From Bacilli bacterium (GTDB taxonomy: Bacteria > Bacillota_I > Bacilli_A > RF39 > UBA660): DNA of 61,864 nucleotides. The DNA is taken from NCBI GenBank assembly GCA_028693035.1, contig JAQUWE010000001.1:116379-178242 (forward strand), read 5' to 3'. The position numbers and the translations under genes were made by a program. Positions 1 to 61,864 of this stretch are shown in pieces. The notes under the pieces were generated by a model that had not been told where the DNA came from, did no database searches, and was given only the letters and a program-made list of their open reading frames with translations. Positions within the stretch are counted from its first letter, which is position 1; each line of letters begins with the position of its first letter.

Positions 1-11
1 AAGTAAATCAA

Positions 12-27
12 TGTTTCACGTGAAACA
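12..27. promoter_or_regulatory. parS site 1 (ParB-binding palindrome)
   Basis: Exact match to the Firmicutes parS palindrome TGTTTCACGTGAAACA. Further identical copies lie at 63-bp steps. The likely ligand is the ParB/Spo0J encoded at 34727-35611. Confidence 0.93.
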
Positions 28-74
28 TAGGACGAAGAAATAAAGTAGTAAATGAATAAAAGGAAGTAAATCAA

Positions 75-90
75 TGTTTCACGTGAAACA
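75..90. promoter_or_regulatory. parS site 2
   Basis: Perfect 16-bp parS palindrome, exactly 63 bp after site 1. Confidence 0.93.
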
Positions 91-137
91 TAGGACGAAG
101 AAATAAAGTAGTAAATGAATAAAAGGAAGTAAATCAA

Positions 138-153
138 TGTTTCACGTGAAACA
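138..153. promoter_or_regulatory. parS site 3
   Basis: Perfect 16-bp parS palindrome, 63 bp after site 2. From here on the flank reads CATAAGA instead of CATAGGA. Confidence 0.93.
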
Positions 154-200
154 TAAGACGAAGAAATAAAGTAGTAAATGAATAAAAGGAAGTAAATCAA

Positions 201-216
201 TGTTTCACGTGAAACA
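201..216. promoter_or_regulatory. parS site 4
   Basis: Perfect 16-bp parS palindrome, 63 bp after site 3. Confidence 0.93.
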
Positions 217-263
217 TAAGACGAAGAAATAAAGTAGTAAATGAATAAAAGGAAGTAAATCAA

Positions 264-279
264 TGTTTCACGTGAAACA
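264..279. promoter_or_regulatory. parS site 5 (last of array)
   Basis: Perfect 16-bp parS palindrome, 63 bp after site 4. The unit decays downstream of it and runs into the SRP RNA promoter. Confidence 0.93.
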
Positions 280-301
280 TAAGACGAAAAAATAAATATA
301 G

Positions 302-330
302 TTGCTATTTTTAAATAAATAATATATAGT
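302..330 (+). promoter_or_regulatory. Vegetative promoter of the SRP RNA gene
   Basis: TTGCTA at 302-307 and TATAGT at 325-330 are separated by 17 bp. They lie just upstream of the predicted 5' end of the SRP RNA (about 334-336). Confidence 0.7.
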
Positions 331-333
331 GAT

Positions 334-414
334 AGAGGTACAACATTTATGTTTGAAACAGGTCAGAGTTGGAAGACAGCAGCCTTAAGAACCTCTAAAT
401 GTGTGTACCTTTTT
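334..414 (+). ncRNA. ffs: Signal recognition particle RNA (small 4.5S type)
   Basis: A long hairpin is closed by AGGTAC (336-341) pairing with GTACCT (405-410), extended inward by the flanking bases. At its tip is the conserved SRP helix 8 signature GGTCAG..GGAAG..AGCAGCC (361-384) with a GGAA tetraloop. The length of about 80 nt fits the short bacterial form without an Alu domain. Ffh binds this RNA to form the particle that targets membrane proteins co-translationally. Position upstream of tadA and dnaX is the usual Firmicutes arrangement. A T-run follows the closing stem and may act as the 3' end. Confidence 0.9.
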
Positions 415-439
415 ATATGTAAAAAAGGAGTTATGTATA

Positions 440-889
440 ATGAATAATGATTATATGAAAGAAGCATACCAACTGGCACAAAAAGCCTTTAAAAAGAAAG
501 AAGTTCCTATAGGTGCCATTGTTGTAAATAATAATAAAATAATTGGAAAAGGATATAATTCAGTAGAAAGAAACAAAGATTGTACAAAACATGCTGAAAT
601 AATTGCTATACAACAAGCACAGAAAAAACTTAAAAACTGGCGATTGAATAATTGTACTCTTTATGTGACGTTACATCCTTGTTTGATGTGCATAGGAGCA
701 ATTATTCAATCGCGTATCAGTCATGTGGTTTATGCAGTAGAAAGCAATTATCTAACAGATTCCGAAAAAGAATATATTGATTTGCTATTAAAAACACACA
801 ATGTTGATATTCAAAAAGGAAGTATGGGAGAAGAAAACAAAAAAATATTAGGAACCTTTTTCAAAAAAAAGAGAATCCAATCCTCTTAA
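440..889 (+). CDS. tadA: tRNA-specific adenosine deaminase TadA
   Basis: Zinc deaminase that converts A34 to inosine in tRNA-Arg(ACG), allowing wobble decoding. The 149-aa product has the deaminase motif HAE at residues 51-53 and the zinc cysteine pair PCLMC at 80-84. The residue before PC is His, where TadA proteins usually have Glu. I start at ATG 440, nine bases after AAAGGAG (424-430). A longer in-frame GTG at 401 lies inside the SRP RNA stem and has no ribosome site. The gene sits between the SRP RNA and dnaX, the common order in Firmicutes, and may be read from the SRP RNA promoter. Confidence 0.93.
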   Translation: MNNDYMKEAYQLAQKAFKKKEVPIGAIVVNNNKIIGKGYNSVERNKDCTKHAEIIAIQQAQKKLKNWRLNNCTLYVTLHPCLMCIGAIIQSRISHVVYAVESNYLTDSEKEYIDLLLKTHNVDIQKGSMGEENKKILGTFFKKKRIQSS

Positions 890-914
890 AGAATTTCAAT
901 ATATAACCTAAAAA

Positions 915-923
915 TGATATAAT
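915..923 (+). promoter_or_regulatory. Extended -10 promoter element before dnaX
   Basis: TGATATAAT at 915-923 is an extended -10 hexamer. A weak -35-like TTCAAT (895-900) lies 17 bp upstream. It sits in the 56-bp tadA-dnaX gap and could drive the dnaX-recR group. Confidence 0.5.
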
Positions 924-945
924 TATATAAGACAGGGGGTCAACT

Positions 946-2601
946 ATGTATCAAGCTTTATATAGAAAATATCGTCCAGCTAATTTTGATGATGTAAAAG
1001 GTCAAGATGTAATTGTTAAAACATTCAAAAATGCAATTGAACATAATAAACTATCACATGCTTATATATTTACCGGCCCACGAGGAACTGGAAAAACTTC
1101 AATTGCAAAAATAATTGCTAAAACAGTAAATTGTTTAGATATTCAGAATGCAACTCCTTGTGATAAATGTGTAAATTGTACACAAACAAATAACAAAGAA
1201 AATACAGATATTATTGAAATTGATGCAGCTTCCAATAACGGTGTTGATGAAATAAGAGAATTAAAGAGTAAAGTAAACCTTGTTCCTAGTAGTGGAAAAT
1301 ATAAGATTTATATTATAGATGAAGTTCATATGCTAACAATAGGTGCATTTAATGCTCTATTAAAAACTTTAGAAGAACCACCTTCTCATGTTATTTTTAT
1401 TTTAGCTACAACAGATCCTCATAAAGTTCCTTCTACAATCTTATCTCGCTGTCAGCGCTTTGATTTCAAAAGAATATCTGATATGGCCTTAGTGGAAAGA
1501 TTAAAACAAATTGTGGAAGAAGAAAAAATTCAAACAGAAGATGGTGTATTAGAAGAAATTGCTCGTCTCTCAGATGGAGGCTTGCGTGATGCTATTAGTT
1601 TACTTGATCAAGCAATCTCTTATGCAGATGAAATTGTTACTATTCAGTGTATACATGAAATGAATGGAACAGTTGCACAAGCAGAACTAGAAAAAATGGT
1701 CTCTAATATTCTCAAAAAAAACGTATTAGAAATCTTTGAACAATTCGATTTTTATAATGATACTGGTAAAAATTTAATTAAAGTAACTGAAGAACTTTTA
1801 TTGTTTTTAAGAAATGTTCTTTTGTATAAAACAGTACCTAATTATTTTGAAAATAAAAATATCGATATTCTTCCTTATAAAAATGTAGAAAAAGATATAA
1901 CAGTACAAGACCTACTTGATATGATTCAAGTTTTCAATGAAACAATTTATAAAATGAAAACATCAAATCATCCTAAAATATTATTTGAGTTAATGATTAT
2001 AAAATTAATTTCCACAAATCAGACTATGCAAAGTAAAGTGGAAGAGAAAAAAAGAAAAACCCCTACAATTGAAGAACCAAAAGCAGTTCCTGAAAAAAAG
2101 AAGCCTACCGAAAAATCTATAGAGGTAATTGATGACGAATTAAAAGAAGCACTCAAAAACATTCAAGATTTAAGAATCAATAATGTTCTTGCAGAATTCC
2201 AAAAAAAAGTGTTATTGGATTTAAGAAGAAATTTTGAAGATTTTAGACCACTTGTTTTAAATCCGGAATGTAATGAATGTGCATCTCTTATTTTAGATGG
2301 GGAAATTAAAGCTGCAAGCCCAGAAGGAATTATTCTTGTTTTTGAAAAGGCATGGTTGGTAGATTTATTTAATCAAAAACTAATTTTAATAGAAGAACTG
2401 TTTGAAAAAATTTATCATTCTTCCTATAAAGTAATTGGTGTTAGTTTAGAAGACTGGGACCGAATCAAAACTGATTTTAATACAAGAAAAAAACAATACA
2501 GTAAAATAGAAGAAAACTTTGATTTGAACGATATTTTAAAGAAAGATTTAACAAAGACAAATATTGAAACAATATTTAGTGATATAATAGAATATAATTA
2601 G
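946..2601 (+). CDS. dnaX: DNA polymerase III subunits gamma/tau
   Basis: Clamp-loader ATPase that loads the sliding clamp and links polymerases at the replication fork. In 551 aa the AAA+ core shows Walker A GPRGTGKTS (44-52), a four-Cys zinc module (C63, C72, C75, C78), Walker B with IIDEVHML near 125, and an SRC sensor motif near 165. A Lys/Glu/Pro-rich linker around 365-400 leads to a C-terminal tau-like domain. A strong ribosome site (CAGGGGG) precedes ATG 946. It is followed 15 bp later by yaaK. The partner delta' subunit (holB) is 1.1 kb downstream, so two clamp-loader genes share this cluster. Confidence 0.97.
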   Translation: MYQALYRKYRPANFDDVKGQDVIVKTFKNAIEHNKLSHAYIFTGPRGTGKTSIAKIIAKTVNCLDIQNATPCDKCVNCTQTNNKENTDIIEIDAASNNGVDEIRELKSKVNLVPSSGKYKIYIIDEVHMLTIGAFNALLKTLEEPPSHVIFILATTDPHKVPSTILSRCQRFDFKRISDMALVERLKQIVEEEKIQTEDGVLEEIARLSDGGLRDAISLLDQAISYADEIVTIQCIHEMNGTVAQAELEKMVSNILKKNVLEIFEQFDFYNDTGKNLIKVTEELLLFLRNVLLYKTVPNYFENKNIDILPYKNVEKDITVQDLLDMIQVFNETIYKMKTSNHPKILFELMIIKLISTNQTMQSKVEEKKRKTPTIEEPKAVPEKKKPTEKSIEVIDDELKEALKNIQDLRINNVLAEFQKKVLLDLRRNFEDFRPLVLNPECNECASLILDGEIKAASPEGIILVFEKAWLVDLFNQKLILIEELFEKIYHSSYKVIGVSLEDWDRIKTDFNTRKKQYSKIEENFDLNDILKKDLTKTNIETIFSDIIEYN

Positions 2602-2616
2602 AAAAGAGGAAATAAA

Positions 2617-2910
2617 ATGAATATTCAAGCGATGATGAAACAAGCACAAAAAATCCAAAAAGAAATGACAAGTGAAAAAAACAAAATAGATGAGACTATC
2701 TATGATGGAACCTCTTCTATTGTAAACGTAAAGGTAAAAGGAAATAAAGAAATCGTTGAAGTAAAAATAGATGCTGATTCCTTAGACAAAGAAGATATAG
2801 AAATGTTAGAAGATATGATTGTTGTAGCCATGAATGATGCCAATCAAAAAATAGATAAAGATACAGAAGCAAAACTAGGTAAATATACAAAAGGGATGCC
2901 AGGTTTTTAA
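2617..2910 (+). CDS. yaaK: YbaB/EbfC family nucleoid-associated protein
   Basis: Small DNA-binding protein of the YbaB family, which forms dimers shaped like tweezers and coats DNA; its precise role in Firmicutes is unclear. The 97-aa protein has the family start with MMKQAQKIQ and a central VxVKVxG-type strand, ending near KYTKGMPGF as family members do. It is always found between dnaX and recR in related bacteria, as here. It starts 15 bp after dnaX and its stop is one base before the recR start, indicating cotranscription. Confidence 0.93.
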   Translation: MNIQAMMKQAQKIQKEMTSEKNKIDETIYDGTSSIVNVKVKGNKEIVEVKIDADSLDKEDIEMLEDMIVVAMNDANQKIDKDTEAKLGKYTKGMPGF

Positions 2911-2911
2911 T

Positions 2912-3511
2912 ATGAATTATCCTCAAACCATCCGTAATTTAATAGAGTGTTATAAAAAATTACCAGGAATCGGTGAAAAGACAGCTGAGAGATTAGCACT
3001 TGCGACTCTAAACATTGATCAGGAAATTATTCATTTATTTTCTAATTCACTTTTAGATAGTAAAACAAAAATACGAAGATGTGTACGCTGTAATCATTTA
3101 TCAGAAAATGAAGAATGTGATATTTGTTTAGATAAAAGCCGTATTCAAAATGTAATATGTGTAGTTGATGATCCAAAAAATGTTATTACATTTGAAAAAA
3201 TAGGTTCTTATAGGGGAAAATATCATGTACTGAATGGACTTATATCTCCGTTAGATGGTATTGGCCCAGAAGATATTCACTTAAATTCATTACTTCATAG
3301 AATTGAAAAGGAAAATATCAGTGAAATTATATTGGCATTAAAACCAAGTATCGAGGGAGAAACCACCAATCTTTATATTTCTAAAGTATTGTCTGGAATG
3401 CCAGTTAAAATTACAAAAATTGCTCATGGAATTCCTATGGGAGCAGATATGGATTATGTAGATCTTATGACTTTAGAAACCGCACTAGATAACAGAACTG
3501 AACTGACATAA
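2912..3511 (+). CDS. recR: Recombination mediator RecR
   Basis: RecR works with RecF/RecO to load RecA on gapped DNA. The 199-aa product has the N-terminal helix-hairpin-helix (LPGIGEKTAERL, 17-28), a C4 zinc finger (C57, C60, C69, C72) and a Toprim domain starting with VVDDP near 84, with the family-typical GIPMGADMDY near the C-terminus. The length is typical. The start is one base after the yaaK stop. The gene is followed by bofA, as in B. subtilis. Confidence 0.97.
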   Translation: MNYPQTIRNLIECYKKLPGIGEKTAERLALATLNIDQEIIHLFSNSLLDSKTKIRRCVRCNHLSENEECDICLDKSRIQNVICVVDDPKNVITFEKIGSYRGKYHVLNGLISPLDGIGPEDIHLNSLLHRIEKENISEIILALKPSIEGETTNLYISKVLSGMPVKITKIAHGIPMGADMDYVDLMTLETALDNRTELT

Positions 3512-3551
3512 TACTATGCTTTGAAACATACATTTTTTTAGAGGTGATTAC

Positions 3552-3740
3552 ATGTTTAAGAAAATGTATCAATTTTTAAAAAAGATAATATTCAGTTCCT
3601 TTTTTTTATATGGTTACAATTTAATTGCGGCTCCCCTTAGTCTTTTTATTCCAATTAATATATTTACAATATTGATTTTGTCTATATTAGGAATTCCTGC
3701 TTTATTTGGCCTAATTATTATAAAATTGATAATCTATTAG
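3552..3740 (+). CDS. bofA: BofA-like pro-sigma-K processing inhibitor
   Basis: A 62-aa protein with two hydrophobic segments (about 10-28 and 37-60) and the BofA signature around IPINIFTILILSILGIPAL (33-51). In B. subtilis BofA sits in the outer forespore membrane with SpoIVFA and holds the SpoIVFB protease inactive until the forespore signals. The position after recR matches B. subtilis. RBS AGAGGTGA precedes ATG 3552. It is shorter than B. subtilis BofA at the N-terminus. The family call rests on the motif and synteny together; sigma-K and SpoIVFA/FB are not in this window. Confidence 0.82.
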   Translation: MFKKMYQFLKKIIFSSFFLYGYNLIAAPLSLFIPINIFTILILSILGIPALFGLIIIKLIIY

Positions 3741-3749
3741 GAGGTGTAT

Positions 3750-4703
3750 ATGTTAGAACACTTTAAAAATGAACAACCTGTTGCATATAGAATTATGAAA
3801 AATGCTATCAAATCAAATAGACTTTCGCACGCTTATTTGATAGAGGCAAACGGGTATTCCAAAAAAAATGAACTTGGACTTGCTTTTGCAAAGTTTTTAT
3901 TGTGTGAAAATCATCATACAAAATTAGACGAAAATGAGTTTTGTCCAGTATGTAGCCAGGAAGATTCTACAAATATTTTAGATATTAAAATTATTAAACC
4001 GGATGGCTTATGGATAAAAAAAGAACAATTAGAAACATTACAACACCAATTCGAAACAAAATCATTTACCAATAGTAAAAAAATATATATTATTGAAAAT
4101 GCTGAATCATTAAATAGTGCTTCTTCTAACTCTATTTTAAAATTTCTAGAGGAACCTGAAGAAGGAATCGTTGCTATCTTAATAGTGGACAACCTATATC
4201 GTTTGTTACCTACTATTGTCTCTAGATGTCAGGCAATTCATTTAAACAATGATTTTATAAAAGAAAATATTGGAGACCCTCTTGTATATCTTCAAAATTT
4301 ATCTATTTTAACATGTTTAGATGAAAAAGAAGAAGCAATATGGAAAGATAAAATAGAGCATCTTTTTGCTTTCGCACTTTATTTTGAAACCAATGGGGAA
4401 GAGACACTTCTTCATTTAGCAAAATTATGGACTCCTTTCTTTTCTACAAAAGAGGAGTTTCAAATTGGCTTAGATATTTTATTATATATCTACAAGGATG
4501 CCCTAAATAAATCTTGTGATCGACCTTTAGAAGTCTTCCATCAAAATCTTTCACAAATACAAAAAATACAAAGTAATAATACAATTGTGCAATTATGTGA
4601 TAAAATAAATATTATACGAGAAACAAAAGAATCCATATTATATAATCTAAATTTAAATTTGTTAATGGATAAATTTATTCTTTCTCTAAAGGAAGTGAAA
4701 TAA
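3750..4703 (+). CDS. holB: DNA polymerase III subunit delta'
   Basis: Clamp-loader subunit related to DnaX. The N-terminus (NAIKSNRLSHAYLIEA) aligns with the DnaX start, and ENAESLNSASSNSILKFLEEP is the delta' counterpart of the DnaX sensor region. The normal P-loop (GPxGxGK) is replaced by ANGYSKKNELG, so ATP binding is probably lost, which is tolerated in delta'. ATG 3750 follows GGAGGTG; the GTG at 3744 lies inside that ribosome site and is not the start. Product 317 aa. It overlaps ricT by one base (TAATG). The thymidylate kinase gene that often precedes holB is absent. Confidence 0.92.
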   Translation: MLEHFKNEQPVAYRIMKNAIKSNRLSHAYLIEANGYSKKNELGLAFAKFLLCENHHTKLDENEFCPVCSQEDSTNILDIKIIKPDGLWIKKEQLETLQHQFETKSFTNSKKIYIIENAESLNSASSNSILKFLEEPEEGIVAILIVDNLYRLLPTIVSRCQAIHLNNDFIKENIGDPLVYLQNLSILTCLDEKEEAIWKDKIEHLFAFALYFETNGEETLLHLAKLWTPFFSTKEEFQIGLDILLYIYKDALNKSCDRPLEVFHQNLSQIQKIQSNNTIVQLCDKINIIRETKESILYNLNLNLLMDKFILSLKEVK

Positions 4704-5482
4704 TGAAAGATACAGTAGGTGTAGAATTTAAAGAAAATGGGGAAATCAGCTACTTTTTAATAGAAAATATTAAACCAAGAAAAAATGTAACTGTTATAGT
4801 AGAAACCGATAGAGGCTTACAATTTGGAAAAGTCGTTACGGAAATCACTCAAAAAAATGAAAAAGAACTTGATAACAAGGGAAAAAAAGTGATTAGAATT
4901 TCTACAAAAACAGATTATCATACCCATTTAAAGAATAAAGAAGATGAAAAAGAAGCTTTGAAAACATGTAAGCAAATTGTTGTCAAAAAAGATATGAGAA
5001 TGCAGATGCTTGATGCCAATTATAATTTTGATAGATCACAGCTTATGTTTCGTTTTGTAGCAGATAATAGGGTAGACTTTAGAGAGCTCGCAAAAGAACT
5101 TGCCTCTATTTACCGTACTAGAATTGAATTAAGACAAATTGGAATTCGTGATAAGGCAAAAGAAGTAGGCGGAATGGGTTTATGTGGTAGACCGATGTGT
5201 TGTTCAAGATTTTTAAAAGATTTTGATTCTGTCTCTATTTCAATGGCAAAAAACCAAAACATTTCATTAAATCCTAATAAGATAAATGGAGTTTGTGGAA
5301 GACTTTTATGTTGCTTAAAATATGAAGATGAATGCTATAGCAATTGTAAAAAGTGTTTACCTAAAGAGGGTTCTATTGCAAAAACTCCAGAAGGACAAGG
5401 AAAAGTTATTTCTGTTGATGTTTTAAATAAAAAATATTTAGTTGAAATTCCAGGATATGGAATTTTAGAAATGACAAAATAA
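4703..5482 (+). CDS. ricT: PSP1-domain protein RicT (YaaT)
   Basis: RicT belongs to the RicA-RicF-RicT (Y-) complex, which carries [4Fe-4S] clusters and in B. subtilis promotes RNase Y-dependent mRNA maturation, sporulation and competence. The 259-aa product has the PSP1 fold and the conserved Cys-rich segment GLCGRPMCCSRF followed by NGVCGRLLCCLKYE and CxxCxxC-like residues (about 158-218), probable cluster ligands. It overlaps the upstream and downstream genes by one base each, so translation is probably coupled. The order holB-ricT-(yabA)-trmN6-rsmI follows B. subtilis, with yabA missing. Confidence 0.93.
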   Translation: MKDTVGVEFKENGEISYFLIENIKPRKNVTVIVETDRGLQFGKVVTEITQKNEKELDNKGKKVIRISTKTDYHTHLKNKEDEKEALKTCKQIVVKKDMRMQMLDANYNFDRSQLMFRFVADNRVDFRELAKELASIYRTRIELRQIGIRDKAKEVGGMGLCGRPMCCSRFLKDFDSVSISMAKNQNISLNPNKINGVCGRLLCCLKYEDECYSNCKKCLPKEGSIAKTPEGQGKVISVDVLNKKYLVEIPGYGILEMTK

Positions 5483-6201
5483 TGGAAGAAATTCACAATC
5501 TATTAGAATATAGTACATTAAAAATTGTGCAAAATAATAATGCCTTTAAGTTTTCCTTAGATTCTATTTTATTAGCGCGTTTTGCCTCTGTTACGTATAG
5601 AACTAAAAAAATATTAGATATTGGGACAGGCAATGCCCCAATTCCTTTGATTTTATCAACAAAAACACAAGCTCATATTACGGGTATTGAAATCCAAAAG
5701 GAAAGTTTTGTATTGGCGGAAAAATCTGTAAAATTGAATCATTTAGAAGATAAAATCACAATATTAAATACAGATATTCATCAATTTTATAAACAAAGTG
5801 AAAGTGATCAATATGATTTGATTGTCTGCAATCCTCCTTATTTTCGATATCAGGAAGATTCTATTACAAATAAAACAGAATCTAAAACAGTCGCACGTCA
5901 TGAAACCAATTTAAATGTTGGTGACATTTGCAAAATTGCAAAAAAATTACTTAAGAATAATGGTAAATTAGCCATTGTACATCGTACAGAAAGATTGATT
6001 GATATTATTTCTAGTATGAAGGAAAATAATATTGAGCCAAAAAAAATATGTTTTGTTTATCCATATAAAGGAAAAGAGTCTAATTTACTTTTAATAGAAG
6101 GAAGTAAAAATGGCAAAGTAGGCGTTCATATTTTAGACCCACTTTATGTGTATGATGAAGAAAGACAATATACAGAAGAAATAAAACAATATTTTAAATA
6201 A
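5482..6201 (+). CDS. trmN6: tRNA1(Val) adenine-N6 methyltransferase TrmN6-like (YabB)
   Basis: SAM-dependent N6-adenine methyltransferase; in E. coli the homologue YfiC modifies A37 of tRNA1(Val). The 239-aa protein has the SAM-binding motif I DIGTGNAPIPL near residues 46-56 and the catalytic NPPY at 117-120. The exact substrate in this organism is inferred from the family. It starts on the last base of ricT's stop (TAATG) and ends 13 bp before rsmI. In B. subtilis a GIY-YIG gene (yazA) lies between this gene and rsmI; it is absent here. Confidence 0.9.
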   Translation: MEEIHNLLEYSTLKIVQNNNAFKFSLDSILLARFASVTYRTKKILDIGTGNAPIPLILSTKTQAHITGIEIQKESFVLAEKSVKLNHLEDKITILNTDIHQFYKQSESDQYDLIVCNPPYFRYQEDSITNKTESKTVARHETNLNVGDICKIAKKLLKNNGKLAIVHRTERLIDIISSMKENNIEPKKICFVYPYKGKESNLLLIEGSKNGKVGVHILDPLYVYDEERQYTEEIKQYFK

Positions 6202-6214
6202 AGGAGGAATTCAA

Positions 6215-7060
6215 ATGTCTCAAAAAAGTTATACTGGAAAAAATGCGTTATATCTGATCCCAACTCCAATAGGAAATATGGATGATATGACATTTAGAGC
6301 TGTTGATACATTGAAATTAGTAGATGTTATTTTTTCAGAAGATACAAGAATCACCTCTCAATTACTTAGTTATTTTGATATTCAAAAAAAGTTAATTGCG
6401 AATCATAAATTTAATGAAGAAGAAAATATTACTAAGGTATTAGAAAAGTTAGAAAGTGGACAAAACGTAGGGTTAGTAACTGACCGTGGAACTCCTATTA
6501 TTAGTGATCCTGGGTATGTCCTTGTAAAAGCTGCTGTAGAACATGGCTATCCTGTTATTGCTTTACCAGGTCCTACTGCTTTGATTCCCGCACTTATTGT
6601 TTCAGGAATTGATCCGCAACCCTTTTTATTTTATGGTTTCCTAAATAATAAAGAATCTAAAAGAAAAAAGGAATTAGAAGATTTAAAAAAGGTTTCAGCA
6701 ACCCTATTATTTTATGAGGCACCACACCGTATTGAGAAAACACTTGAAAATATGATGCAGGTTTTGGGAAATAGAAAAATAAGTATTTCCCGGGAAATAA
6801 CAAAAAAGTTTGAAGAAGTCTATCATGGTACGATTGCAGAAGTATTGGAAGAAATCGTTGGTGCAAAAGGTGAATTTGTAATTGTAGTAGAGGGAAACAA
6901 AGAAAAAAACACTTATGAAAATCTTTCTATTGTAGAACATGTTCATTTATATATAAAAGAGGGGTATTCAGCAAATGATGCAATTAAACAAGTAGCCAAA
7001 GAAAGAAAACAAGCAAAAAGTGATGTTTATAAAGAATATCATATTGGAGGAACCAAATGA
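6215..7060 (+). CDS. rsmI: 16S rRNA (cytidine1402-2'-O)-methyltransferase RsmI
   Basis: SAM-dependent tetrapyrrole-methylase-fold enzyme that 2'-O-methylates C1402 of 16S rRNA in the P site. The 281-aa product has the family motifs LIPTPIGNMDD (near 14-24), SEDTRIT (near 41-47), the GxPxISDPG loop near 92-99 and ALPGPTALIPALIVSG near 111-126. AAAGGAGG precedes ATG 6215. It overlaps pth by four bases (ATGA), so the two are probably translationally coupled. Confidence 0.96.
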   Translation: MSQKSYTGKNALYLIPTPIGNMDDMTFRAVDTLKLVDVIFSEDTRITSQLLSYFDIQKKLIANHKFNEEENITKVLEKLESGQNVGLVTDRGTPIISDPGYVLVKAAVEHGYPVIALPGPTALIPALIVSGIDPQPFLFYGFLNNKESKRKKELEDLKKVSATLLFYEAPHRIEKTLENMMQVLGNRKISISREITKKFEEVYHGTIAEVLEEIVGAKGEFVIVVEGNKEKNTYENLSIVEHVHLYIKEGYSANDAIKQVAKERKQAKSDVYKEYHIGGTK

Positions 7061-7617
7061 AATTAATTGTTGGATTAGGAAACCCTGGTAGGGAGTATGA
7101 GAAAACAAGACATAACGTAGGTTTTTGTTTGATTGACATTGTATCAGACTTTTTACATATTCCTTTAGATAGTAATAAAATGAATGGTATTTATGGAACA
7201 GGCTTTTATAACGGAGAAAAAATCATGTTACTAAAACCACAAAAGTATATGAATTTATCTGGAGAAGTCGTATCTTCTTTTGTACAATATTTTAAAATAG
7301 ATGTACAAGATATCTTAATCATTAGTGATGATTTAGATTTAAAAGTAGGATGTTATCGCTTTCGTCCACACGGATCTTCTGGAGGACATAATGGACTTAA
7401 AAATATTTCTTTGCATTTAGGTACAAATGAATATAAACGATTGAAAATAGGTATTTCAAATGATAAACAGTTAGATACAAAAGATTATGTACTTGGTAAG
7501 TTTAGTAAAGAAGATACTGAAAAATTTCAAAGTGTTTTTGAAAAAGCACCAGTACTTATAACTGATTATTTAACAAAAGACTTTGATGAAATCATGAGTC
7601 TACATAATAGAAAATAA
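7057..7617 (+). CDS. pth: Peptidyl-tRNA hydrolase
   Basis: Releases tRNA from prematurely dropped peptidyl-tRNA. The 186-aa protein matches the bacterial Pth family in length and motifs: GLGNPGREYEKTRHNVGF with N9 and catalytic H19, the KPQKYMNLSG segment and ISDDLDL near 88-94, and the GSSGGHNGLK loop. Pth followed by mfd is the classical Firmicutes order. A short hairpin before mfd may reduce read-through. Confidence 0.97.
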   Translation: MKLIVGLGNPGREYEKTRHNVGFCLIDIVSDFLHIPLDSNKMNGIYGTGFYNGEKIMLLKPQKYMNLSGEVVSSFVQYFKIDVQDILIISDDLDLKVGCYRFRPHGSSGGHNGLKNISLHLGTNEYKRLKIGISNDKQLDTKDYVLGKFSKEDTEKFQSVFEKAPVLITDYLTKDFDEIMSLHNRK

Positions 7618-7643
7618 GGATACGAGTAAAATGTGTCCTTTTT
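7616..7643 (+). terminator. Weak terminator-like hairpin between pth and mfd
   Basis: AAGGATA (7616-7622) pairs with TGTCCTT (7634-7640) with one G-T pair, followed by T residues. With only seven base pairs, it may act as an attenuator rather than a full stop. Confidence 0.45.
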
Positions 7644-7663
7644 ATCGTAAGGAGATGAACTAA

Positions 7664-10600
7664 ATGACCCCTTTTTTGCATATTTTACCTTCTTCAAACG
7701 AAGATACATTGGTTGGACTTACACAAGAATTAAAAGCAATTAGAATGATTGAAGAATTTGAAAATAAAAGTGTTCTTTTCGTTGCAAATTCTCTTTACGA
7801 GGCCAATGAATTTTATAAAACATTAAGTCAGTATACAGAAGATGTCCTCTTTTTTCCTATGGATGACTTCTTAACAAGTGAAGCACTTGCTATCTCACCA
7901 GAATTTAAATATAAAAGATTAGAAACTCTTAATACATTGCTTTTAAATACGCATAAAATAGTGGTAACAAATTTAATGGGTTATCTTAGATTTCTTCCTC
8001 AAAAAACAATGTTTCACGAGAAACAAATTCATTTAAAGGTAGAAGAAGAATATCCAATATCTGATCTTATTACCCATTTATTCGATTTGGGATATACAAA
8101 AGAAACTTTGGTTAGCAAGACAGGTGAAATCGCGCCTCGTGGCTTTGTTTTGGACGTATTCCCTCTTAATGAAGATAATCCAATTCGTATTAGTTTTTGG
8201 GGAGATACTATTGAATCTATTAAATATTTTGATGTAGATTCTCAGTTCACTACAAAGGAAGTAAATGAGCTTACTATTTATCCAAATACAGAATTTATTA
8301 CAGAAAAAGAAGTCCCATTTGAAGAGAAAAAACAAAAAAATCTTTATAAGTATACATCAGTAACTTCTATTTTGTCTTATTTGGAAACGCCGACGGTATT
8401 TTTTAATAACGTCTATGATATGGCAATAAGCTATACACTTTTAAAAGAAGAGATGGAAAATTATTCTTTAAGCAATGAAATGCCAAAAGAAACAAAATAT
8501 ATGCACGATTTTTCTTTTGAAATAAAAGATAAAACTCTATTTTTTACAGATTTTGACAACGCTGTTTCAAAGCAGGCAACACATTATAAAAGTACACTGA
8601 TAGAACCATTTACAGGTACTAAGGAACAAATTAATATCCGATTAAATGCCTATTTGAAATCTAAAAAGAAAATATATATATGTGTAAATCATCGTTATAA
8701 TGCCCAGAAAATCATTGATGAATTAGACAATAATCATATTATTTTTACAAGTCCAGAAGAATACATCCCAGATAAAATCAATTTGGTTGTCTTAAAAATG
8801 AGTGAGGGATTTATATACGAGGACTATGTTGTAATTACTGAAAAAGAAATCTTTAACAAAAAAGATGTAGCGGCTTTATATAAAACCAAATTTAAGATGG
8901 GTAGTAGAATTAGAGATATTTCTAAATTAAACGTGGGGGATTATATTGTACATAGTACATATGGAATTGGGCAATATGCAGGAATCAAAACACTTGTCAA
9001 AAATGGCTTACAAAAAGACTATTTAATGGTCAATTATGCTGGAAATGACAAGGTTTATATACCAGTAGAAAAAATAGATTTAATTAGTAAGTATTCTAGT
9101 AATGAGGGACTTGTTCCTAAATTAAATAAATTGGGAAGTACGGACTGGCAAAAAACAAAATTAAGAGTACAGAAGAAAATTGAAGATATTGCAGGAGAAC
9201 TTTTGGAATTGTATGCAGAAAGAGAAAATGCACCAGGTTTTTCTTTTGCAGAAGATACTAAAGAACAATATGAATTTGAAAATGAATTTGCTTATAATCT
9301 AACCAACGATCAAAGTAAAGCTTGTATAGATATCAAAAAGGATATGGAAAAACCACATCCTATGGATCGTTTGCTATGTGGAGATGTAGGATTTGGTAAA
9401 ACAGAAGTGGCATTTCGGGCTATGTTTAAAGCAGTTATGTCAGGAAAACAGGTTGCACTCCTTTGTCCTACTACAATTTTATCTTCTCAGCACTATCAAA
9501 ATGCCGAAGAAAGATTTGCTTCTTTTGGTGTTAACATTGCTTTATTAAATCGGTTTGTGACAGGAAATAAACTTAAACAAACCTTACAAAGAATAGCAGA
9601 TGGAAAAGTGGATATTATTATTGGAACCCATAAATTACTTGGAAAAGATGTTACCTTTAAAGATTTGGGTTTACTTGTAATTGATGAAGAACAACGTTTT
9701 GGAGTTAAACATAAAGAAAAAATAAAACAATATAAAAATAATGTGGATGTTTTAACCTTATCTGCAACGCCTATCCCAAGAACTCTCCAAATGTCTATGT
9801 CAGGGTTACGTAGTTTGTCACTTATAGAAACCCCTCCAATCGATCGTTATCCTATTCAAACCTATGTTTTAGCAGAAAATAATCAAATTATGAAAGATGC
9901 TATTTACAAAGAACTTTCTAGAAATGGGCAGGTTTTTCTTCTTTATAATTATGTAGATGGGGTAGAAGCCAAAGCAAAAGAAATCAATCGCATTGTACCA
10001 GAAGCAAGAATCAGGTGTGCACATGGAAGGCTTTCTAAAACAGAACTCGAAAATATTATGATGGATTTTACCAATCATGAATTTGATATTCTTATTTGTA
10101 CGACTATTATTGAAACAGGAATTGATATTCCAAATGTAAATACTTTAATTATTTTGGATGCGGATCATTTCGGATTGTCACAGTTATATCAAATTAGAGG
10201 TAGGGTAGGAAGATCTAACCGAATTGCGTATTGCTATCTTATGTACGATAAAAGAAAAATCTTATCAGAAATTGCGACTAAAAGATTAAAAGTTATTAAA
10301 GATTTTACAGAACTTGGAAGTGGTTTTGCCATTGCGGTTAGAGATTTATCCATTCGTGGAGCAGGTGATATCTTAGGAAGTGAACAAGCCGGCTTTATTG
10401 ATTCTGTAGGGGTAGAAATGTTCTTGTCTATGTTAGATGAAGAAATTAAAAAATTAAGAGGCGTACAAAGTACAAAAGATGAGATAGAAACTGACATGCC
10501 TCTTGTAGATGTAGAAACAACCATTGCAGATACGTATGTATTGGAAGAAGAATTGAAAATTGAAATTCATAAGAAAATCAATGAAATTGATTCTAAAGAA

Positions 10601-10945
10601 TCACTAGAAAATATAAGAATTGAATTGGAAGATCGTTTTGGTAAAATTACTGAAGAAATGAAGATATATATGTATGAAGAATGGTTTGAGAAATTAGCAA
10701 AACAACTTCATATTGATAAAGTAAGGCAAACTAAAAACTCTATTGAAATTACTATACCAAAAAATATGGATGTCGATGGTCAAAAATTATTTATGGACTT
10801 ATCAGATATAGGAAGAATGTTCCGTTTTAGTAGTAAATTTGGTTCATTAATTGTTACTTTAGATATCGTTCATTTAGAAAAACATTTTATCTATTATTTA
10901 ATTGAATTTATGCAGATATTAGAAAAAAGTAAAAAGGAAGACTAA
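7664..10945 (+). CDS. mfd: Transcription-repair coupling factor Mfd
   Basis: Mfd removes RNA polymerase stalled at DNA lesions and recruits UvrA. In 1093 aa (B. subtilis 1177) the order is a UvrB-like N-terminal domain (about 1-300), an RNA polymerase-binding CarD-like domain with LNVGDYIVHSTYGIGQY (near 425-441), a superfamily 2 helicase with CGDVGFGKTEVAFRA (Walker A, near 573), VIDEEQRFG (DEEQ box, near 670) and QIRGRVGRSN, and a C-terminal TRCF domain. AAGGAGATG precedes ATG 7664. The coding sequence contains a one-mismatch parS at 8010-8025. Confidence 0.97.
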   Translation: MTPFLHILPSSNEDTLVGLTQELKAIRMIEEFENKSVLFVANSLYEANEFYKTLSQYTEDVLFFPMDDFLTSEALAISPEFKYKRLETLNTLLLNTHKIVVTNLMGYLRFLPQKTMFHEKQIHLKVEEEYPISDLITHLFDLGYTKETLVSKTGEIAPRGFVLDVFPLNEDNPIRISFWGDTIESIKYFDVDSQFTTKEVNELTIYPNTEFITEKEVPFEEKKQKNLYKYTSVTSILSYLETPTVFFNNVYDMAISYTLLKEEMENYSLSNEMPKETKYMHDFSFEIKDKTLFFTDFDNAVSKQATHYKSTLIEPFTGTKEQINIRLNAYLKSKKKIYICVNHRYNAQKIIDELDNNHIIFTSPEEYIPDKINLVVLKMSEGFIYEDYVVITEKEIFNKKDVAALYKTKFKMGSRIRDISKLNVGDYIVHSTYGIGQYAGIKTLVKNGLQKDYLMVNYAGNDKVYIPVEKIDLISKYSSNEGLVPKLNKLGSTDWQKTKLRVQKKIEDIAGELLELYAERENAPGFSFAEDTKEQYEFENEFAYNLTNDQSKACIDIKKDMEKPHPMDRLLCGDVGFGKTEVAFRAMFKAVMSGKQVALLCPTTILSSQHYQNAEERFASFGVNIALLNRFVTGNKLKQTLQRIADGKVDIIIGTHKLLGKDVTFKDLGLLVIDEEQRFGVKHKEKIKQYKNNVDVLTLSATPIPRTLQMSMSGLRSLSLIETPPIDRYPIQTYVLAENNQIMKDAIYKELSRNGQVFLLYNYVDGVEAKAKEINRIVPEARIRCAHGRLSKTELENIMMDFTNHEFDILICTTIIETGIDIPNVNTLIILDADHFGLSQLYQIRGRVGRSNRIAYCYLMYDKRKILSEIATKRLKVIKDFTELGSGFAIAVRDLSIRGAGDILGSEQAGFIDSVGVEMFLSMLDEEIKKLRGVQSTKDEIETDMPLVDVETTIADTYVLEEELKIEIHKKINEIDSKESLENIRIELEDRFGKITEEMKIYMYEEWFEKLAKQLHIDKVRQTKNSIEITIPKNMDVDGQKLFMDLSDIGRMFRFSSKFGSLIVTLDIVHLEKHFIYYLIEFMQILEKSKKED
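8010..8025. promoter_or_regulatory. parS-like site inside mfd (15/16 match)
   Basis: TGTTTCACGAGAAACA differs from the five upstream parS sites at a single base. It encodes part of an M-F-H-E-K stretch of Mfd, so it is embedded in coding DNA, as several natural parS sites are. It lies 7.7 kb from the array. One-mismatch sites still bind ParB in B. subtilis, so it may be a functional satellite site. Confidence 0.6.
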
Positions 10946-10960
10946 AGTTTTCTTTTTTTT
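10931..10960 (+). terminator. Terminator of mfd
   Basis: GAAGAC (10937-10942), loop TAAA, GTTTTC (10947-10952), then eight T. It overlaps the mfd stop codon. Confidence 0.75.
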
Positions 10961-10969
10961 ATGAAAAAC

Positions 10970-10997
10970 TTGCAAAAATAAAAAAATATGTTATACT
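10970..10997 (+). promoter_or_regulatory. Promoter of the 433-aa unknown gene
   Basis: TTGCAA (10970-10975), 16-bp spacer, TATACT (10992-10997). It covers the upstream ATG at 10988, which supports the later GTG start. Confidence 0.7.
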
Positions 10998-11026
10998 ACA
11001 CTGTATATTTTAAAGGAGTGGAAGTA

Positions 11027-12328
11027 GTGAGAAGTAGTAAAGAATTTTATAAAGCTTGTTTTGATTATGTTATTGAAAATAAAGTTGTATCAATAAAAGG
11101 TACATATATAGTAGAAAATATAGAATTAGATTATAAAAAATTGAAAGAAAATGCAGAATATTATTTTGATGAGTATGCAGAAAAAGAAGAAGTTCTTTTA
11201 TATCAAAAATTCAAACAATATAGAAAGAAAAAATATATATTTGATATTTATATGCGCTACGCAAATGATGAAACAGGTATGCAAAAGTGGTTACAAAAAC
11301 ATGAAATTACAAAAAGTGTTCTTCTAGGACAGATAAAATTGTATATCAGAAGATATGCAACCCCAGAAGAAATAAAAGCCTATATGGAAACTGAAAAAGG
11401 ATCATCAATCATTCCTAATTTTGTAAAATTATTTGAAAGAATTTTACAAAATCCAGAACAAGGTGTAGAAATTTTAAAAAAAGAGGATATCACAGAATAT
11501 GCACCTCTAAGAAACAAACCATCTATTTATATCAAATGGTGTCTTGATAATGATTTTTTCTATCCTTCAATGGTAACCAATGGGAATGCTAATCAAATTG
11601 TAGAATCTTTGATAAATATTATTGAACAGTATGAGAAAGAAATGCAGATATCACCAGTAAAAAAATCAACACGAAATTATCGCCATGACGATATATTTCT
11701 AAAAAATATGAAAGAAATGTTTCATTTGTATGCTTCTGAGTCTCCCCTTTTTATAGGAGAATATGCCAAAAAAAATCATGTAACCGTGCAACGATTAAGA
11801 GCGTATATAGAGGGCTACAAAAAATTACATCCTGAACAATATAAGGATTTAGAAAGAAAAAGAGAGGCTATTTATCAACAAAAAATAGTAGATTTTGCCA
11901 ATCAAGTAAAACAAATGTATGCAGGTATAAAATTTGGTATAATGGAGGATAACATAAATAGAAAATATGATGTAATTGATTATTTAGATGTTTTCCCTTA
12001 TACCCCATATCAGTTTACTAGTTTATTAAAAACAGCCAATATAAGTGTTGAAGAAAGAATAGTTGTAGAAGGATTTCTTCAAAATAATAAGCTAAATTAT
12101 AAAGTAGATAGGGAAAAAGAAATATCTTCAGAAGAGTATTATCAAAGTGGAGAATGTAAAATTGTTATTTCAAGAGATGTAAAAAAACAAATTATAGAGG
12201 ATCTAGAGAAAAATGGATATGGCAATTATAGGAGTATCTATAAAGCGGCTATTCAAAGATATATCCAAAGAAAAATGGCACTAGGTGAATATGAAATAGA
12301 ACCACAAAAAAAACTGGAACTTAAATAG
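11027..12328 (+). CDS. Hypothetical protein, 433 aa
   Basis: I do not recognise this protein. It is soluble, Lys/Glu/Tyr-rich, mainly helical by composition, without signal peptide or membrane segment. Two regions start alike: a stretch near 75-110 (FDIYMRYANDETGMQKWL) and one near 230-260 (MKEMFHLYASESPLFIGEYA), each pairing an aromatic helix with a short acidic loop. That suggests an internal repeat of a helical, perhaps DNA-binding-like unit. The C-terminus (ISRDVKKQIIEDLEKNGYG..) looks like a helical tail. GTG 11027 is eight bases after AAAGGAG (11012-11018); the upstream ATG at 10988 lies within the promoter. It is monocistronic, with its own promoter and a shared terminator with the convergent pyrophosphatase gene. 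Confidence 0.8.
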   Translation: MRSSKEFYKACFDYVIENKVVSIKGTYIVENIELDYKKLKENAEYYFDEYAEKEEVLLYQKFKQYRKKKYIFDIYMRYANDETGMQKWLQKHEITKSVLLGQIKLYIRRYATPEEIKAYMETEKGSSIIPNFVKLFERILQNPEQGVEILKKEDITEYAPLRNKPSIYIKWCLDNDFFYPSMVTNGNANQIVESLINIIEQYEKEMQISPVKKSTRNYRHDDIFLKNMKEMFHLYASESPLFIGEYAKKNHVTVQRLRAYIEGYKKLHPEQYKDLERKREAIYQQKIVDFANQVKQMYAGIKFGIMEDNINRKYDVIDYLDVFPYTPYQFTSLLKTANISVEERIVVEGFLQNNKLNYKVDREKEISSEEYYQSGECKIVISRDVKKQIIEDLEKNGYGNYRSIYKAAIQRYIQRKMALGEYEIEPQKKLELK

Positions 12329-12341
12329 TTCTAGTTTTTTT
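12307..12341. terminator. Bidirectional terminator between convergent genes
   Basis: AAAAAACTGGAAC (12308-12320) pairs with GTTCTAGTTTTTT (12328-12340) with one G-T pair. A and T runs lie on both sides, so it can serve both strands. It overlaps both stop codons. Confidence 0.82.
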
Positions 12342-13956
12342 AATCTAAAGCACTCATGATATTTGGTAAAATTTGTTTTTTACGAGATACTACATCTGGT
12401 AAATAATACCCTTGTTCCATATTTTCTACAGCAAATGCATTTTCCAAAATACGTTTTGCTTTTTCATTAAAGAAAAGGTAGGATCCGTTATTGATAATAT
12501 CAGTAACAGCCAAAACACATAAAGCATAATTGTTATTTAGTGTAATAGATTCAAGCAATTCTAAATATTCATTTTGTTCATCTGTAATTTCTTTTACATT
12601 TGTAGTAAATACTTGCCCAATCCCCATTTTTCTATCATCTACTGGGAATAATTTGAAATCTGTATAAATAATTTCTTCTTTGGTTCTCCCTTTTAAAGAC
12701 GTACCAGCATTAAACATTTCCATTCCATATTTTTGATAATCAACATCCGCAATACGCGCTAAATCTTCTACAATGGTTCTATCAACAGGAGTAGTGGTTG
12801 GTGATTTTAAAATGAGTGTATCTGATAAAATACCTGATAACATCATTCCAGCCATTTCTTTTGTGATTTCAATCTTATTTTCTTTATAAAGCATATATAC
12901 GATGGTATTGGTACTACCAACCGGCATATTTCTAAAGTTAATAGGCATTGAAGTTCCTATACTTCCAATATTATGGTGATCAATGATTTCTACAATCTCT
13001 GCTTCATCAAGACCTTCCACACTTTGGTCATAAGAATTATGATCGACAAGAATTACTTTTTTCTTTGTTTTTTCACCTAAGTTATTTAGTCTTATAATAC
13101 CCTTACAAACTTGGTTTTTATCAACCACTGGATAATAACTGAATTTAGTGCGGTTTGCATGATCTACGAAATCTGTTACATAATCTGTTTCTAACATACA
13201 AGAAATACTTGTTTTTCTAATAATTGTATAAATATAATTACATAAGTTAATTACCTTTGTAACATGGAAAGAATCAAAATTGGTTCTAATAATATTTACT
13301 TTATTTTTACGAGCAATTTCTAAATGTTCCTTTTTAATACTAGAGTTTCCCGTTAGAATAAGTAATTTAATCCCACTTTCAACAGCATATTCAATGACAC
13401 TATGTCTATCTCCAATAATCAAAACGGTATCTTTATCCATTTTTACACTTTCAATAATTCTAGTACTTTTGTATGAGGCAGCAATAATATTTCCTTCTAC
13501 TTCCTCTTCAAATCTTAGAACCTCTTCTCCTTCTAATACTTTTAAAATATTATCATAAGAAGCAATTAGGTGATGTAGGTTCCCAGATATTTGATCTTTG
13601 GCAATATCTTTCATACCTACGATTCCTCTAAATTTTTTATCTTTATCCACGATAAGTGTAGTACTGGTATCATTATTGGTCATTGTCATATAGCCTTTAT
13701 GAATAGAATCTTTTTCATAGTTATAATAGTTTTTTAAATAATTTACATCTTTTATTTGTAATTTTACATCATTTAAATATTTTGGTCTTTTTACTTTAAA
13801 ATAATCTAAAACAAATTTAGTTTCATTATTCATATCACTTAATATTCTAGGTTCTGTAGATTCTCCAATTGCATTCTTTAAATAAGAAAGCGCAATCGCA
13901 CTACATACACTATCCGTATCAGGTTTACGATGTCCAAAAATTAGTGTTTTCTCCAT
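12340..13956 (-). CDS. Manganese-dependent inorganic pyrophosphatase with CBS and DRTGG domains
   Basis: Family II (DHH) pyrophosphatase that splits PPi to phosphate. The 538-aa protein begins with GHRKPDTDS (8-16, metal ligands), then has a CBS region (about 70-125), a DRTGG-like region (about 130-235), a second CBS segment (about 240-295), VDHN and EIIDHHN for the DHH motif, GILSDT near 380, and a C-terminal DHHA2 domain. Regulatory inserts of this type bind adenine nucleotides and Ap4A in studied clostridial enzymes, so control by energy charge is likely. ATG 13956 follows AAAGGAGG on the minus strand. It is the only well-supported minus-strand gene in the window. Confidence 0.93.
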   Translation of the reverse strand: MEKTLIFGHRKPDTDSVCSAIALSYLKNAIGESTEPRILSDMNNETKFVLDYFKVKRPKYLNDVKLQIKDVNYLKNYYNYEKDSIHKGYMTMTNNDTSTTLIVDKDKKFRGIVGMKDIAKDQISGNLHHLIASYDNILKVLEGEEVLRFEEEVEGNIIAASYKSTRIIESVKMDKDTVLIIGDRHSVIEYAVESGIKLLILTGNSSIKKEHLEIARKNKVNIIRTNFDSFHVTKVINLCNYIYTIIRKTSISCMLETDYVTDFVDHANRTKFSYYPVVDKNQVCKGIIRLNNLGEKTKKKVILVDHNSYDQSVEGLDEAEIVEIIDHHNIGSIGTSMPINFRNMPVGSTNTIVYMLYKENKIEITKEMAGMMLSGILSDTLILKSPTTTPVDRTIVEDLARIADVDYQKYGMEMFNAGTSLKGRTKEEIIYTDFKLFPVDDRKMGIGQVFTTNVKEITDEQNEYLELLESITLNNNYALCVLAVTDIINNGSYLFFNEKAKRILENAFAVENMEQGYYLPDVVSRKKQILPNIMSALD

Positions 13957-13983
13957 ATATGTCCTCCTTTAAAACGTGTCCTT

Positions 13984-14012
13984 ATTATAGCATGTAAAAA
14001 GAAACTTGTAAA
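13984..14012 (-). promoter_or_regulatory. Promoter of the pyrophosphatase gene
   Basis: On the minus strand TTTACA (14012-14007), 17-bp spacer, TATAAT (13989-13984). It lies 28 bp upstream of the start codon. Confidence 0.8.
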
Positions 14013-14070
14013 ACAAGAAAAATCGTATAAAATAAGAAAAACTTATCAAACTATGGATAAGGAGGAAAAT

Positions 14071-14601
14071 ATGAAAGCAACTGGTGTCATAAGAAGAATT
14101 GATGAATTAGGACGTATTGTAGTTCCTAAAGAAATAAGAAAAAATCTAAGAATTAGAGAAGGAGATAGTTTAGAAATATTTGTTGGTGAAAATGAAAATA
14201 TTATTTTAAAAAAGCATTCTGCCCTTCATAATATTAAAGACTTTGCTTCTCTTTTAGTAGAAGCTGTATATAAAGATATAAAAAGAAATATTTTAATCAC
14301 AGATACGGATGAGGTTTTAGCATGTGCAGGAAAAGGTAAAAAAGAATATTTAGGAAAACCTATAAGCACAGCTTTAGCAGAGTCTATTAATAGAAGAGAT
14401 ACGATGTTAGAGAGACATACAAAACTATATCAAATATGTGACAAAGAAGAAGAAATGACATATTCTATTAGTACCATTATAGCAGAGGGAAATGCGGTCG
14501 GCTGTGTTCTTATCTTTGACAAGGAAGAAAGTGTAGGCGAAACGGAAAAGGTAATTTCTTCAGTCGTTGCCAACTTTTTAGCAAACCATATTGAACAATA
14601 A
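14071..14601 (+). CDS. spoVT: Stage V sporulation protein T (AbrB-family regulator)
   Basis: SpoVT modulates forespore (sigma-G) gene expression. The 176-aa product has the AbrB/SpoVT swapped-hairpin DNA-binding domain at the N-terminus (MKATGVIRRIDELGRIVVPK.., 1-50) and a C-terminal GAF-like domain (about 55-176), matching B. subtilis SpoVT in order and length. I start at ATG 14071, four bases after AAGGAGG-like AAGGAGGA; an in-frame ATG at 14053 lies upstream of that ribosome site. Putative promoter elements TTGTAA (14006-14011) and TAAAAT (14028-14033) have a 16-bp spacer. In B. subtilis spoVT neighbours mfd, and here it lies within 3.1 kb of mfd. Confidence 0.93.
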   Translation: MKATGVIRRIDELGRIVVPKEIRKNLRIREGDSLEIFVGENENIILKKHSALHNIKDFASLLVEAVYKDIKRNILITDTDEVLACAGKGKKEYLGKPISTALAESINRRDTMLERHTKLYQICDKEEEMTYSISTIIAEGNAVGCVLIFDKEESVGETEKVISSVVANFLANHIEQ

Positions 14602-14619
14602 AAAAAATTGTGTTATAAT
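14591..14619 (+). promoter_or_regulatory. Promoter of the metS T-box transcript
   Basis: TTGAAC (14591-14596, inside the 3' end of spoVT), 17-bp spacer, TATAAT (14614-14619). Confidence 0.8.
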
Positions 14620-14625
14620 AAAGCA

Positions 14626-14842
14626 TATTTTAAATATAATGAAAGAAAGAGAAATAAGAAGACTTTAGAGAGAACTTATGGTTGGTGAAAATAAGGAAAG
14701 TTATATTATTTTAAATGATTCTGGAATAGCTATGAGGAAATGCATAGCCGCTTTGTAGCGTTACAAATAAGAGTGCAAGAATATTCTTTGTATTAAGGTG
14801 GTACCGCGGTTTTTCGTCCTTAACTATAGAATATTTTTTTAT
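14626..14842 (+). promoter_or_regulatory. T-box riboswitch, methionine-specifying
   Basis: The 322-bp gap before metS holds a complete T-box leader. Stem I features are the AGAGAG element (14668-14673) and GGTTGGTG distal loop, a candidate AUG specifier at 14715-14717 followed by ATTCTGGAA, and a GCTATG/CATAGC hairpin (14729-14748). The T-box AAGGTGGTACCGCGG is at 14795-14809. The competing terminator pairs AATATTCT..TTAAGG (about 14780-14798) with CCTTA..AGAATATT (about 14818-14835), followed by T residues. Uncharged tRNA-Met should pair with the specifier and the T-box bulge and allow transcription of metS. The specifier agrees with the downstream gene. Confidence 0.93.
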
Positions 14843-14923
14843 TTAAAAAAATAAAAAAACAACGAAACTACACGCAAAGGTAACAAAAATATTTAGAATG
14901 GATGTATAAAGGAGAGTGATACT

Positions 14924-16492
14924 ATGGAAAAAGAAAAATTTTATATTGCAACGGCAATTGCGTATACATCAGCAAAACCACATGTTGGAAACTGTTATGA
15001 AATTGTTTTAGCAGATGCTATCGCACGTTATAAAAGACTTGTTGGATATGATGTTTATTTCCAAACAGGTACAGATGAACATGGTCAAAAAATAGAAGAA
15101 AAGGCGAAACTTGCAGGAAAAAGTCCACAGGAATTTGTAGATGAAGTTGCTTTAGAGGTAAAACGTTTATGGACTTTGTTAAACGCAAGTTATGATCGTT
15201 TTGTGCGTACAACCAATCCGACACACGAACACATTGTCCAAAAAATCTTCAAAAAATTATATGAACAAGGAGATATTTATTTAGACAAATACGAAGGATT
15301 GTATTGTACCCCTTGTGAATCTTTCTTTACGGAAAGTCAACTTGTAGATGGTAAATGTCCAGATTGTGGAAGAAAAGTACATGCCTCAAGTGAGGAAGCG
15401 TATTTCTTTAAATTAGAAAAATATGCAGATAGATTGATAGAATATATTGAAACACATCCCAATTTCATCAAACCGGAATCAAGAAAAAACGAAATTATGA
15501 ACAATTTTTTAAAACCGGGTGTACAAGACTTATGTGTATCCAGAACTTCTTTTAAATGGGGAATTCCTGTCGATTTTGATGAAGGACATGTCATTTATGT
15601 ATGGATTGATGCACTTAGTAACTATATTACTTTCTTAGGGTATGACCCAGATGGTTCTACAGAGGAATTCTATAAATACTGGCCAGCAGATATTCATTTA
15701 ATAGGAAAAGATATTTTGCGTTTTCATACCATTTACTGGCCTATTATGTTAATGGCTTTAGATTTACCTCTTCCTAAACAAATCTTTGGACATCCATGGG
15801 TATTAAGTGCTAGTGATAAAATGAGTAAATCAAAGGGAAATGTTTTTTATGCAGATGATCTAGTAGATCTATATGGTGTAGATGCCCTTCGTTATTATTT
15901 ATTACATGAAATTCCTTATGCCAATGATGGTACTTTAACACATGAACTTTTAATAGAAAGAATTAATTCTGATTTAGCAAATGTTTTAGGAAATTTAGTA
16001 AATCGTACTATTACAATGTCTCATAAATATTTTGATGGTGTTGTAAAATTACCAAAAGCATTTGAAGATATTGATAAACCACTTATTACAGCCGTAAGAG
16101 AACTTCCAAAAAAAGTGGAAACAGCAATGGAAACCTTACATGTAGCAGAAGCTATCGATGAAATTTTTGAAATTTACCGTAAATGTAATAAATATATCGA
16201 TGAAACAATGCCTTGGATTTTAGCAAAAGAGGGACAGGAAGACCGTTTAGCGACCGTACTTTATAACTTATTAGAGGCGATCCGCTGTGCCACTGTATTA
16301 TTGCAAGCATTCCTACCAGACACTGCAGATGCTATTTTCCACCAATTAAATACCAATAATCGTTTTATAGATTCTATCGAAGGGTTTAATGGACTCGATA
16401 TTGATTTAAAATTAGGGGAAGCAAAACCATTATTTATCCGTATTGATAAAGAAAAGAAATTAAAAGAAATAGAAAATTGTAAAAGTGTGTAA
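14924..16492 (+). CDS. metS: Methionyl-tRNA synthetase
   Basis: Class I synthetase charging tRNA-Met. The 522-aa product has the HIGH variant HVGN (20-23), a zinc-binding insert with CTPC near 126-129 and CPDC near 144-147, and KMSKS at 299-303. It ends after the anticodon-binding helical domain and lacks the C-terminal EMAP/Trbp111-like domain present in B. subtilis MetRS (about 660 aa), as in the shorter family members. GGAGAG precedes ATG 14924. It is controlled by the upstream Met T-box. Confidence 0.97.
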   Translation: MEKEKFYIATAIAYTSAKPHVGNCYEIVLADAIARYKRLVGYDVYFQTGTDEHGQKIEEKAKLAGKSPQEFVDEVALEVKRLWTLLNASYDRFVRTTNPTHEHIVQKIFKKLYEQGDIYLDKYEGLYCTPCESFFTESQLVDGKCPDCGRKVHASSEEAYFFKLEKYADRLIEYIETHPNFIKPESRKNEIMNNFLKPGVQDLCVSRTSFKWGIPVDFDEGHVIYVWIDALSNYITFLGYDPDGSTEEFYKYWPADIHLIGKDILRFHTIYWPIMLMALDLPLPKQIFGHPWVLSASDKMSKSKGNVFYADDLVDLYGVDALRYYLLHEIPYANDGTLTHELLIERINSDLANVLGNLVNRTITMSHKYFDGVVKLPKAFEDIDKPLITAVRELPKKVETAMETLHVAEAIDEIFEIYRKCNKYIDETMPWILAKEGQEDRLATVLYNLLEAIRCATVLLQAFLPDTADAIFHQLNTNNRFIDSIEGFNGLDIDLKLGEAKPLFIRIDKEKKLKEIENCKSV

Positions 16493-16520
16493 AATGTCGA
16501 ATAAAAGCAGGTAAAAATCT

Positions 16521-16549
16521 TTGAAACCTCCTAGTAAATATGGTATATT
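16521..16549 (+). promoter_or_regulatory. Promoter of the 57-aa membrane peptide gene
   Basis: TTGAAA (16521-16526), 17-bp spacer, TATATT (16544-16549). Confidence 0.75.
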
Positions 16550-16587
16550 GATAGTGTCGTAACACAATGGAGAGAGGATAAAAGAAA

Positions 16588-16761
16588 ATGCTTGAGGAAA
16601 CTAAAGTAAAAAACAAATATGTAGTACTTTTGTTTTCGGTGTTAGCTTTATTCGTTGTAGGTAATTTGATAGTTGATTTCAATATCTTAGATTTTCTCTA
16701 TTTTTGCGTATTAATAGTTATGGGTTTAAGATTCGTGAAAATTAAAATATCAAAAGAGTAG
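16588..16761 (+). CDS. Small membrane protein, 57 aa, unknown
   Basis: An open frame of 57 codons from ATG 16588 to TAG 16761. The peptide starts MLEETKVKNKYVVLLFSVL. It has a charged N-terminus, a hydrophobic helix at about 12-31, a short polar turn with Asp/Asn, a second hydrophobic stretch at about 34-50, and a basic end (RFVKIKISKE). A purine-rich site (GGAGAGAGGA) lies upstream, its own promoter is at 16521-16549, and a terminator follows immediately. A dedicated promoter and terminator around one short frame support a real gene. I see no known family. Confidence 0.65.
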   Translation: MLEETKVKNKYVVLLFSVLALFVVGNLIVDFNILDFLYFCVLIVMGLRFVKIKISKE

Positions 16762-16762
16762 A

Positions 16763-16794
16763 AAATTATACTAAATTATAGTATAATTTTTTTT
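16763..16794 (+). terminator. Terminator after the 57-aa gene
   Basis: AAATTATACT (16763-16772) pairs with AGTATAATTT (16780-16789), followed by a T-run to 16794. It also contains TATAAT (16783-16788), which might serve as a -10 for tatD. Confidence 0.75.
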
Positions 16795-16804
16795 GGTGAT
16801 AGAT

Positions 16805-17563
16805 ATGCTTATAGATACACATTGTCATTTAGAAGACTATGACAATTTAAAAGAAATAACAGAAGAAATGCAGGATGGAATGATGATTACAGCTGGTACA
16901 AGTCAAACGACAAATGAAAAAGTGCTAGAATTAATTGCACAGTATCCAAATGTCTATGGGACACTGGGTATCCACCCTGAAGAAGTAGAAAACTGCAAAG
17001 AAGAAGATCTTATTTATATAGAAAAACACATTATGGACCCTCATATTGTAGGTATTGGTGAAGTAGGTCTGGATTATCATTATGGTACCGAAACCAAGGA
17101 AAAACAAAAAGAAATTTTAAAAAAACAACTTTTATTAGCCAAAAAATATAAAAAGACTGTCGTAATTCATAGTAGAGATGCGACATTAGATACATATACT
17201 ATATTAGAGGAACTAGATATGCATGATACCAAGATGGTTTTGCATTGTTATAGTTCCAGCATAGAAATGGCACATCAATTTTTAAAATTCCCAATGAAAT
17301 TTGGGATAGGAGGGGTTATAACTTTTAAAAATGCGGTTAAACTAAGAGAAGTGGTAGAAAAGTTACCATTAGAAAGTTTCCTTTTAGAAACAGATAGTCC
17401 TTATCTATCTCCAGAACCACATAGAGGAGAGAAAAATAAACCGTCAAATACTTTGTTTGTAGCAAAGAAGATTGCGGAAATAAAAGGAATTTCACTAGAA
17501 GAAGTATTACAAGTAACAAGTGCGTCAGCCATACGCTGGTTTGACTTAGGGCGCAAAATATGA
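16805..17563 (+). CDS. tatD: TatD family hydrolase (YabD)
   Basis: Metal-dependent amidohydrolase-fold nuclease of the TatD family. The 252-aa product shows the metal ligands DTHCH at 4-8, GEVGLDYH near 86-93, a His in VVIHSRDA near 122, HCYSS near 145 and ETDSPYL near 196. I start at ATG 16805 (MLIDTHCH..) preceded by GGTGA; upstream in-frame TTG/GTG codons at 16793/16796 overlap the terminator T-run and the ribosome site. It stops with TGA. In B. subtilis the order metS-tatD-yabE is the same. Confidence 0.94.
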   Translation: MLIDTHCHLEDYDNLKEITEEMQDGMMITAGTSQTTNEKVLELIAQYPNVYGTLGIHPEEVENCKEEDLIYIEKHIMDPHIVGIGEVGLDYHYGTETKEKQKEILKKQLLLAKKYKKTVVIHSRDATLDTYTILEELDMHDTKMVLHCYSSSIEMAHQFLKFPMKFGIGGVITFKNAVKLREVVEKLPLESFLLETDSPYLSPEPHRGEKNKPSNTLFVAKKIAEIKGISLEEVLQVTSASAIRWFDLGRKI

Positions 17564-17602
17564 TAAAATTTTGTTGTTAACTTGAATTTTGAGGTGAAAT
17601 GA

Positions 17603-18304
17603 ATGAATTTATATTTACTAAATTTAGTTGGTAAATGGATTGGAATTCTATTCGTATCAGGCTTATCTTTCTTTGGTGGATATACCGAAAAAGAAGTAAA
17701 AGCTGTGAATACAAATAAAAATAGAAGTTTGAATTTAACAACTGAATGGATAGCTCATTCTACCGAGGTTAGGTATAATGATCAAAAGCCAAATGGAGAA
17801 CAAACTGTTCTTGTAGAGGGTATAGATGGCTATTTAGTAAGAAATCATGATAATAACGAAATAAAAATTGTTAAAAATCCAGTTACAGAAGTGGTAGAGA
17901 TAGGTACTTATGTACAAAAACCTGTTGTAACAACAGTATCAAATGTTGCGACAGCTTCTTCCTATACTGGAAAATTAACAATGTATACAAATTGTCCAAA
18001 TCGTTCTGTTTGTAAAACGAGTAGCGGACACAATTTGAAAGATAGTGTTTATTATACAGATCAAAGCTTTGGTACAGTGCGTATTTTATCTGCTGCTTTA
18101 AATGCCTTTCCAAAAGGCACTATTGTGGAGGTATCAGGTGCTTCTGTAGGCAATTTTTATGGAATTGTTTTGGATACAGGAGGCAGCATGCAAAAAGCTT
18201 GGTCTAGTGGAAATGTATGGATGGACTTAGCAATTGATGCAAGTACAGAAAAAGCATATACAGATAAACATGTAACCTTTAACATAAAAAGATATGGCTT
18301 TTAA
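17603..18304 (+). CDS. G5 and 3D (double-psi barrel) domain wall protein, YabE-like
   Basis: Secreted wall-associated protein. In 233 aa there is an N-terminal hydrophobic signal (about 5-26), a G5 domain (about 47-102), and a C-terminal double-psi beta-barrel (about 115-230) with VLDTGGSM and MDLAIDAS in the places of the 3D motif aspartates. In B. subtilis, YabE directly after tatD has DUF348, G5 and 3D domains and is Rpf-like; here the protein is shorter and lacks the DUF348 repeats. Peptidoglycan lysis is plausible but unproven. GAGGTGAAATG marks the start. Confidence 0.8.
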   Translation: MNLYLLNLVGKWIGILFVSGLSFFGGYTEKEVKAVNTNKNRSLNLTTEWIAHSTEVRYNDQKPNGEQTVLVEGIDGYLVRNHDNNEIKIVKNPVTEVVEIGTYVQKPVVTTVSNVATASSYTGKLTMYTNCPNRSVCKTSSGHNLKDSVYYTDQSFGTVRILSAALNAFPKGTIVEVSGASVGNFYGIVLDTGGSMQKAWSSGNVWMDLAIDASTEKAYTDKHVTFNIKRYGF

Positions 18305-18317
18305 AGTCATTCTTTTT
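18286..18317 (+). terminator. Terminator of the G5/3D gene
   Basis: ATGGCTT (18293-18299), loop TTA, AAGTCAT (18303-18309) with one G-T pair, A-rich upstream and T-rich downstream arms. It overlaps the stop codon. Confidence 0.7.
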
Positions 18318-18376
18318 TTATTTTGGAAGACAAGAGACTAAAAATATAGTATAATAGAAGAGTATGAGGTGATGAA

Positions 18377-19342
18377 ATGGATCAATTTTTAGACAAACTA
18401 AATATTCAAATCAGAAAAGCTTCTAATATTCTTATAATGTCTCATCGTTATATGGATTTAGATGGATTTGGAGCTGCTTTAGGAATTAGTAAAATCATTG
18501 AAAAGTATGGTAGAAAACCTACTATTATCGTAAACAGTGAAGAACAAGATCCTTCTATTACCAAGGCTGTTTCTAAAGTAAAGAGAAAAGTTTCCTTTGT
18601 TTTTAAAGAAAAACAAGAGATAGAGGAAAATATTGATGATAAAACATTGCTCATTATTTTAGATGTTCATAAAAGAGAAATGCTAGAATATCCAGATCTA
18701 TTAGACAAAGTGAAAAATATTGTCATTGTAGACCACCATATTAAAGGGGAAAACATGATTGAACAGGCCACATTAAGTTATGTGACAACCTCTGTTTCAA
18801 GTACTGTAGAAATCATTGTTGATTATTTAAAAAAAGAAGCCATTCAAATAGAATCAGTTGTTTCTACCATTATGCTAGCAGGTATGTACATTGATACCAA
18901 CAATTTTAATGTCAAAACCTCTAGCAATACCTTTTTAGCTGCTTCTTATTTAATGGAAAATGGTGCTGATAACATTCTTAAACAAGAATTGTTTCAAGAA
19001 AACAAAAAGAACTTTATCAGAAGACAAAAAATGCTTAAAAATAGTCATATGATCAATAACCATATGATTGTTTGTATATTAGATAAAAATGTGTACCAAA
19101 GAAGTGATTTAGCTAAAATAGCAGAAGAACTTTTACAATTTGAAGAAGTAGAGGCTTCTTTTGCCATTGGTTATGTGGATGAAAATATGGTAGGAGTCAG
19201 CTCTCGTTCTCTTGGAAAAATCAATGTAGAGAGAGTCATGAAACAATTAGGTGGTGGTGGCCATAAAACAGACGCGGCCGCAACCGTTCAAAATGTAAGT
19301 CTTGCAAAAGTGCAAGATGCTTTAACAAAAATTCTAAATTGA
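18377..19342 (+). CDS. Stand-alone DHH-DHHA1 phosphodiesterase (GdpP catalytic core-like)
   Basis: Probable phosphodiesterase for c-di-AMP or small linear nucleotides. In 321 aa it has SHRYMDLDGFG (22-32) and VDHH (118-121) as DHH metal motifs, and GGGGHKTDAA near the C-terminus as the DHHA1 signature. These forms match the C-terminal part of GdpP. GdpP in B. subtilis lies directly before rplI, as this gene does, but it also has membrane helices, a degenerate PAS and a degenerate GGDEF domain, all absent here. So this looks like a GdpP reduced to its soluble core. A TATAAT at 18349-18354 with a weak -35 and GAGGTGATG precede it. Nine bases separate it from rplI. Confidence 0.87.
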   Translation: MDQFLDKLNIQIRKASNILIMSHRYMDLDGFGAALGISKIIEKYGRKPTIIVNSEEQDPSITKAVSKVKRKVSFVFKEKQEIEENIDDKTLLIILDVHKREMLEYPDLLDKVKNIVIVDHHIKGENMIEQATLSYVTTSVSSTVEIIVDYLKKEAIQIESVVSTIMLAGMYIDTNNFNVKTSSNTFLAASYLMENGADNILKQELFQENKKNFIRRQKMLKNSHMINNHMIVCILDKNVYQRSDLAKIAEELLQFEEVEASFAIGYVDENMVGVSSRSLGKINVERVMKQLGGGGHKTDAAATVQNVSLAKVQDALTKILN

Positions 19343-19351
19343 GGTGATAAA

Positions 19352-19795
19352 ATGAAGATAATTTTTTTAAAGGATGTAAAAAAACAAGGAAAAAAGGGAG
19401 AAATTAAAGAGGTAGCAGCAGGATATGCATCTTTCTTAATTAAAAAAGGAGACGCCATTTCAGCGACTGATGGAAGTGTACAACGCTTAAAAAGAGAACA
19501 AACCGAAAAGGCGTTAGAAGAAACATTAGAAATTAAAGAATGCCAAAGAATAAAAGAACAATTAGAGCAATTGCAAATAAAAATCTTTGTAAAAACAGGA
19601 AAAGCAGATCGTGTATTTGGAAGCGTTAGTACCAAACAAATTTGGAATGAATTAAAAAAACATGATTTTGTAATTGATAAAAAGAAAATTAAATTGGATC
19701 ATGAACTTACTTCTTTAGGATTCCACAATGTAAGAATCGAATTGCATAAAGAAGTGGAAGCTACTTTAAAAGTAAATGTTGTAAAAGAAAGTTAG
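19352..19795 (+). CDS. rplI: 50S ribosomal protein bL9
   Basis: bL9 binds 23S rRNA at the base of the L1 stalk. The 147-aa protein opens with [18 protein letters not shown] (family signature), followed by the long connecting helix and the C-terminal domain with [21 protein letters not shown] precedes ATG 19352. The order phosphodiesterase-rplI-dnaB agrees with B. subtilis gdpP-rplI-dnaC. Confidence 0.97.
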
Positions 19796-19802
19796 GTGTT
19801 AT

Positions 19803-21152
19803 ATGAAAGAGCGAACCATTCCTCATAATATAGGGGCAGAACAATCTGTTATAGGTGCTATGTTTTTATCTAAATATGCTTTAGAAAAAGGATTAGAAGC
19901 CCTTAGTAAAGATGTTTTTTATTTAGATGCTCATGGCAAAATATTTGAAGTTCTTTCTGAATTATCCGAAAAAAATAGAGCCATTGATATTACAACGGTT
20001 ACAGAAGGTTTAGAAAAAAAAGGCTATTTAAAACAAATTGGTGGCGTAGAATATCTATCAGAAATTATAAGTATGGTACCAAGTGCTTCCAATGTAGATG
20101 AATATATTCATATTGTAGAAGAAAAAGCCATTTTAAGAAGATTGATTGATGAAGCTGGTGTCATTACGACAGAAGCACTTACATCACAAGAAGATATTAA
20201 TGAAGTATTAGATAAAGCCGAAAAAAGAATTCTAAATGTTGTAAAAACAAGAAAAGGAACAGAATTTAAACCCATTGCTGATGTTTTAATCAAAGCACAA
20301 GCTGATTTAGAAAAACTTTCTAAAAATAGAGGAGAAGTGACTGGACTTTCAACCGGATTCTATGATTTAGATAAAGTAACCAGTGGACTTCACGGAAATG
20401 AACTGATTATTATCGCAGCGAGACCTGCTATGGGTAAAACAGCGTTTGCTCTTAATCTAGCGTATAATTTATCTAAATTAAACAATAAAGCGGTAGCTGT
20501 CTTTAATATGGAAATGAGTGCAGAACAACTTGTCAATCGTATGCTTTGTTCTGCCGGACAAATCAATCAGGGTAAAATGAAAAATGCTCGTTTTGACCAT
20601 GAAGATTGGAAAAAATTAAATGAAGCTTGTAGTAAACTTGCAGAAACACAAATTTATATTGATGATACACCAGGTATGGCAGTAAGTGAAATCAAAGCCA
20701 AAAGTAGAAGACTTGCTTCTAGTACCAAGAATCTTGGGGCTATTGTTATCGACTACCTACAGCTTATCAGTGGTGGTGCTAAATATGCAGGAAATAGACA
20801 ACAAGAAGTAAGTGAAATTTCAAGATCACTTAAAACACTTGCCATGGAATTAGAAGTCCCTGTCATTGCGCTTGCACAGTTATCTCGTAGTGTAGAAGGA
20901 AGAGACAGTAAAAAACCAATCCTAAGTGATTTAAGAGAGTCTGGTTCTATTGAACAAGATGCGGATATTGTTGCCTTTTTATATAGAGAAGATTATTATA
21001 ACAAAGAAGCTGCTATCGATGAATACACAAGTAGAAGTGAATTTATTATTGGAAAACACCGTAGTGGACCTACAACAACAATTGATTTGATTTTTAAAAG
21101 AGATACAAGTACTTTTGTAAGTATGGTGCACGAAAAGGATGATGCTGTATGA
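19803..21152 (+). CDS. dnaB: Replicative DNA helicase
   Basis: Hexameric helicase that unwinds DNA at the fork (named DnaC in B. subtilis). The 449-aa product has the N-terminal primase-interaction domain (PHNIGAEQSVIGAMFLS, 7-23), Walker A ARPAMGKTAFALN near 204-216, Walker B VIDYLQLI near 318 and RSLKTLAMELEVPVIALAQLSR. No intein is present. The ribosome site is weak (AGGTG). It overlaps the following peptidase gene by four bases (ATGA). Confidence 0.97.
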   Translation: MKERTIPHNIGAEQSVIGAMFLSKYALEKGLEALSKDVFYLDAHGKIFEVLSELSEKNRAIDITTVTEGLEKKGYLKQIGGVEYLSEIISMVPSASNVDEYIHIVEEKAILRRLIDEAGVITTEALTSQEDINEVLDKAEKRILNVVKTRKGTEFKPIADVLIKAQADLEKLSKNRGEVTGLSTGFYDLDKVTSGLHGNELIIIAARPAMGKTAFALNLAYNLSKLNNKAVAVFNMEMSAEQLVNRMLCSAGQINQGKMKNARFDHEDWKKLNEACSKLAETQIYIDDTPGMAVSEIKAKSRRLASSTKNLGAIVIDYLQLISGGAKYAGNRQQEVSEISRSLKTLAMELEVPVIALAQLSRSVEGRDSKKPILSDLRESGSIEQDADIVAFLYREDYYNKEAAIDEYTSRSEFIIGKHRSGPTTTIDLIFKRDTSTFVSMVHEKDDAV

Positions 21153-22609
21153 AAAAAATAGGTTTTATTTTAACATTTCTTGCTTTAAGTACAACTATTT
21201 TTTTGCTAGGATTTACAAGAAAACCATCTGAAAATCCTGATACTTATTATCGTGTTTATCTAGAAGAAGAAGTTTTGGGCGTTGTTTCTTCTAAAGCAGA
21301 GCTTGAGCACTATATTGATAAAAAAGGAGAAAGTATTAAGAAAAAATTAAATGTTTCAAAAGTATACTCTCCAAATGGTTTGCAAATAAAAAAGATCACA
21401 ACTTATAATAAGAAAGTAGATCGGGTAGAAAATATCTACAATAAAATTTCTAAAAGAAAACCTTTTACTGTTAGAGGATACCAATTTTCTATTAAAAAGG
21501 AAAAAGGGACAACTTCTTTATACGTCTTAAATAAAGATATATTTAAAACAGCCATTGAAAAGGTGATTACCTCTTTTATTGGAACTGAAAAATATGAAGC
21601 GTATAAAAATGGAACACAACCAGAAATAACAACAACAGGAAGTTTTATTGAAAATGTCTATATCAGCAATGATATTACAGTAAAAGAAGTCAATATACCT
21701 GTTACAGAAAATATCTATCAAAATGATATTACGCTTAGTCAGTATTTATTGTTTGGTTCTGATATTCAAAAGAAAATTTATACTGTACAAGCAGATGATA
21801 CTGTAGAAAAAGTTGCTTTTAATAACGAAGTAAGTACAGAAGAGCTTCTTGTTTCAAATCCTAAACTAAGCTCTACTAACAATCTTTTATATGCAGGGCA
21901 GCAAATCACAATTTCTTATTTGAATCCAGAAGTCAATGTCATTGTAGAATCCCATGTTGTCCAAGATTTAGAAAGCCAATATCGTACGGAAGAAAAATAT
22001 GATGCAAATCGTATTGTAGGAGACGATACTGTTACGCAAAAAGGTGAAAATGGATTAGAACGGGTTACGCAAAATATTCGTTATGAAAACAATGTTATGA
22101 CCTATATTGCGCCTGTATCTAAGGAAGAATTAAAACCAACCATTAACGAAGTTGTCATTCGTGGTAAGAAAATTTTACCAAACGTCGGAACTTCAACCAA
22201 TTGGGCATGGCCAACGGCAAGTGGATATACAATTACATCTAACTATGCATTCCGTATTCATCCAATTACAGGAAAAAGACAATTACACCCAGCTCTTGAT
22301 ATTGCAGGTACTGGTATGGGGTCTCCTATCTATGCCGCAAACAATGGTGTTGTAACGATGGCAAAATATTATAGTACTTATGGAAATTGTATTATTATCA
22401 ATCACAATAATGGTTACTATACTTTATATGGACATTTATCACGCATTAATGCAAAAGTGGGGCAAGTGGTCGCAAAAGGGCAAGTCATTGGTGCTATGGG
22501 AATGACAGGTTCGGCAACGGGACCTCACCTTCATTATGAGTTATGGGTAGGAGGGCCACCACATGGTGGGGGAACCAATATCAATCCATGGACGGTAATG
22601 AGTAAATGA
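21149..22609 (+). CDS. LysM-G5-M23 peptidoglycan endopeptidase
   Basis: Exported wall hydrolase. In 486 aa the order is an N-terminal signal or anchor helix (5-22), a region of about 190 residues, a LysM domain (about 210-265, YTVQADDTVEKVAFNNEVS), a G5-like domain (about 270-345), and an M23 LytM domain (about 352-486). The M23 zinc residues are visible as HPALDIAG and GPHLHYE, so it should be active. This type cleaves stem-peptide cross-links. It overlaps dnaB by ATGA at its start and walJ by ATGA at its end, making a replication-wall-rRNA run with coupled translation. Confidence 0.92.
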   Translation: MKKIGFILTFLALSTTIFLLGFTRKPSENPDTYYRVYLEEEVLGVVSSKAELEHYIDKKGESIKKKLNVSKVYSPNGLQIKKITTYNKKVDRVENIYNKISKRKPFTVRGYQFSIKKEKGTTSLYVLNKDIFKTAIEKVITSFIGTEKYEAYKNGTQPEITTTGSFIENVYISNDITVKEVNIPVTENIYQNDITLSQYLLFGSDIQKKIYTVQADDTVEKVAFNNEVSTEELLVSNPKLSSTNNLLYAGQQITISYLNPEVNVIVESHVVQDLESQYRTEEKYDANRIVGDDTVTQKGENGLERVTQNIRYENNVMTYIAPVSKEELKPTINEVVIRGKKILPNVGTSTNWAWPTASGYTITSNYAFRIHPITGKRQLHPALDIAGTGMGSPIYAANNGVVTMAKYYSTYGNCIIINHNNGYYTLYGHLSRINAKVGQVVAKGQVIGAMGMTGSATGPHLHYELWVGGPPHGGGTNINPWTVMSK

Positions 22610-23370
22610 GAGTCTCTGTATTAGCAAGTGGCTCTAAAGGAAACAGTACCTATATAGAAACAGAAAAGCACCATTTTCTTATCGATTTAGGCACAAGTAG
22701 TCTTTGTGCTGAAAAACGGTTAAAAGAACTTGGTGCCGATCCTAAAAAAATTGAAGGAATTTTTATTACCCATAGTCATACAGACCATATAGCGGGACTT
22801 CGTGTTTTTATCAAAAAATATAGTCCCACTATTTATCTTACAAAAAAAATGTATAAAGAAGTAAAAGATATAGTCCCACTTCCGCTAGCTTGTTTTATTG
22901 AAGAAGAACTTTCTATAGAAGACTTTCATATAGGCATTTTTAAAACAAGTCATGATACGGATGAATCGGTTGGATATATTTTTACAGAAAATGATAAAAG
23001 TATAGTGTATGTGACAGATACTGGTTATATCAATTTAAAAAATGAACAAAAATTAAAAAACAAAAGTCTTTATATCATGGAAAGCAATCACGATACAGAA
23101 ATGCTTTTAGAAGGCAAATATCCCTATTATTTGAAACAACGCATTTTAGGGGATAGAGGCCATCTTTCCAATGCTGATTCTGCTTACTATATGACAAAAT
23201 TTATAGGAAAAAACACCCATAAAATTATTTTAGCCCATTTATCGCATGAAAATAATACAGAAGCCAAAGCACTTGCTACTTATAAAGAAGTTTTTCATAA
23301 AAAAAACTTAGATTTTGATGCAATTGTCGTAGCAAAACAAGAAGAAACAACGGAGCTAATAGAAGTATGA
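22606..23370 (+). CDS. walJ: Metallo-beta-lactamase fold hydrolase WalJ/YycJ
   Basis: MBL-fold protein of the YycJ family, linked to the WalRK wall-stress regulon and proposed as a double-strand DNA exonuclease. The 254-aa protein has THSHTDH at 55-61, FKTSHDTDES near 112-121 and DTGY near 140 as metal ligands, and ends with ILAHLSHENN. WalR, WalK, WalH and WalI are not adjacent here, unlike in B. subtilis. It overlaps both neighbours by four bases (ATGA). Confidence 0.92.
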   Translation: MRVSVLASGSKGNSTYIETEKHHFLIDLGTSSLCAEKRLKELGADPKKIEGIFITHSHTDHIAGLRVFIKKYSPTIYLTKKMYKEVKDIVPLPLACFIEEELSIEDFHIGIFKTSHDTDESVGYIFTENDKSIVYVTDTGYINLKNEQKLKNKSLYIMESNHDTEMLLEGKYPYYLKQRILGDRGHLSNADSAYYMTKFIGKNTHKIILAHLSHENNTEAKALATYKEVFHKKNLDFDAIVVAKQEETTELIEV

Positions 23371-23822
23371 TAAAGATAATATGTGTAGGAAAAATAAAAG
23401 AAAAATTTTATAGAGAAGCACTTGCTGAATATCAAAAAAGGTTATCTAAATATACCAAATTAGAAATAATAGAAGTCCCTGATTTTGATAGTAAAACACC
23501 TTCTATAGAGTTAGAAAAAGAAAAAGAAAGTATAGTAAGGTATATAGGAGAAAGAGACTATATTATTGCTTTAGATATTGATGGAAAGCAAGTATCTTCT
23601 ATTTCATTAGCAGAACAAATAGAAAAAATTTATATGCAAGCAAGTACCATTACTTTTATTATTGGGGGTTCTTCTGGCATTCATCCAGAAGTGAAACAAA
23701 AAGCCCATTTACTTCTTTCCTTTTCTAAAATGACTTTTCCCCATCAATTATTTAGAGTTATTCTATTGGAACAATTGTATCGAAGTTATAAAATTATGCA
23801 TCACGAATCTTATCATAAATAA
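23367..23822 (+). CDS. rlmH: 23S rRNA pseudouridine1915-N3-methyltransferase RlmH
   Basis: SPOUT-class enzyme that methylates pseudouridine 1915 in helix 69. The 151-aa product shows the conserved knot motif FIIGGSSGIHPEVK near 97-110, KMTFPHQLFRVILLEQLYR near 121-139 and the terminal YHK typical of RlmH. Its start overlaps the walJ stop (ATGA). Downstream is a hairpin with a T-run that also contains the spoIIR ribosome site. Confidence 0.97.
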   Translation: MIKIICVGKIKEKFYREALAEYQKRLSKYTKLEIIEVPDFDSKTPSIELEKEKESIVRYIGERDYIIALDIDGKQVSSISLAEQIEKIYMQASTITFIIGGSSGIHPEVKQKAHLLLSFSKMTFPHQLFRVILLEQLYRSYKIMHHESYHK

Positions 23823-23839
23823 AAATGTATAAAATAAAC

Positions 23840-23873
23840 AAAATCGCTCACTATGAAATAGAGGCGATTTTTT
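23840..23873 (+). terminator. Terminator after rlmH, overlapping the spoIIR translation start region
   Basis: AAAATCGC (23840-23847) pairs with GCGATTTT (23864-23871), loop 16 nt, followed by T residues directly in front of the spoIIR ATG. The only SD-like GAGG (23861-23864) lies in the loop and stem. Confidence 0.7.
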
Positions 23874-24398
23874 ATGAAGAAAACAATACTTTTATTACTC
23901 CTTATTTTTGGAACCTATTTTTCCGTAAGTAAACTCATTGAAAGCAAAGAATTGATTCCTAAGGATGCCATCCGTATGCGTGTGATTGGAAACAGTGACT
24001 CTGTTTATGATCAAAATGTGAAAATGAAAGTAAAAGAAAAAGTAGAAAAAGAAGTTTTTTCTACCTTAAAAAATACAAAAGGAATAAAGGAAGCAAGAAC
24101 AAAAATCAAAAAAGAATTACCCAATTTAGATAAAAGTGTCTTACATGTTCTGCAAGATGAAAAAACATCTCTCGTTTATAACATTCATTATGGAATGAAT
24201 TATTTTCCAGAAAAGGAATTTAGAGGAGTAACTTATAAAGAAGGAGAATATGAATCTTTAGTCGTAACGCTAGGAGAAGGAAAAGGAAGCAATTGGTGGT
24301 GTGTTTTATTTCCACCGCTTTGCCTCGTAGAAGCAACGGAAAGCAGTGATGTGGAATACAAACTTTTTATCGAAGAAATGATGGATAAATATTTATAA
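23874..24398 (+). CDS. spoIIR: Stage II sporulation protein R
   Basis: SpoIIR is made in the forespore under sigma-F, exported, and triggers the SpoIIGA protease that activates sigma-E in the mother cell. The 174-aa product has an N-terminal signal helix (3-19) and the family hallmarks KDAIRMRVIGNSDS (near 30-43), YFPEKEFRGVTYKEGEYESLVVTLGEG and NWWCVLFPPLC (near 140-150). The ribosome site is weak and overlaps a terminator hairpin. It is monocistronic. With bofA and spoVT it argues for a real sporulation programme. Confidence 0.95.
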   Translation: MKKTILLLLLIFGTYFSVSKLIESKELIPKDAIRMRVIGNSDSVYDQNVKMKVKEKVEKEVFSTLKNTKGIKEARTKIKKELPNLDKSVLHVLQDEKTSLVYNIHYGMNYFPEKEFRGVTYKEGEYESLVVTLGEGKGSNWWCVLFPPLCLVEATESSDVEYKLFIEEMMDKYL

Positions 24399-24449
24399 AA
24401 ATATCCTAAAAAACTTTCTGTCCCATATAATGGAATAGGAGGTTTTTTT

Positions 24450-24980
24450 ATGCACACAATGGTTATTATTATGATTGCAGTTTCGCTTAGTATGGATGCT
24501 TTTTCACTTGCGTTAGCTTATGGGACCTTAAATTTAGAAAGAAAAGATATTCGTTTATTATCTATCATAGTAGGTACATATCATTTTTTTATGCCTCTAC
24601 TTGGACTTGTCGTCGGAAGTGTACTTTTAAAAACAATTAAAATAAATCCTGATGTTATTGTTTTCGTTGTCCTTCTTGTGATTGGAATTCAGATGATTTT
24701 GGAAAGTTTTAAAAAAGAAGAAACCGCAAAATATATGAGTAAAATAGAACTCTTATTATTTGGTTTAGCCGTTAGTTTAGATAGTTTTTCCGTAGGAATT
24801 GGTTTGCAAGCTATCACACATCACTATATTCTTTGTTCTCTTATTTTCTCTTTAACCAGTCTTTTTTTTACCTATCTAGGTTTGCGTCTAGGTAAAAAAT
24901 TAAATGTCATATTTGGAAAGATTTCTACCTTTATAGGGGGAATTGTTTTGCTTTTATTAGGACTTGTTTACCTGTTTTAA
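24450..24980 (+). CDS. mntP: MntP/YtaF-family (DUF204) putative manganese efflux pump
   Basis: Six-helix membrane protein of the DUF204 family. In 176 aa, two internal repeats carry the family motif with a membrane Asp: SLSMDAFSLALAYG (near 11-24) and AVSLDSFSVGIGL (near 108-120). MntP in E. coli exports Mn(II). A related branch, YtaF, is tied to sporulation. Length favours MntP, while the neighbouring spoIIR leaves YtaF possible. No yybP-ykoY Mn riboswitch is visible upstream. AATAGGAGG precedes ATG 24450. Confidence 0.82.
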   Translation: MHTMVIIMIAVSLSMDAFSLALAYGTLNLERKDIRLLSIIVGTYHFFMPLLGLVVGSVLLKTIKINPDVIVFVVLLVIGIQMILESFKKEETAKYMSKIELLLFGLAVSLDSFSVGIGLQAITHHYILCSLIFSLTSLFFTYLGLRLGKKLNVIFGKISTFIGGIVLLLLGLVYLF

Positions 24981-25009
24981 TTTACTTTTAATAGAATTCA
25001 TATTATAAT
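24981..25009 (+). promoter_or_regulatory. Promoter of the aldolase gene
   Basis: TTTACT (24981-24986), 17-bp spacer, TATAAT (25004-25009), just upstream of the ribosome site. Confidence 0.7.
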
Positions 25010-25025
25010 AGTATTGGTGAAGAGT

Positions 25026-25865
25026 ATGCTTACAAACATGAAAGAAATGTTGAATACTGCAAAAAGAGAAAAGTATGCAGTACCACACTTCAATATTAAC
25101 AATTTAGAGTGGACCAAATTTATATTACAAGTAGCAGAAGAAGAACGTGCACCTGTGATCCTAGGAGTCAGCGAAAGTGCTATTCAGTATATGGGAGGTT
25201 ACGTTACAGTAAGTAAGACGGTAGAAGGACTGCTTTCTGATTTAAAAATAACAATTCCAGTTGTGCTACACTTAGATCATGGACATGATCTTATTTCATG
25301 TAAAAAAGCAATTGATGCTGGATTTACTTCCGTTATGATCGATGCTTCCAAAAAAGCTTTGGAAGAAAATATAAAAGAAACAAAAGAAGTTGTTTTGTAT
25401 GCAGAAGAAAAAAATGTTTCTGTAGAAGCCGAAATAGGACATATTGGTATAGGAGAAGCCAGTCAAGAGGAGTATGCCAATATAGAAGAGTGCCAAAAAT
25501 TCGTTTTAGAAACAAAAGTAGATGCCTTAGCGCCTGCTTTAGGAAGTGCACACGGCTTATATAAAGGTCTTCCCCATTTAGATTTTATCAGAATGAAAGA
25601 AATTGCAGAGATAACGGGAATTCCTCTTGTTTTACATGGTGGGACAGGCATTGCGGATTCTGATTTACAAAACTCTATCCAAAATGGGATTTGTAAAATC
25701 AATATCAACACCGAATTACAGGTGGTTTGGGCGCAGGCAGTAAGAACTTATTTAACAGAAAATGAAACAGTATATGATCCAAGAAAGATCATTGCTTCTG
25801 GAGAAAAGGCAATGAAAGAAATGATTCGTTATAAATTAAAAGTATTAAAAAACCAAAAGCAATAA
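25026..25865 (+). CDS. fba: Class II fructose-bisphosphate aldolase
   Basis: Zinc-dependent aldolase of glycolysis and gluconeogenesis, or a close ketose-bisphosphate relative. With ATG 25026 the protein is 279 aa and starts MLTNMKEMLNTAKREKYAVP, the usual beginning of FbaA. Catalytic and metal motifs are HLDHGH (82-87), EAEIGHIG near 130, GSAHGLYK near 176, LHGGTG near 206 and CKININTEL near 227. Upstream in-frame TTG/GTG (25014/25017) overlap the ribosome site GGTGA. In B. subtilis fbaA lies in the same neighbourhood as murAB and rpmE. Confidence 0.94.
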   Translation: MLTNMKEMLNTAKREKYAVPHFNINNLEWTKFILQVAEEERAPVILGVSESAIQYMGGYVTVSKTVEGLLSDLKITIPVVLHLDHGHDLISCKKAIDAGFTSVMIDASKKALEENIKETKEVVLYAEEKNVSVEAEIGHIGIGEASQEEYANIEECQKFVLETKVDALAPALGSAHGLYKGLPHLDFIRMKEIAEITGIPLVLHGGTGIADSDLQNSIQNGICKININTELQVVWAQAVRTYLTENETVYDPRKIIASGEKAMKEMIRYKLKVLKNQKQ

Positions 25866-25916
25866 TAACCAAAATAGGCAAGAAACATATTAATATAGTA
25901 GTGATGGAGGAAGGAT

Positions 25917-27170
25917 ATGAAAGAATTAATTATTCATGGAGGAAAACAATTATCTGGAAAAGTAAAAATAAGTGGTGCTAAAAATAGTGCAGTTGCCCTT
26001 ATTCCAGCCGCTTTGTTATCAGACGAAACTGTAACGATTGATAATATTCCCAATATTTCAGATATTGATGCCCTAAATGAAATTTTAAAATATTTAAACG
26101 CAGATGTAAAAAGAGAAGGAGAAACAATTTATATTGATTCTTCTCATATTCAAAATAAAGAAGTACCAAGAGAAATATCAAGTAAACTAAGAGCTTCTTA
26201 TTACTTTATGTCAGCCCTTCTCGGTAAATATAAAAAAGTAGAAATGTATTTTCCAGGAGGATGCTCTATCGGTGCAAGACCCATCGATCAAACCCTGAAA
26301 GCCTTTCGTGCGCTTGGCGCTACTGTTGTTGAAAAAGACAATCGCTTTTCTATAACAGCAGAAAGACTTGTAGGAGCTAGTATTTCCTTAGATATGGCAA
26401 GTGTAGGTGCGACCATTAACACCATCCTTGCTTCCGTTCGTGCAGAAGGACAAACGGTCATTTACAATGCCGCTAAAGAACCAGAAATTGTCAATGTTGC
26501 AACCTTTTTGAATAATATGGGAGCGCGTATTGAAGGAGCGGGAACAAGTACCATCAAAATCTATGGTGTTTCTTCCTTAAAAGGATGTTTTCATGAGGTC
26601 ATCCCAGACCGTATAGAAGCTGGCACCTATGTTATTATGGGTGCACTTTTAGGAAACCCCCTTCGTATTGAAGGCATTATTCCAGAACATATTAAAAGTC
26701 TTACAAATAAATTAGAACAAATGGGTTCTAAAATTAAAATAGAAGCAGATGCAATTGAGATAGAAGCGTCTGACTTAAAAGCAGATGCAATAAAAACACT
26801 TGGGTATCCAGGATTTCCTACTGATTTACAGCAACCGTTTACCGCACTTTTAACCCAGTGCGATGGAACTTCTTCTGTAGAAGAGAATCTTTATGAAAAC
26901 CGTTTTGGAAATGTTCCCTACTTAAATGATATGGGAGCCAAAATTGATATTCTTGATAAAACAAATATCCTTGTTACAGGAAAAACAGCCTTACATGGAA
27001 CAAAAGTAAAAGCAACGGATTTAAGAGCTGGCGCTTGTATGGTAATAGCAGGACTTGTCGCAGATGGGAAAACCACTGTTTTAGATGTAGAACATGTTTT
27101 AAGAGGATATGAAAATATTGTTACGAAACTGACTGATATTGGTGCTAAAATAGAATTAAAAGAAATATAA
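25917..27170 (+). CDS. murA: UDP-N-acetylglucosamine 1-carboxyvinyltransferase
   Basis: First committed step of peptidoglycan synthesis: transfer of enolpyruvate from PEP to UDP-GlcNAc. The 417-aa product has the two-fold EPSP-synthase-like barrel, with the active-site Cys116 in GGCSIGARP and K22-N23 in SGAKNSAVAL. Cys at 116 predicts fosfomycin sensitivity. GGAGGA precedes ATG 25917. Position after fba suggests the murAB (murZ) paralogue of Firmicutes. A strong terminator follows. Confidence 0.96.
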   Translation: MKELIIHGGKQLSGKVKISGAKNSAVALIPAALLSDETVTIDNIPNISDIDALNEILKYLNADVKREGETIYIDSSHIQNKEVPREISSKLRASYYFMSALLGKYKKVEMYFPGGCSIGARPIDQTLKAFRALGATVVEKDNRFSITAERLVGASISLDMASVGATINTILASVRAEGQTVIYNAAKEPEIVNVATFLNNMGARIEGAGTSTIKIYGVSSLKGCFHEVIPDRIEAGTYVIMGALLGNPLRIEGIIPEHIKSLTNKLEQMGSKIKIEADAIEIEASDLKADAIKTLGYPGFPTDLQQPFTALLTQCDGTSSVEENLYENRFGNVPYLNDMGAKIDILDKTNILVTGKTALHGTKVKATDLRAGACMVIAGLVADGKTTVLDVEHVLRGYENIVTKLTDIGAKIELKEI

Positions 27171-27171
27171 T

Positions 27172-27197
27172 AAAAGTAGGATATTCCTACTTTTTTT
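27172..27197 (+). terminator. Terminator of murA
   Basis: AAAAGTAGGA (27172-27181), loop TAT, TCCTACTTTT (27185-27194), followed by T residues: a perfect 10-bp stem. Confidence 0.88.
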
Positions 27198-27207
27198 GGA
27201 GGTCAAA

Positions 27208-27882
27208 ATGAAAAAAATTCTGTTTATAGCCCTTATTTCATTATCTGTTTTTTTAATTTACTTGAGTACGATTGATCGCAAAGTCTTTTTTTTAACGTTA
27301 TCTTCTACATTAAATGAAAAAGAACCTTATTATAATAAAAAACTAGCAAAAGATTTACAAGAAAAAAAATTATTAGAAAAATATGTGAATCAATTTAATG
27401 AAAAAGATGGTCGTGTTACTGATTTTATACGAATGATTCAAAACAATAAAACAATCGTCATGCAAGGCAAAAAGCAAAGTATTAAAAATGCTCTTATCAA
27501 GGCAGATGTCGTGATTTTAGATGTAGGAAAAGTAGATCTTTTTAGTAAACTTGCTTACGAAAAAGAAGAGGAAACTCTCTATGGATATGTAGATACAATT
27601 GCAGAAGATGTCAAAGATTTACTTGAACTTATGCGTGTGTATTGTAAAGAAGATATCTATATATTAAAAATATACAATCCATTAGACATGTTTCCTAAAG
27701 AGATTATAGAGTATATGAATGACAAAATAAAAACACTTTCTAAAGCGTATAAAATCCATTATGTAGACTATGCTATTACCAGTGATATGATAGAAAATAA
27801 AATAGAATTAAATCAAAAAGGAGAAGCAACCATTTATCAAAAATTGCAACCAGAGTTTGCCAAAACTTTATTTACGAAGTAA
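27208..27882 (+). CDS. Membrane-anchored SGNH-like protein, 224 aa
   Basis: One N-terminal hydrophobic helix (about 4-20), then an extracellular alpha/beta domain. The order of elements (VILDVGKVDL near 112, LMRVYCKEDIYILKIYNP near 148, a late LNQKGEATIYQKL near 200) resembles the SGNH/GDSL hydrolase fold, where the last segment usually carries the catalytic Asp-His pair. I see neither the GDS serine motif nor the final DxxH, so catalysis is doubtful. ATG 27208 follows TTTGGAGG; the track of the frame further upstream lies in the murA terminator. It sits between murA and a BI-1 gene, where rho is found in B. subtilis. Confidence 0.65.
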   Translation: MKKILFIALISLSVFLIYLSTIDRKVFFLTLSSTLNEKEPYYNKKLAKDLQEKKLLEKYVNQFNEKDGRVTDFIRMIQNNKTIVMQGKKQSIKNALIKADVVILDVGKVDLFSKLAYEKEEETLYGYVDTIAEDVKDLLELMRVYCKEDIYILKIYNPLDMFPKEIIEYMNDKIKTLSKAYKIHYVDYAITSDMIENKIELNQKGEATIYQKLQPEFAKTLFTK

Positions 27883-27889
27883 ACAATGT

Positions 27890-27895
27890 TATAAT
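27890..27895 (+). promoter_or_regulatory. Extended -10 element before the BI-1 gene
   Basis: TGTTATAAT (27887-27895) is an extended -10. No convincing -35 lies upstream. Confidence 0.5.
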
Positions 27896-27914
27896 GGAAG
27901 TAGGAGGTGATATT

Positions 27915-28553
27915 ATGCATACAAAAGTGTATCCAAAAACGTTTCTCTGGTTATTTGCAGGATTGCTTATTACATTTTTAACAGGTTATTTTGTAGGATT
28001 TAATCCCAATATGCTTTATAATATAGCTAATATGTGGTATATCCTTATTATTCTTGAATTATTTGCGGTTATCTATTTGTCAGCACGTATTACGAAAATG
28101 CATTATGGGACTGCTATTCTTTATTACTTATTATATTGTTTTATAACAGGTCTTACTTTTTCTTCTATCTTTGTAGTCTTTCAAATCCAAAGTATTATGT
28201 TTACCTTTGGTGTGACAGCTCTACTATTTGGTGCATTTGCTTTTCTAGGCTATGTAACAAAAATAGATTTAAGTAAAATAAGTACCATGTTATTTATGGG
28301 ACTTATTGGTATTATCCTTGTTTCTATTGTTAATATTTTCCTTGGTAATAGTACACTTGATATTATTTTAGGATGTATAGGACTTATTCTATTTGTAGGA
28401 TATACAGCCTATGATATCCAGAAAATTAAATATTTACAAAATACAATTGATGAAAATAAATTACCTATTTATGGTGCTTTACAATTGTATTTAGATTTTA
28501 TTAATATTTTTATGTATTTACTTCGTCTTTTTGGAAGAGGTAGTGATTCCTAA
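27915..28553 (+). CDS. Bax inhibitor-1/YccA family membrane protein
   Basis: Integral membrane protein of the BI-1 family, with seven hydrophobic segments in 212 aa. The closing helix motif AYDIQKIKYL (near 168-177) contains the Asp typical of the family; the bacterial homologue YetJ of B. subtilis is a pH-sensitive calcium leak channel. ATG 27915 follows TAGGAGGTGAT; the upstream in-frame ATG 27894 overlaps the -10 element. Physiological role here is inferred from the family only. Confidence 0.88.
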   Translation: MHTKVYPKTFLWLFAGLLITFLTGYFVGFNPNMLYNIANMWYILIILELFAVIYLSARITKMHYGTAILYYLLYCFITGLTFSSIFVVFQIQSIMFTFGVTALLFGAFAFLGYVTKIDLSKISTMLFMGLIGIILVSIVNIFLGNSTLDIILGCIGLILFVGYTAYDIQKIKYLQNTIDENKLPIYGALQLYLDFINIFMYLLRLFGRGSDS

Positions 28554-28561
28554 AAAAGGTC

Positions 28562-28590
28562 TTGCACAACTTTAAAAAACTTGCTATAAT
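28562..28590 (+). promoter_or_regulatory. Promoter of rpmE
   Basis: TTGCAC (28562-28567), 17-bp spacer, TATAAT (28585-28590). Confidence 0.82.
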
Positions 28591-28595
28591 AAAGG

Positions 28596-28640
28596 CGCAG
28601 CAAATTTCTATGGCTTAAAAAAGTCATGGCGGAAGGAGAA
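28596..28640 (+). promoter_or_regulatory. Candidate L31 leader hairpin
   Basis: In the short 5' UTR, ATGGCT (28610-28615) pairs with AGTCAT (28622-28627), with loop TAAAAA, and CGC (28596-28598) can pair with GCG (28629-28631) beneath it. The structure ends next to the ribosome site GGAAGGAG. L31 leaders are known in several bacterial groups; assignment here is tentative. Confidence 0.4.
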
Positions 28641-28646
28641 TAAAAA

Positions 28647-28865
28647 ATGAAAAAAGGAATTCACCCACAAACAATGGTAACAAAAGTTACTTGTGCATGT
28701 GGAAATGAGTTTGAAGTAACATCTAATAAAAAAGAACTACATTTAGAAGTTTGTGACAAATGTCATCCTTTCTATACTGGACAACAAAGTAAAACTTCTA
28801 GAAAAGGAAATGTAGATAAATTTAATAGAAAATACGGACTTGAAAACACTGAAAAAGCAGCATAA
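28647..28865 (+). CDS. rpmE: 50S ribosomal protein bL31
   Basis: Ribosomal protein of the large subunit central protuberance region. The 72-aa product keeps all four zinc cysteines (C16, C18, C36, C39), so it is the zinc-containing C+ form. KKGIHP at the start and KFNRKYG near the end are family signatures. GGAAGGAG precedes ATG 28647. It is a single gene with its own promoter and terminator. In B. subtilis rpmE follows rho, which is absent here. Confidence 0.96.
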   Translation: MKKGIHPQTMVTKVTCACGNEFEVTSNKKELHLEVCDKCHPFYTGQQSKTSRKGNVDKFNRKYGLENTEKAA

Positions 28866-28884
28866 TTTATTATGTTGTTTTTTT
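28856..28884 (+). terminator. Terminator of rpmE
   Basis: CATAAT (28861-28866), loop TT, ATTATG (28869-28874), extended by AGCAG/TTGTT-like pairing, then a T-run. It overlaps the stop codon. Confidence 0.75.
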
Positions 28885-28900
28885 GTTTAGCAAAACAAAC

Positions 28901-28930
28901 TTTACTTTTGAATGGTTTCTGTTATATAAT
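28901..28930 (+). promoter_or_regulatory. Promoter of the prepilin-like gene
   Basis: TTTACT (28901-28906), 18-bp spacer, TATAAT (28925-28930). The expected transcription start falls near 28937-28942, so the ATG at 28942 is unlikely to be used. Confidence 0.65.
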
Positions 28931-28989
28931 AAAAAATAGAAATGATTACCTATAAAGATATTAGAAAAGTAAAGGAGTCTTTGATCAAA

Positions 28990-31320
28990 ATGATAAATAG
29001 AAGAAAAAAAACAAAAGCTTTTACTTTGATTGAATTATTAGCTGTTATTGCTATTTTAGGATTACTATCTGCTATTGTATATCCTTCTATTGTAGGGATT
29101 ATCAATCAATCTAAGGAAGATGCCTATGATGTCCAAATTAAAGAGATTAAAAATGCAGCTTCAAAATGGGCTTATAAAAATGCCACTTTACTCCCTGTAA
29201 GTAATGGAGATACGATTACTATTTATTTAGGTGATTTAAAAAGAGCAGGACTGATTGATCAAGATTTAACCAATCCGCTTACTTCTATTAAATTTCCAAA
29301 TGATATGGAAATCTTAGTTATTAGAAGTGGTGCTAAATACAAATATGATGTAAAAGATAAAACGGGTACAGATACTGGCGAAGTGGTGATGGGAGTAGGT
29401 TCTATTATTCTAAAAGGGCTTCCATATGAATACGTAGAAGTAGGAACCACTTACACAGATCCAGGGGCCATTGCTATCAATAAGGCGGGAACAACAGTAC
29501 CCAATAGTTCTATTGTCAAAACCATTCGCTATAATGGTACAACCGTTTCTACTATCGATATGCAAAGTTTAAAAAAATATGAAATCACATATTCCTTTAC
29601 GGAAGCAGGAAAAACAATAAGCGTAAAAAGAAATGTGCAAGTAAGAGATACAACACCACCGGTTTTAACAATACCAACCAATTCTAATATATCTGTTACA
29701 ACAGGAAGTTATGGATTAAAAGATGGAGTCAAAGCTGTTGATAATTACGACGGTGATATCACAAGTAAAATGACAGTGCAAGGAAATCTTGCGTTAGGGG
29801 TTCCAGGTGTTTATATCATTACCTATCAGGTGACAGATACCTCTGGAAATACAAGAACCAAGAAACGTACTATTACTATTTCTGGAGATATTTGTACAGT
29901 GGTTAGAATCAAAGGGAGTGTAAGTGCTTCTTCCTATACCAATAAAGATGTTGTTTTAACAGCAAGCACAGCAAATGGGAAAGTACCAGAATCAACTACT
30001 TACCAGTGGCAAAAAGTTATAAATGGTGTTTGGACCAATATTGCAGGTGCTACAGGACGTACCTTTACCGAAACAGCAGAAACAACAACTAGGTATCGTG
30101 TTAAATATAATCAGTTCAATTGTGATTCTGCAAGTAATGACTATGCTTTACTTATTGATAAAACCCCGCCTACATGTACTTTAGCAAACACAGGTACAAC
30201 AGGAAACAATGGTTGGTATAGAAGCAATGTCACTGTTTCCTTTACAAACAAAAATGATACTGGAGGAAGTGGTCTTGCAAGTTATGGACTTAGTAATACA
30301 AGTACTGCTGTTTTTAATAGTGTAAATTCTAATACACAGGGTCAAACAGCTGGACAGACATGGTATGGTTTTGTAAAAGATAAAGCAGGAAATATAGGCA
30401 CTTGTACCCAAACGATGAAAGTAGATACAGTGGCTCCAACTTGTGCAAGTTCTGGTGGAAATGGTTCTTGGACAAATGGCTATAGAACATTAACAGGGAC
30501 TTGTGCAGATAATTTAAGTGGATGTACAGCCTCTTCTATTAATACAGGTACCAAATATAGTACGAGTGCATACAATGCTTTTAATTCAACTACAGAAAGT
30601 CCTGGAACAGTTTATGACAATGCAGGAAATAGTGTTGTTTGTCCTGGAAATCAAACCGTTAGGATTGATAGAATTGCTCCACAACTAACAATTGTAAATC
30701 CAAAAGAAAATATATGGACCAATGCAAATGTAACATTTACGTTGAATGGTTCAGATTCGTTGTCAGGTGTTGACCGTTATGAATGGTGGAATGGAACCCA
30801 ATACGTCCTATATGGTGCATCAGCTCCTGATAAACCTTCTATAGTATCGGTATATTCGGAGGAAGGTGACCGAGACGAATGGGCAAGAGTTGTAGATAAA
30901 GCAGGTAATGTGATAGAGAAAAAATCAAGACTTAAAATTGATAAAACGGCATACACTCCATGGGTTTCTTCTGTTGGAAATGGATCGCTAAGTTGTTCTT
31001 CAAACCTTACAACAGCGGCAAGAACCTGCAGCATTACAAATGCTTCTAGATCTGGATTATATTTTAATGTGACCAATTCCGACAACAATGGATCCGGATT
31101 AAAAATGTATGGTACAGATATTTGGACCAACAATAGATTTAATGCATCAGGAACTGGGTGTACAAGAACAGATGGAAATCAATGGAATGTTTGGTTACCG
31201 AACGTTGAAAAATACGGTTTTAATAAATGTACGAATGGAAAATGGGAAATGAAAGGTTATGATGCAGTAGGAAATGAAAGTGCGATTTTAACCATAAATA
31301 TTCAGTATACAAGAAATTAG
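28990..31320 (+). CDS. Large prepilin-like surface protein with Ig-like repeats, 776 aa
   Basis: The N-terminus has a short basic leader and a class III (type IV pilin) signal, KAFTLIELLAVIAILG, with cleavage predicted before F11 and Glu at mature position 5. A pilin-like helix is followed by large extracellular modules: two DUF5011-like Ig domains (about 140-225 and 230-310, the second opening with DTTPPVLTIP), then Ig-like modules separated by DKTPPTC, DTVAPTC and DRIAPQL linkers, rich in Thr, Ser, Asn and paired cysteines. Ordinary pilins are 100-200 aa. ATG 28990 lies 12 bases after AAAGGAG; a TTG at 28981 is the alternative. No pilus assembly gene or prepilin peptidase is nearby. Adhesion is a reasonable guess, not shown. 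Confidence 0.83.
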   Translation: MINRRKKTKAFTLIELLAVIAILGLLSAIVYPSIVGIINQSKEDAYDVQIKEIKNAASKWAYKNATLLPVSNGDTITIYLGDLKRAGLIDQDLTNPLTSIKFPNDMEILVIRSGAKYKYDVKDKTGTDTGEVVMGVGSIILKGLPYEYVEVGTTYTDPGAIAINKAGTTVPNSSIVKTIRYNGTTVSTIDMQSLKKYEITYSFTEAGKTISVKRNVQVRDTTPPVLTIPTNSNISVTTGSYGLKDGVKAVDNYDGDITSKMTVQGNLALGVPGVYIITYQVTDTSGNTRTKKRTITISGDICTVVRIKGSVSASSYTNKDVVLTASTANGKVPESTTYQWQKVINGVWTNIAGATGRTFTETAETTTRYRVKYNQFNCDSASNDYALLIDKTPPTCTLANTGTTGNNGWYRSNVTVSFTNKNDTGGSGLASYGLSNTSTAVFNSVNSNTQGQTAGQTWYGFVKDKAGNIGTCTQTMKVDTVAPTCASSGGNGSWTNGYRTLTGTCADNLSGCTASSINTGTKYSTSAYNAFNSTTESPGTVYDNAGNSVVCPGNQTVRIDRIAPQLTIVNPKENIWTNANVTFTLNGSDSLSGVDRYEWWNGTQYVLYGASAPDKPSIVSVYSEEGDRDEWARVVDKAGNVIEKKSRLKIDKTAYTPWVSSVGNGSLSCSSNLTTAARTCSITNASRSGLYFNVTNSDNNGSGLKMYGTDIWTNNRFNASGTGCTRTDGNQWNVWLPNVEKYGFNKCTNGKWEMKGYDAVGNESAILTINIQYTRN

Positions 31321-31326
31321 GTAAAG

Positions 31327-31353
31327 AGAAAGGATGTAATATTCTTTCTTTTT
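31327..31353 (+). terminator. Terminator of the prepilin-like gene
   Basis: AGAAAGGA (31327-31334) pairs with TTCTTTCT (31342-31349) with one G-T pair, then a T-run. Confidence 0.7.
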
Positions 31354-31394
31354 CATTAAAAACATAAAAAGTCTTAAAAAAACATATATTTTAG

Positions 31395-31423
31395 TTGACT
31401 TTTACATAGAATTCTAGTAGAAT
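31395..31423 (+). promoter_or_regulatory. Promoter of rplM-rpsI
   Basis: TTGACT (31395-31400), 17-bp spacer, TAGAAT (31418-31423). Confidence 0.82.
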
Positions 31424-31429
31424 TTTAAC

Positions 31430-31490
31430 TGGTACATTTTATATTCTGCATTTAGTAAGTATTGGGAACACTTACTAATAGGGAATAAAG
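31430..31490 (+). promoter_or_regulatory. Ribosomal protein L13 leader
   Basis: In the 5' UTR of rplM, TAGTAAGT (31453-31460) pairs perfectly with ACTTACTA (31470-31477) around the loop ATTGGGAAC. An outer stem TATTC (31442-31446) pairs with GAATA (31483-31487). This two-part hairpin directly before the ribosome site fits the L13 leader of Firmicutes, where L13 or a complex represses its own operon. Confidence 0.65.
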
Positions 31491-31505
31491 AAAGGTAAGA
31501 GAATT

Positions 31506-31940
31506 ATGAAAAATACTTATATGCAAAAAAAGCAAGAAGTGACTCGTAATTGGTATGTGCTTGATGCTACAGATGTAAATCTCGGTAGACTTGCTACAAA
31601 AGCAGCACATATTTTAAGAGGAAAACACAAAACAACATTTACACCACATGTAGATTGTGGAGATAATGTAATCGTAATCAATGCTGAAAAAATAAATCTA
31701 ACTGGTAACAAATTAAATGATAAAATTTATTACAATCATAGTGGTTACACAGGAGGACTTAGAGAAAGAACTGCAAAAGTCATGAAAGAAAAATATCCAA
31801 CTGAAATGGTGGAAAGAGCTATTAAAGGAATGCTTCCAAAAGGAAGACTTGGACGTCAAATGTATAGAAAGTTATTTGTATATGTGGGAGAAGAACATCC
31901 ACACATGGCACAACAGCCAGTACAAATGGAAGTAAAATAG
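31506..31940 (+). CDS. rplM: 50S ribosomal protein uL13
   Basis: Early-assembly protein of the large subunit. The 144-aa product has [25 protein letters not shown] near the start in family form, [12 protein letters not shown] in the middle and [19 protein letters not shown] near 105-123. GAAAGGTAAGAG precedes ATG 31506. It is followed 10 bp later by rpsI, as in almost all bacteria, and preceded by a likely autoregulatory leader. Confidence 0.97.
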
Positions 31941-31950
31941 GAGGATCTAA

Positions 31951-32367
31951 ATGAAAAAAGAGAGAGTTTTTATCGGAACTGGTAGAAGAAAAACATCTGT
32001 AGCGCAAGTTAAGATGGTACCAGGTAAAGGAAAAATTACTGTAAATGGTGTAGATGTAAGAGAATTTTTCCCTTATGAAACCAATATCATGGATTTATCA
32101 CAACCATTAGTAGCAACTGGTAATGAAGAAACATTTGACATTGACGTTAAAGTAAATGGTGGTGGATTTACTGGTGCCACTGGAGCTATCCGTCTAGGAA
32201 TCACAAGAGCTCTATTACAGTATGATGAAGCAAACGAAGGAAAAGAAGATAGCTATAGAACGATTCTTAAAAGAGCTGGATTTATTACTCGTGATGCAAG
32301 AATCAAAGAACGTAAAAAACCAGGACTTAAAGCAGCTCGTAGAGCACCTCAGTTTTCTAAGAGATAA
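31951..32367 (+). CDS. rpsI: 30S ribosomal protein uS9
   Basis: uS9 contacts the P-site tRNA through its C-terminal tail. The 138-aa protein has [19 protein letters not shown] near 9-27, [15 protein letters not shown] near 70-84 and the conserved end [22 protein letters not shown] precedes ATG 31951. Second gene of the rplM operon; a strong terminator follows. Confidence 0.97.
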
Positions 32368-32383
32368 TAAAAGCATGATTGAT

Positions 32384-32416
32384 AAACTCTGTATTTTAAT
32401 AAATACGAGTTTTTTT
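32384..32416 (+). terminator. Terminator of rplM-rpsI
   Basis: AAACTC-T-GTATTT (32384-32396) pairs with AAATAC-GAGTTT (32401-32412) with one bulged T, loop TAAT, then a T-run. Confidence 0.9.
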
Positions 32417-32485
32417 GTATTCAAATCTTTTTATAACAAATTCTACTTTCTAACTTTATACTAAACTTTATAAATGGTTTAAGTA

Positions 32486-32515
32486 TTGAAAAAGGCAAAG
32501 AAATAATGTTATAAT
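32486..32515 (+). promoter_or_regulatory. Promoter of the HExxH protein gene
   Basis: TTGAAA (32486-32491), 18-bp spacer, TATAAT (32510-32515), with TG one base before the -10. Confidence 0.75.
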
Positions 32516-32576
32516 CTATGGAAGGAACATTTAAAACTTAAGTGCAAAAGATTTTAGTAGAAAAGAGGGTATTAGT

Positions 32577-33716
32577 ATGTATAAATGGGATGTTGACGAT
32601 ATAAGAAAAAAGAAAGCGTATATTTTGAAAAGGTTAAAAAATGTTTCAAATCCGCTAGAGGAAAAGAAGTTGTGTGCGACCCTACTATCTTATCATTCAA
32701 TTTTAAGGAATAGTAGTACCATTCGATATACTTGGTTTCCAGGTATTTTAGACAAAATCACAAAGAATATATCTTTACAAATGGAAGCAAAAAAGTATTA
32801 TCCTAGGATTGATAACATTTTTAGTTCTATAACACCAAAATTGACAGATGAATATTTAACCTTTTTGATAAAAATTTGTAGAAATTTAGCAGAATTTCCT
32901 GTGGAAGTACGTCCACTGACCCCTGTCTCAATCAATGATGAAGTCATTATCGATGTATCTAGACGTTTTTATGAGAGTTTAGAATATGATCCTTTTATAA
33001 AATTGAGTCAAAAAATTACTAATCCTGATAAAAAATTTATAAATTTGGAAAGTAAATCCCCACATGTTTCAGAACAACGTAAATCTATAGGCTTAAATAT
33101 CAAAGATTATTTATTTAATGAATCTTATTGTATGGTTAGAAGAGAAAATGATTTATATGATTTGGTAGCATTAAATCACGAAGTAATGCACGGTATTGAT
33201 TTTCAATTAAGGCCAAGAATGGTGGGAGAAGAGCACTATGGATTTCATGAAATACCTACATATGCTATTGACTTAGTCCTTTTAGATTACTTAGATGAAA
33301 ATGGAATTTACGCAGAGTATACAGATGAAGTGAGAACAAATAAGAAAGAGACTACCAGAAATTTGGCCTTTAAGACTTTTTATCGCTTGCAACAACGAAT
33401 AGAGCAAACGAAAAATAAAAGGATTTTTTTAGGTTCAGATTTTGATTGTACGATTGCCGACATCAGAGAAATATTAGATTTTTCTGATATTAAAGATCTG
33501 CTTGAAATTGAATCTTACTTAATTGCAGAAATGATTGCTGATCGGTTTAAGATAAATAAAGAAATGGGAATGCAAACGTTAAAAACACTCCTTTTGACTC
33601 CGATGCCAAGTGATAAAACGCCGTCATTTGAACATATAGGTATCTATCCAGAAGAAATAATAAAGGTAAGTGAAACCTATTATAGTTCATCTAAACAATC
33701 ACAAATCAAAATATAA
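32577..33716 (+). CDS. Putative HExxH zinc metallopeptidase, 379 aa
   Basis: I do not recognise a named family. The 379-aa protein has a zinc-protease helix ALNHEVMHGIDF with H201-E202-H205, and a downstream HEIPTYAIDL segment placing Glu at 225. The spacing from the first His to that Glu is 24 residues, the same as H142-E166 in thermolysin, so it looks like a gluzincin; the text around the Glu also recalls M3-type oligopeptidases. No signal peptide or membrane segment is visible, so it should be cytoplasmic. The N-terminal 150 residues are helical and basic. It stands alone with its own promoter and a very strong terminator. Substrate unknown. Confidence 0.78.
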   Translation: MYKWDVDDIRKKKAYILKRLKNVSNPLEEKKLCATLLSYHSILRNSSTIRYTWFPGILDKITKNISLQMEAKKYYPRIDNIFSSITPKLTDEYLTFLIKICRNLAEFPVEVRPLTPVSINDEVIIDVSRRFYESLEYDPFIKLSQKITNPDKKFINLESKSPHVSEQRKSIGLNIKDYLFNESYCMVRRENDLYDLVALNHEVMHGIDFQLRPRMVGEEHYGFHEIPTYAIDLVLLDYLDENGIYAEYTDEVRTNKKETTRNLAFKTFYRLQQRIEQTKNKRIFLGSDFDCTIADIREILDFSDIKDLLEIESYLIAEMIADRFKINKEMGMQTLKTLLLTPMPSDKTPSFEHIGIYPEEIIKVSETYYSSSKQSQIKI

Positions 33717-33750
33717 CATATAGCACAGATGAACCATTAAAAATTAAATA

Positions 33751-33800
33751 AAAACAAAAAGATGAAAAGAATATTCTATTTTCATCTTTTTGTTTTGAAA
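33751..33800 (+). terminator. Strong terminator after the HExxH gene
   Basis: A perfect 18-bp inverted repeat: 33751-33768 pairs with 33779-33796, with a 10-nt loop. A and T runs on both sides mean it could act in either direction. The rest of the gap to parA (33800-33951) shows no gene. Confidence 0.88.
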
Positions 33801-33951
33801 GTAATAAAAAAATAAAATTACAAGATTCTATACTAAATGAGTAAATTTAATAGAAGAAAAAAAGCTATTGCCCTAAAAGTTCATATAGATTTATTTATAT
33901 ATCTGTGATAAAATATTATATGTGAAGTAAGATTTAGAAAATGGTGATAGT

Positions 33952-34737
33952 ATGGCAAAAATTATAGCACTTGTAAACCAAAAAGGTGGTGTAGGGAAAA
34001 CAACATCTAGTATCAATCTAGCAGCCTCATTAGGTGCTTTAAAGAAGAAAGTATTACTTGTTGATTTAGATCCACAAGGAAATACAACAACAGGCGTAGG
34101 TATTAATAAAGCAGATATAGATAAAAGTATCTATGATTTGATTACGGATCGTTGTACCCTTAGTGAAGCAATTGTATCTACTAAATTCAAAAATTTATAT
34201 GTTTTGCCCGCAACTATCAATTTAGCTGGAGCAGATATTGAACTTATGGAAATGGGTAGAGGCAGTAGTACCTTTGTAAAGACAAGTCAATTAAAAAAAC
34301 ACTTAGATGAAACAAGAGATGTTTTTGATTTCATTATTATTGATTGTCCTCCTTCATTAGGCCTTCTTACAAGTAATGCTTTGGAAGCGGCAGATTCTGT
34401 AATCATACCTGTGCAGTGTGAATTTTTTGCACTTGAAGGAATTATGCAACTTTTAAATACCATTATGCTTGCCCAAAAAACAATCAATCCTAAACTAGAT
34501 ATAGAGGGCGTTTTACTTACTATGCTTGATAACAGGACCAATCTAGGATTAGAAGTAGTAGAAGACATCAAAAGTTTCTTTAAAGAACGTGTTTACGATA
34601 CTATCATTCCAAGACTTGTAAGGCTATCAGAAGCTCCAGGTCATGGAAAACCTATTATTGCCTATGACCCACAAAGTCGTGGAACAGAGGCGTATTTAAA
34701 CTTAGCGAAAGAAGTGATTGAACGAAATGGAGAATAA
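33952..34737 (+). CDS. parA: Chromosome partition ATPase ParA (Soj)
   Basis: Deviant Walker-type ATPase that works with ParB on parS to separate origins and, in B. subtilis, also controls DnaA. The 261-aa product has KGGVGKTT at 11-18 (deviant Walker A with the signature lysine), DLDPQGN near 38-44 and IIDCPPSLGLLTSNAL near 125-140. GGTGA precedes ATG 33952. Its end overlaps parB by 11 bp. Its binding partner's sites lie at 12-279, about 34 kb away. Confidence 0.97.
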   Translation: MAKIIALVNQKGGVGKTTSSINLAASLGALKKKVLLVDLDPQGNTTTGVGINKADIDKSIYDLITDRCTLSEAIVSTKFKNLYVLPATINLAGADIELMEMGRGSSTFVKTSQLKKHLDETRDVFDFIIIDCPPSLGLLTSNALEAADSVIIPVQCEFFALEGIMQLLNTIMLAQKTINPKLDIEGVLLTMLDNRTNLGLEVVEDIKSFFKERVYDTIIPRLVRLSEAPGHGKPIIAYDPQSRGTEAYLNLAKEVIERNGE

Positions 34738-35611
34738 AAAAAGAGCACTTGGGAGAGGTTTAGAACAGTTATTCAATAATGAAAATCTTGATATCAACAG
34801 TATTTCTACAATTGAAAAAAGAATTTATGAAGATTCTTCTAAAGAAGAAATTATTGAATTAGAACTTTCTGAACTTAGAGTAAATCCTTACCAACCAAGA
34901 AAAGTATTCGATACGGCAGCGTTACAAGAACTTGCAGAATCTATCAAAGAACATGGTGTATTTCAGCCAATCATTGTAAAAAAGAGTATCAAAGGATATG
35001 ACATTATTGCAGGAGAGCGAAGAGTCAGAGCTTCTAAATTAGCTGGACTTACTAAAATCCCTGCTATTATAAGAGATTTCACAGATGAACAAATGATGGA
35101 AATCGCATTACTTGAAAACTTACAAAGAGAAAATTTAAATGCAATAGAAGAGGCAGAAGCGTACCAAGCTATGCTTACCAAACTTGGTTTAACACAAGAA
35201 GAACTCTCTAAAAAAGTGGGGAAAAGTAGAAGTCATATAACCAATTTACTTGGTATTTTAAGACTCCCTAATGAAGTAAGACAAATGGTGAGCGAAGGAA
35301 AACTCAGCATGAGTCATGCAAGAGTCCTTAGTAAACTAGAAAGTGATGATCAAATTGTTGCTTTCGCAAATAAAATCAAAGAAGAAAAACTTCCTGTTAG
35401 AGAAATAGAGAAATTAACAGAAAACAAAGAAGTTGAAAAAAAGATAAAAGTAGAGAGAAAATCAAAAAGTCATGAATATAGATATGTAGAAGATATGCTT
35501 CGTGATAAATTTGATACAAAAGTAAAAATCAAAGAAAATAAAATAGAAATTTCATTTATCAACAGTGCGGATTTAAATCGTATTTTAGAAGTTTTAGATG
35601 TAAAGGAATGA
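34727..35611 (+). CDS. parB: Chromosome partition protein ParB (Spo0J)
   Basis: CTP-dependent DNA clamp that loads at parS and slides along DNA, recruiting SMC. In 294 aa it has the N-terminal CTPase domain with NPYQPRKVFD (near 51-60) and IIAGERRVRASKLAG (near 92-106), a central helix-turn-helix parS-binding domain (SKKVGKSRSHITNLLGILRLP near 160-180, shown here as the recognition region), and a C-terminal dimerisation domain. ATG 34727 overlaps the parA end; an in-frame TTG at 34718 is the alternative. B. subtilis carries a parS inside spo0J; none is visible here. Confidence 0.96.
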   Translation: MENKKRALGRGLEQLFNNENLDINSISTIEKRIYEDSSKEEIIELELSELRVNPYQPRKVFDTAALQELAESIKEHGVFQPIIVKKSIKGYDIIAGERRVRASKLAGLTKIPAIIRDFTDEQMMEIALLENLQRENLNAIEEAEAYQAMLTKLGLTQEELSKKVGKSRSHITNLLGILRLPNEVRQMVSEGKLSMSHARVLSKLESDDQIVAFANKIKEEKLPVREIEKLTENKEVEKKIKVERKSKSHEYRYVEDMLRDKFDTKVKIKENKIEISFINSADLNRILEVLDVKE

Positions 35612-35615
35612 TACA

Positions 35616-36413
35616 ATGGATCATATTGAAAAAGTGTTAGTAAAAGAAGTGGTAAATCCAGTTTTAATTATTGCTATTACAATTCTTATCTATGGTTTTG
35701 TAAAACATATTTCTAATAGAATTATTACAAAAAAGATGCAAAATGGAGATGAGAAAAAAGGAAAAACACTTATTGTTCTTTTTAATAATGTTTTTAAGTA
35801 TATTCTTATTTTAATTGACTTACTTATGATTTTAGAAGTGTATAGTATTGATACAAAAGCAATTATTGCTTCTTTGGGAGTGGTAGGAGTTGTTTTGGGC
35901 CTTGCATTGCAAGATACTTTAAAAGACTTCCTAGGCGGATTATTTATTTTGTTTGAAAACCAATATCACTTAGGAGATTATGTTACGATAGGAACCTTTA
36001 CAGGTGAAGTCATTTATTTGGGAATGAAAACAACAAAAATAAAAGCGTATACAGGTGAAGTAAAAATGATTTCTAATCGTTTTATTACGGAAGTAATCAA
36101 TCATAGTGTAGCGCACAATCTTGCTATCGTTGATATAGCTGTTTCATATCAGTCTGATTTGCAAGAAGTAGAACGCATTTTAAAAGAAGTATGTAAAGAG
36201 GCAAAACCTACCTTAAAAAAAGTAAGAGGTCATATTGAAGTACTAGGTGTCCAAGAACTTGGAAAAGAGGGTGCTATATTTAGAATTACAGCACCATGCC
36301 TTCCTATGGAACAATATGGAGTAGAAAGAGAACTTCGTAAAAAAATACAAATGGCACTCTTGTTTAATAAGATTGAATTTCCTTATGATGAAGTGGTGGT
36401 ACATAATGGATAA
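35616..36413 (+). CDS. Small-conductance mechanosensitive channel, MscS family
   Basis: Membrane channel that opens on osmotic downshock. The 265-aa protein has three N-terminal hydrophobic helices (about 12-30, 50-70, 80-110), the pore-helix region ASLGVVGVVLGLALQDTLKDFLGG, and the cytoplasmic beta domain with GDYVTIGTFTGEVIYLGMKTTKI. The form is close to YkuT/YggB-type short channels. It starts four bases after parB and overlaps the DUF951 gene by eight bases, so the four genes parA-parB-mscS-DUF951 form one operon. Confidence 0.93.
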   Translation: MDHIEKVLVKEVVNPVLIIAITILIYGFVKHISNRIITKKMQNGDEKKGKTLIVLFNNVFKYILILIDLLMILEVYSIDTKAIIASLGVVGVVLGLALQDTLKDFLGGLFILFENQYHLGDYVTIGTFTGEVIYLGMKTTKIKAYTGEVKMISNRFITEVINHSVAHNLAIVDIAVSYQSDLQEVERILKEVCKEAKPTLKKVRGHIEVLGVQELGKEGAIFRITAPCLPMEQYGVERELRKKIQMALLFNKIEFPYDEVVVHNG

Positions 36414-36591
36414 AAATTATCAATTAGGAAGTGTTGTTATTATGAAAAAAGCCCATCCTTGTGGTACAAATGAATGGACGATTACAAGGGTTGGTGCAGA
36501 TATTAAGATTAAATGTAATAATTGTGGAAGACAAATTATGCTTTCTAGAATTGATTTTAATAAGAGACTAAAAAAAATTGTTACATATTAG
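36406..36591 (+). CDS. DUF951 family protein, 61 aa
   Basis: Short cytoplasmic protein of DUF951, function unknown. It shows the family sequence MKKAHPCGTNEWTITRVGAD (near 13-32) and CNNCGRQIM, giving Cys at three positions (PCG, CNNC) that suggest metal binding. I start at ATG 36406, which overlaps the end of the mscS gene by eight bases; an upstream in-frame ATG lies deep in mscS. It sits next to parB and mscS in many Firmicutes, then 12 bases before abgT here. Confidence 0.88.
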   Translation: MDKNYQLGSVVIMKKAHPCGTNEWTITRVGADIKIKCNNCGRQIMLSRIDFNKRLKKIVTY

Positions 36592-36603
36592 TAGGAGGCA
36601 TTT

Positions 36604-38121
36604 ATGAAAAGGAAAAAGAAAAAATTATCATTAGGACCGGTGTTTACCATCATGATTATGGCTTTGGTAATCGCACTTGTCAGTCTCGTTTTTTCTTTAT
36701 TACAAGTAAGAGGAGAGAAGACAGCTATTGTCAATGGTTCTTTAGAAACATCTATGGTTTCTGTGCGTAATATCTTTTCTAAAGAAGGTCTTACTTATTT
36801 TTTCAGTAATTCTGTAATGAATTTGACTCTTTTTGAACCCTTAATTTTACTTATTGTAAGTTTAATAGGTATTGGAATTGGTGAGAAAAGTGGTTTATTT
36901 AAAGCCTTATTTACACGATTTAAAAAAGTGAAATTAGGTGTTTTAACAGTCTTTGTTCTTTTTCTAAGTATTACGTCTACTTTTATAGGAGAATATAGTT
37001 TTGCACTTATTCTACCTTTTGTAGGTGTATTTTATAAATACGTAGGAAAAAATCCTGTCTTAGGTCTTTTAACAGCATTTGTAGGACTTACGGTGGGGTA
37101 TGCAAGTGGACTTATGATTAATTATGATGTAATATCCCTTGGTGCTTTAACACAAGCAGCCGCACGTGTGGAAGTGGATCAATCGTATATAGTGCATCCT
37201 TTTTCTACGCTGTATATTATGATGACAAGTACTTTTGTTTTAATAACACTTGGTATGGTCTTTATTCATAAATTCTTAGAACCTAAATTAGCTAAAGTAA
37301 AACCTGAGGAAGAAGAAAATATTAAAATTGATAAGAATGCTTTGATGTATAGCAATTTTACTTTTATTTTAATGCTGATGGTTTTATCCTATGGTCTTAT
37401 TCCGGGGTTACCTGGGGGCGGATTTTTATTGGATTCAAATGGTTCTACTTATATTAGTAAACTTTTAAGTGATGGAGCTCCTTTTAAAAATTCCATTATT
37501 TATATTATTACGGTCATGTTTATGATATGTGGATATATCTATGGAAAAGTATCTGGAAATATTAAAAACAGCAATGATTACAGTGTTGGTTTATCAAAGA
37601 GTTTTGATAAATTAGGGTATGTTTTTGTTTTGATGTTTTTTGCATCACAAATGGTGAGTATATTAAATTGGACACATTTAGGAGAGGTAATAGGTAGTTT
37701 TCTTATTTCTCTAATTAGTGGGGTACAGTTTTCTGGCATTCCTTTGATTGTAACGATGATGGTTATTATTGTATTGATGGGCTTTTTGATACCAGGCACT
37801 ATGGATAAATGGGTATTAGCGTCCCCTATTTTGGTTCCTTTATTCATGCGTGCTAATATTACACCAGAATTTACCCAATTCATTTTTCAAGCATGTGATG
37901 GCGCTTCTAAGGCTCTAACACCGGTCTTCCCATACTTTATTGTTCTGATTGCTTTCTTAGAAAAATATGATACCAATGAGGAATCTAAAATTACAATATT
38001 TGGAACTTTAAAACTAATTATGCCAACTGTTTTACTTTTGTTTGGTGTTCTTGTTTTGGTCGTTTTAGGATGGTACATTATTGGTTTACCTCTTGGTTTA
38101 ATGGGCGCAACAACTTTATAG
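36604..38121 (+). CDS. AbgT family transporter
   Basis: Inner-membrane transporter of the AbgT family (p-aminobenzoyl-glutamate uptake in E. coli; other members export antimetabolites such as sulfonamides). The 505-aa length and about eleven to thirteen hydrophobic segments fit the family, as do two re-entrant hairpin-like regions (FTAFVGLTVGYASGLMIN-like near 158-176 and MVIIVLMGFLIPGTMDKW near 384-401, then DGASKALTPVFPY near 424-436). Substrate not predictable. TAGGAGG precedes ATG 36604; a hairpin terminator follows. Confidence 0.88.
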   Translation: MKRKKKKLSLGPVFTIMIMALVIALVSLVFSLLQVRGEKTAIVNGSLETSMVSVRNIFSKEGLTYFFSNSVMNLTLFEPLILLIVSLIGIGIGEKSGLFKALFTRFKKVKLGVLTVFVLFLSITSTFIGEYSFALILPFVGVFYKYVGKNPVLGLLTAFVGLTVGYASGLMINYDVISLGALTQAAARVEVDQSYIVHPFSTLYIMMTSTFVLITLGMVFIHKFLEPKLAKVKPEEEENIKIDKNALMYSNFTFILMLMVLSYGLIPGLPGGGFLLDSNGSTYISKLLSDGAPFKNSIIYIITVMFMICGYIYGKVSGNIKNSNDYSVGLSKSFDKLGYVFVLMFFASQMVSILNWTHLGEVIGSFLISLISGVQFSGIPLIVTMMVIIVLMGFLIPGTMDKWVLASPILVPLFMRANITPEFTQFIFQACDGASKALTPVFPYFIVLIAFLEKYDTNEESKITIFGTLKLIMPTVLLLFGVLVLVVLGWYIIGLPLGLMGATTL

Positions 38122-38145
38122 AAAACTTTGGTTTTCTTTTTTTTA
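38120..38145 (+). terminator. Terminator after abgT
   Basis: AGAAAAC (38120-38126), loop TTTG, GTTTTCT (38131-38137), then a T-run. Confidence 0.85.
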
Positions 38146-38214
38146 TACAGATATCATTACTAGCTATTTATAAGAAGAAATGTTATAATATAAAACAGAA
38201 AGAAGTGATTACAG

Positions 38215-39321
38215 ATGAGTTTAACAGCAGGAATAGTAGGACTGCCTAATGTAGGAAAATCCACTTTATTTAATGCCATTACTAAAAAGAATATTTTAGC
38301 GGCTAATTATCCTTTCGCAACCATAGATCCTAATGTCGGAACGGTTACAGTCCCTGATAAAAGATTAGAATTTTTAAACAATCTTTATCTACCAGAGCGT
38401 TTGATTCCCACAACTTTTGAATTTACGGATATAGCAGGACTTGTAAAAGGCGCTAGTAAAGGCGAAGGTCTCGGAAATAAGTTCTTATCGCATATTAGAG
38501 AAGTAGACGCGATTTGTGAAGTCGTAAGATGTTTTGAAGATGAAAATATTATTCATGTGGAAAACGGGATTGATCCGATTCATGATATTGAAATTATCAA
38601 TGTAGAATTGATGCTTTCTGATTTAGAAATCATTGAAAATAGACTTTCTAAAATAGGGAAAAAAGCAGCCTTGTCAAAAGACAAAGATGCTAAAATAGAA
38701 TATGCTTTAATGGAAAAAATAAAGGAAACATTATTAAAAGAAGTGCCTGTAAGAAGATTGAATTTTACAGAGGAAGAAGCAAAACTATTAAAACCTTTTA
38801 ATTTGATTACAGCAAAACCTATTATTTATATGGCCAATGTAGCAGAAGAAGACCTATTAGAAAAAGGCAATGCTTATACTAAAAGAGTAGAAGAATATGC
38901 CCAAAAAGAAGGCGCAAAAGTGATTGTTGTCTGTGCCAAAATAGAATCAGAATTATCAGAACTATCAGATGATGACAAAGCTATATTTTTACAGGATTTA
39001 GGCATTGAAGAAAGTGGGTTAGATCAGCTTATTCAAGCAACCTATGATTTATTAGGACTCTCTACTTTTCTTACTGCAGGAACAGATGAAGTAAGAGCTT
39101 GGACTTTTAAAAAAGGATACAAAGCCCCACAATGTGCAGGCATTATTCATACTGATTTTGAAAAAGGATTTATTAAAGCAGAAGTTATGAGTTATGATGA
39201 TTTAGAAAAACATGGAAGTGAAAAAGCGGTCAAAGAAGCTGGAAGATTAAGGCTAGAGGGAAAAGAATATATCATGCAGGATGGCGATATATGTAATTTT
39301 CGCTTTAATGTGACCAAATAA
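38215..39321 (+). CDS. ychF: Redox-regulated ribosome-associated ATPase YchF
   Basis: Obg-family P-loop protein that prefers ATP and binds ribosomes. In 368 aa it has G1 GLPNVGKSTLFNAIT (7-21), DIAGLVKGASKGEGLG near 68-83, the NVAEE segment in place of the NKxD motif (the reason for ATP preference), a coiled-coil insert (about 130-190) and a C-terminal TGS domain. ATG follows AGAAAGAAGTGAT. Its stop overlaps the xth start by one base (TAATG). Confidence 0.96.
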   Translation: MSLTAGIVGLPNVGKSTLFNAITKKNILAANYPFATIDPNVGTVTVPDKRLEFLNNLYLPERLIPTTFEFTDIAGLVKGASKGEGLGNKFLSHIREVDAICEVVRCFEDENIIHVENGIDPIHDIEIINVELMLSDLEIIENRLSKIGKKAALSKDKDAKIEYALMEKIKETLLKEVPVRRLNFTEEEAKLLKPFNLITAKPIIYMANVAEEDLLEKGNAYTKRVEEYAQKEGAKVIVVCAKIESELSELSDDDKAIFLQDLGIEESGLDQLIQATYDLLGLSTFLTAGTDEVRAWTFKKGYKAPQCAGIIHTDFEKGFIKAEVMSYDDLEKHGSEKAVKEAGRLRLEGKEYIMQDGDICNFRFNVTK

Positions 39322-40073
39322 TGAAGATAGTATCTTGGAATGTAGCGGGTTTTAGAGCTTGTTTGAATAAAGGATTTGATCGTTTTTTTAATGAAATTGA
39401 TGCTGATATAGTTTGTTTACAAGAAGTAAAAGCCACGCAAGACCAAATTTCTTTTGATCCAATTGGGTATTACTCGTATCTTTATCCAGCTGAAAAAAAA
39501 GGCTATTCAGGAACTCTTATCTATACCAAAGAAGAACCTCTTTCTTATCAGTATGGCATGGGAATAGAAAAACACGACCATGAAGGAAGACTTATTACCC
39601 TTACCTATGAAAAATTTCATATGGTATGTATGTATACACCCAATGTTAAAAGAGATTTATCTAGATTAGAAGAAAGAATGCAGTGGGAAGATGACCTTCT
39701 TCTTTACCTTAAAGAATTAGAAAAAAGTAAACCTGTTATACTATGTGGTGATTTTAATGTAGCGCATACTTTTGCAGATATTAAAAATGCTAAACAAAAT
39801 GTAGGAAATGCTGGTTTTACTGATGAAGAACGACATAAATTCACAAAACTATTAGAAAATGGTTTTATTGATACATATAGACATTTTCACCCAGATGAAA
39901 CAGATAAATATACATGGTGGAGTTATATGGGAAATGTGAGAGAAAGAAATATAGGTTGGAGAATCGATTATTTTCTTGTCTCAAAAGCCATTATAGAGGA
40001 AGTAAAAGAAACAAATATTTATGATGAAGTCTATGGAAGTGATCACTGTCCAATTGGACTTACTATTTTTTAA
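39321..40073 (+). CDS. xth: Exodeoxyribonuclease III
   Basis: AP endonuclease and 3'-5' exonuclease for base excision repair. The 250-aa product shows the endonuclease/exonuclease/phosphatase motifs: SWNVAGFRACLNKGF (near 4-18), LQEVKAT near 33-39, GDFNVAHT near 142-149, WRIDYFLVS near 213-221 and YGSDHCPIGL at the end. It is translationally coupled to ychF. No clear terminator is visible in the next 125 bases. Confidence 0.96.
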   Translation: MKIVSWNVAGFRACLNKGFDRFFNEIDADIVCLQEVKATQDQISFDPIGYYSYLYPAEKKGYSGTLIYTKEEPLSYQYGMGIEKHDHEGRLITLTYEKFHMVCMYTPNVKRDLSRLEERMQWEDDLLLYLKELEKSKPVILCGDFNVAHTFADIKNAKQNVGNAGFTDEERHKFTKLLENGFIDTYRHFHPDETDKYTWWSYMGNVRERNIGWRIDYFLVSKAIIEEVKETNIYDEVYGSDHCPIGLTIF

Positions 40074-40157
40074 ATAATTAAAAAAAGAGTTTATTTTATA
40101 AGAATCATTACAAAAATGAAAATCTTGATAAAAAAACTTTTTTTCTTTTGCAAATAA

Positions 40158-40166
40158 TGTTATAAT
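40158..40166 (+). promoter_or_regulatory. Extended -10 element before the 147-aa protein gene
   Basis: TGTTATAAT (40158-40166) is an extended -10; upstream is a T-rich stretch without a good -35. Confidence 0.5.
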
Positions 40167-40198
40167 CTATCTATAAGATTTAGAATAGGAGAGGTCGT

Positions 40199-40642
40199 AT
40201 GGAAAAAGAAAAAAAAGGGAAACTAAAAAAAGTACTAAATAGCAGAACAATGATGATTGTTGTCGCTGTTATACTTATTTTACTTGTTTGCTATTTTGCT
40301 TTCTTTAGAAAAAGAAGTAATGAAAAACAACTGACAGATAGTTTAAATGAAATGGGAAAAACATTCTATGAAAATTTTTACTACGAGCAAATTGGTTCTT
40401 CAGCAGAAGAAAAGAAAAATTTATTATCTAAATTTACAACAGTAGGAATCAAAGTAGATTTAGATAACTTAGGTCGATACAATAATGGAGAATTTGCCAA
40501 AGATATTGAAAAATTTAAAAATGAATTAACAAGTGAAAAATGCAACAAAACAAATACCAAAGTTGTGATTTATCCACAATCTCCATATGGAAAAACAGAC
40601 TATAAAACAGAAGCAAAACTAGACTGTGGTTTTAAAAAGTAA
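40199..40642 (+). CDS. Hypothetical membrane-anchored protein, 147 aa
   Basis: I recognise no family. A lysine-rich cytoplasmic start (MEKEKKGKLKK), one membrane helix at about 18-36, and a soluble outer domain of about 105 residues that contains two cysteines (near 119 and 144, in EKCNKTN and LDCGFKK) able to form a disulfide. AGGAGAGG precedes ATG 40199. It is flanked by its own promoter and terminator and lies directly before the giant surface protein genes, but nothing links it to them besides position. Confidence 0.72.
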   Translation: MEKEKKGKLKKVLNSRTMMIVVAVILILLVCYFAFFRKRSNEKQLTDSLNEMGKTFYENFYYEQIGSSAEEKKNLLSKFTTVGIKVDLDNLGRYNNGEFAKDIEKFKNELTSEKCNKTNTKVVIYPQSPYGKTDYKTEAKLDCGFKK

Positions 40643-40657
40643 AAAAATATATAAAAG

Positions 40658-40692
40658 AAAATACGTGTTTTTAAGAAAACGTATTTTTTTTG
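40658..40692 (+). terminator. Terminator after the 147-aa protein gene
   Basis: AAAATACGT (40658-40666) pairs with ACGTATTTT (40679-40687), then a T-run. Confidence 0.82.
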
Positions 40693-40745
40693 ATTTTCTA
40701 ACCTTCTTTTTGTTTGCTTTTCTCTGCAGATAATGTCTAAAAATG

Positions 40746-40774
40746 TTGTAAAAACACGAAAAAAAAGTTATAAT
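40746..40774 (+). promoter_or_regulatory. Promoter of the giant cadherin-like protein gene
   Basis: TTGTAA (40746-40751), 17-bp spacer, TATAAT (40769-40774). Confidence 0.78.
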
Positions 40775-40816
40775 GGAAATAATAAAGAATCAGAACCATG
40801 GTAAAGGGTGAAGGAT

Positions 40817-43800
40817 ATGCGCAGTAAGCAATTCAAACATAACTTTGTATATAGCGCAATAGGACTTTTTCTGTTCCTAGTCCTTTTATTGCCCTTTTTT
40901 TCTGTTGCCAAAGCAGCAGAGAATGTAACAGCAGATAGTATTATGCAATGGGTATCTTCTACCAAACTTCCAGATGGCAATTACAATGTAACCGTAACGG
41001 GTGTAGGAACAGGTGGAACTGAAAAAACAGTCACTTATCCAATCGAACTTATTAACTATTATGATGATGTGACATATGGTGCTTCTATAAATCTTGGAGA
41101 TACTTCTACAGAATATAAAATGCTTGTTGTAAAATATTGGAAAAACGTAACAATAAACTCTGGTGTGACAGTCTCTGCCAACAAAAATGGTAATTATACA
41201 TACAAAAAGGGAATGTATCTACACGTATCAGGAACGCTTACTAACTATGGCAGAATCAGTATGAGTGCTAGGGGTACTTACAACCTTGCAGGTGAAGATG
41301 TCTTCTTGTGGAAAAATATAAGTGGGATACATGATTTTATTCCTGCCAAAGGAGCTGCCGGCGGAACAGCCGTATCTGTAGGTGGATCGCTTACACGTAA
41401 TAATGGACGAGTGGGTACAGCTGGAACAAATAGACAAACAGGTGGGGGTGCCTCTGGTGGGTCAACACCACTTAGTGGAACAACAACTTCTGGAGCCGGT
41501 GGAGCAGGAACATCTTACTCTGGGGGTTCTGGAGGAGGAGGCGCTTATAACGCTAGGGTAGCAGGTGCTGGTTCTTCTGTTGGAGGTCCTGGTGGAAATG
41601 GAAACTGCGGTACGACCTATACAACGGGTTGTGGTGGAGGTGCTGGAAACCCAGGTGGAGCCGGAGCAGGAACTTATTTTGGCGCAGGTGCTTTAGGAAA
41701 CGGTGGACTTTTAGTAGTATACGCTACAGAATATAACAATCTTGGAACAGTGGATGCAAATGGTTCTAAAGGTGGAGATGGATATCGTGCGGGAGCAGGT
41801 GGCTCTGGAGGCGGATCTATCAATATCTATTCTTCTTCCTTTACCGCAAAAGGAACTGCTACTGCTACGGGCGGTTCTTATGGAGTTGGTACCAGAGGTG
41901 GTAGTGAGAGATCAGATGGTGCAATTGGTGGGGTAGGAAGTATTACGTATACAACCTTAGTGCTCGATCCTGAATTCTTAGATCCTACATTGTCTTCTTT
42001 AAAAGTAGATAAAGGAACTATGCAACCTTCCACATTTGATTCTGCAATAAAAAAATATGTAGTAGGTCTTGATTCTGAGGACTATAAAGTGAATATATCT
42101 GCAACAGTTACCAATGAAGAGAATCTGATTACAAGTGGGGTAGGAGAATTTGAAATCCCATCGGGTTCTTCTATACATAATGTTGTGGTAACATCTGCCA
42201 TTGGTGTTGTTAAAGTCTATGAAATTGAATTTTATAGACAACCTTCTAGCTATGAATATTTAGATGATATTTTAATAGATGATAAAGAAATTGAAAATTT
42301 TAAAAAAGATAAATATGAATATACGGTATCTCTTCCCTATGACAAAGAAGAAATTGATTTAGGTGTTAAAAAGGGGAGAACTTCTCAACAAGTAGATGGA
42401 CTTGGTATAGTGAAAGTCCCATCTGGTACAAGTACAAAAAAAATAGAAGTAATTTCAGAAGATGGTAGTTCTACCAAAACTTATACCATTCATTTTGAAA
42501 GGGAACATAGTTCTAATTTGAAAAGTATCCAAGCAGAAGACTACGAGTTAAAGCCAGAATTTGCGAGTGATATTTATGAATATGCTTTAGAAATTCCTGC
42601 CAATGCTCTTTCTGTCAATGTAGAAGCTCTTGCTTATGATTCAAATGCTGTTGTAAAAGTAACAGGAAACGGATATATCAAAGGTGGAAGTGGAACGATT
42701 ACCATTACAGTAACCGAACCACATTCTTCTACTAAGACTTATAAAATTTACGTAACCAAAGAAGGTTCTATGGAAGAACAGACTTTTCGTTATGAATGTA
42801 CTAATAAAATGCAAACATTTGAAGCACCCGTTTCTTCTAACTATAAATTTCAGTTATGGGGCGCTCGTGGAGGATATGGAAGAACCCATTATGTTTTAAA
42901 ATATCGTGGAGGATATGGGGCTTATACAGAAGGTGAAATCTACTTAAAAAAAGGAGAAAAAATATACCTTTACGTAGGATGTGCAGGACAAAATTCTGCA
43001 ACTGCTAGTAGATACACTGGTGGATATGGTGGTTTTAATGGAGGCGCTAAGGGAGGAGACGATTCCAATCGTGATGGAGATCCAGAACCTGGTGGAGGTG
43101 GCGGAGGCGCTACAGACCTTCGTTTAGAACCTACAACTTCTGTAGATACATGGAATGAATTTGATAGTTTAAAATCAAGAATTATGGTGGCTGCTGGCGG
43201 CGGAGGAGGAAACTTCAGTGGAATCGGTGGAGCCGGTGGTAAATTAACAGGAGACATGGGTCATGGAAATAAACAACTTCCAACCCAAACAAGTGGGTAT
43301 GCTTTTGGGTATGGTATGGTCGGAGGTGCTTGTACGGATGGTGCTGGCGGTGGTGGCGGAGGCTACTACGGTGGGTACACAGGAAACGGATGTAATTATG
43401 GTGGAGGTGGTGGTTCTTCTTACATCTCAGGCTATGATGGAAGCATTGCTGTTTTAGAAAATTCTGTACTTGGTTCTATTAAAAGTTCTACCGACAGTAT
43501 TCACTATTCTAAATATGCCTTTGAAAATAGCAATATGATTGCTGGTACAGAGTCAATGCCTAATATAAATGGTGGATTCATGGTAGGAAATAATGGAAAC
43601 GGCGTAGCTTTGGTTACGGTAGGAGCCAGTCGTTCTACCAATAATTTCTTAAGTTCTATTACGGTAGATAAAGGAACCTTAAGCCCTGCCTTTAATATGG
43701 AAACTTCTACCTATGATGTGACACTGACAGATACAGATACAAGTATTACACTTGGTGCAAAACCAGAGGAGGATACAGCGACCATAACAGGACTTGGAAA

Positions 43801-46800
43801 AGTAAAAGTCCCATCTGGTACGACTTCTTATCCAATTGTGGTAACTGCAGAAGACGGAAGTATTAGAACATATACGGTAAGAGTGACAAGACCCGCTTCT
43901 TCTCTTGCTTTCCCAAATACCATTCGTATTTCTGGACTTGTCCCTTCACTATGTTCTGTCAACGCTTCTTATTGTAAATTAGATCAAGAATTTTCTCCTA
44001 GTACGCATACCTATCATATGAGTGTGCCAAGCAGAATCAAACAATTACAGTTTACGGTAAACAAGGCACATGATTATCAACAAACAACAGGAGATGGTGT
44101 TGTTAGTTTAAGTGGCGGTATGAATATTATTACCATCGAAGTCATGTCAGAAGATGGAAAAAATATAGAACCTTATACGTATTACATTGATAGAGATATG
44201 ACTGGAAACGCTTCTATAGAAAATTTAGAAGTTGTAAATCCTCCAGTAAACATCAATTTTGTAAGTGATATTACAGAGTATTATTTCTCTGTATCAAACG
44301 AATATAACAGTTTAGATTTAAAAGTAGAACTAGAAGATGAAGAAGCTACTTATATTGTAAAAGGCAATGAAAATTTTGAAACAGGAATGAATCTTGTTGA
44401 AATAGAAGTCACTGCTAGAAATGGCGAAAAAAATATATATACTTTAAATGTATATAAGGAACAAAGTGGAAATACCTATTTAAAAGAGTTAGAAGTAAAA
44501 GACGGTACCGAAACGTATCCTATGCTTCCTACTTTTAATAAATTTATGACAGAATATACGGTAACCGTACCAAGCTCTGTAGAAAATGTAGAACTAAAAG
44601 CGCAAGCAGAGCACCCTTTAACAGTCCTTACCGGTCTTGGAACCAAAACCCTTGTGACAGGTGTGAATGCCCAAACTGTTACAGCAACTTCTGAAGATGG
44701 GTCTGTAAGCATTTACCATATTTCTATTATTAGGGAAAAATCTAAAGATGCGACTTTGCAAAGTTTAGATATATTGGAAGGTACTTTAACTCCAACCTTT
44801 ACAAAAGAAGGGGAATCATATCAAGTAGAAGTAAGTCCAGAGATATCTTCACTTCATATAAATGCTGTCACAAATCATCCAAAAGCTTCTTATAAAATAA
44901 AAGGAAATAGTTCTTTTAAAGCAGGGGCTAATAAAGTAGAAATTGTTGTAACAGCTGAAAATGGCAATCAAAAGACATATACCCTTACTGTAAATAAACA
45001 AATTTCTGATAATAATTATTTAAGTGATTTGAATACAGATATTTATGATATGACTGGTCTTTTCCAAAAAGAAACAGAGACTTATAATTTTACAGTAGAG
45101 AGTGATGTTTCTAAAATCAAAGTAAATGCTGTTAAAGAAAGTGCTTTCGCTTCTTTGAAAGGAACAGGAAGTTACCAACTTAAAAAAGGCGATAATACGA
45201 TAGAAGTATCTGTAATTGCAGAAGATGGCAATGTAAGAGTATATACATTACATGTATTTAGAAAATATAGCAGCAATGCAAATCTCTTTACGATTTTATC
45301 TGATACAGAAAATGCTTTAGAACCTCTTTTCCAAAAAGAGATTACCGAATACCAAATGCATGTGGATAATGCAATTAAAAATATTACACTAACAGGAATT
45401 GCAGAAGAAGCTTCTGCGACAGTAAGTGGAAATGGGACATATAGTCTTCATACTGGAGAAAATGTTGTGACAATAAAAACAACCTCGGAAGATGGTACCG
45501 AAAAGGCTTATAAAATTACAATTGTGAGAGATCTTTCCTCTAACACAAATCTTTCTTCCATTACTGCTAAAGAAGGATCTCTTTCTCCTAAATTTAATAA
45601 AGAAGTAACTTCTTACCAGGTAAAGGTGTTAGAAAATGTTACCTCTTTAGATCTTACTGTTCTTAAAGAAGACGATACATCTACTTATGAAATTATCGGA
45701 AACAAAGATTTTATTTTAGGCGAAAATTTGGTAATAATCAAAGTAACAGCGCAAGACGGAACAAGTAAACAATATACACTTAAAGTCATAAGACAAGAAA
45801 GTGGAACCACATCAAATGCCCTTCTTTCTTTAATAACATCAAAAGGAACGCTTTCTCCAAAATTTAATAAAGACACTTTATTTTATACTGTAGAGGTTCC
45901 TTACGAAGCAGATAAAATTACAGTGGATGGAGTGGCAGAAGATATTGGAGCTACCATAACTGGACTAGGTGAAGCAGCCCTTGCTGTAGGAGATACTTTA
46001 CTTCCTATAACAGTAACATCAACAGAAGGAATTGAAAGAACTTATCAAATTCTTGTAAAAAGAAGTGAAAACAATGAAGCAAGACTTTCTAATATTACGG
46101 TTTCTTCTTCTGCGCTTACACCAAACTTTCAAAAGGATGTATATAGTTATTCTTTAAAAAGTTATCAAACAAAACTAGCATTGGATATTGTAACAGTAGA
46201 TCCTTCTGCTACCTATGAAATTATAGGAAATGAAAATCTACAATTGGGTGAAAACCTTGTAACCATCAAAGTCACAGCCAAAGATAAGAAAACAACAAAA
46301 GTATATTCTTTATATGTAACAAGAGAAAAATCAAATAATAACAATTTAGAATCGCTTAGTACTGGAGAAATAGAATTTACTCCTACCTTTTCTAAAACCA
46401 CTACTATTTATTCTGCAACTGTTGCTAGAAATGTAAATAACATTCAAATTGAAGCCAAGGCAGAAGATCCTTTAGCATCTGTTGAAGGAATAGGCAGTAC
46501 CGATTTAGAAGTAGGAATGAATTATAAACAGATTACAGTCACTAGTGAAAGTGGAAAAGTAAAAGTATATACACTTGCGATTACAAGAACACCAAGTGAT
46601 GTAAATACCTTAAAAAATCTTACTATAAGTGAAGGTAGTTTGTCTCCTGTTTTTGAAAGTACACAGAAAAAATACACAGTAGAAGTTCCTTATGAAATTG
46701 ATAAACTTTCAATTATGGGGGAAGCTTTAGATGACACCGCTACTATAACAGGTCTTGGAACACAAGATTTAAAAGTAGGCAAAAATATTTTTCCTATTAC

Positions 46801-49800
46801 CGTTACAAGTGAAAAAGGAACATCTACCATTTATGAAATAGAAGTTACAAGAAAAGAAATTGTTTCTTCTAAGTTAAAAACATTATCTATCAAAAACTAT
46901 ACTTTAACACCTACATTTTCTTCAGATGTTACGGATTATGTCGCAATGATAGATTATGAGGTTACTTCTTTAGATCTTCATTTAGAAACGCTGGATACAA
47001 AAGCCACTTATAAAATTATAGGAAATGAAAATTTTAAAGTAGGAATGAATGAAGTCAAAATCGAAGTAACAGATAGCCAAAGTCTTACTACAACAATTTA
47101 TACTTTAAATATAAATAGACAAAATTATAGCAATACCTTCTTAAGGTATATCGCACTCAGTGAAGGAACCCTTGTTCCAAACTTTGAGAAAACCACATTA
47201 TCTTATAGTGCAAATTTACCTAACGATATTGATGAAATCAGTCTTGAAGCAGAAGCAGAGGCAACTGGTGTTACTGTAAAAGGAACAGGTACTTATGCAT
47301 TAAAAACAGGTAAAAATGATTTCAATATTACTGTAGAAACTGCATCAGGTATTAAAAGAACCTATATGTTGTTTATCAATAGAGATTACAAAAATGATAA
47401 TTATTTAGAAACATTAGAAGCAAAAATAGGAAATACAAAAGTAAATATGACACCTGTTTTTGATAAAAACACACAGGAATATACATTAGAAGTACCAGAA
47501 GGAACAGATCGTCTCCAATTTGTAGGTACGGTATCAGAAGGTGCTAAAGTAGAAGGTCTTGGTACTGTTAGTGTCAAGGCTGGTGAAAACAAATATACCG
47601 TTCTGGTTACAAGTGAATCAGGAAATGTAAAAACATATACGGTAAATGTTACTAGAAAAGCTTCAAACAATGCCTTTTTAGCAGGTATAGAACCAAGTAC
47701 AGGAAATTTGCTTCCAGACTTTTCTTACTATGAAACAGAATACTCTATCTCTTTAGATTCTGCTACTTCTCTTTTATCTTTTGCGGTTGCAACAGATAAT
47801 CAATATGCAAAAGTAACCGGCATAGAAGAAGGGCTTGTACCAGACGGGCAAAGTACTAGAACCATTACTGTCACAGCCGAAGATGGAAGTATGAAAATGT
47901 ATACCATTCATATTTACAAAGATCGAAGTGATGAAGCAAGACTTTCTAAATTAGAAATGAAAGATTACGCTTTAGAAGAAACTTTTGATCCAGATACTTT
48001 CTCTTATCATGTAACGGTTCCAAATGATAAAAAAGTATTGTTAGCAAGTGAAATTACAGCAGAAACAGTAGATAAAAATGCGACTGTTATAAAACCAAGC
48101 TCTCTTACTTTGTCTGCAGCAAACACCAATGTTTATACTGTTTTAGTTACAGCAAAAGATGGGTTTACAACGCAGGCATACCATATCTATATTACAAGAG
48201 AAAAAGGGAGTGAAGCGCTTCTTTCAAAATTAGAATTTGCTAATGGTATTTTAACACCTAATTTCAATTCTAAAATTACGGATTATACATTAACAGTAAC
48301 GGGTCAAGTCAGTGAAATTTTAGGAAAAGATGTCATTGCGCAGGCTATAGATGATTCTGCAACTGTTATCAAAACCGAAAAGTTAGTCCTAAATAAAGAG
48401 GATAATCTTTATACAGTTAGGGTGATAAGTGGCGATACCAAAACAGAGTTGACTTATAACATACATGTCGTGTATTTAGAATCAAAAGATGCAACTTTGA
48501 AATCATTAGAAATTTCTAAAGGCACTCTCACACCAGCCTTTGCATCTTCCACTTATGGCTATTCTGTAAGCGTACTAGATGATACGGAATCTATTGATAT
48601 TACAGGCGTGGTTAATGATCCTAATGCTACTATTATAAGTGGAACTGGGACACATGCATTAACAGAAGAAACCACTCATGTTGATGTTGTTGTGCAAGCA
48701 GAAGATGGAACTCTTGCAATTTATAAAATAGAGGTAAAGAAAAATATTACCAAAGCAAAGCTTTTGGAAAATATATCTTTATCTGGAGATTGTACACAAG
48801 AAGTATGTCCATTAAGTCCTTCTTTTGAACCGGAAGTATTCTCTTATGAAACCAGTGTTCCTTATGAAGTAGAGAATATTAATATAGATGTAGAAAAGAA
48901 AAATCAAAATCAAATTGTGAAATTCTATAACCAAAAGACAGGATTTGAAATAACAAATACAAACTATGCACTTGAACTTGGTAAAAACAAAATACGAGTG
49001 GATGTAACAAATGGTATAGGAGAAACCACTTCTTATACCGTAAATATTACAAGAAGACTTTCTTCTAATAATAACTTAACAGATTTAAAGATTACCAATG
49101 TAGAAACAGACTTATCTTTCGATAAAGATACTTTAGAATATTTTGTAACAATACCAAATGAATATGATAAAGTTGTTATTGAAACAGTCAAAGAAGCAAG
49201 TACAGCTAAGGTATCTGTAAATGGTGCTACCAATTTAACAGATGGAAATAATGATGTCTTTGTGACTGTAACTGCGCAAAATGGTTCTGTTAAACAATAC
49301 ATCATTCATGTGTTTAAAGAGAGTGCTACCAACTATTACTTACAGTCTTTAACGGTAAGTTCCGGGATTATATATCCACCAACACCTACCTTCTATAAAG
49401 GAACATTTGATTATGTCATTACCGTTCCAAACGAAGTAAAGAGAATCACTTTAGATGCGGTTCCTGAGAAACTAAGTACAACGGTTGTTGGAACAGGGGA
49501 AAAGGAACTCATTACGGGGGTCAATACATTTACCCTTACAACCACTTCTGAAGGTGGAGAAAGTGCCAATTACAATGTCATTGTCAATCGTTTAAAATCT
49601 ACTAAACTATTATTAAAAACATTGTCTGCACAAGAAGGTCCATTTACAGAAACATTTGATCCGGAAACATTCTCTTATACAATGGATGTGGATGGAACAG
49701 TAGACCAACTTCACCTAAATGCAGTTCCAAAAGATGCCGGTGTTACTTATAAAATCACAGGTAACAATTCCTTGATTACAGGTAAAAATACTGTTTTGAT

Positions 49801-52800
49801 CACTTTAACAAACGCTGATAAAACGGTTACTTCTACATATAAAATCAATGTAAATAAACAAAAATCAACCAATAATTACTTAAGTAGTTTAAAACTAGAT
49901 AATAAAGAATTGTTAGGATCTGATCCAGATAAAACGGTATATACAGAAACGGTAGCTTCCAATGTGGATTCTATTACGTTAACTGGTAAAACCGCAGTAC
50001 CATCTGCTTATGCAAATGGGTTTGGAACTTACTCTTTAGCGTACGGAGAGAACAAAATAACTATTTCTGTAAAAGCAGAAGATGGAAGTACGCGTTCTTA
50101 CGAGGTTACTATCAAAAGAGAATACGATTTATCATTGTCTATGCTAACTGTAGATAGGGGAGAAATCACACCTGCTTTTGATCCAAATGTAACTGAGTAT
50201 TCTTTAGAGGTTTCTAAGGATATAGCCGATGCTACAGTTCTAGCGGTACCGAGTGGGACAGGCGTAAAAGTAATGGGAAATGGCTTCCATAAACTTAAAA
50301 TGGGGGAAAATAATATCCCGATTACAGTTATGGCAGAAGACGGAATCTCTAAAACATATACACTTCATATAGAAAGAAAAGAGTCTCATAATAATTATTT
50401 AAAAGACTTATATATTCATGAAGGGTATTTGAAAGAAGAGTTTGATAAAGAAAATCTACTTTATACAGCAGAGGTCCCAGATACTGTTAAGAAATTAACA
50501 ATGGATGTAACACCAGAAGATCCATCTGCTACTTATGAAATTATAGGCAATGAAAACCTTAAAAATGGAGAAAATGAAGTTACGGTTATTGTAACGGCAG
50601 AAGATGGTACAAAACGGACTTATACCGTGCAAGTCCTTGTACAAGATGCTTCTTTATTCAGTAATCGTTTAGTAAATCTTACAGTAAGTAAAGGAAATCT
50701 TTCTCCAAACTTCAATCCAGATACATTATCTTATACCGTTTCTGTACCGAATAATGTAACAAGTATTACCATAAATGGGGTATTAGAAAGTGTAGATGCC
50801 AAAGTCACAGGCCTTGGTACTTATACACTTGTACAAGGAAGAAACAGTTTTCCTATTGTTCTTACAAGTAAAGATAAGAAAACAAGAACCTATTCTGTTA
50901 TTGTTTATAGAATCCCATCCTCTGATGCTAGACTTAAAAGCATTGCTTTCAAAGAAGGTTCTTTAAGTCCTGTCTTTGATAAAGACAAAGAGTCTTATGT
51001 TATTCATGTAGGAAATACAGTTTCAAGACTTACAGAAAAGATAGAACCTTTTGTAGAAGGGACTACCTACGAAGTTATAGGCAATGAAAATTTACAAACA
51101 GGAACCACTTTAATTAAAGTTATTGCCACGGCAAATGATGGGTATTCAAAGAAAACTTATACCATTACGGTTGATAAACAAATTTCTAATAATAATTATT
51201 TATCTTCTCTAACAAGTAATATAGGTGTTATCACGCCGGCCTTTGATAAAAATGAGACAGGACCTTATACAATAGAAGCAGGAGAAAATGTCAATTCCAT
51301 TGTATTAAGTGGTGTTCCAGAAAGTGAAAATGCCAAAGTAACAGGACTTGGATTGCACACGCTTCATAAAGGTATTAATAATATTCCAATTACAGTGACA
51401 AGTGAAGCAGGTGTCATTAGAACTTATATCGTTCTTGTAAATCAAGCACTTAGTTCTGATAATAGTCTTTCTTTCCTTGCTACTAGTGATGGTTCGCTTT
51501 CACCAAGTTTCAATAAGGATACACTATCTTATACAATAGATGTAGACAGTGATGTAACAGAAATGACTATTTTAGGAATTTCTTCTCATGCCAATGCTAC
51601 CATAAATGGCAATGGAAATTATAAGTTAGAACCTGGTCAAAATGAGATCAAAATGACAGTTACAGCAGAAAATGGTAGTGTAAGAGTTTATACCGTTACT
51701 GTAAATAGAAAAGCAGAAGCTTCTTCTAAGATTCTGGATATGAGAGCATTAGAAGGTCTATTAACACCTACCTTTGAAAAAAATACAGTAGAGTATACAA
51801 TGAACGTACCAAATGAGGTAACGGCACTGCACTTAAATGTTACTTTAGAGGATGCCAATGCTACCTATGAAATAATCAATAACCAGAATTTCAAAGTGGG
51901 AACCAATCAGGTTTTGGTACGCGTGACTGCGACCGATGGTCTTCAAACCACTTATAAAATCAATGTAATCCGTCAAACAGCAAGTAACAATTATTTAAAA
52001 TCGCTTACAACGGATCGTGGACAATTGGCACCAAGTTTTGATAGGTTAGAACAATATTATGAAATAGAAGTAGAAAGCAATGTATCTGAAATTAAAATCA
52101 GTGGTGTTCCAGAAGCAGGTTCAGCTACTGTAGATGGCAATGGAGCGCATTCTCTTAATAAGGGTGAAAACTATATTCCTATTAAAGTTACTTCTAATAG
52201 TGGAATAGAAAGAATTTACACCATTAAGGTAACAAGAAAATCTTCTTCAGATAGCCTCTTAAGCAATCTTACAATTAGTACAGGAACGCTTTCACCAGCC
52301 TTTGCTCCTTCTACAAAAGAATATACGGTAGATTTACCAGTAGGTACAAGTACCCTTACTTTAGGTGCGACCGCAAATGAAAATGCAAGCATTGAAGGTC
52401 TTGGTACAAAAACCGTTAAAACAGGAAACAATACGTATGAAATTGTAGTTACGGCAGAAGATGGTAGTATCAGTATCTATAAAATTACAGCCAATAAAGT
52501 CAGTGCTTCTAATACAAATATAGTAAGTCTTACACCGTCTAAAGGTACACTAGAACCTTTCTATAACAATAGTACAGATGGTTATGAAGTACTTGTTCCA
52601 GAAGATGCCTCTTTATTATCCTTTGCGGTTGCCTTAGAAGATGAAAACGCAACAGTAAAAGGAAACGAAGAAAGAGCACTGCAGTATGGAGAAAATCTTA
52701 TTGAAATTGTAGTTACAGCCGAAGACGGAACCGAAAAGACTGTTCATATTCGTGTTATAAGACCTAAAAATATTACAGATATTGAAACAGAAGAAGATAC

Positions 52801-53461
52801 TTTAGTAATGCGTAAAAATGAAGAATTAGAATTGGATGTAAAATATTTACCAGTGGATGCAACCAATACAGAATTAGGCTATGAAAGTAGTGATGAAGAC
52901 GTTGTAACCATAGAAAATGGGGTTCTTACCTCTCATGAAATTGGTTCGTCAACGATTACCATTTATAGTAAACAAAATCCTTCTGTTAAGAAAATTATAA
53001 CAGTCAATGTACTAAATTTAACACTAAGTAGTTCTATTTACGAAGTAAGAAGAGATCCAGAAATATCCATTGTAATAGGACCTGATGAAGGAGAATCCTT
53101 AAGTGCATTTGTATCAAAATTAGATAACATGCAATCCATTATCAAGTTCTATGATATAGAAGGAAATCCTATTACAGATATCGAAAATACAAATTGTGCA
53201 ACCGGACAAAAAGTAGCGATTGAATATGGTAAAAAAACCTATGATGAAGCTTACATTGTTGTTCGTGGGGACTTAAATGGAGATAGTAATATCAACGTTA
53301 CAGATTATAATACTATTGTTGAGCAAATCCTAGGAAAAAGAGAACTTAAAAACTATGAATTTTCTTCTGGAGACCTTATAGAAGATGCTATTATCAATGT
53401 ATCAGATTCTGTAAAATTAAGAAATTATATCCTAGGAAAAGTAGAATCACTAAATCGTTAA
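40817..53461 (+). CDS. Giant secreted protein: Gly-rich domains, about 37 cadherin-like modules, Big2, dockerin (4214 aa)
   Basis: Signal peptide about 1-32 (cleavage after AKA). Domain order: an N-terminal region with a glycine-rich stretch (about 178-330); three cadherin-like beta-sandwich modules (about 388-650); a second Gly-rich domain resembling the glycine-rich domain of ALK/LTK receptors (about 653-875, with FQLWGARGGYG and GGGGGG runs); 34 more modules of about 85 residues (941-3986); a Big2 domain (about 3987-4070); a pre-dockerin module; and a dockerin (about 4151-4210). The dockerin shows GDLNGDSNINVTD and a second, weaker DLIEDAIINVSD loop. No enzyme domain and no LPxTG. ATG 40817 is six bases after AAAGGGTG; a GTG at 40808 lies in that site. 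The dockerin suggests docking on a cohesin such as those of the next two genes. Function as a fibre or adhesin is inference. Confidence 0.9.
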   Translation: MRSKQFKHNFVYSAIGLFLFLVLLLPFFSVAKAAENVTADSIMQWVSSTKLPDGNYNVTVTGVGTGGTEKTVTYPIELINYYDDVTYGASINLGDTSTEYKMLVVKYWKNVTINSGVTVSANKNGNYTYKKGMYLHVSGTLTNYGRISMSARGTYNLAGEDVFLWKNISGIHDFIPAKGAAGGTAVSVGGSLTRNNGRVGTAGTNRQTGGGASGGSTPLSGTTTSGAGGAGTSYSGGSGGGGAYNARVAGAGSSVGGPGGNGNCGTTYTTGCGGGAGNPGGAGAGTYFGAGALGNGGLLVVYATEYNNLGTVDANGSKGGDGYRAGAGGSGGGSINIYSSSFTAKGTATATGGSYGVGTRGGSERSDGAIGGVGSITYTTLVLDPEFLDPTLSSLKVDKGTMQPSTFDSAIKKYVVGLDSEDYKVNISATVTNEENLITSGVGEFEIPSGSSIHNVVVTSAIGVVKVYEIEFYRQPSSYEYLDDILIDDKEIENFKKDKYEYTVSLPYDKEEIDLGVKKGRTSQQVDGLGIVKVPSGTSTKKIEVISEDGSSTKTYTIHFEREHSSNLKSIQAEDYELKPEFASDIYEYALEIPANALSVNVEALAYDSNAVVKVTGNGYIKGGSGTITITVTEPHSSTKTYKIYVTKEGSMEEQTFRYECTNKMQTFEAPVSSNYKFQLWGARGGYGRTHYVLKYRGGYGAYTEGEIYLKKGEKIYLYVGCAGQNSATASRYTGGYGGFNGGAKGGDDSNRDGDPEPGGGGGGATDLRLEPTTSVDTWNEFDSLKSRIMVAAGGGGGNFSGIGGAGGKLTGDMGHGNKQLPTQTSGYAFGYGMVGGACTDGAGGGGGGYYGGYTGNGCNYGGGGGSSYISGYDGSIAVLENSVLGSIKSSTDSIHYSKYAFENSNMIAGTESMPNINGGFMVGNNGNGVALVTVGASRSTNNFLSSITVDKGTLSPAFNMETSTYDVTLTDTDTSITLGAKPEEDTATITGLGKVKVPSGTTSYPIVVTAEDGSIRTYTVRVTRPASSLAFPNTIRISGLVPSLCSVNASYCKLDQEFSPSTHTYHMSVPSRIKQLQFTVNKAHDYQQTTGDGVVSLSGGMNIITIEVMSEDGKNIEPYTYYIDRDMTGNASIENLEVVNPPVNINFVSDITEYYFSVSNEYNSLDLKVELEDEEATYIVKGNENFETGMNLVEIEVTARNGEKNIYTLNVYKEQSGNTYLKELEVKDGTETYPMLPTFNKFMTEYTVTVPSSVENVELKAQAEHPLTVLTGLGTKTLVTGVNAQTVTATSEDGSVSIYHISIIREKSKDATLQSLDILEGTLTPTFTKEGESYQVEVSPEISSLHINAVTNHPKASYKIKGNSSFKAGANKVEIVVTAENGNQKTYTLTVNKQISDNNYLSDLNTDIYDMTGLFQKETETYNFTVESDVSKIKVNAVKESAFASLKGTGSYQLKKGDNTIEVSVIAEDGNVRVYTLHVFRKYSSNANLFTILSDTENALEPLFQKEITEYQMHVDNAIKNITLTGIAEEASATVSGNGTYSLHTGENVVTIKTTSEDGTEKAYKITIVRDLSSNTNLSSITAKEGSLSPKFNKEVTSYQVKVLENVTSLDLTVLKEDDTSTYEIIGNKDFILGENLVIIKVTAQDGTSKQYTLKVIRQESGTTSNALLSLITSKGTLSPKFNKDTLFYTVEVPYEADKITVDGVAEDIGATITGLGEAALAVGDTLLPITVTSTEGIERTYQILVKRSENNEARLSNITVSSSALTPNFQKDVYSYSLKSYQTKLALDIVTVDPSATYEIIGNENLQLGENLVTIKVTAKDKKTTKVYSLYVTREKSNNNNLESLSTGEIEFTPTFSKTTTIYSATVARNVNNIQIEAKAEDPLASVEGIGSTDLEVGMNYKQITVTSESGKVKVYTLAITRTPSDVNTLKNLTISEGSLSPVFESTQKKYTVEVPYEIDKLSIMGEALDDTATITGLGTQDLKVGKNIFPITVTSEKGTSTIYEIEVTRKEIVSSKLKTLSIKNYTLTPTFSSDVTDYVAMIDYEVTSLDLHLETLDTKATYKIIGNENFKVGMNEVKIEVTDSQSLTTTIYTLNINRQNYSNTFLRYIALSEGTLVPNFEKTTLSYSANLPNDIDEISLEAEAEATGVTVKGTGTYALKTGKNDFNITVETASGIKRTYMLFINRDYKNDNYLETLEAKIGNTKVNMTPVFDKNTQEYTLEVPEGTDRLQFVGTVSEGAKVEGLGTVSVKAGENKYTVLVTSESGNVKTYTVNVTRKASNNAFLAGIEPSTGNLLPDFSYYETEYSISLDSATSLLSFAVATDNQYAKVTGIEEGLVPDGQSTRTITVTAEDGSMKMYTIHIYKDRSDEARLSKLEMKDYALEETFDPDTFSYHVTVPNDKKVLLASEITAETVDKNATVIKPSSLTLSAANTNVYTVLVTAKDGFTTQAYHIYITREKGSEALLSKLEFANGILTPNFNSKITDYTLTVTGQVSEILGKDVIAQAIDDSATVIKTEKLVLNKEDNLYTVRVISGDTKTELTYNIHVVYLESKDATLKSLEISKGTLTPAFASSTYGYSVSVLDDTESIDITGVVNDPNATIISGTGTHALTEETTHVDVVVQAEDGTLAIYKIEVKKNITKAKLLENISLSGDCTQEVCPLSPSFEPEVFSYETSVPYEVENINIDVEKKNQNQIVKFYNQKTGFEITNTNYALELGKNKIRVDVTNGIGETTSYTVNITRRLSSNNNLTDLKITNVETDLSFDKDTLEYFVTIPNEYDKVVIETVKEASTAKVSVNGATNLTDGNNDVFVTVTAQNGSVKQYIIHVFKESATNYYLQSLTVSSGIIYPPTPTFYKGTFDYVITVPNEVKRITLDAVPEKLSTTVVGTGEKELITGVNTFTLTTTSEGGESANYNVIVNRLKSTKLLLKTLSAQEGPFTETFDPETFSYTMDVDGTVDQLHLNAVPKDAGVTYKITGNNSLITGKNTVLITLTNADKTVTSTYKINVNKQKSTNNYLSSLKLDNKELLGSDPDKTVYTETVASNVDSITLTGKTAVPSAYANGFGTYSLAYGENKITISVKAEDGSTRSYEVTIKREYDLSLSMLTVDRGEITPAFDPNVTEYSLEVSKDIADATVLAVPSGTGVKVMGNGFHKLKMGENNIPITVMAEDGISKTYTLHIERKESHNNYLKDLYIHEGYLKEEFDKENLLYTAEVPDTVKKLTMDVTPEDPSATYEIIGNENLKNGENEVTVIVTAEDGTKRTYTVQVLVQDASLFSNRLVNLTVSKGNLSPNFNPDTLSYTVSVPNNVTSITINGVLESVDAKVTGLGTYTLVQGRNSFPIVLTSKDKKTRTYSVIVYRIPSSDARLKSIAFKEGSLSPVFDKDKESYVIHVGNTVSRLTEKIEPFVEGTTYEVIGNENLQTGTTLIKVIATANDGYSKKTYTITVDKQISNNNYLSSLTSNIGVITPAFDKNETGPYTIEAGENVNSIVLSGVPESENAKVTGLGLHTLHKGINNIPITVTSEAGVIRTYIVLVNQALSSDNSLSFLATSDGSLSPSFNKDTLSYTIDVDSDVTEMTILGISSHANATINGNGNYKLEPGQNEIKMTVTAENGSVRVYTVTVNRKAEASSKILDMRALEGLLTPTFEKNTVEYTMNVPNEVTALHLNVTLEDANATYEIINNQNFKVGTNQVLVRVTATDGLQTTYKINVIRQTASNNYLKSLTTDRGQLAPSFDRLEQYYEIEVESNVSEIKISGVPEAGSATVDGNGAHSLNKGENYIPIKVTSNSGIERIYTIKVTRKSSSDSLLSNLTISTGTLSPAFAPSTKEYTVDLPVGTSTLTLGATANENASIEGLGTKTVKTGNNTYEIVVTAEDGSISIYKITANKVSASNTNIVSLTPSKGTLEPFYNNSTDGYEVLVPEDASLLSFAVALEDENATVKGNEERALQYGENLIEIVVTAEDGTEKTVHIRVIRPKNITDIETEEDTLVMRKNEELELDVKYLPVDATNTELGYESSDEDVVTIENGVLTSHEIGSSTITIYSKQNPSVKKIITVNVLNLTLSSSIYEVRRDPEISIVIGPDEGESLSAFVSKLDNMQSIIKFYDIEGNPITDIENTNCATGQKVAIEYGKKTYDEAYIVVRGDLNGDSNINVTDYNTIVEQILGKRELKNYEFSSGDLIEDAIINVSDSVKLRNYILGKVESLNR
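41350..41810 (+). repeat. First glycine-rich segment of the giant protein
   Basis: About 150 residues dominated by Gly, Ala, Ser and Thr with many GGxGG units and two cysteines (GNCGTTYTTGCGG). It follows a region with short beta-helix-like phrases (SGTLTNYGRISMS). GC content rises sharply here relative to the flanks because of GGN codons. Confidence 0.8.
42773..43440 (+). other. ALK/LTK-like glycine-rich domain within the giant protein
   Basis: Opens with a beta-strand phrase ending FQLWGARGGYG, then alternating strands and poly-Gly runs, with YVGCAGQN, GGGGGGATDLR and MVAAGGGGG phrases. These match the plan of the Pfam Gly_rich (ALK/LTK) domain, where Gly runs pack as polyglycine helices on a beta frame. 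It interrupts the array of cadherin-like modules after the third one. Confidence 0.7.
43636..52773 (+). repeat. 34 tandem cadherin-like modules (about 85 codons each)
   Basis: Each unit follows the plan: LxxLxVxxGxLxPxF, then YxVxVP, a middle strand with ATVxGxG or ATYxIxGNxN, LxxGxN, IxVTAEDGxxxxYxIxVxR, and a linker such as SSNN. The modules are too diverged at the DNA level to align by eye as identical units. Only two contain cysteines. Confidence 0.88.
53268..53450 (+). other. Dockerin of the giant protein
   Basis: Two calcium-loop helices. The first, DLNGDSNINVTD, has Asp/Asn at positions 1, 3, 5, 9 and 12, as in type I dockerins. The second, DLIEDAIINVSD, has Ile at position 3 and Ala at 6, so calcium binding there may be weaker. 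Each loop is followed by a helix ending in ILGK. Confidence 0.82.
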
Positions 53462-53467
53462 TATCAA

Positions 53468-53501
53468 AAGAATATGTTATTTTAGACATGTTCTTTTTTT
53501 T
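53468..53501 (+). terminator. Terminator after the giant protein gene
   Basis: AAGAATATGT (53468-53477) pairs with ACATGTTCTT (53486-53495) with one G-T pair, loop TATTTTAG, then a T-run. Confidence 0.85.
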
Positions 53502-53598
53502 AAATACTTTTTCTAGTAAAAATGCACTTAAAATATAGCTTGCTTCGACAATTTATGATAAAATTAGACTATAGAATAAGTAAGTATAGGAGTCACGT

Positions 53599-56500
53599 AT
53601 GAAAAAGAAAAAAAATAATATAAAAAAACATTTATATTTTGCTATTTTTTGTGTTTTTTTAATGAGTCCTTTTCATGTTTTAGCAGCCACTCATGATTTT
53701 AGTTTAAGTGCTTATGACTTTGATCCCACTGCTAACGATTGGGAAGGATCTGGTACAGAAGATGAAATTGCAAATGGGGGATATGTAGAACCTGGACAAG
53801 TCATTCGGGTAAACATTAACTATAAAGTGGGAGCATCTCCTGTTTTGGGCTTACAAGCAGGAGTCAATTATGATTCTTCCGTTTTTGAAGTCATCGAAGA
53901 CGGTGGAGAAATTTATATGGAAACGGATACCAGTACCACTTATTATGGAGGTATCTGGCCTGCTGCAGGAACATCTGCTGCCAATAAGAAAAAAACCAAT
54001 TGGGTTATTTCTGGAAACAATTATGCCAATAAACAAGTTAGGGTTTTTGCCTCTGATTCACAGGTTAAAGATCCATTAGAAACAGATGGTGTGATTGCGA
54101 CTTTTTACTTAAGAGTAAAAGATACAGTACCAGCAGGAACTATCCTAAACTTAACTTATGACAATGCGTATACTGTTACTGATGGAGACTTACCAAAAAC
54201 AACACAAAATCTTTCTTTAACTGTTTTTGGAACAATGAATAATGATGTGAGTTTATCTTCTTTAAGCCTCGTTGGAAGTAATAGTAAAAATTATCTTTTA
54301 AATCCTGCCTTTGTAGCAGGTACTTCTACAAGGACCTTTTCTACAGTGGTTCCTTACCAAGTAAGTTCTATGAGTCTTGCTGCTACACCAATCGATCCTC
54401 TTGCAACTATTTTACAAGGTGGACTTGGTTCAAAATCATTAGCCGTAGGAGATAATTCTTTTAATATTGTTGTCCAAGCACAAAATGGTACACAAGAGAT
54501 TTATCAAATCAATATAAAAAGACTTTCTAACGATGCTTCTTTAAAAACATTAAGTCTTACAAATGCTTCTTTTGATTATGACTTTTCTAGTTCAATTTAT
54601 ACCTATACAGCAACTGTTCCTTATGCAACAAAAGATACAAGTATAACAGCTACTGTCAATCAAAAAGATGCTACTATAAAAAGTGGTACAGGGGCATGGG
54701 CTTTAAATAATTATGGAGCCACTGTTAATAACAAGAGTGTTGTAGTAGAAGCAGAAGACTGTAAAAGTGAATATGCTTCTGTTATAGACAATGCTTGTAC
54801 AAGCAAAACTTATTCGGTTGGTGTTACTAGAATCGCACCTTCTTCTGACAATGCCCTTACAGGTATAAAAGTGGACGGAGTGAGTGTGGAAAACTTTATC
54901 AGTAGTACCCTTATCTATACGCTTCCGAATGTATCCAATGCGACAAGTAGTCTCAATGTAACCGCTTCTTTAGCAGATACAAAAGCAACCATTACTGGAA
55001 CGGGTACCAAAGCCTTACAAGTAGGGGACAATACGATTTCTCTTGTAGTAACAGCTGAAGATGGAACAAAAAGAACTTACCAAATTCATGTAAGAAGACT
55101 TTCAAATAATGGAAAATTAGCTTCTCTTACAGTAAATTCATCACCAGTAGGTACTTTGTCTCCAAATTTCAATTCTACTTTTTATGATTATTATACCTAT
55201 ACCTACGATTCTACCGTTTCGTCTATTCAGATAAGTGCTACTTTAGAAGATACGAATGCAACCATCGTAAGTGGGTTAGGAGAATATAGTACAGGAGATA
55301 CCAGTGCAAACATTGTTACGATGGCAGAAGATGGTACCCTTAGTACTTATGCCATTCATTTCACGAGAAATAAATCAACCAATGGAAATTTATCCTCTTT
55401 ATCAATAGATGGATATTCTCTAAAAGAAACATTCTCTTCTAATAAAACATTATATACAGCAGAAGTGCCAGGAACCATTTCAACCATTCATGTCAATGCA
55501 GAGGCAGAAGATGCCCATGCAACCATTGTAAGTGGCGCTGGTGATCATGCTTTGGAATATGGTCAAAATACCATTCAAATTCGTGTAAAAGCAGAAAATG
55601 GATCTGTAAAAGATTATACGTTAGTGGTAACTAGAAATAAGAAAAAAATATCTGCTTTATCTAATTTAACTGTCAATAATCAAACTGTAACAGGTTTTAA
55701 AGAAGATATACTTACTTATGATTATGGAACCATTCCTTTTGCAGAAACTAGTGCAGAAATTGGATATCAAACAAAAGATAGCGATGCGACTGTAACAGGG
55801 GCTGGAACCATTTCTTTAAAAACAGGAATGAATGAAATTCCTTTAGTTGTAACCGCACAAGATGGTGTAACCAAAACAACGTATACTGTAAAAATATATA
55901 GAACCCTATCAAACAATGCTTATTTAAAAGAATTGTCAGATGCTTCAGTAGCAATTGATTTCGACAAAACCATAAATAGTTATACAGTAAGTGTTCCTTA
56001 TGAAACCAATAAAATGAATTTAAAAGCAGTAACAGAATATAAAGATGCTACAGTAGCGATAACAGGACCTTCTACTTTATCAGTGGGAGAAAACACGTAT
56101 ACAATTACAGTCACTGCAGAAGATGGAACCCTTAATGTTTATACAGTAAAAGCCACAAGAAATGCTTCTAAAAATAATAACTTAAGTGCTATTACTGTTA
56201 AAAATGGAAGTACTTCTTATTTAAATGGATTTCAAAAAGACAAAGTTTCTTATGATATAACCGTTCCAAACGAAGTAACATCTATAGATATTGGTGCTAC
56301 TTTAGAAGATAGTACAAATGCAACAGTTACAGGAATTGGAAGCAAGAATCTAAGTACAGGAAATAATACCTTCGTTTTAGAAGTAACAGCTGCTAGTGGA
56401 GAAAAGAAAACGTATACTTTAAATATCACAAGAGCACTGAATAGTAATAATACCCTTTCTTCATTAGAAGTAGTAGATCACGCAATGACTCCTACATTTT

Positions 56501-59500
56501 CTAAAGAGGTAACCAGTTATACAACTACAGTAGAAAGTGACGTTTCAGAAGTACGAATAAATGCAGCCGCTTCTGTTGGAACAAGTACCGTAACAGGAAC
56601 GGGTCTTCATACATTACAAACAGGAACCAATGTATTTAATATTGTAGTAACAGCCGAAGACAATAGCAAAAAAACATATGTAGTAGTTGTGATAAGAAAA
56701 GCATCAAATGATAGTACACTAAGTATGTTAAATGTCGATGGTGGTATTTTAAATGAAGCCTTTTCACCAAGTAAACATAGCTATACAGTCAATGTAGCAA
56801 ACAGTACTCAAAAAGTAACCTTAAGTGGTACAGCTACAGATGCTAGAGCAAAAAGCGTAACAGGACTTGGAGAAATCACATTACAAACAGGTAAGAATAC
56901 AGCGCAAATAGTGGTAACAGCCGAAGACAATACTTCTACAACTTATACCGTTGTAATTGACCGTGCTAAAAATATGAATGCCAATTTAAGCAATTTGGCT
57001 TTATCAGGTGGTTATACATTTGATCAAACCTTTAGCCCTTCCACCACTTCTTATACTGCAACCGTACCGAATAACGTTTCACAGATATTGGTTTCAGCAA
57101 CCAAAGAAGCCGCTACCTCAAGTGTTACAGGAACAGGCAATATTTCTTTACAAACAGGATATAATGACATCAATGTTGTGGTAACAGCGGAAGATACCAT
57201 GATTAAAAAAACTTATAAAATCAGAATCTTTAGAGCTTTATCCAATAATGCATATCTAAAAGAGTTGAGTTCTACAAATGGACTTATCACACCTGCTTTT
57301 GATAAAACAAAATCTGATTATACTTTAACCGTTCCATATGAAGTAACAGATGCCAATGTAAAAGCAGTGGTAGAAGATACAGGTGCAACTGTAAGTATAG
57401 AAGGCAATGAAAACTTAAAAGTAGGCGTGAATACAGTTTCTATCATTGTAACTGCAGAAGATGGTACATTAAATACCTATAAAGTAGATATTACAAGGCA
57501 ACCATCTAGTAACAATTACTTATCTTCCTTATCTGTAAAAGATCCAAATAAAACAGAACTTATTACTGTATTTAATAAAACCATTATGACATACCAAATC
57601 AAGGTAGATAATAGTATTTCTTCTATTGATATTGCTGCTTTAGCAGAAGATAGCGAAACCACAGTAAAAGGAACTGGACAAAAACAATTACAGGTAGGAA
57701 GCAATACTTTCAAAATAGAATCTATTAGTGCAGATGGAACTGTGCGTGAGTACATTGTAACCATCACAAGAGCACAAAATGAAAATGCTGATTTAAAAGA
57801 ACTTTCTATTGAAGGATATACACTGATTCCAGACTTTTCTGCAAATACTGTTTCTTACTCTTTAAATGTTGATAGTAGTGTAAAAGAACTTACAATAAAA
57901 GCTTCAGCAAAAGAAGATACCAGTACAATAAAAGGACTTGGAAAAGTACAAATCCAAAGAGGCCTTAATACATTTAATGTAGAAGTAACGGCAGAAAGCG
58001 GCAAGACAAAAACATATGTCATTGTTGTAAACAAAGCAGCTTCTAGTAACAATTACTTAGCTTCTCTTTTGGCAAGTGAACCTTTCACACCTACATTTGA
58101 TAGAGAAAAAACACAGTACAATATGACTGTATCAAACGCAACTAAAAAAGTAACATTGGAAGCCGCACTAGAAGATCCAAATGCAAGTGTCGTAGGCAGT
58201 GGAGAACATGACTTGGTTGTAGGAAATAATACTATAACAATCACAGTTACGGCAGAAGACAATACATTTAGAACCTATACAGTTACCGTTTATAGAGAAC
58301 CTTCTCAAAATAATTATTTAAGTGATTTAAAAATAGAAGGACAAACGATACAAGATTTTGATAGAGAAACATTAGAGTATAACTTAGAAGTGGGCAACGA
58401 AGTTACCCAAATGCAGATTTCTGGAATTTTAGAAGATACGACAGCTACCATTACAGGAAACGGTATTATTTATTTACAAACAGGAACCAATATACAAAAT
58501 ATTGTGGTAACGGCAGAAAATGGAACGACTAGGGTATATAAAATCAATATCAAAAGAGCCTTATCTTCTAATAACAATTTAAGTTTATTAAAAGCAGCAG
58601 AAGGCACTTTAAATATTCCATTTGATCCATCTGTTTTAAATTATAAAATGGATGTTCCTTATGAAACCACTAAGCTTACACTCACAACCGTTGTAGCAGA
58701 AGCAAATGCTGTTGTAGAAATAGAAGGAAATGTGGATTTTCAAATAGGATCTAATAACCATGTATACATCAATGTAACCGCAGAAGATGGTACAACAAAA
58801 TCCTATACGATTGAAGTGACACGCTTGCCACAAGCCAATAACTTTTTAACAAGTTTGTCACTAAAAGATGATCAAAATAAAACCTATACATTTGATATAC
58901 CATTTCAAAAAAATACACTTAGCTATAAGGTAGAAGTAGATGCTGGAACTACCAATTTGATTGTGGCAGGTACCAAAGAAGCTACAAGTAGTACAGTAGT
59001 AGGTCTTGGCAATATTACAGTAACAAACTATCCTTATACACATAATGTTGTAGTGACTTCCGCAAGTGGCGTAAAAAGAACGTATAGTATAGTAATAAGT
59101 CAAAAGAAATCTAGCAACGCTAATTTACAGTCGATTACTTTGAATAAAGGTAGTTTATCTCCAGCCTTTGATAAAGATGTTATGAACTATTCACTTAAGG
59201 TAGCCTCTAATATTGCAGATATTGATATCAAAGCTTTAGGATATGCAGGGCAAACCATCATTGGTGATGGTGTTCATACTTTAAATTATGGAAACAATAA
59301 AATTACTATTACCGTAACCGCAGAAGATGGAACGACAAAAACATATACTATCAATGTTGAAAGAGAAAATAAAGTAGAAAGTTTTCTTGAAAATATTTTA
59401 GTAACAAATGGACAGTTATCTCCAACCTTTGATGCGACAATTACCGATTATACAGCGTATTTAAGTGAAGATGCTACTTCTATTACTATAACGCCTAAAA

Positions 59501-60093
59501 TTGCAAATCCAGATACACCTATTTATATAGCAAAAAATGATGGTAGTTATGAAATCGTAAATTCTGTTACTTTCACAGATTTAAGTGAAGACAATGTAGC
59601 TAAAATAAAAGTAGTAGGCACTGGGGAAACAACCATTTATACCGTTACCATTGCGCATCAAGACAAAGAAAAAATTACTTCAGAAGTATATGGACATACG
59701 ATTAAAGATGGTATGATTACAACTGTAAAAATAAATACAACCCTAGAAGAGATGAAAGCACAACTTGATAATGATGCCAAATACTTAAAGATTTATGAAA
59801 GTGATGGAACAACAGAATATAAAGGAAATGCTTTAGGAACGGGTATGATTGTTAAATTATTCAAAAATGAAGAAGTCATTGATCAAAAAGTAATTGTTAT
59901 TAAAGGAGACACCGATGGCAATGGAACCATCAATGCAATCGATGCTTTAAAAACCGTCAATCATATTATTGAGACCAGTCAACTTTCAGGAAGTTACCTC
60001 GTTGCAGCAGATACAACAAATGATGGAACAGTAGATGCAATTGATGCTTTAAAAATTGTAAATCATATTATTGGCACAGGGCCATTATATTAA
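53599..60093 (+). CDS. Secreted scaffold: cohesin-like domain, about 20 cadherin-like modules, dockerin (2164 aa)
   Basis: Signal peptide about 1-29 (after VLA). Residues about 33-210 form a cohesin-like domain: VEPGQVIRVNINYK, LQAGVNYDSSVFEV and GVIATFYLRVKDTVPAG are the three expected parts. About 20 cadherin-like modules follow (215-2020), then a pre-dockerin module (about 2026-2100) and a dockerin (2104-2164) with two good calcium loops, DTDGNGTINAID and DTTNDGTVDAID, each followed by a KxVNHII helix. One protein thus carries both halves of a cohesin-dockerin pair at opposite ends. No LPxTG, no enzyme domain. TAGGAG precedes ATG 53599; no clear promoter is visible in the 97 bases after the terminator. 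It is 14 bases from the next gene, so the two are probably one operon. Confidence 0.9.
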   Translation: MKKKKNNIKKHLYFAIFCVFLMSPFHVLAATHDFSLSAYDFDPTANDWEGSGTEDEIANGGYVEPGQVIRVNINYKVGASPVLGLQAGVNYDSSVFEVIEDGGEIYMETDTSTTYYGGIWPAAGTSAANKKKTNWVISGNNYANKQVRVFASDSQVKDPLETDGVIATFYLRVKDTVPAGTILNLTYDNAYTVTDGDLPKTTQNLSLTVFGTMNNDVSLSSLSLVGSNSKNYLLNPAFVAGTSTRTFSTVVPYQVSSMSLAATPIDPLATILQGGLGSKSLAVGDNSFNIVVQAQNGTQEIYQINIKRLSNDASLKTLSLTNASFDYDFSSSIYTYTATVPYATKDTSITATVNQKDATIKSGTGAWALNNYGATVNNKSVVVEAEDCKSEYASVIDNACTSKTYSVGVTRIAPSSDNALTGIKVDGVSVENFISSTLIYTLPNVSNATSSLNVTASLADTKATITGTGTKALQVGDNTISLVVTAEDGTKRTYQIHVRRLSNNGKLASLTVNSSPVGTLSPNFNSTFYDYYTYTYDSTVSSIQISATLEDTNATIVSGLGEYSTGDTSANIVTMAEDGTLSTYAIHFTRNKSTNGNLSSLSIDGYSLKETFSSNKTLYTAEVPGTISTIHVNAEAEDAHATIVSGAGDHALEYGQNTIQIRVKAENGSVKDYTLVVTRNKKKISALSNLTVNNQTVTGFKEDILTYDYGTIPFAETSAEIGYQTKDSDATVTGAGTISLKTGMNEIPLVVTAQDGVTKTTYTVKIYRTLSNNAYLKELSDASVAIDFDKTINSYTVSVPYETNKMNLKAVTEYKDATVAITGPSTLSVGENTYTITVTAEDGTLNVYTVKATRNASKNNNLSAITVKNGSTSYLNGFQKDKVSYDITVPNEVTSIDIGATLEDSTNATVTGIGSKNLSTGNNTFVLEVTAASGEKKTYTLNITRALNSNNTLSSLEVVDHAMTPTFSKEVTSYTTTVESDVSEVRINAAASVGTSTVTGTGLHTLQTGTNVFNIVVTAEDNSKKTYVVVVIRKASNDSTLSMLNVDGGILNEAFSPSKHSYTVNVANSTQKVTLSGTATDARAKSVTGLGEITLQTGKNTAQIVVTAEDNTSTTYTVVIDRAKNMNANLSNLALSGGYTFDQTFSPSTTSYTATVPNNVSQILVSATKEAATSSVTGTGNISLQTGYNDINVVVTAEDTMIKKTYKIRIFRALSNNAYLKELSSTNGLITPAFDKTKSDYTLTVPYEVTDANVKAVVEDTGATVSIEGNENLKVGVNTVSIIVTAEDGTLNTYKVDITRQPSSNNYLSSLSVKDPNKTELITVFNKTIMTYQIKVDNSISSIDIAALAEDSETTVKGTGQKQLQVGSNTFKIESISADGTVREYIVTITRAQNENADLKELSIEGYTLIPDFSANTVSYSLNVDSSVKELTIKASAKEDTSTIKGLGKVQIQRGLNTFNVEVTAESGKTKTYVIVVNKAASSNNYLASLLASEPFTPTFDREKTQYNMTVSNATKKVTLEAALEDPNASVVGSGEHDLVVGNNTITITVTAEDNTFRTYTVTVYREPSQNNYLSDLKIEGQTIQDFDRETLEYNLEVGNEVTQMQISGILEDTTATITGNGIIYLQTGTNIQNIVVTAENGTTRVYKINIKRALSSNNNLSLLKAAEGTLNIPFDPSVLNYKMDVPYETTKLTLTTVVAEANAVVEIEGNVDFQIGSNNHVYINVTAEDGTTKSYTIEVTRLPQANNFLTSLSLKDDQNKTYTFDIPFQKNTLSYKVEVDAGTTNLIVAGTKEATSSTVVGLGNITVTNYPYTHNVVVTSASGVKRTYSIVISQKKSSNANLQSITLNKGSLSPAFDKDVMNYSLKVASNIADIDIKALGYAGQTIIGDGVHTLNYGNNKITITVTAEDGTTKTYTINVERENKVESFLENILVTNGQLSPTFDATITDYTAYLSEDATSITITPKIANPDTPIYIAKNDGSYEIVNSVTFTDLSEDNVAKIKVVGTGETTIYTVTIAHQDKEKITSEVYGHTIKDGMITTVKINTTLEEMKAQLDNDAKYLKIYESDGTTEYKGNALGTGMIVKLFKNEEVIDQKVIVIKGDTDGNGTINAIDALKTVNHIIETSQLSGSYLVAADTTNDGTVDAIDALKIVNHIIGTGPLY
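54241..59673 (+). repeat. About 20 tandem cadherin-like modules of the scaffold protein
   Basis: Same consensus as in the giant protein. Modules 7, 12 and 17 share the phrases VPYExT and a GNxN- or GPST-type middle strand, and modules 7 and 12 begin alike (AYLKELS), pointing to duplication of a five-module block. Module 2 has an inserted loop with two cysteines (near 54760-54800). Confidence 0.85.
59908..60090 (+). other. Dockerin of the scaffold protein
   Basis: Two intact calcium loops (D-T-D-G-N-G-T-I-N-A-I-D and D-T-T-N-D-G-T-V-D-A-I-D) with near-identical following helices (ALKTVNHII, ALKIVNHII). Better preserved than the dockerin of the giant protein. Confidence 0.9.
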
Positions 60094-60107
60094 GAAGGGA
60101 GCCATTT

Positions 60108-61733
60108 ATGAAAAAAAATAGGATAATAAAAACCATTTGTTTCTTGATTACTCTTTTCTCTGTTTCTACTGTTCATGCAGGAAGTGTAGCATTACATCTA
60201 AACGGAGAATCAACAGTAAAGGTTGGACAAACATTTGATATTACGGTAGAAGCATCCTCAATTAACGGATTTAATGGAGGACTTGCGACTGTACAAGGAG
60301 ATATTTCATTTGACCAAAGTTATATTGAATATATGAAATATAGTGGAGCATCCTCTCCTTTAAGCGTAAGCTATGGGGTTTCCACAAAAAGGTTTGTAGC
60401 GCTTGGAATGAGTGGTGAATCTATTAAAAGTACAGGTTCTATTTTCACACTTACCTTTAAAGCACTTCATCCAGGAAAAACAAATGTTAGTATCAACAAT
60501 ATGGTAGTAGGGGATACCAAAGCCATTGTTCATACGGCAACGACTTCTCCAAAACAAATCACAATTGTAGAGGATACAACAATTATAACGCCAACACCCA
60601 CTCCAAAACCAAATACCAATACCAAACCAGTAAGTGGGGAAGTTAAACAAAAAAGTACAGTTAAATCTTCTGTGAAAACATTAGAATATTTAAGAGTCAA
60701 CAATGCAATTATGACACCAAGTTTTGATAAAACGATTACAGAATATACAATTATAGTAGAAAAAGATACCGATAAATTACTCCTTGACTATGCTGCTAGC
60801 AATAGTAATGCCAAAGTAAAAGTAATAGGTAACGAATCTTTAAAAACAGGTGAAATCAGTAAAGTTGAAATAGAAGTTACAGCCGAGGATGGAAGTACAC
60901 AAAAATATATTTTAAATGTTAAAAAAGAAGGACAACAGGAAAAAAGAGGTCTTTCTAAACTTACTGCTAAAGAAGGAAAATTATCTCCAAAATTTGATAC
61001 AGAAACCTTTGAATATACAATTGTCGTTGGCAAAAAAGTAAAAAAATTAACATTAGATATTGTTCCTGTAGATAAAGATAGTAAAATAGAGATTATTGGA
61101 AATAAAAACTTTGAATTTGGAAAAAATGATGTTTTGGTTAAAGTAACAGATAAAGATGGATTTATAAATTACTATACCCTACATGTAAAAAAACCAAATA
61201 CAATGACATTGTTTGGGATTCATATTGGTTATATAATAGGGGGCTTACTACTTTTCCTATTCCTACTATTCCTTTTATTTAAAAAGAAGAAAAAAGAAGA
61301 AAAAGTAGAAAAAATTATTGTAGAACCCATTACTTTAAGACCACAGATTACCATACCTGATGAAAATGATTTTGCAGAAAGAATTGCTAAAAAAATAGAA
61401 GAAAATAAATCAGTAGTGCCTAAGGCTGAAGAAAAGCCAATCATTGAGCCGATAAAAGAAGAAGAGTTGAAAACAGAAACCTTTTTACATCCTTTCTACG
61501 AAGAAAAGACAGAACCTGTAGAAAAGAAAAAAGAAGAGAATGATTATGTAGCGCGTCATACACAAGGTTTTATAGAAAAAAGCCAAGATGATTTATATGA
61601 TGATGTTGTCACAAAAGAAGAACTTATTGGTGCTATTGAAGAAGGCAATGCTAAAAAATTAAACATGTTAATGAAACAAGAAGAAGTAAATAAATTAAAA
61701 GAAGAATTAAAAAAAGAAGAAGGAAATGAGTAA
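60108..61733 (+). CDS. Membrane-anchored cohesin protein with two cadherin-like modules (541 aa)
   Basis: Signal peptide about 1-24 (after VHA). Residues 25-155 are a cohesin domain: GESTVKVGQTFDITVEAS, a VQGDISFDQSYIEYM strand, and GSIFTLTFKALHPGKTNVSI. A Pro/Thr linker (about 162-187, PTPTPKPN) leads to two cadherin-like modules (190-275, 280-362), one membrane helix (367-391) followed by a run of lysines, and a 150-residue acidic/basic cytoplasmic tail ending in a likely coiled coil. It is the only one of the three with a membrane anchor, so it fits the role of cell-surface receptor for dockerins. GAAGGGAG precedes ATG 60108, 14 bases after the upstream gene. The tail has no recognisable catalytic domain. 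Confidence 0.9.
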   Translation: MKKNRIIKTICFLITLFSVSTVHAGSVALHLNGESTVKVGQTFDITVEASSINGFNGGLATVQGDISFDQSYIEYMKYSGASSPLSVSYGVSTKRFVALGMSGESIKSTGSIFTLTFKALHPGKTNVSINNMVVGDTKAIVHTATTSPKQITIVEDTTIITPTPTPKPNTNTKPVSGEVKQKSTVKSSVKTLEYLRVNNAIMTPSFDKTITEYTIIVEKDTDKLLLDYAASNSNAKVKVIGNESLKTGEISKVEIEVTAEDGSTQKYILNVKKEGQQEKRGLSKLTAKEGKLSPKFDTETFEYTIVVGKKVKKLTLDIVPVDKDSKIEIIGNKNFEFGKNDVLVKVTDKDGFINYYTLHVKKPNTMTLFGIHIGYIIGGLLLFLFLLFLLFKKKKKEEKVEKIIVEPITLRPQITIPDENDFAERIAKKIEENKSVVPKAEEKPIIEPIKEEELKTETFLHPFYEEKTEPVEKKKEENDYVARHTQGFIEKSQDDLYDDVVTKEELIGAIEEGNAKKLNMLMKQEEVNKLKEELKKEEGNE

Positions 61734-61752
61734 ATTGTGAACTGATAATATG

Positions 61753-61792
61753 AAAGTAGACACAAAAAAAGACTTTGTGATCTACTTTTTTT
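61753..61792 (+). terminator. Terminator of the cohesin-dockerin operon
   Basis: AAAGTAGA-CACAAA (61753-61766) pairs with TTTGTG-A-TCTACTTT (61774-61788) with one bulged A, loop AAAAGAC, then a T-run. Confidence 0.9.
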
Positions 61793-61820
61793 GATACAAT
61801 AAATTGAAGGAGTTGATACT

Positions 61821-61864
61821 ATGGGAAGACCTAAAGGTGGAAATAATAGATATTGGTCTAAGGA
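61821..61864 (+). CDS. Partial gene: HTH/transposase-like protein, N-terminus only
   Basis: ATG 61821 follows AAGGAG at nine bases' spacing and opens a frame that runs off the window. The visible residues, MGRPKGGNNRYWSK, resemble the start of IS3-type OrfA or related helix-turn-helix proteins (RPKGG.N.R.(Y/W)S). With 14 residues the identification is a guess. If correct, a mobile element flanks the surface-protein cluster on the right. Confidence 0.45.
   Translation, partial: MGRPKGGNNRYWSK

Follow-up and report, generated by a model that had tools for sequence, protein, structure and literature searches.

The cohesin-dockerin locus

The window analysed here (the whole stretch of 61,864 nucleotides) comes from a 1.36 Mb draft genome estimated to be 93% complete and 6% contaminated. 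At the end of a 178 kb contig (C7), a locus of more than 20 kb (40808-61733) contains three co-directional open reading frames on the forward strand, which encode in this order a giant protein, a scaffold and a membrane cohesin anchor (Table 1). Upstream, the giant gene directly adjoins core genes, one for a YchF-type GTPase and one of a nuclease family. The contig ends with the window, at position 61864, right after the anchor gene, which limits the view on this side.

Table 1. Features of the three-gene locus (positions in the window)
Feature	Position	Strand	Residues	Remarks
Giant gene	40808-53461	+	4217 aa	Length from GTG 40808; in-frame ATG at 40817 is the start in the initial annotation
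37 cadherin-like beta-sandwich modules of giant	42014..52762	+		PF12733 E 2e-271; count by local HMM
Glycine-rich domain (PF12810)	42839..43621	+	678-938	Pfam E 2e-45
Giant dockerin	53261..53440	+	4152-4211	PF00404 26.6 bits on fragment; family dockerin HMM E 5e-14
Scaffold gene	53599-60093	+	2164 aa
Scaffold cohesin	53686..54234	+	30-212	PF00963 36.1 bits; model pLDDT 76; best PDB E 1e-9
Scaffold dockerin	59899..60078	+	2101-2160	PF00404 44.6 bits; two near-identical recognition helices
Anchor gene	60108-61733	+	541 aa
Anchor cohesin	60180..60572	+	25-155	PF00963 32.5 bits; model pLDDT 95; best PDB match 2jh2
Transmembrane segment of anchor	61200..61289	+	365-394	Hydropathy 2.77
Tail motif of anchor, YDDVVTKEEL..AIEE...KKL.ML.KQEE.NK.KEE	61575..61730	+	490-541	Conserved in relatives' anchors

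All three proteins begin with a signal-peptide-like N terminus. In the giant it is followed by a run of PF12733 modules, split by the glycine-rich domain, then by a Big_2 domain, a pre-dockerin module and the dockerin. The scaffold consists of a cohesin, PF12733 modules, a pre-dockerin module and a dockerin; the anchor of a cohesin, PF12733 modules, a transmembrane segment and a cytoplasmic tail. A hydropathy scan finds a single, N-terminal hydrophobic segment in the giant and likewise in the scaffold, while the anchor has an N-terminal segment and a further one at residues 365-394; the latter agrees with the initial annotation, which had read this protein as a membrane-anchored cohesin.

PF12733 modules, counted with a local HMM, number 37 in the giant, 20 in the scaffold and 2 in the anchor, i.e. 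59 in total. The three genes hold 53 of the 54 PF12733 matches of the whole genome, the last one belonging to a further cohesin-like protein of the same genome (C23). Eukaryotic-type cadherin repeats (PF00028) give no Pfam match in the three proteins, where only the bacterial PF12733 is present: "cadherin-like" is a likeness of fold only. Nor does Pfam name in them any catalytic domain, as had been noticed at the outset, or any carbohydrate-binding family, and cohesins occur one per protein. A three-gene cohesin-dockerin locus with cadherin-like modules and without recognised enzyme is thus confirmed. A chance origin of the domain calls is ruled out by their E-values and by their recurrence in other genera.

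Identity of the four binding modules

Whole-protein Pfam and NCBIfam scans named neither cohesin, and searches with isolated fragments were therefore needed. The giant dockerin reached 19.6 bits in the whole-protein Pfam scan, under the curated cut-off (22.9 bits for PF00404, 24.1 bits for PF00963). Searched as fragments, all four modules are above these cut-offs, which bears out their initial reading as two cohesins and two dockerins, and a six-frame search of the genome with PF00963 gives 35.1 and 32.5 bits for the two cohesins. Both dockerins are of type I (PF00404), with two calcium-loop-helix repeats. The giant dockerin is the weakest of the four modules: its second calcium loop is degenerate, without the usual N/D at position 3, and its two halves are unlike each other.

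Profile and structure comparisons of the cohesins point the same way. A profile built from the anchor cohesin and its relatives retrieves solved cohesins, the best being the NagJ cohesin of Clostridium perfringens (E 4e-10); the scaffold cohesin profile retrieves mostly cellulosomal cohesins, more weakly (E 4e-4). Among the PDB matches listed for the AlphaFold2 models, all 50 for the scaffold cohesin are cohesin or cohesin-complex entries, as are the first 41 for the anchor cohesin. Both domains are hence predicted to fold as cohesins, so that a different fold, which the initial annotation had named as a refutation of its reading, is not what the models show.

The cytoplasmic tail of the anchor

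The anchor ends in a lysine/glutamate-rich tail of about 145 residues. Its motif, of the approximate form YDDVVTKEEL..AIEE..PKKLKMLL.QEE.NK.KEE, is present in one to three copies per anchor. In many relatives the anchor also has a second motif, FKPEFNFGSKNGTDDD, close to the membrane on its inner side; the anchor of the window is without it. A profile of the tail matches 15 of 385 genomes of the order, every one in the same family, and in a phylum-wide sample (n=392) it matches only the genome of the window and, marginally, one other. Among 145 genomes of the family the tail was found in five, four of which also carry the scaffold cohesin. Since simple anchoring would not call for a conserved inner tail, the tail probably docks to a partner inside the cell.

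Distribution of the cassette in related genomes

Relatives of the cassette were sought in 386 genomes of the same family with a profile of the N-terminal part of the scaffold. The scaffold is present in about 15 of them, belonging to at least 10 genera, and is absent from four further genomes of the genus to which the window belongs. The neighbourhoods were compared using seed-only cohesin profiles; iteration had let a local cohesin profile drift into PF12733. The giant-scaffold-anchor order is intact in five genomes (G079, G294, G332, G247 and G164, the dockerin of the G164 giant scoring weakly), and two more (G304 and G390) have the same order with a giant truncated where the contig stops. 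One extra small gene lies between giant and scaffold in G271 and G177, and G360 is without anchor because its contig ends. The neighbourhood that the initial annotation proposed to look for was therefore found: with its gene order kept, the whole cassette recurs in divergent genera within a single family of gut bacteria that have small genomes.

Three genomes count against the chain of anchor, scaffold and giant that we propose below. In G223 a giant with a dockerin is on a contig other than that of the scaffold, in G267 a giant-like gene, also on a different contig, is truncated by the end of that contig before a dockerin is reached, and in G099 scaffold and anchor share one contig and the giant is on another. 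The relatives' scaffolds carry 14 to 23 modules and their giants reach 7154 aa; several copies of the cassette are followed by one more cohesin gene. A frame of 25,386 aa in G155 was rejected, as it spans a masked stretch of N; the end of this frame is another cassette scaffold.

Wider use of cohesin and dockerin in the family

At E 0.001, dockerin was detected in 109 and cohesin in 73 of 145 genomes of the family. The commonest unit, in about 40 of the 145, is a dockerin gene (about 600-750 aa) followed directly by a cohesin gene (about 450-500 aa). One of these pairs was examined in full: its dockerin is preceded by SH3b domains and a cadherin-like module. The idea that these dockerin proteins are glucosaminidases found no support: for one pair, Pfam shows SH3, a cadherin-like module and dockerin, and no glucosaminidase family. 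This two-gene SH3b-dockerin/cohesin tethering unit may have been elaborated into the three-gene cassette.

The frequency of these pairs would suit a different role for the anchor and its related cohesins, namely as docking platforms that mainly hold other proteins, e.g. cell-wall enzymes, with giant and scaffold as interchangeable passengers. The dockerin gene indeed lies directly before a cohesin gene in these genomes, and the one examined carries SH3b; in the genome of the window, the search for dockerin proteins elsewhere that the initial annotation called for yields none above the cut-off beyond those of the giant and the scaffold (n=2), and we hold a general docking role to be quite improbable. 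Both of these dockerins sit on proteins without catalytic family, so that no dockerin above the cut-off is borne by a glycoside hydrolase. Two further cohesin proteins of the same genome, C18 and C23, could compete, which counts against the chain proposed below.

The three proteins contain no LPxTG-like motif, and Gram_pos_anchor reaches only 18.7 bits, under its cut-off of 20. An assembly "instead of by sortase", as first suggested, agrees with this lack of sorting signals; the wording is too strong because the same genome has two sortase genes, and the cassette is thus not a replacement for a missing sortase. The tail, the pre-dockerin modules, the glycine-rich domain and the tethering of SH3b-dockerin proteins elsewhere in the family were absent from the initial annotation.

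Dockerin and cohesin specificities

Segments comprising the pre-dockerin module and the dockerin separate into two clades, giants (n=10) versus scaffolds (n=15), with support 99/98, and the recognition helices of the two groups are unrelated. Cellulosomal dockerins are known to bind in a dual mode, and if a single cohesin partner has to accommodate both halves of a dockerin, these halves should change in a matched way. Such matching is observed in both groups: the recognition helices of the halves match at 82% within versus 35% between species for scaffold dockerins (none of 10000 permutations as high), and at 66% versus 34% for giant dockerins (4 of 10000 permutations). Scaffold and giant dockerins are 29% alike in one genome versus 28% across genomes; being no more alike within a genome than across genomes, they should not share a cohesin. 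As for the cohesins, 14 of 15 scaffold cohesins form their own clade (support 96/93), apart from the anchor cohesins, which group with C18 and with the cohesins of the two-gene SH3b-dockerin units.

These comparisons show that two separate dockerin specificities are maintained, consistent with a chain running from the membrane cohesin to the scaffold and from the scaffold to the giant. The weak score and the degenerate loop of the giant dockerin count against the chain, as does the position of three scaffold dockerins: when dockerins of SH3b proteins are added to the tree, those of G205, G223 and G267 are nearer to those of giants. Mirror-tree correlations also count against it, since they fail to set the proposed pairs apart; with the background removed they give no signal for any pair (partial r -0.03 to -0.20).

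Proposed assembly

With two specificities among the dockerins and two groups of cohesins, two simple pairings remain. In the first, the membrane cohesin of the anchor would bind the C-terminal dockerin of the scaffold, whose N-terminal cohesin would in turn bind the C-terminal dockerin of the giant. In the second, scaffolds would polymerise head to tail by their own dockerin and cohesin and the giant would dock directly on the membrane cohesin. This swapped arrangement draws on the structure of the scaffold, whose two ends bear a cohesin and a dockerin, respectively, and is also compatible with the two specificities and the two cohesin groups; it would, however, leave a scaffold polymer tied to neither anchor nor giant, yet the three genes travel together. 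On grounds of parsimony only, it is also disfavoured by the trees, where anchor cohesins group with the cohesins of SH3b-dockerin pairs and giant dockerins look derived within the cassette, as would fit a pairing of giant dockerin with scaffold cohesin. We give it little credence, and favour the order anchor-scaffold-giant because only that pairing ties all three proteins together.

We consider it reasonably probable that the operon builds, without known enzymes, a non-covalent and probably calcium-dependent surface fibre composed of anchor, scaffold and giant. The 59 beta-sandwich modules would serve as spacers, and the glycine-rich N-terminal part of the giant would point outward as the likely contact end of a fibre that extends from the cell, with adhesion as its role. 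The same proteins might instead make up a structural coat or sheath, their fibres being a surface layer or cell-cell links without specific ligand. That they are very large, consist almost only of repeated beta-sandwich modules and have the glycine-rich domain as their sole known binding domain would accord with a coat. A passive coat would on the other hand not need the conserved tail, and the cassette is present only sporadically, even within a genus; we find a coat improbable.

In the proposed adhesive fibre, the anchor would cross the membrane and expose its conserved tail to the cytoplasm, where docking to the inner partner would probably take place. A bolder version, in which the tail couples the cohesin-dockerin fibre to a cytoskeletal partner or a machine inside the cell and a force-bearing transmembrane link results, with a logic like that of cadherin-catenin or integrin, is in our opinion unlikely.

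Relation to known systems

To our knowledge, cohesin-dockerin is the best-known bacterial plug-and-socket and is described almost only for enzyme complexes. The cassette has the tiers of the cellulosome, the amylosome and the mucinolysome (PMC12997984), i.e. anchor, adaptor scaffold and outer component; it differs from them in having no recognised enzymes, no carbohydrate-binding module and a single cohesin per protein rather than arrays. Outside cellulosomes, cohesins are known in C. perfringens, located on glycoside hydrolases (PMC12997984). Among solved structures, these X82 cohesins (NagJ 2jh2/2w1n, NanJ 2vo8) are nearest to the anchor cohesin in profile and in fold, and both cases are non-cellulosomal uses of cohesin and dockerin; in the cassette, unlike in C. 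perfringens, neither partner carries a recognised enzyme. Structure prediction of complexes is reported to retrieve known cohesin-dockerin pairs at an F1 of about 0.7-0.9 (PMC12997984).

A further parallel is CttA-ScaE of Ruminococcus flavefaciens, a non-enzymatic adhesion by a cohesin-dockerin joint with a sortase-anchored cohesin, a joint that withstands 600-750 pN (PMC4266597). As is proposed for the cassette, a surface cohesin there non-covalently holds a dockerin protein with a preceding module, and the N-terminal binding domains of the dockerin protein link the cell to its target (PMC4266597). The differences are that CttA-ScaE has a cohesin fixed to the wall by sortase, targets cellulose and stands beside an enzyme-bearing cellulosome (PMC4266597), whereas the cassette has a transmembrane anchor with a conserved inner tail, a middle scaffold and arms thousands of residues long.

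Within the family, the SH3b-dockerin unit shares with the cassette the adjacency of a dockerin gene and a gene for a cohesin, cadherin-like module and membrane segment, and the cohesins are related. It has in contrast only two genes, a cargo of about 600-750 aa, no scaffold and dockerins of a separate clade, and the tail motif of the cassette is absent from almost all genomes with such units. Our searches of the open-licence literature brought up no enzyme-free cassette of three parts in which a transmembrane cohesin is combined with a conserved inner tail, and the part of the literature on these uncultured lineages that was covered contains no mention of cohesin or dockerin. Non-enzymatic adhesion by cohesin and dockerin is thus already known, and it is the enzyme-free, three-part, membrane-anchored cassette that appears new with respect to the open-licence literature.

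If the proposed assembly is true, the cohesin-dockerin joint would also serve to make long surface fibres whose anchor sits in the membrane instead of the wall. This cassette takes up more than 20 kb in uncultured gut bacteria whose genomes measure about 1-1.5 Mb, and its conserved cytoplasmic tail predicts a coupling of the fibre to the inside of the cell.

Variations on the cassette

The giant can be represented more than once in a genome. Relative G177 encodes several giants, with products of 4929 aa and >3592 aa on a single contig (C17; loci L169 and L170), and another giant adjoins the scaffold; one scaffold may therein be common to alternative outer fibres. A frame of 25,386 aa retrieved by the search in relative G155 (contig C19; L200-L203) was rejected as an artefact in which masked N were read through. 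What really lies at its end is one more scaffold of the cassette, with two additional genes after it.

The anchor is followed at L153 and G420:C8 by a protein of roughly 300 aa that has a cohesin as well as a dockerin; a small dockerin protein comes next. These are possible adaptors that would lengthen the chain. In relative G332 the cohesins of the anchor and of the next gene are nearly identical and the rest of the two proteins differs, which looks like a recent gene conversion or duplication.

Location of the features considered
Feature	Location
Short secreted cohesin protein C18, window's genome	L004:1135-1893
Genes after the anchor	L153:2312-4156; G420:C8
Anchor and next gene, G332	L129:7329-11346
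Large cohesin membrane proteins	L041, L042, L044-L047, L049, L052, L054, L055, L061, L064, L067
Protein of 792 aa with surface Ig-like domains and an N-terminal methylation motif of the prepilin type	window 28942-31320
SH3b-dockerin gene, then cohesin-cadherin-like-membrane gene	L172:4272-8049

Cohesins outside the cassette

Short secreted cohesin proteins of about 240-290 aa comprise C18 and similar ones in G420, G099, G332 and L152, several having an amphipathic C-terminal helix. In the cohesin tree C18 falls in one group with the window's anchor cohesin and those of the closest relatives, and it may compete for binding to the scaffold's dockerin.

Family genomes also encode large membrane proteins, many frames reaching 2400-3200 aa. 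They have a cohesin at the N terminus, membrane segments in mid-protein, dockerin-like loops right behind these, and many Ig-like repeats in a long row; with cohesin and dockerin in one chain, they could self-associate. The window's 792-aa protein is unusually large for a pilin-like protein.

Finally, a cohesin-cadherin-like-membrane protein directly follows an SH3b-dockerin protein at L172 and in about 40 family genomes. This two-gene tethering unit seems to be the commonest use of cohesin and dockerin in the family.
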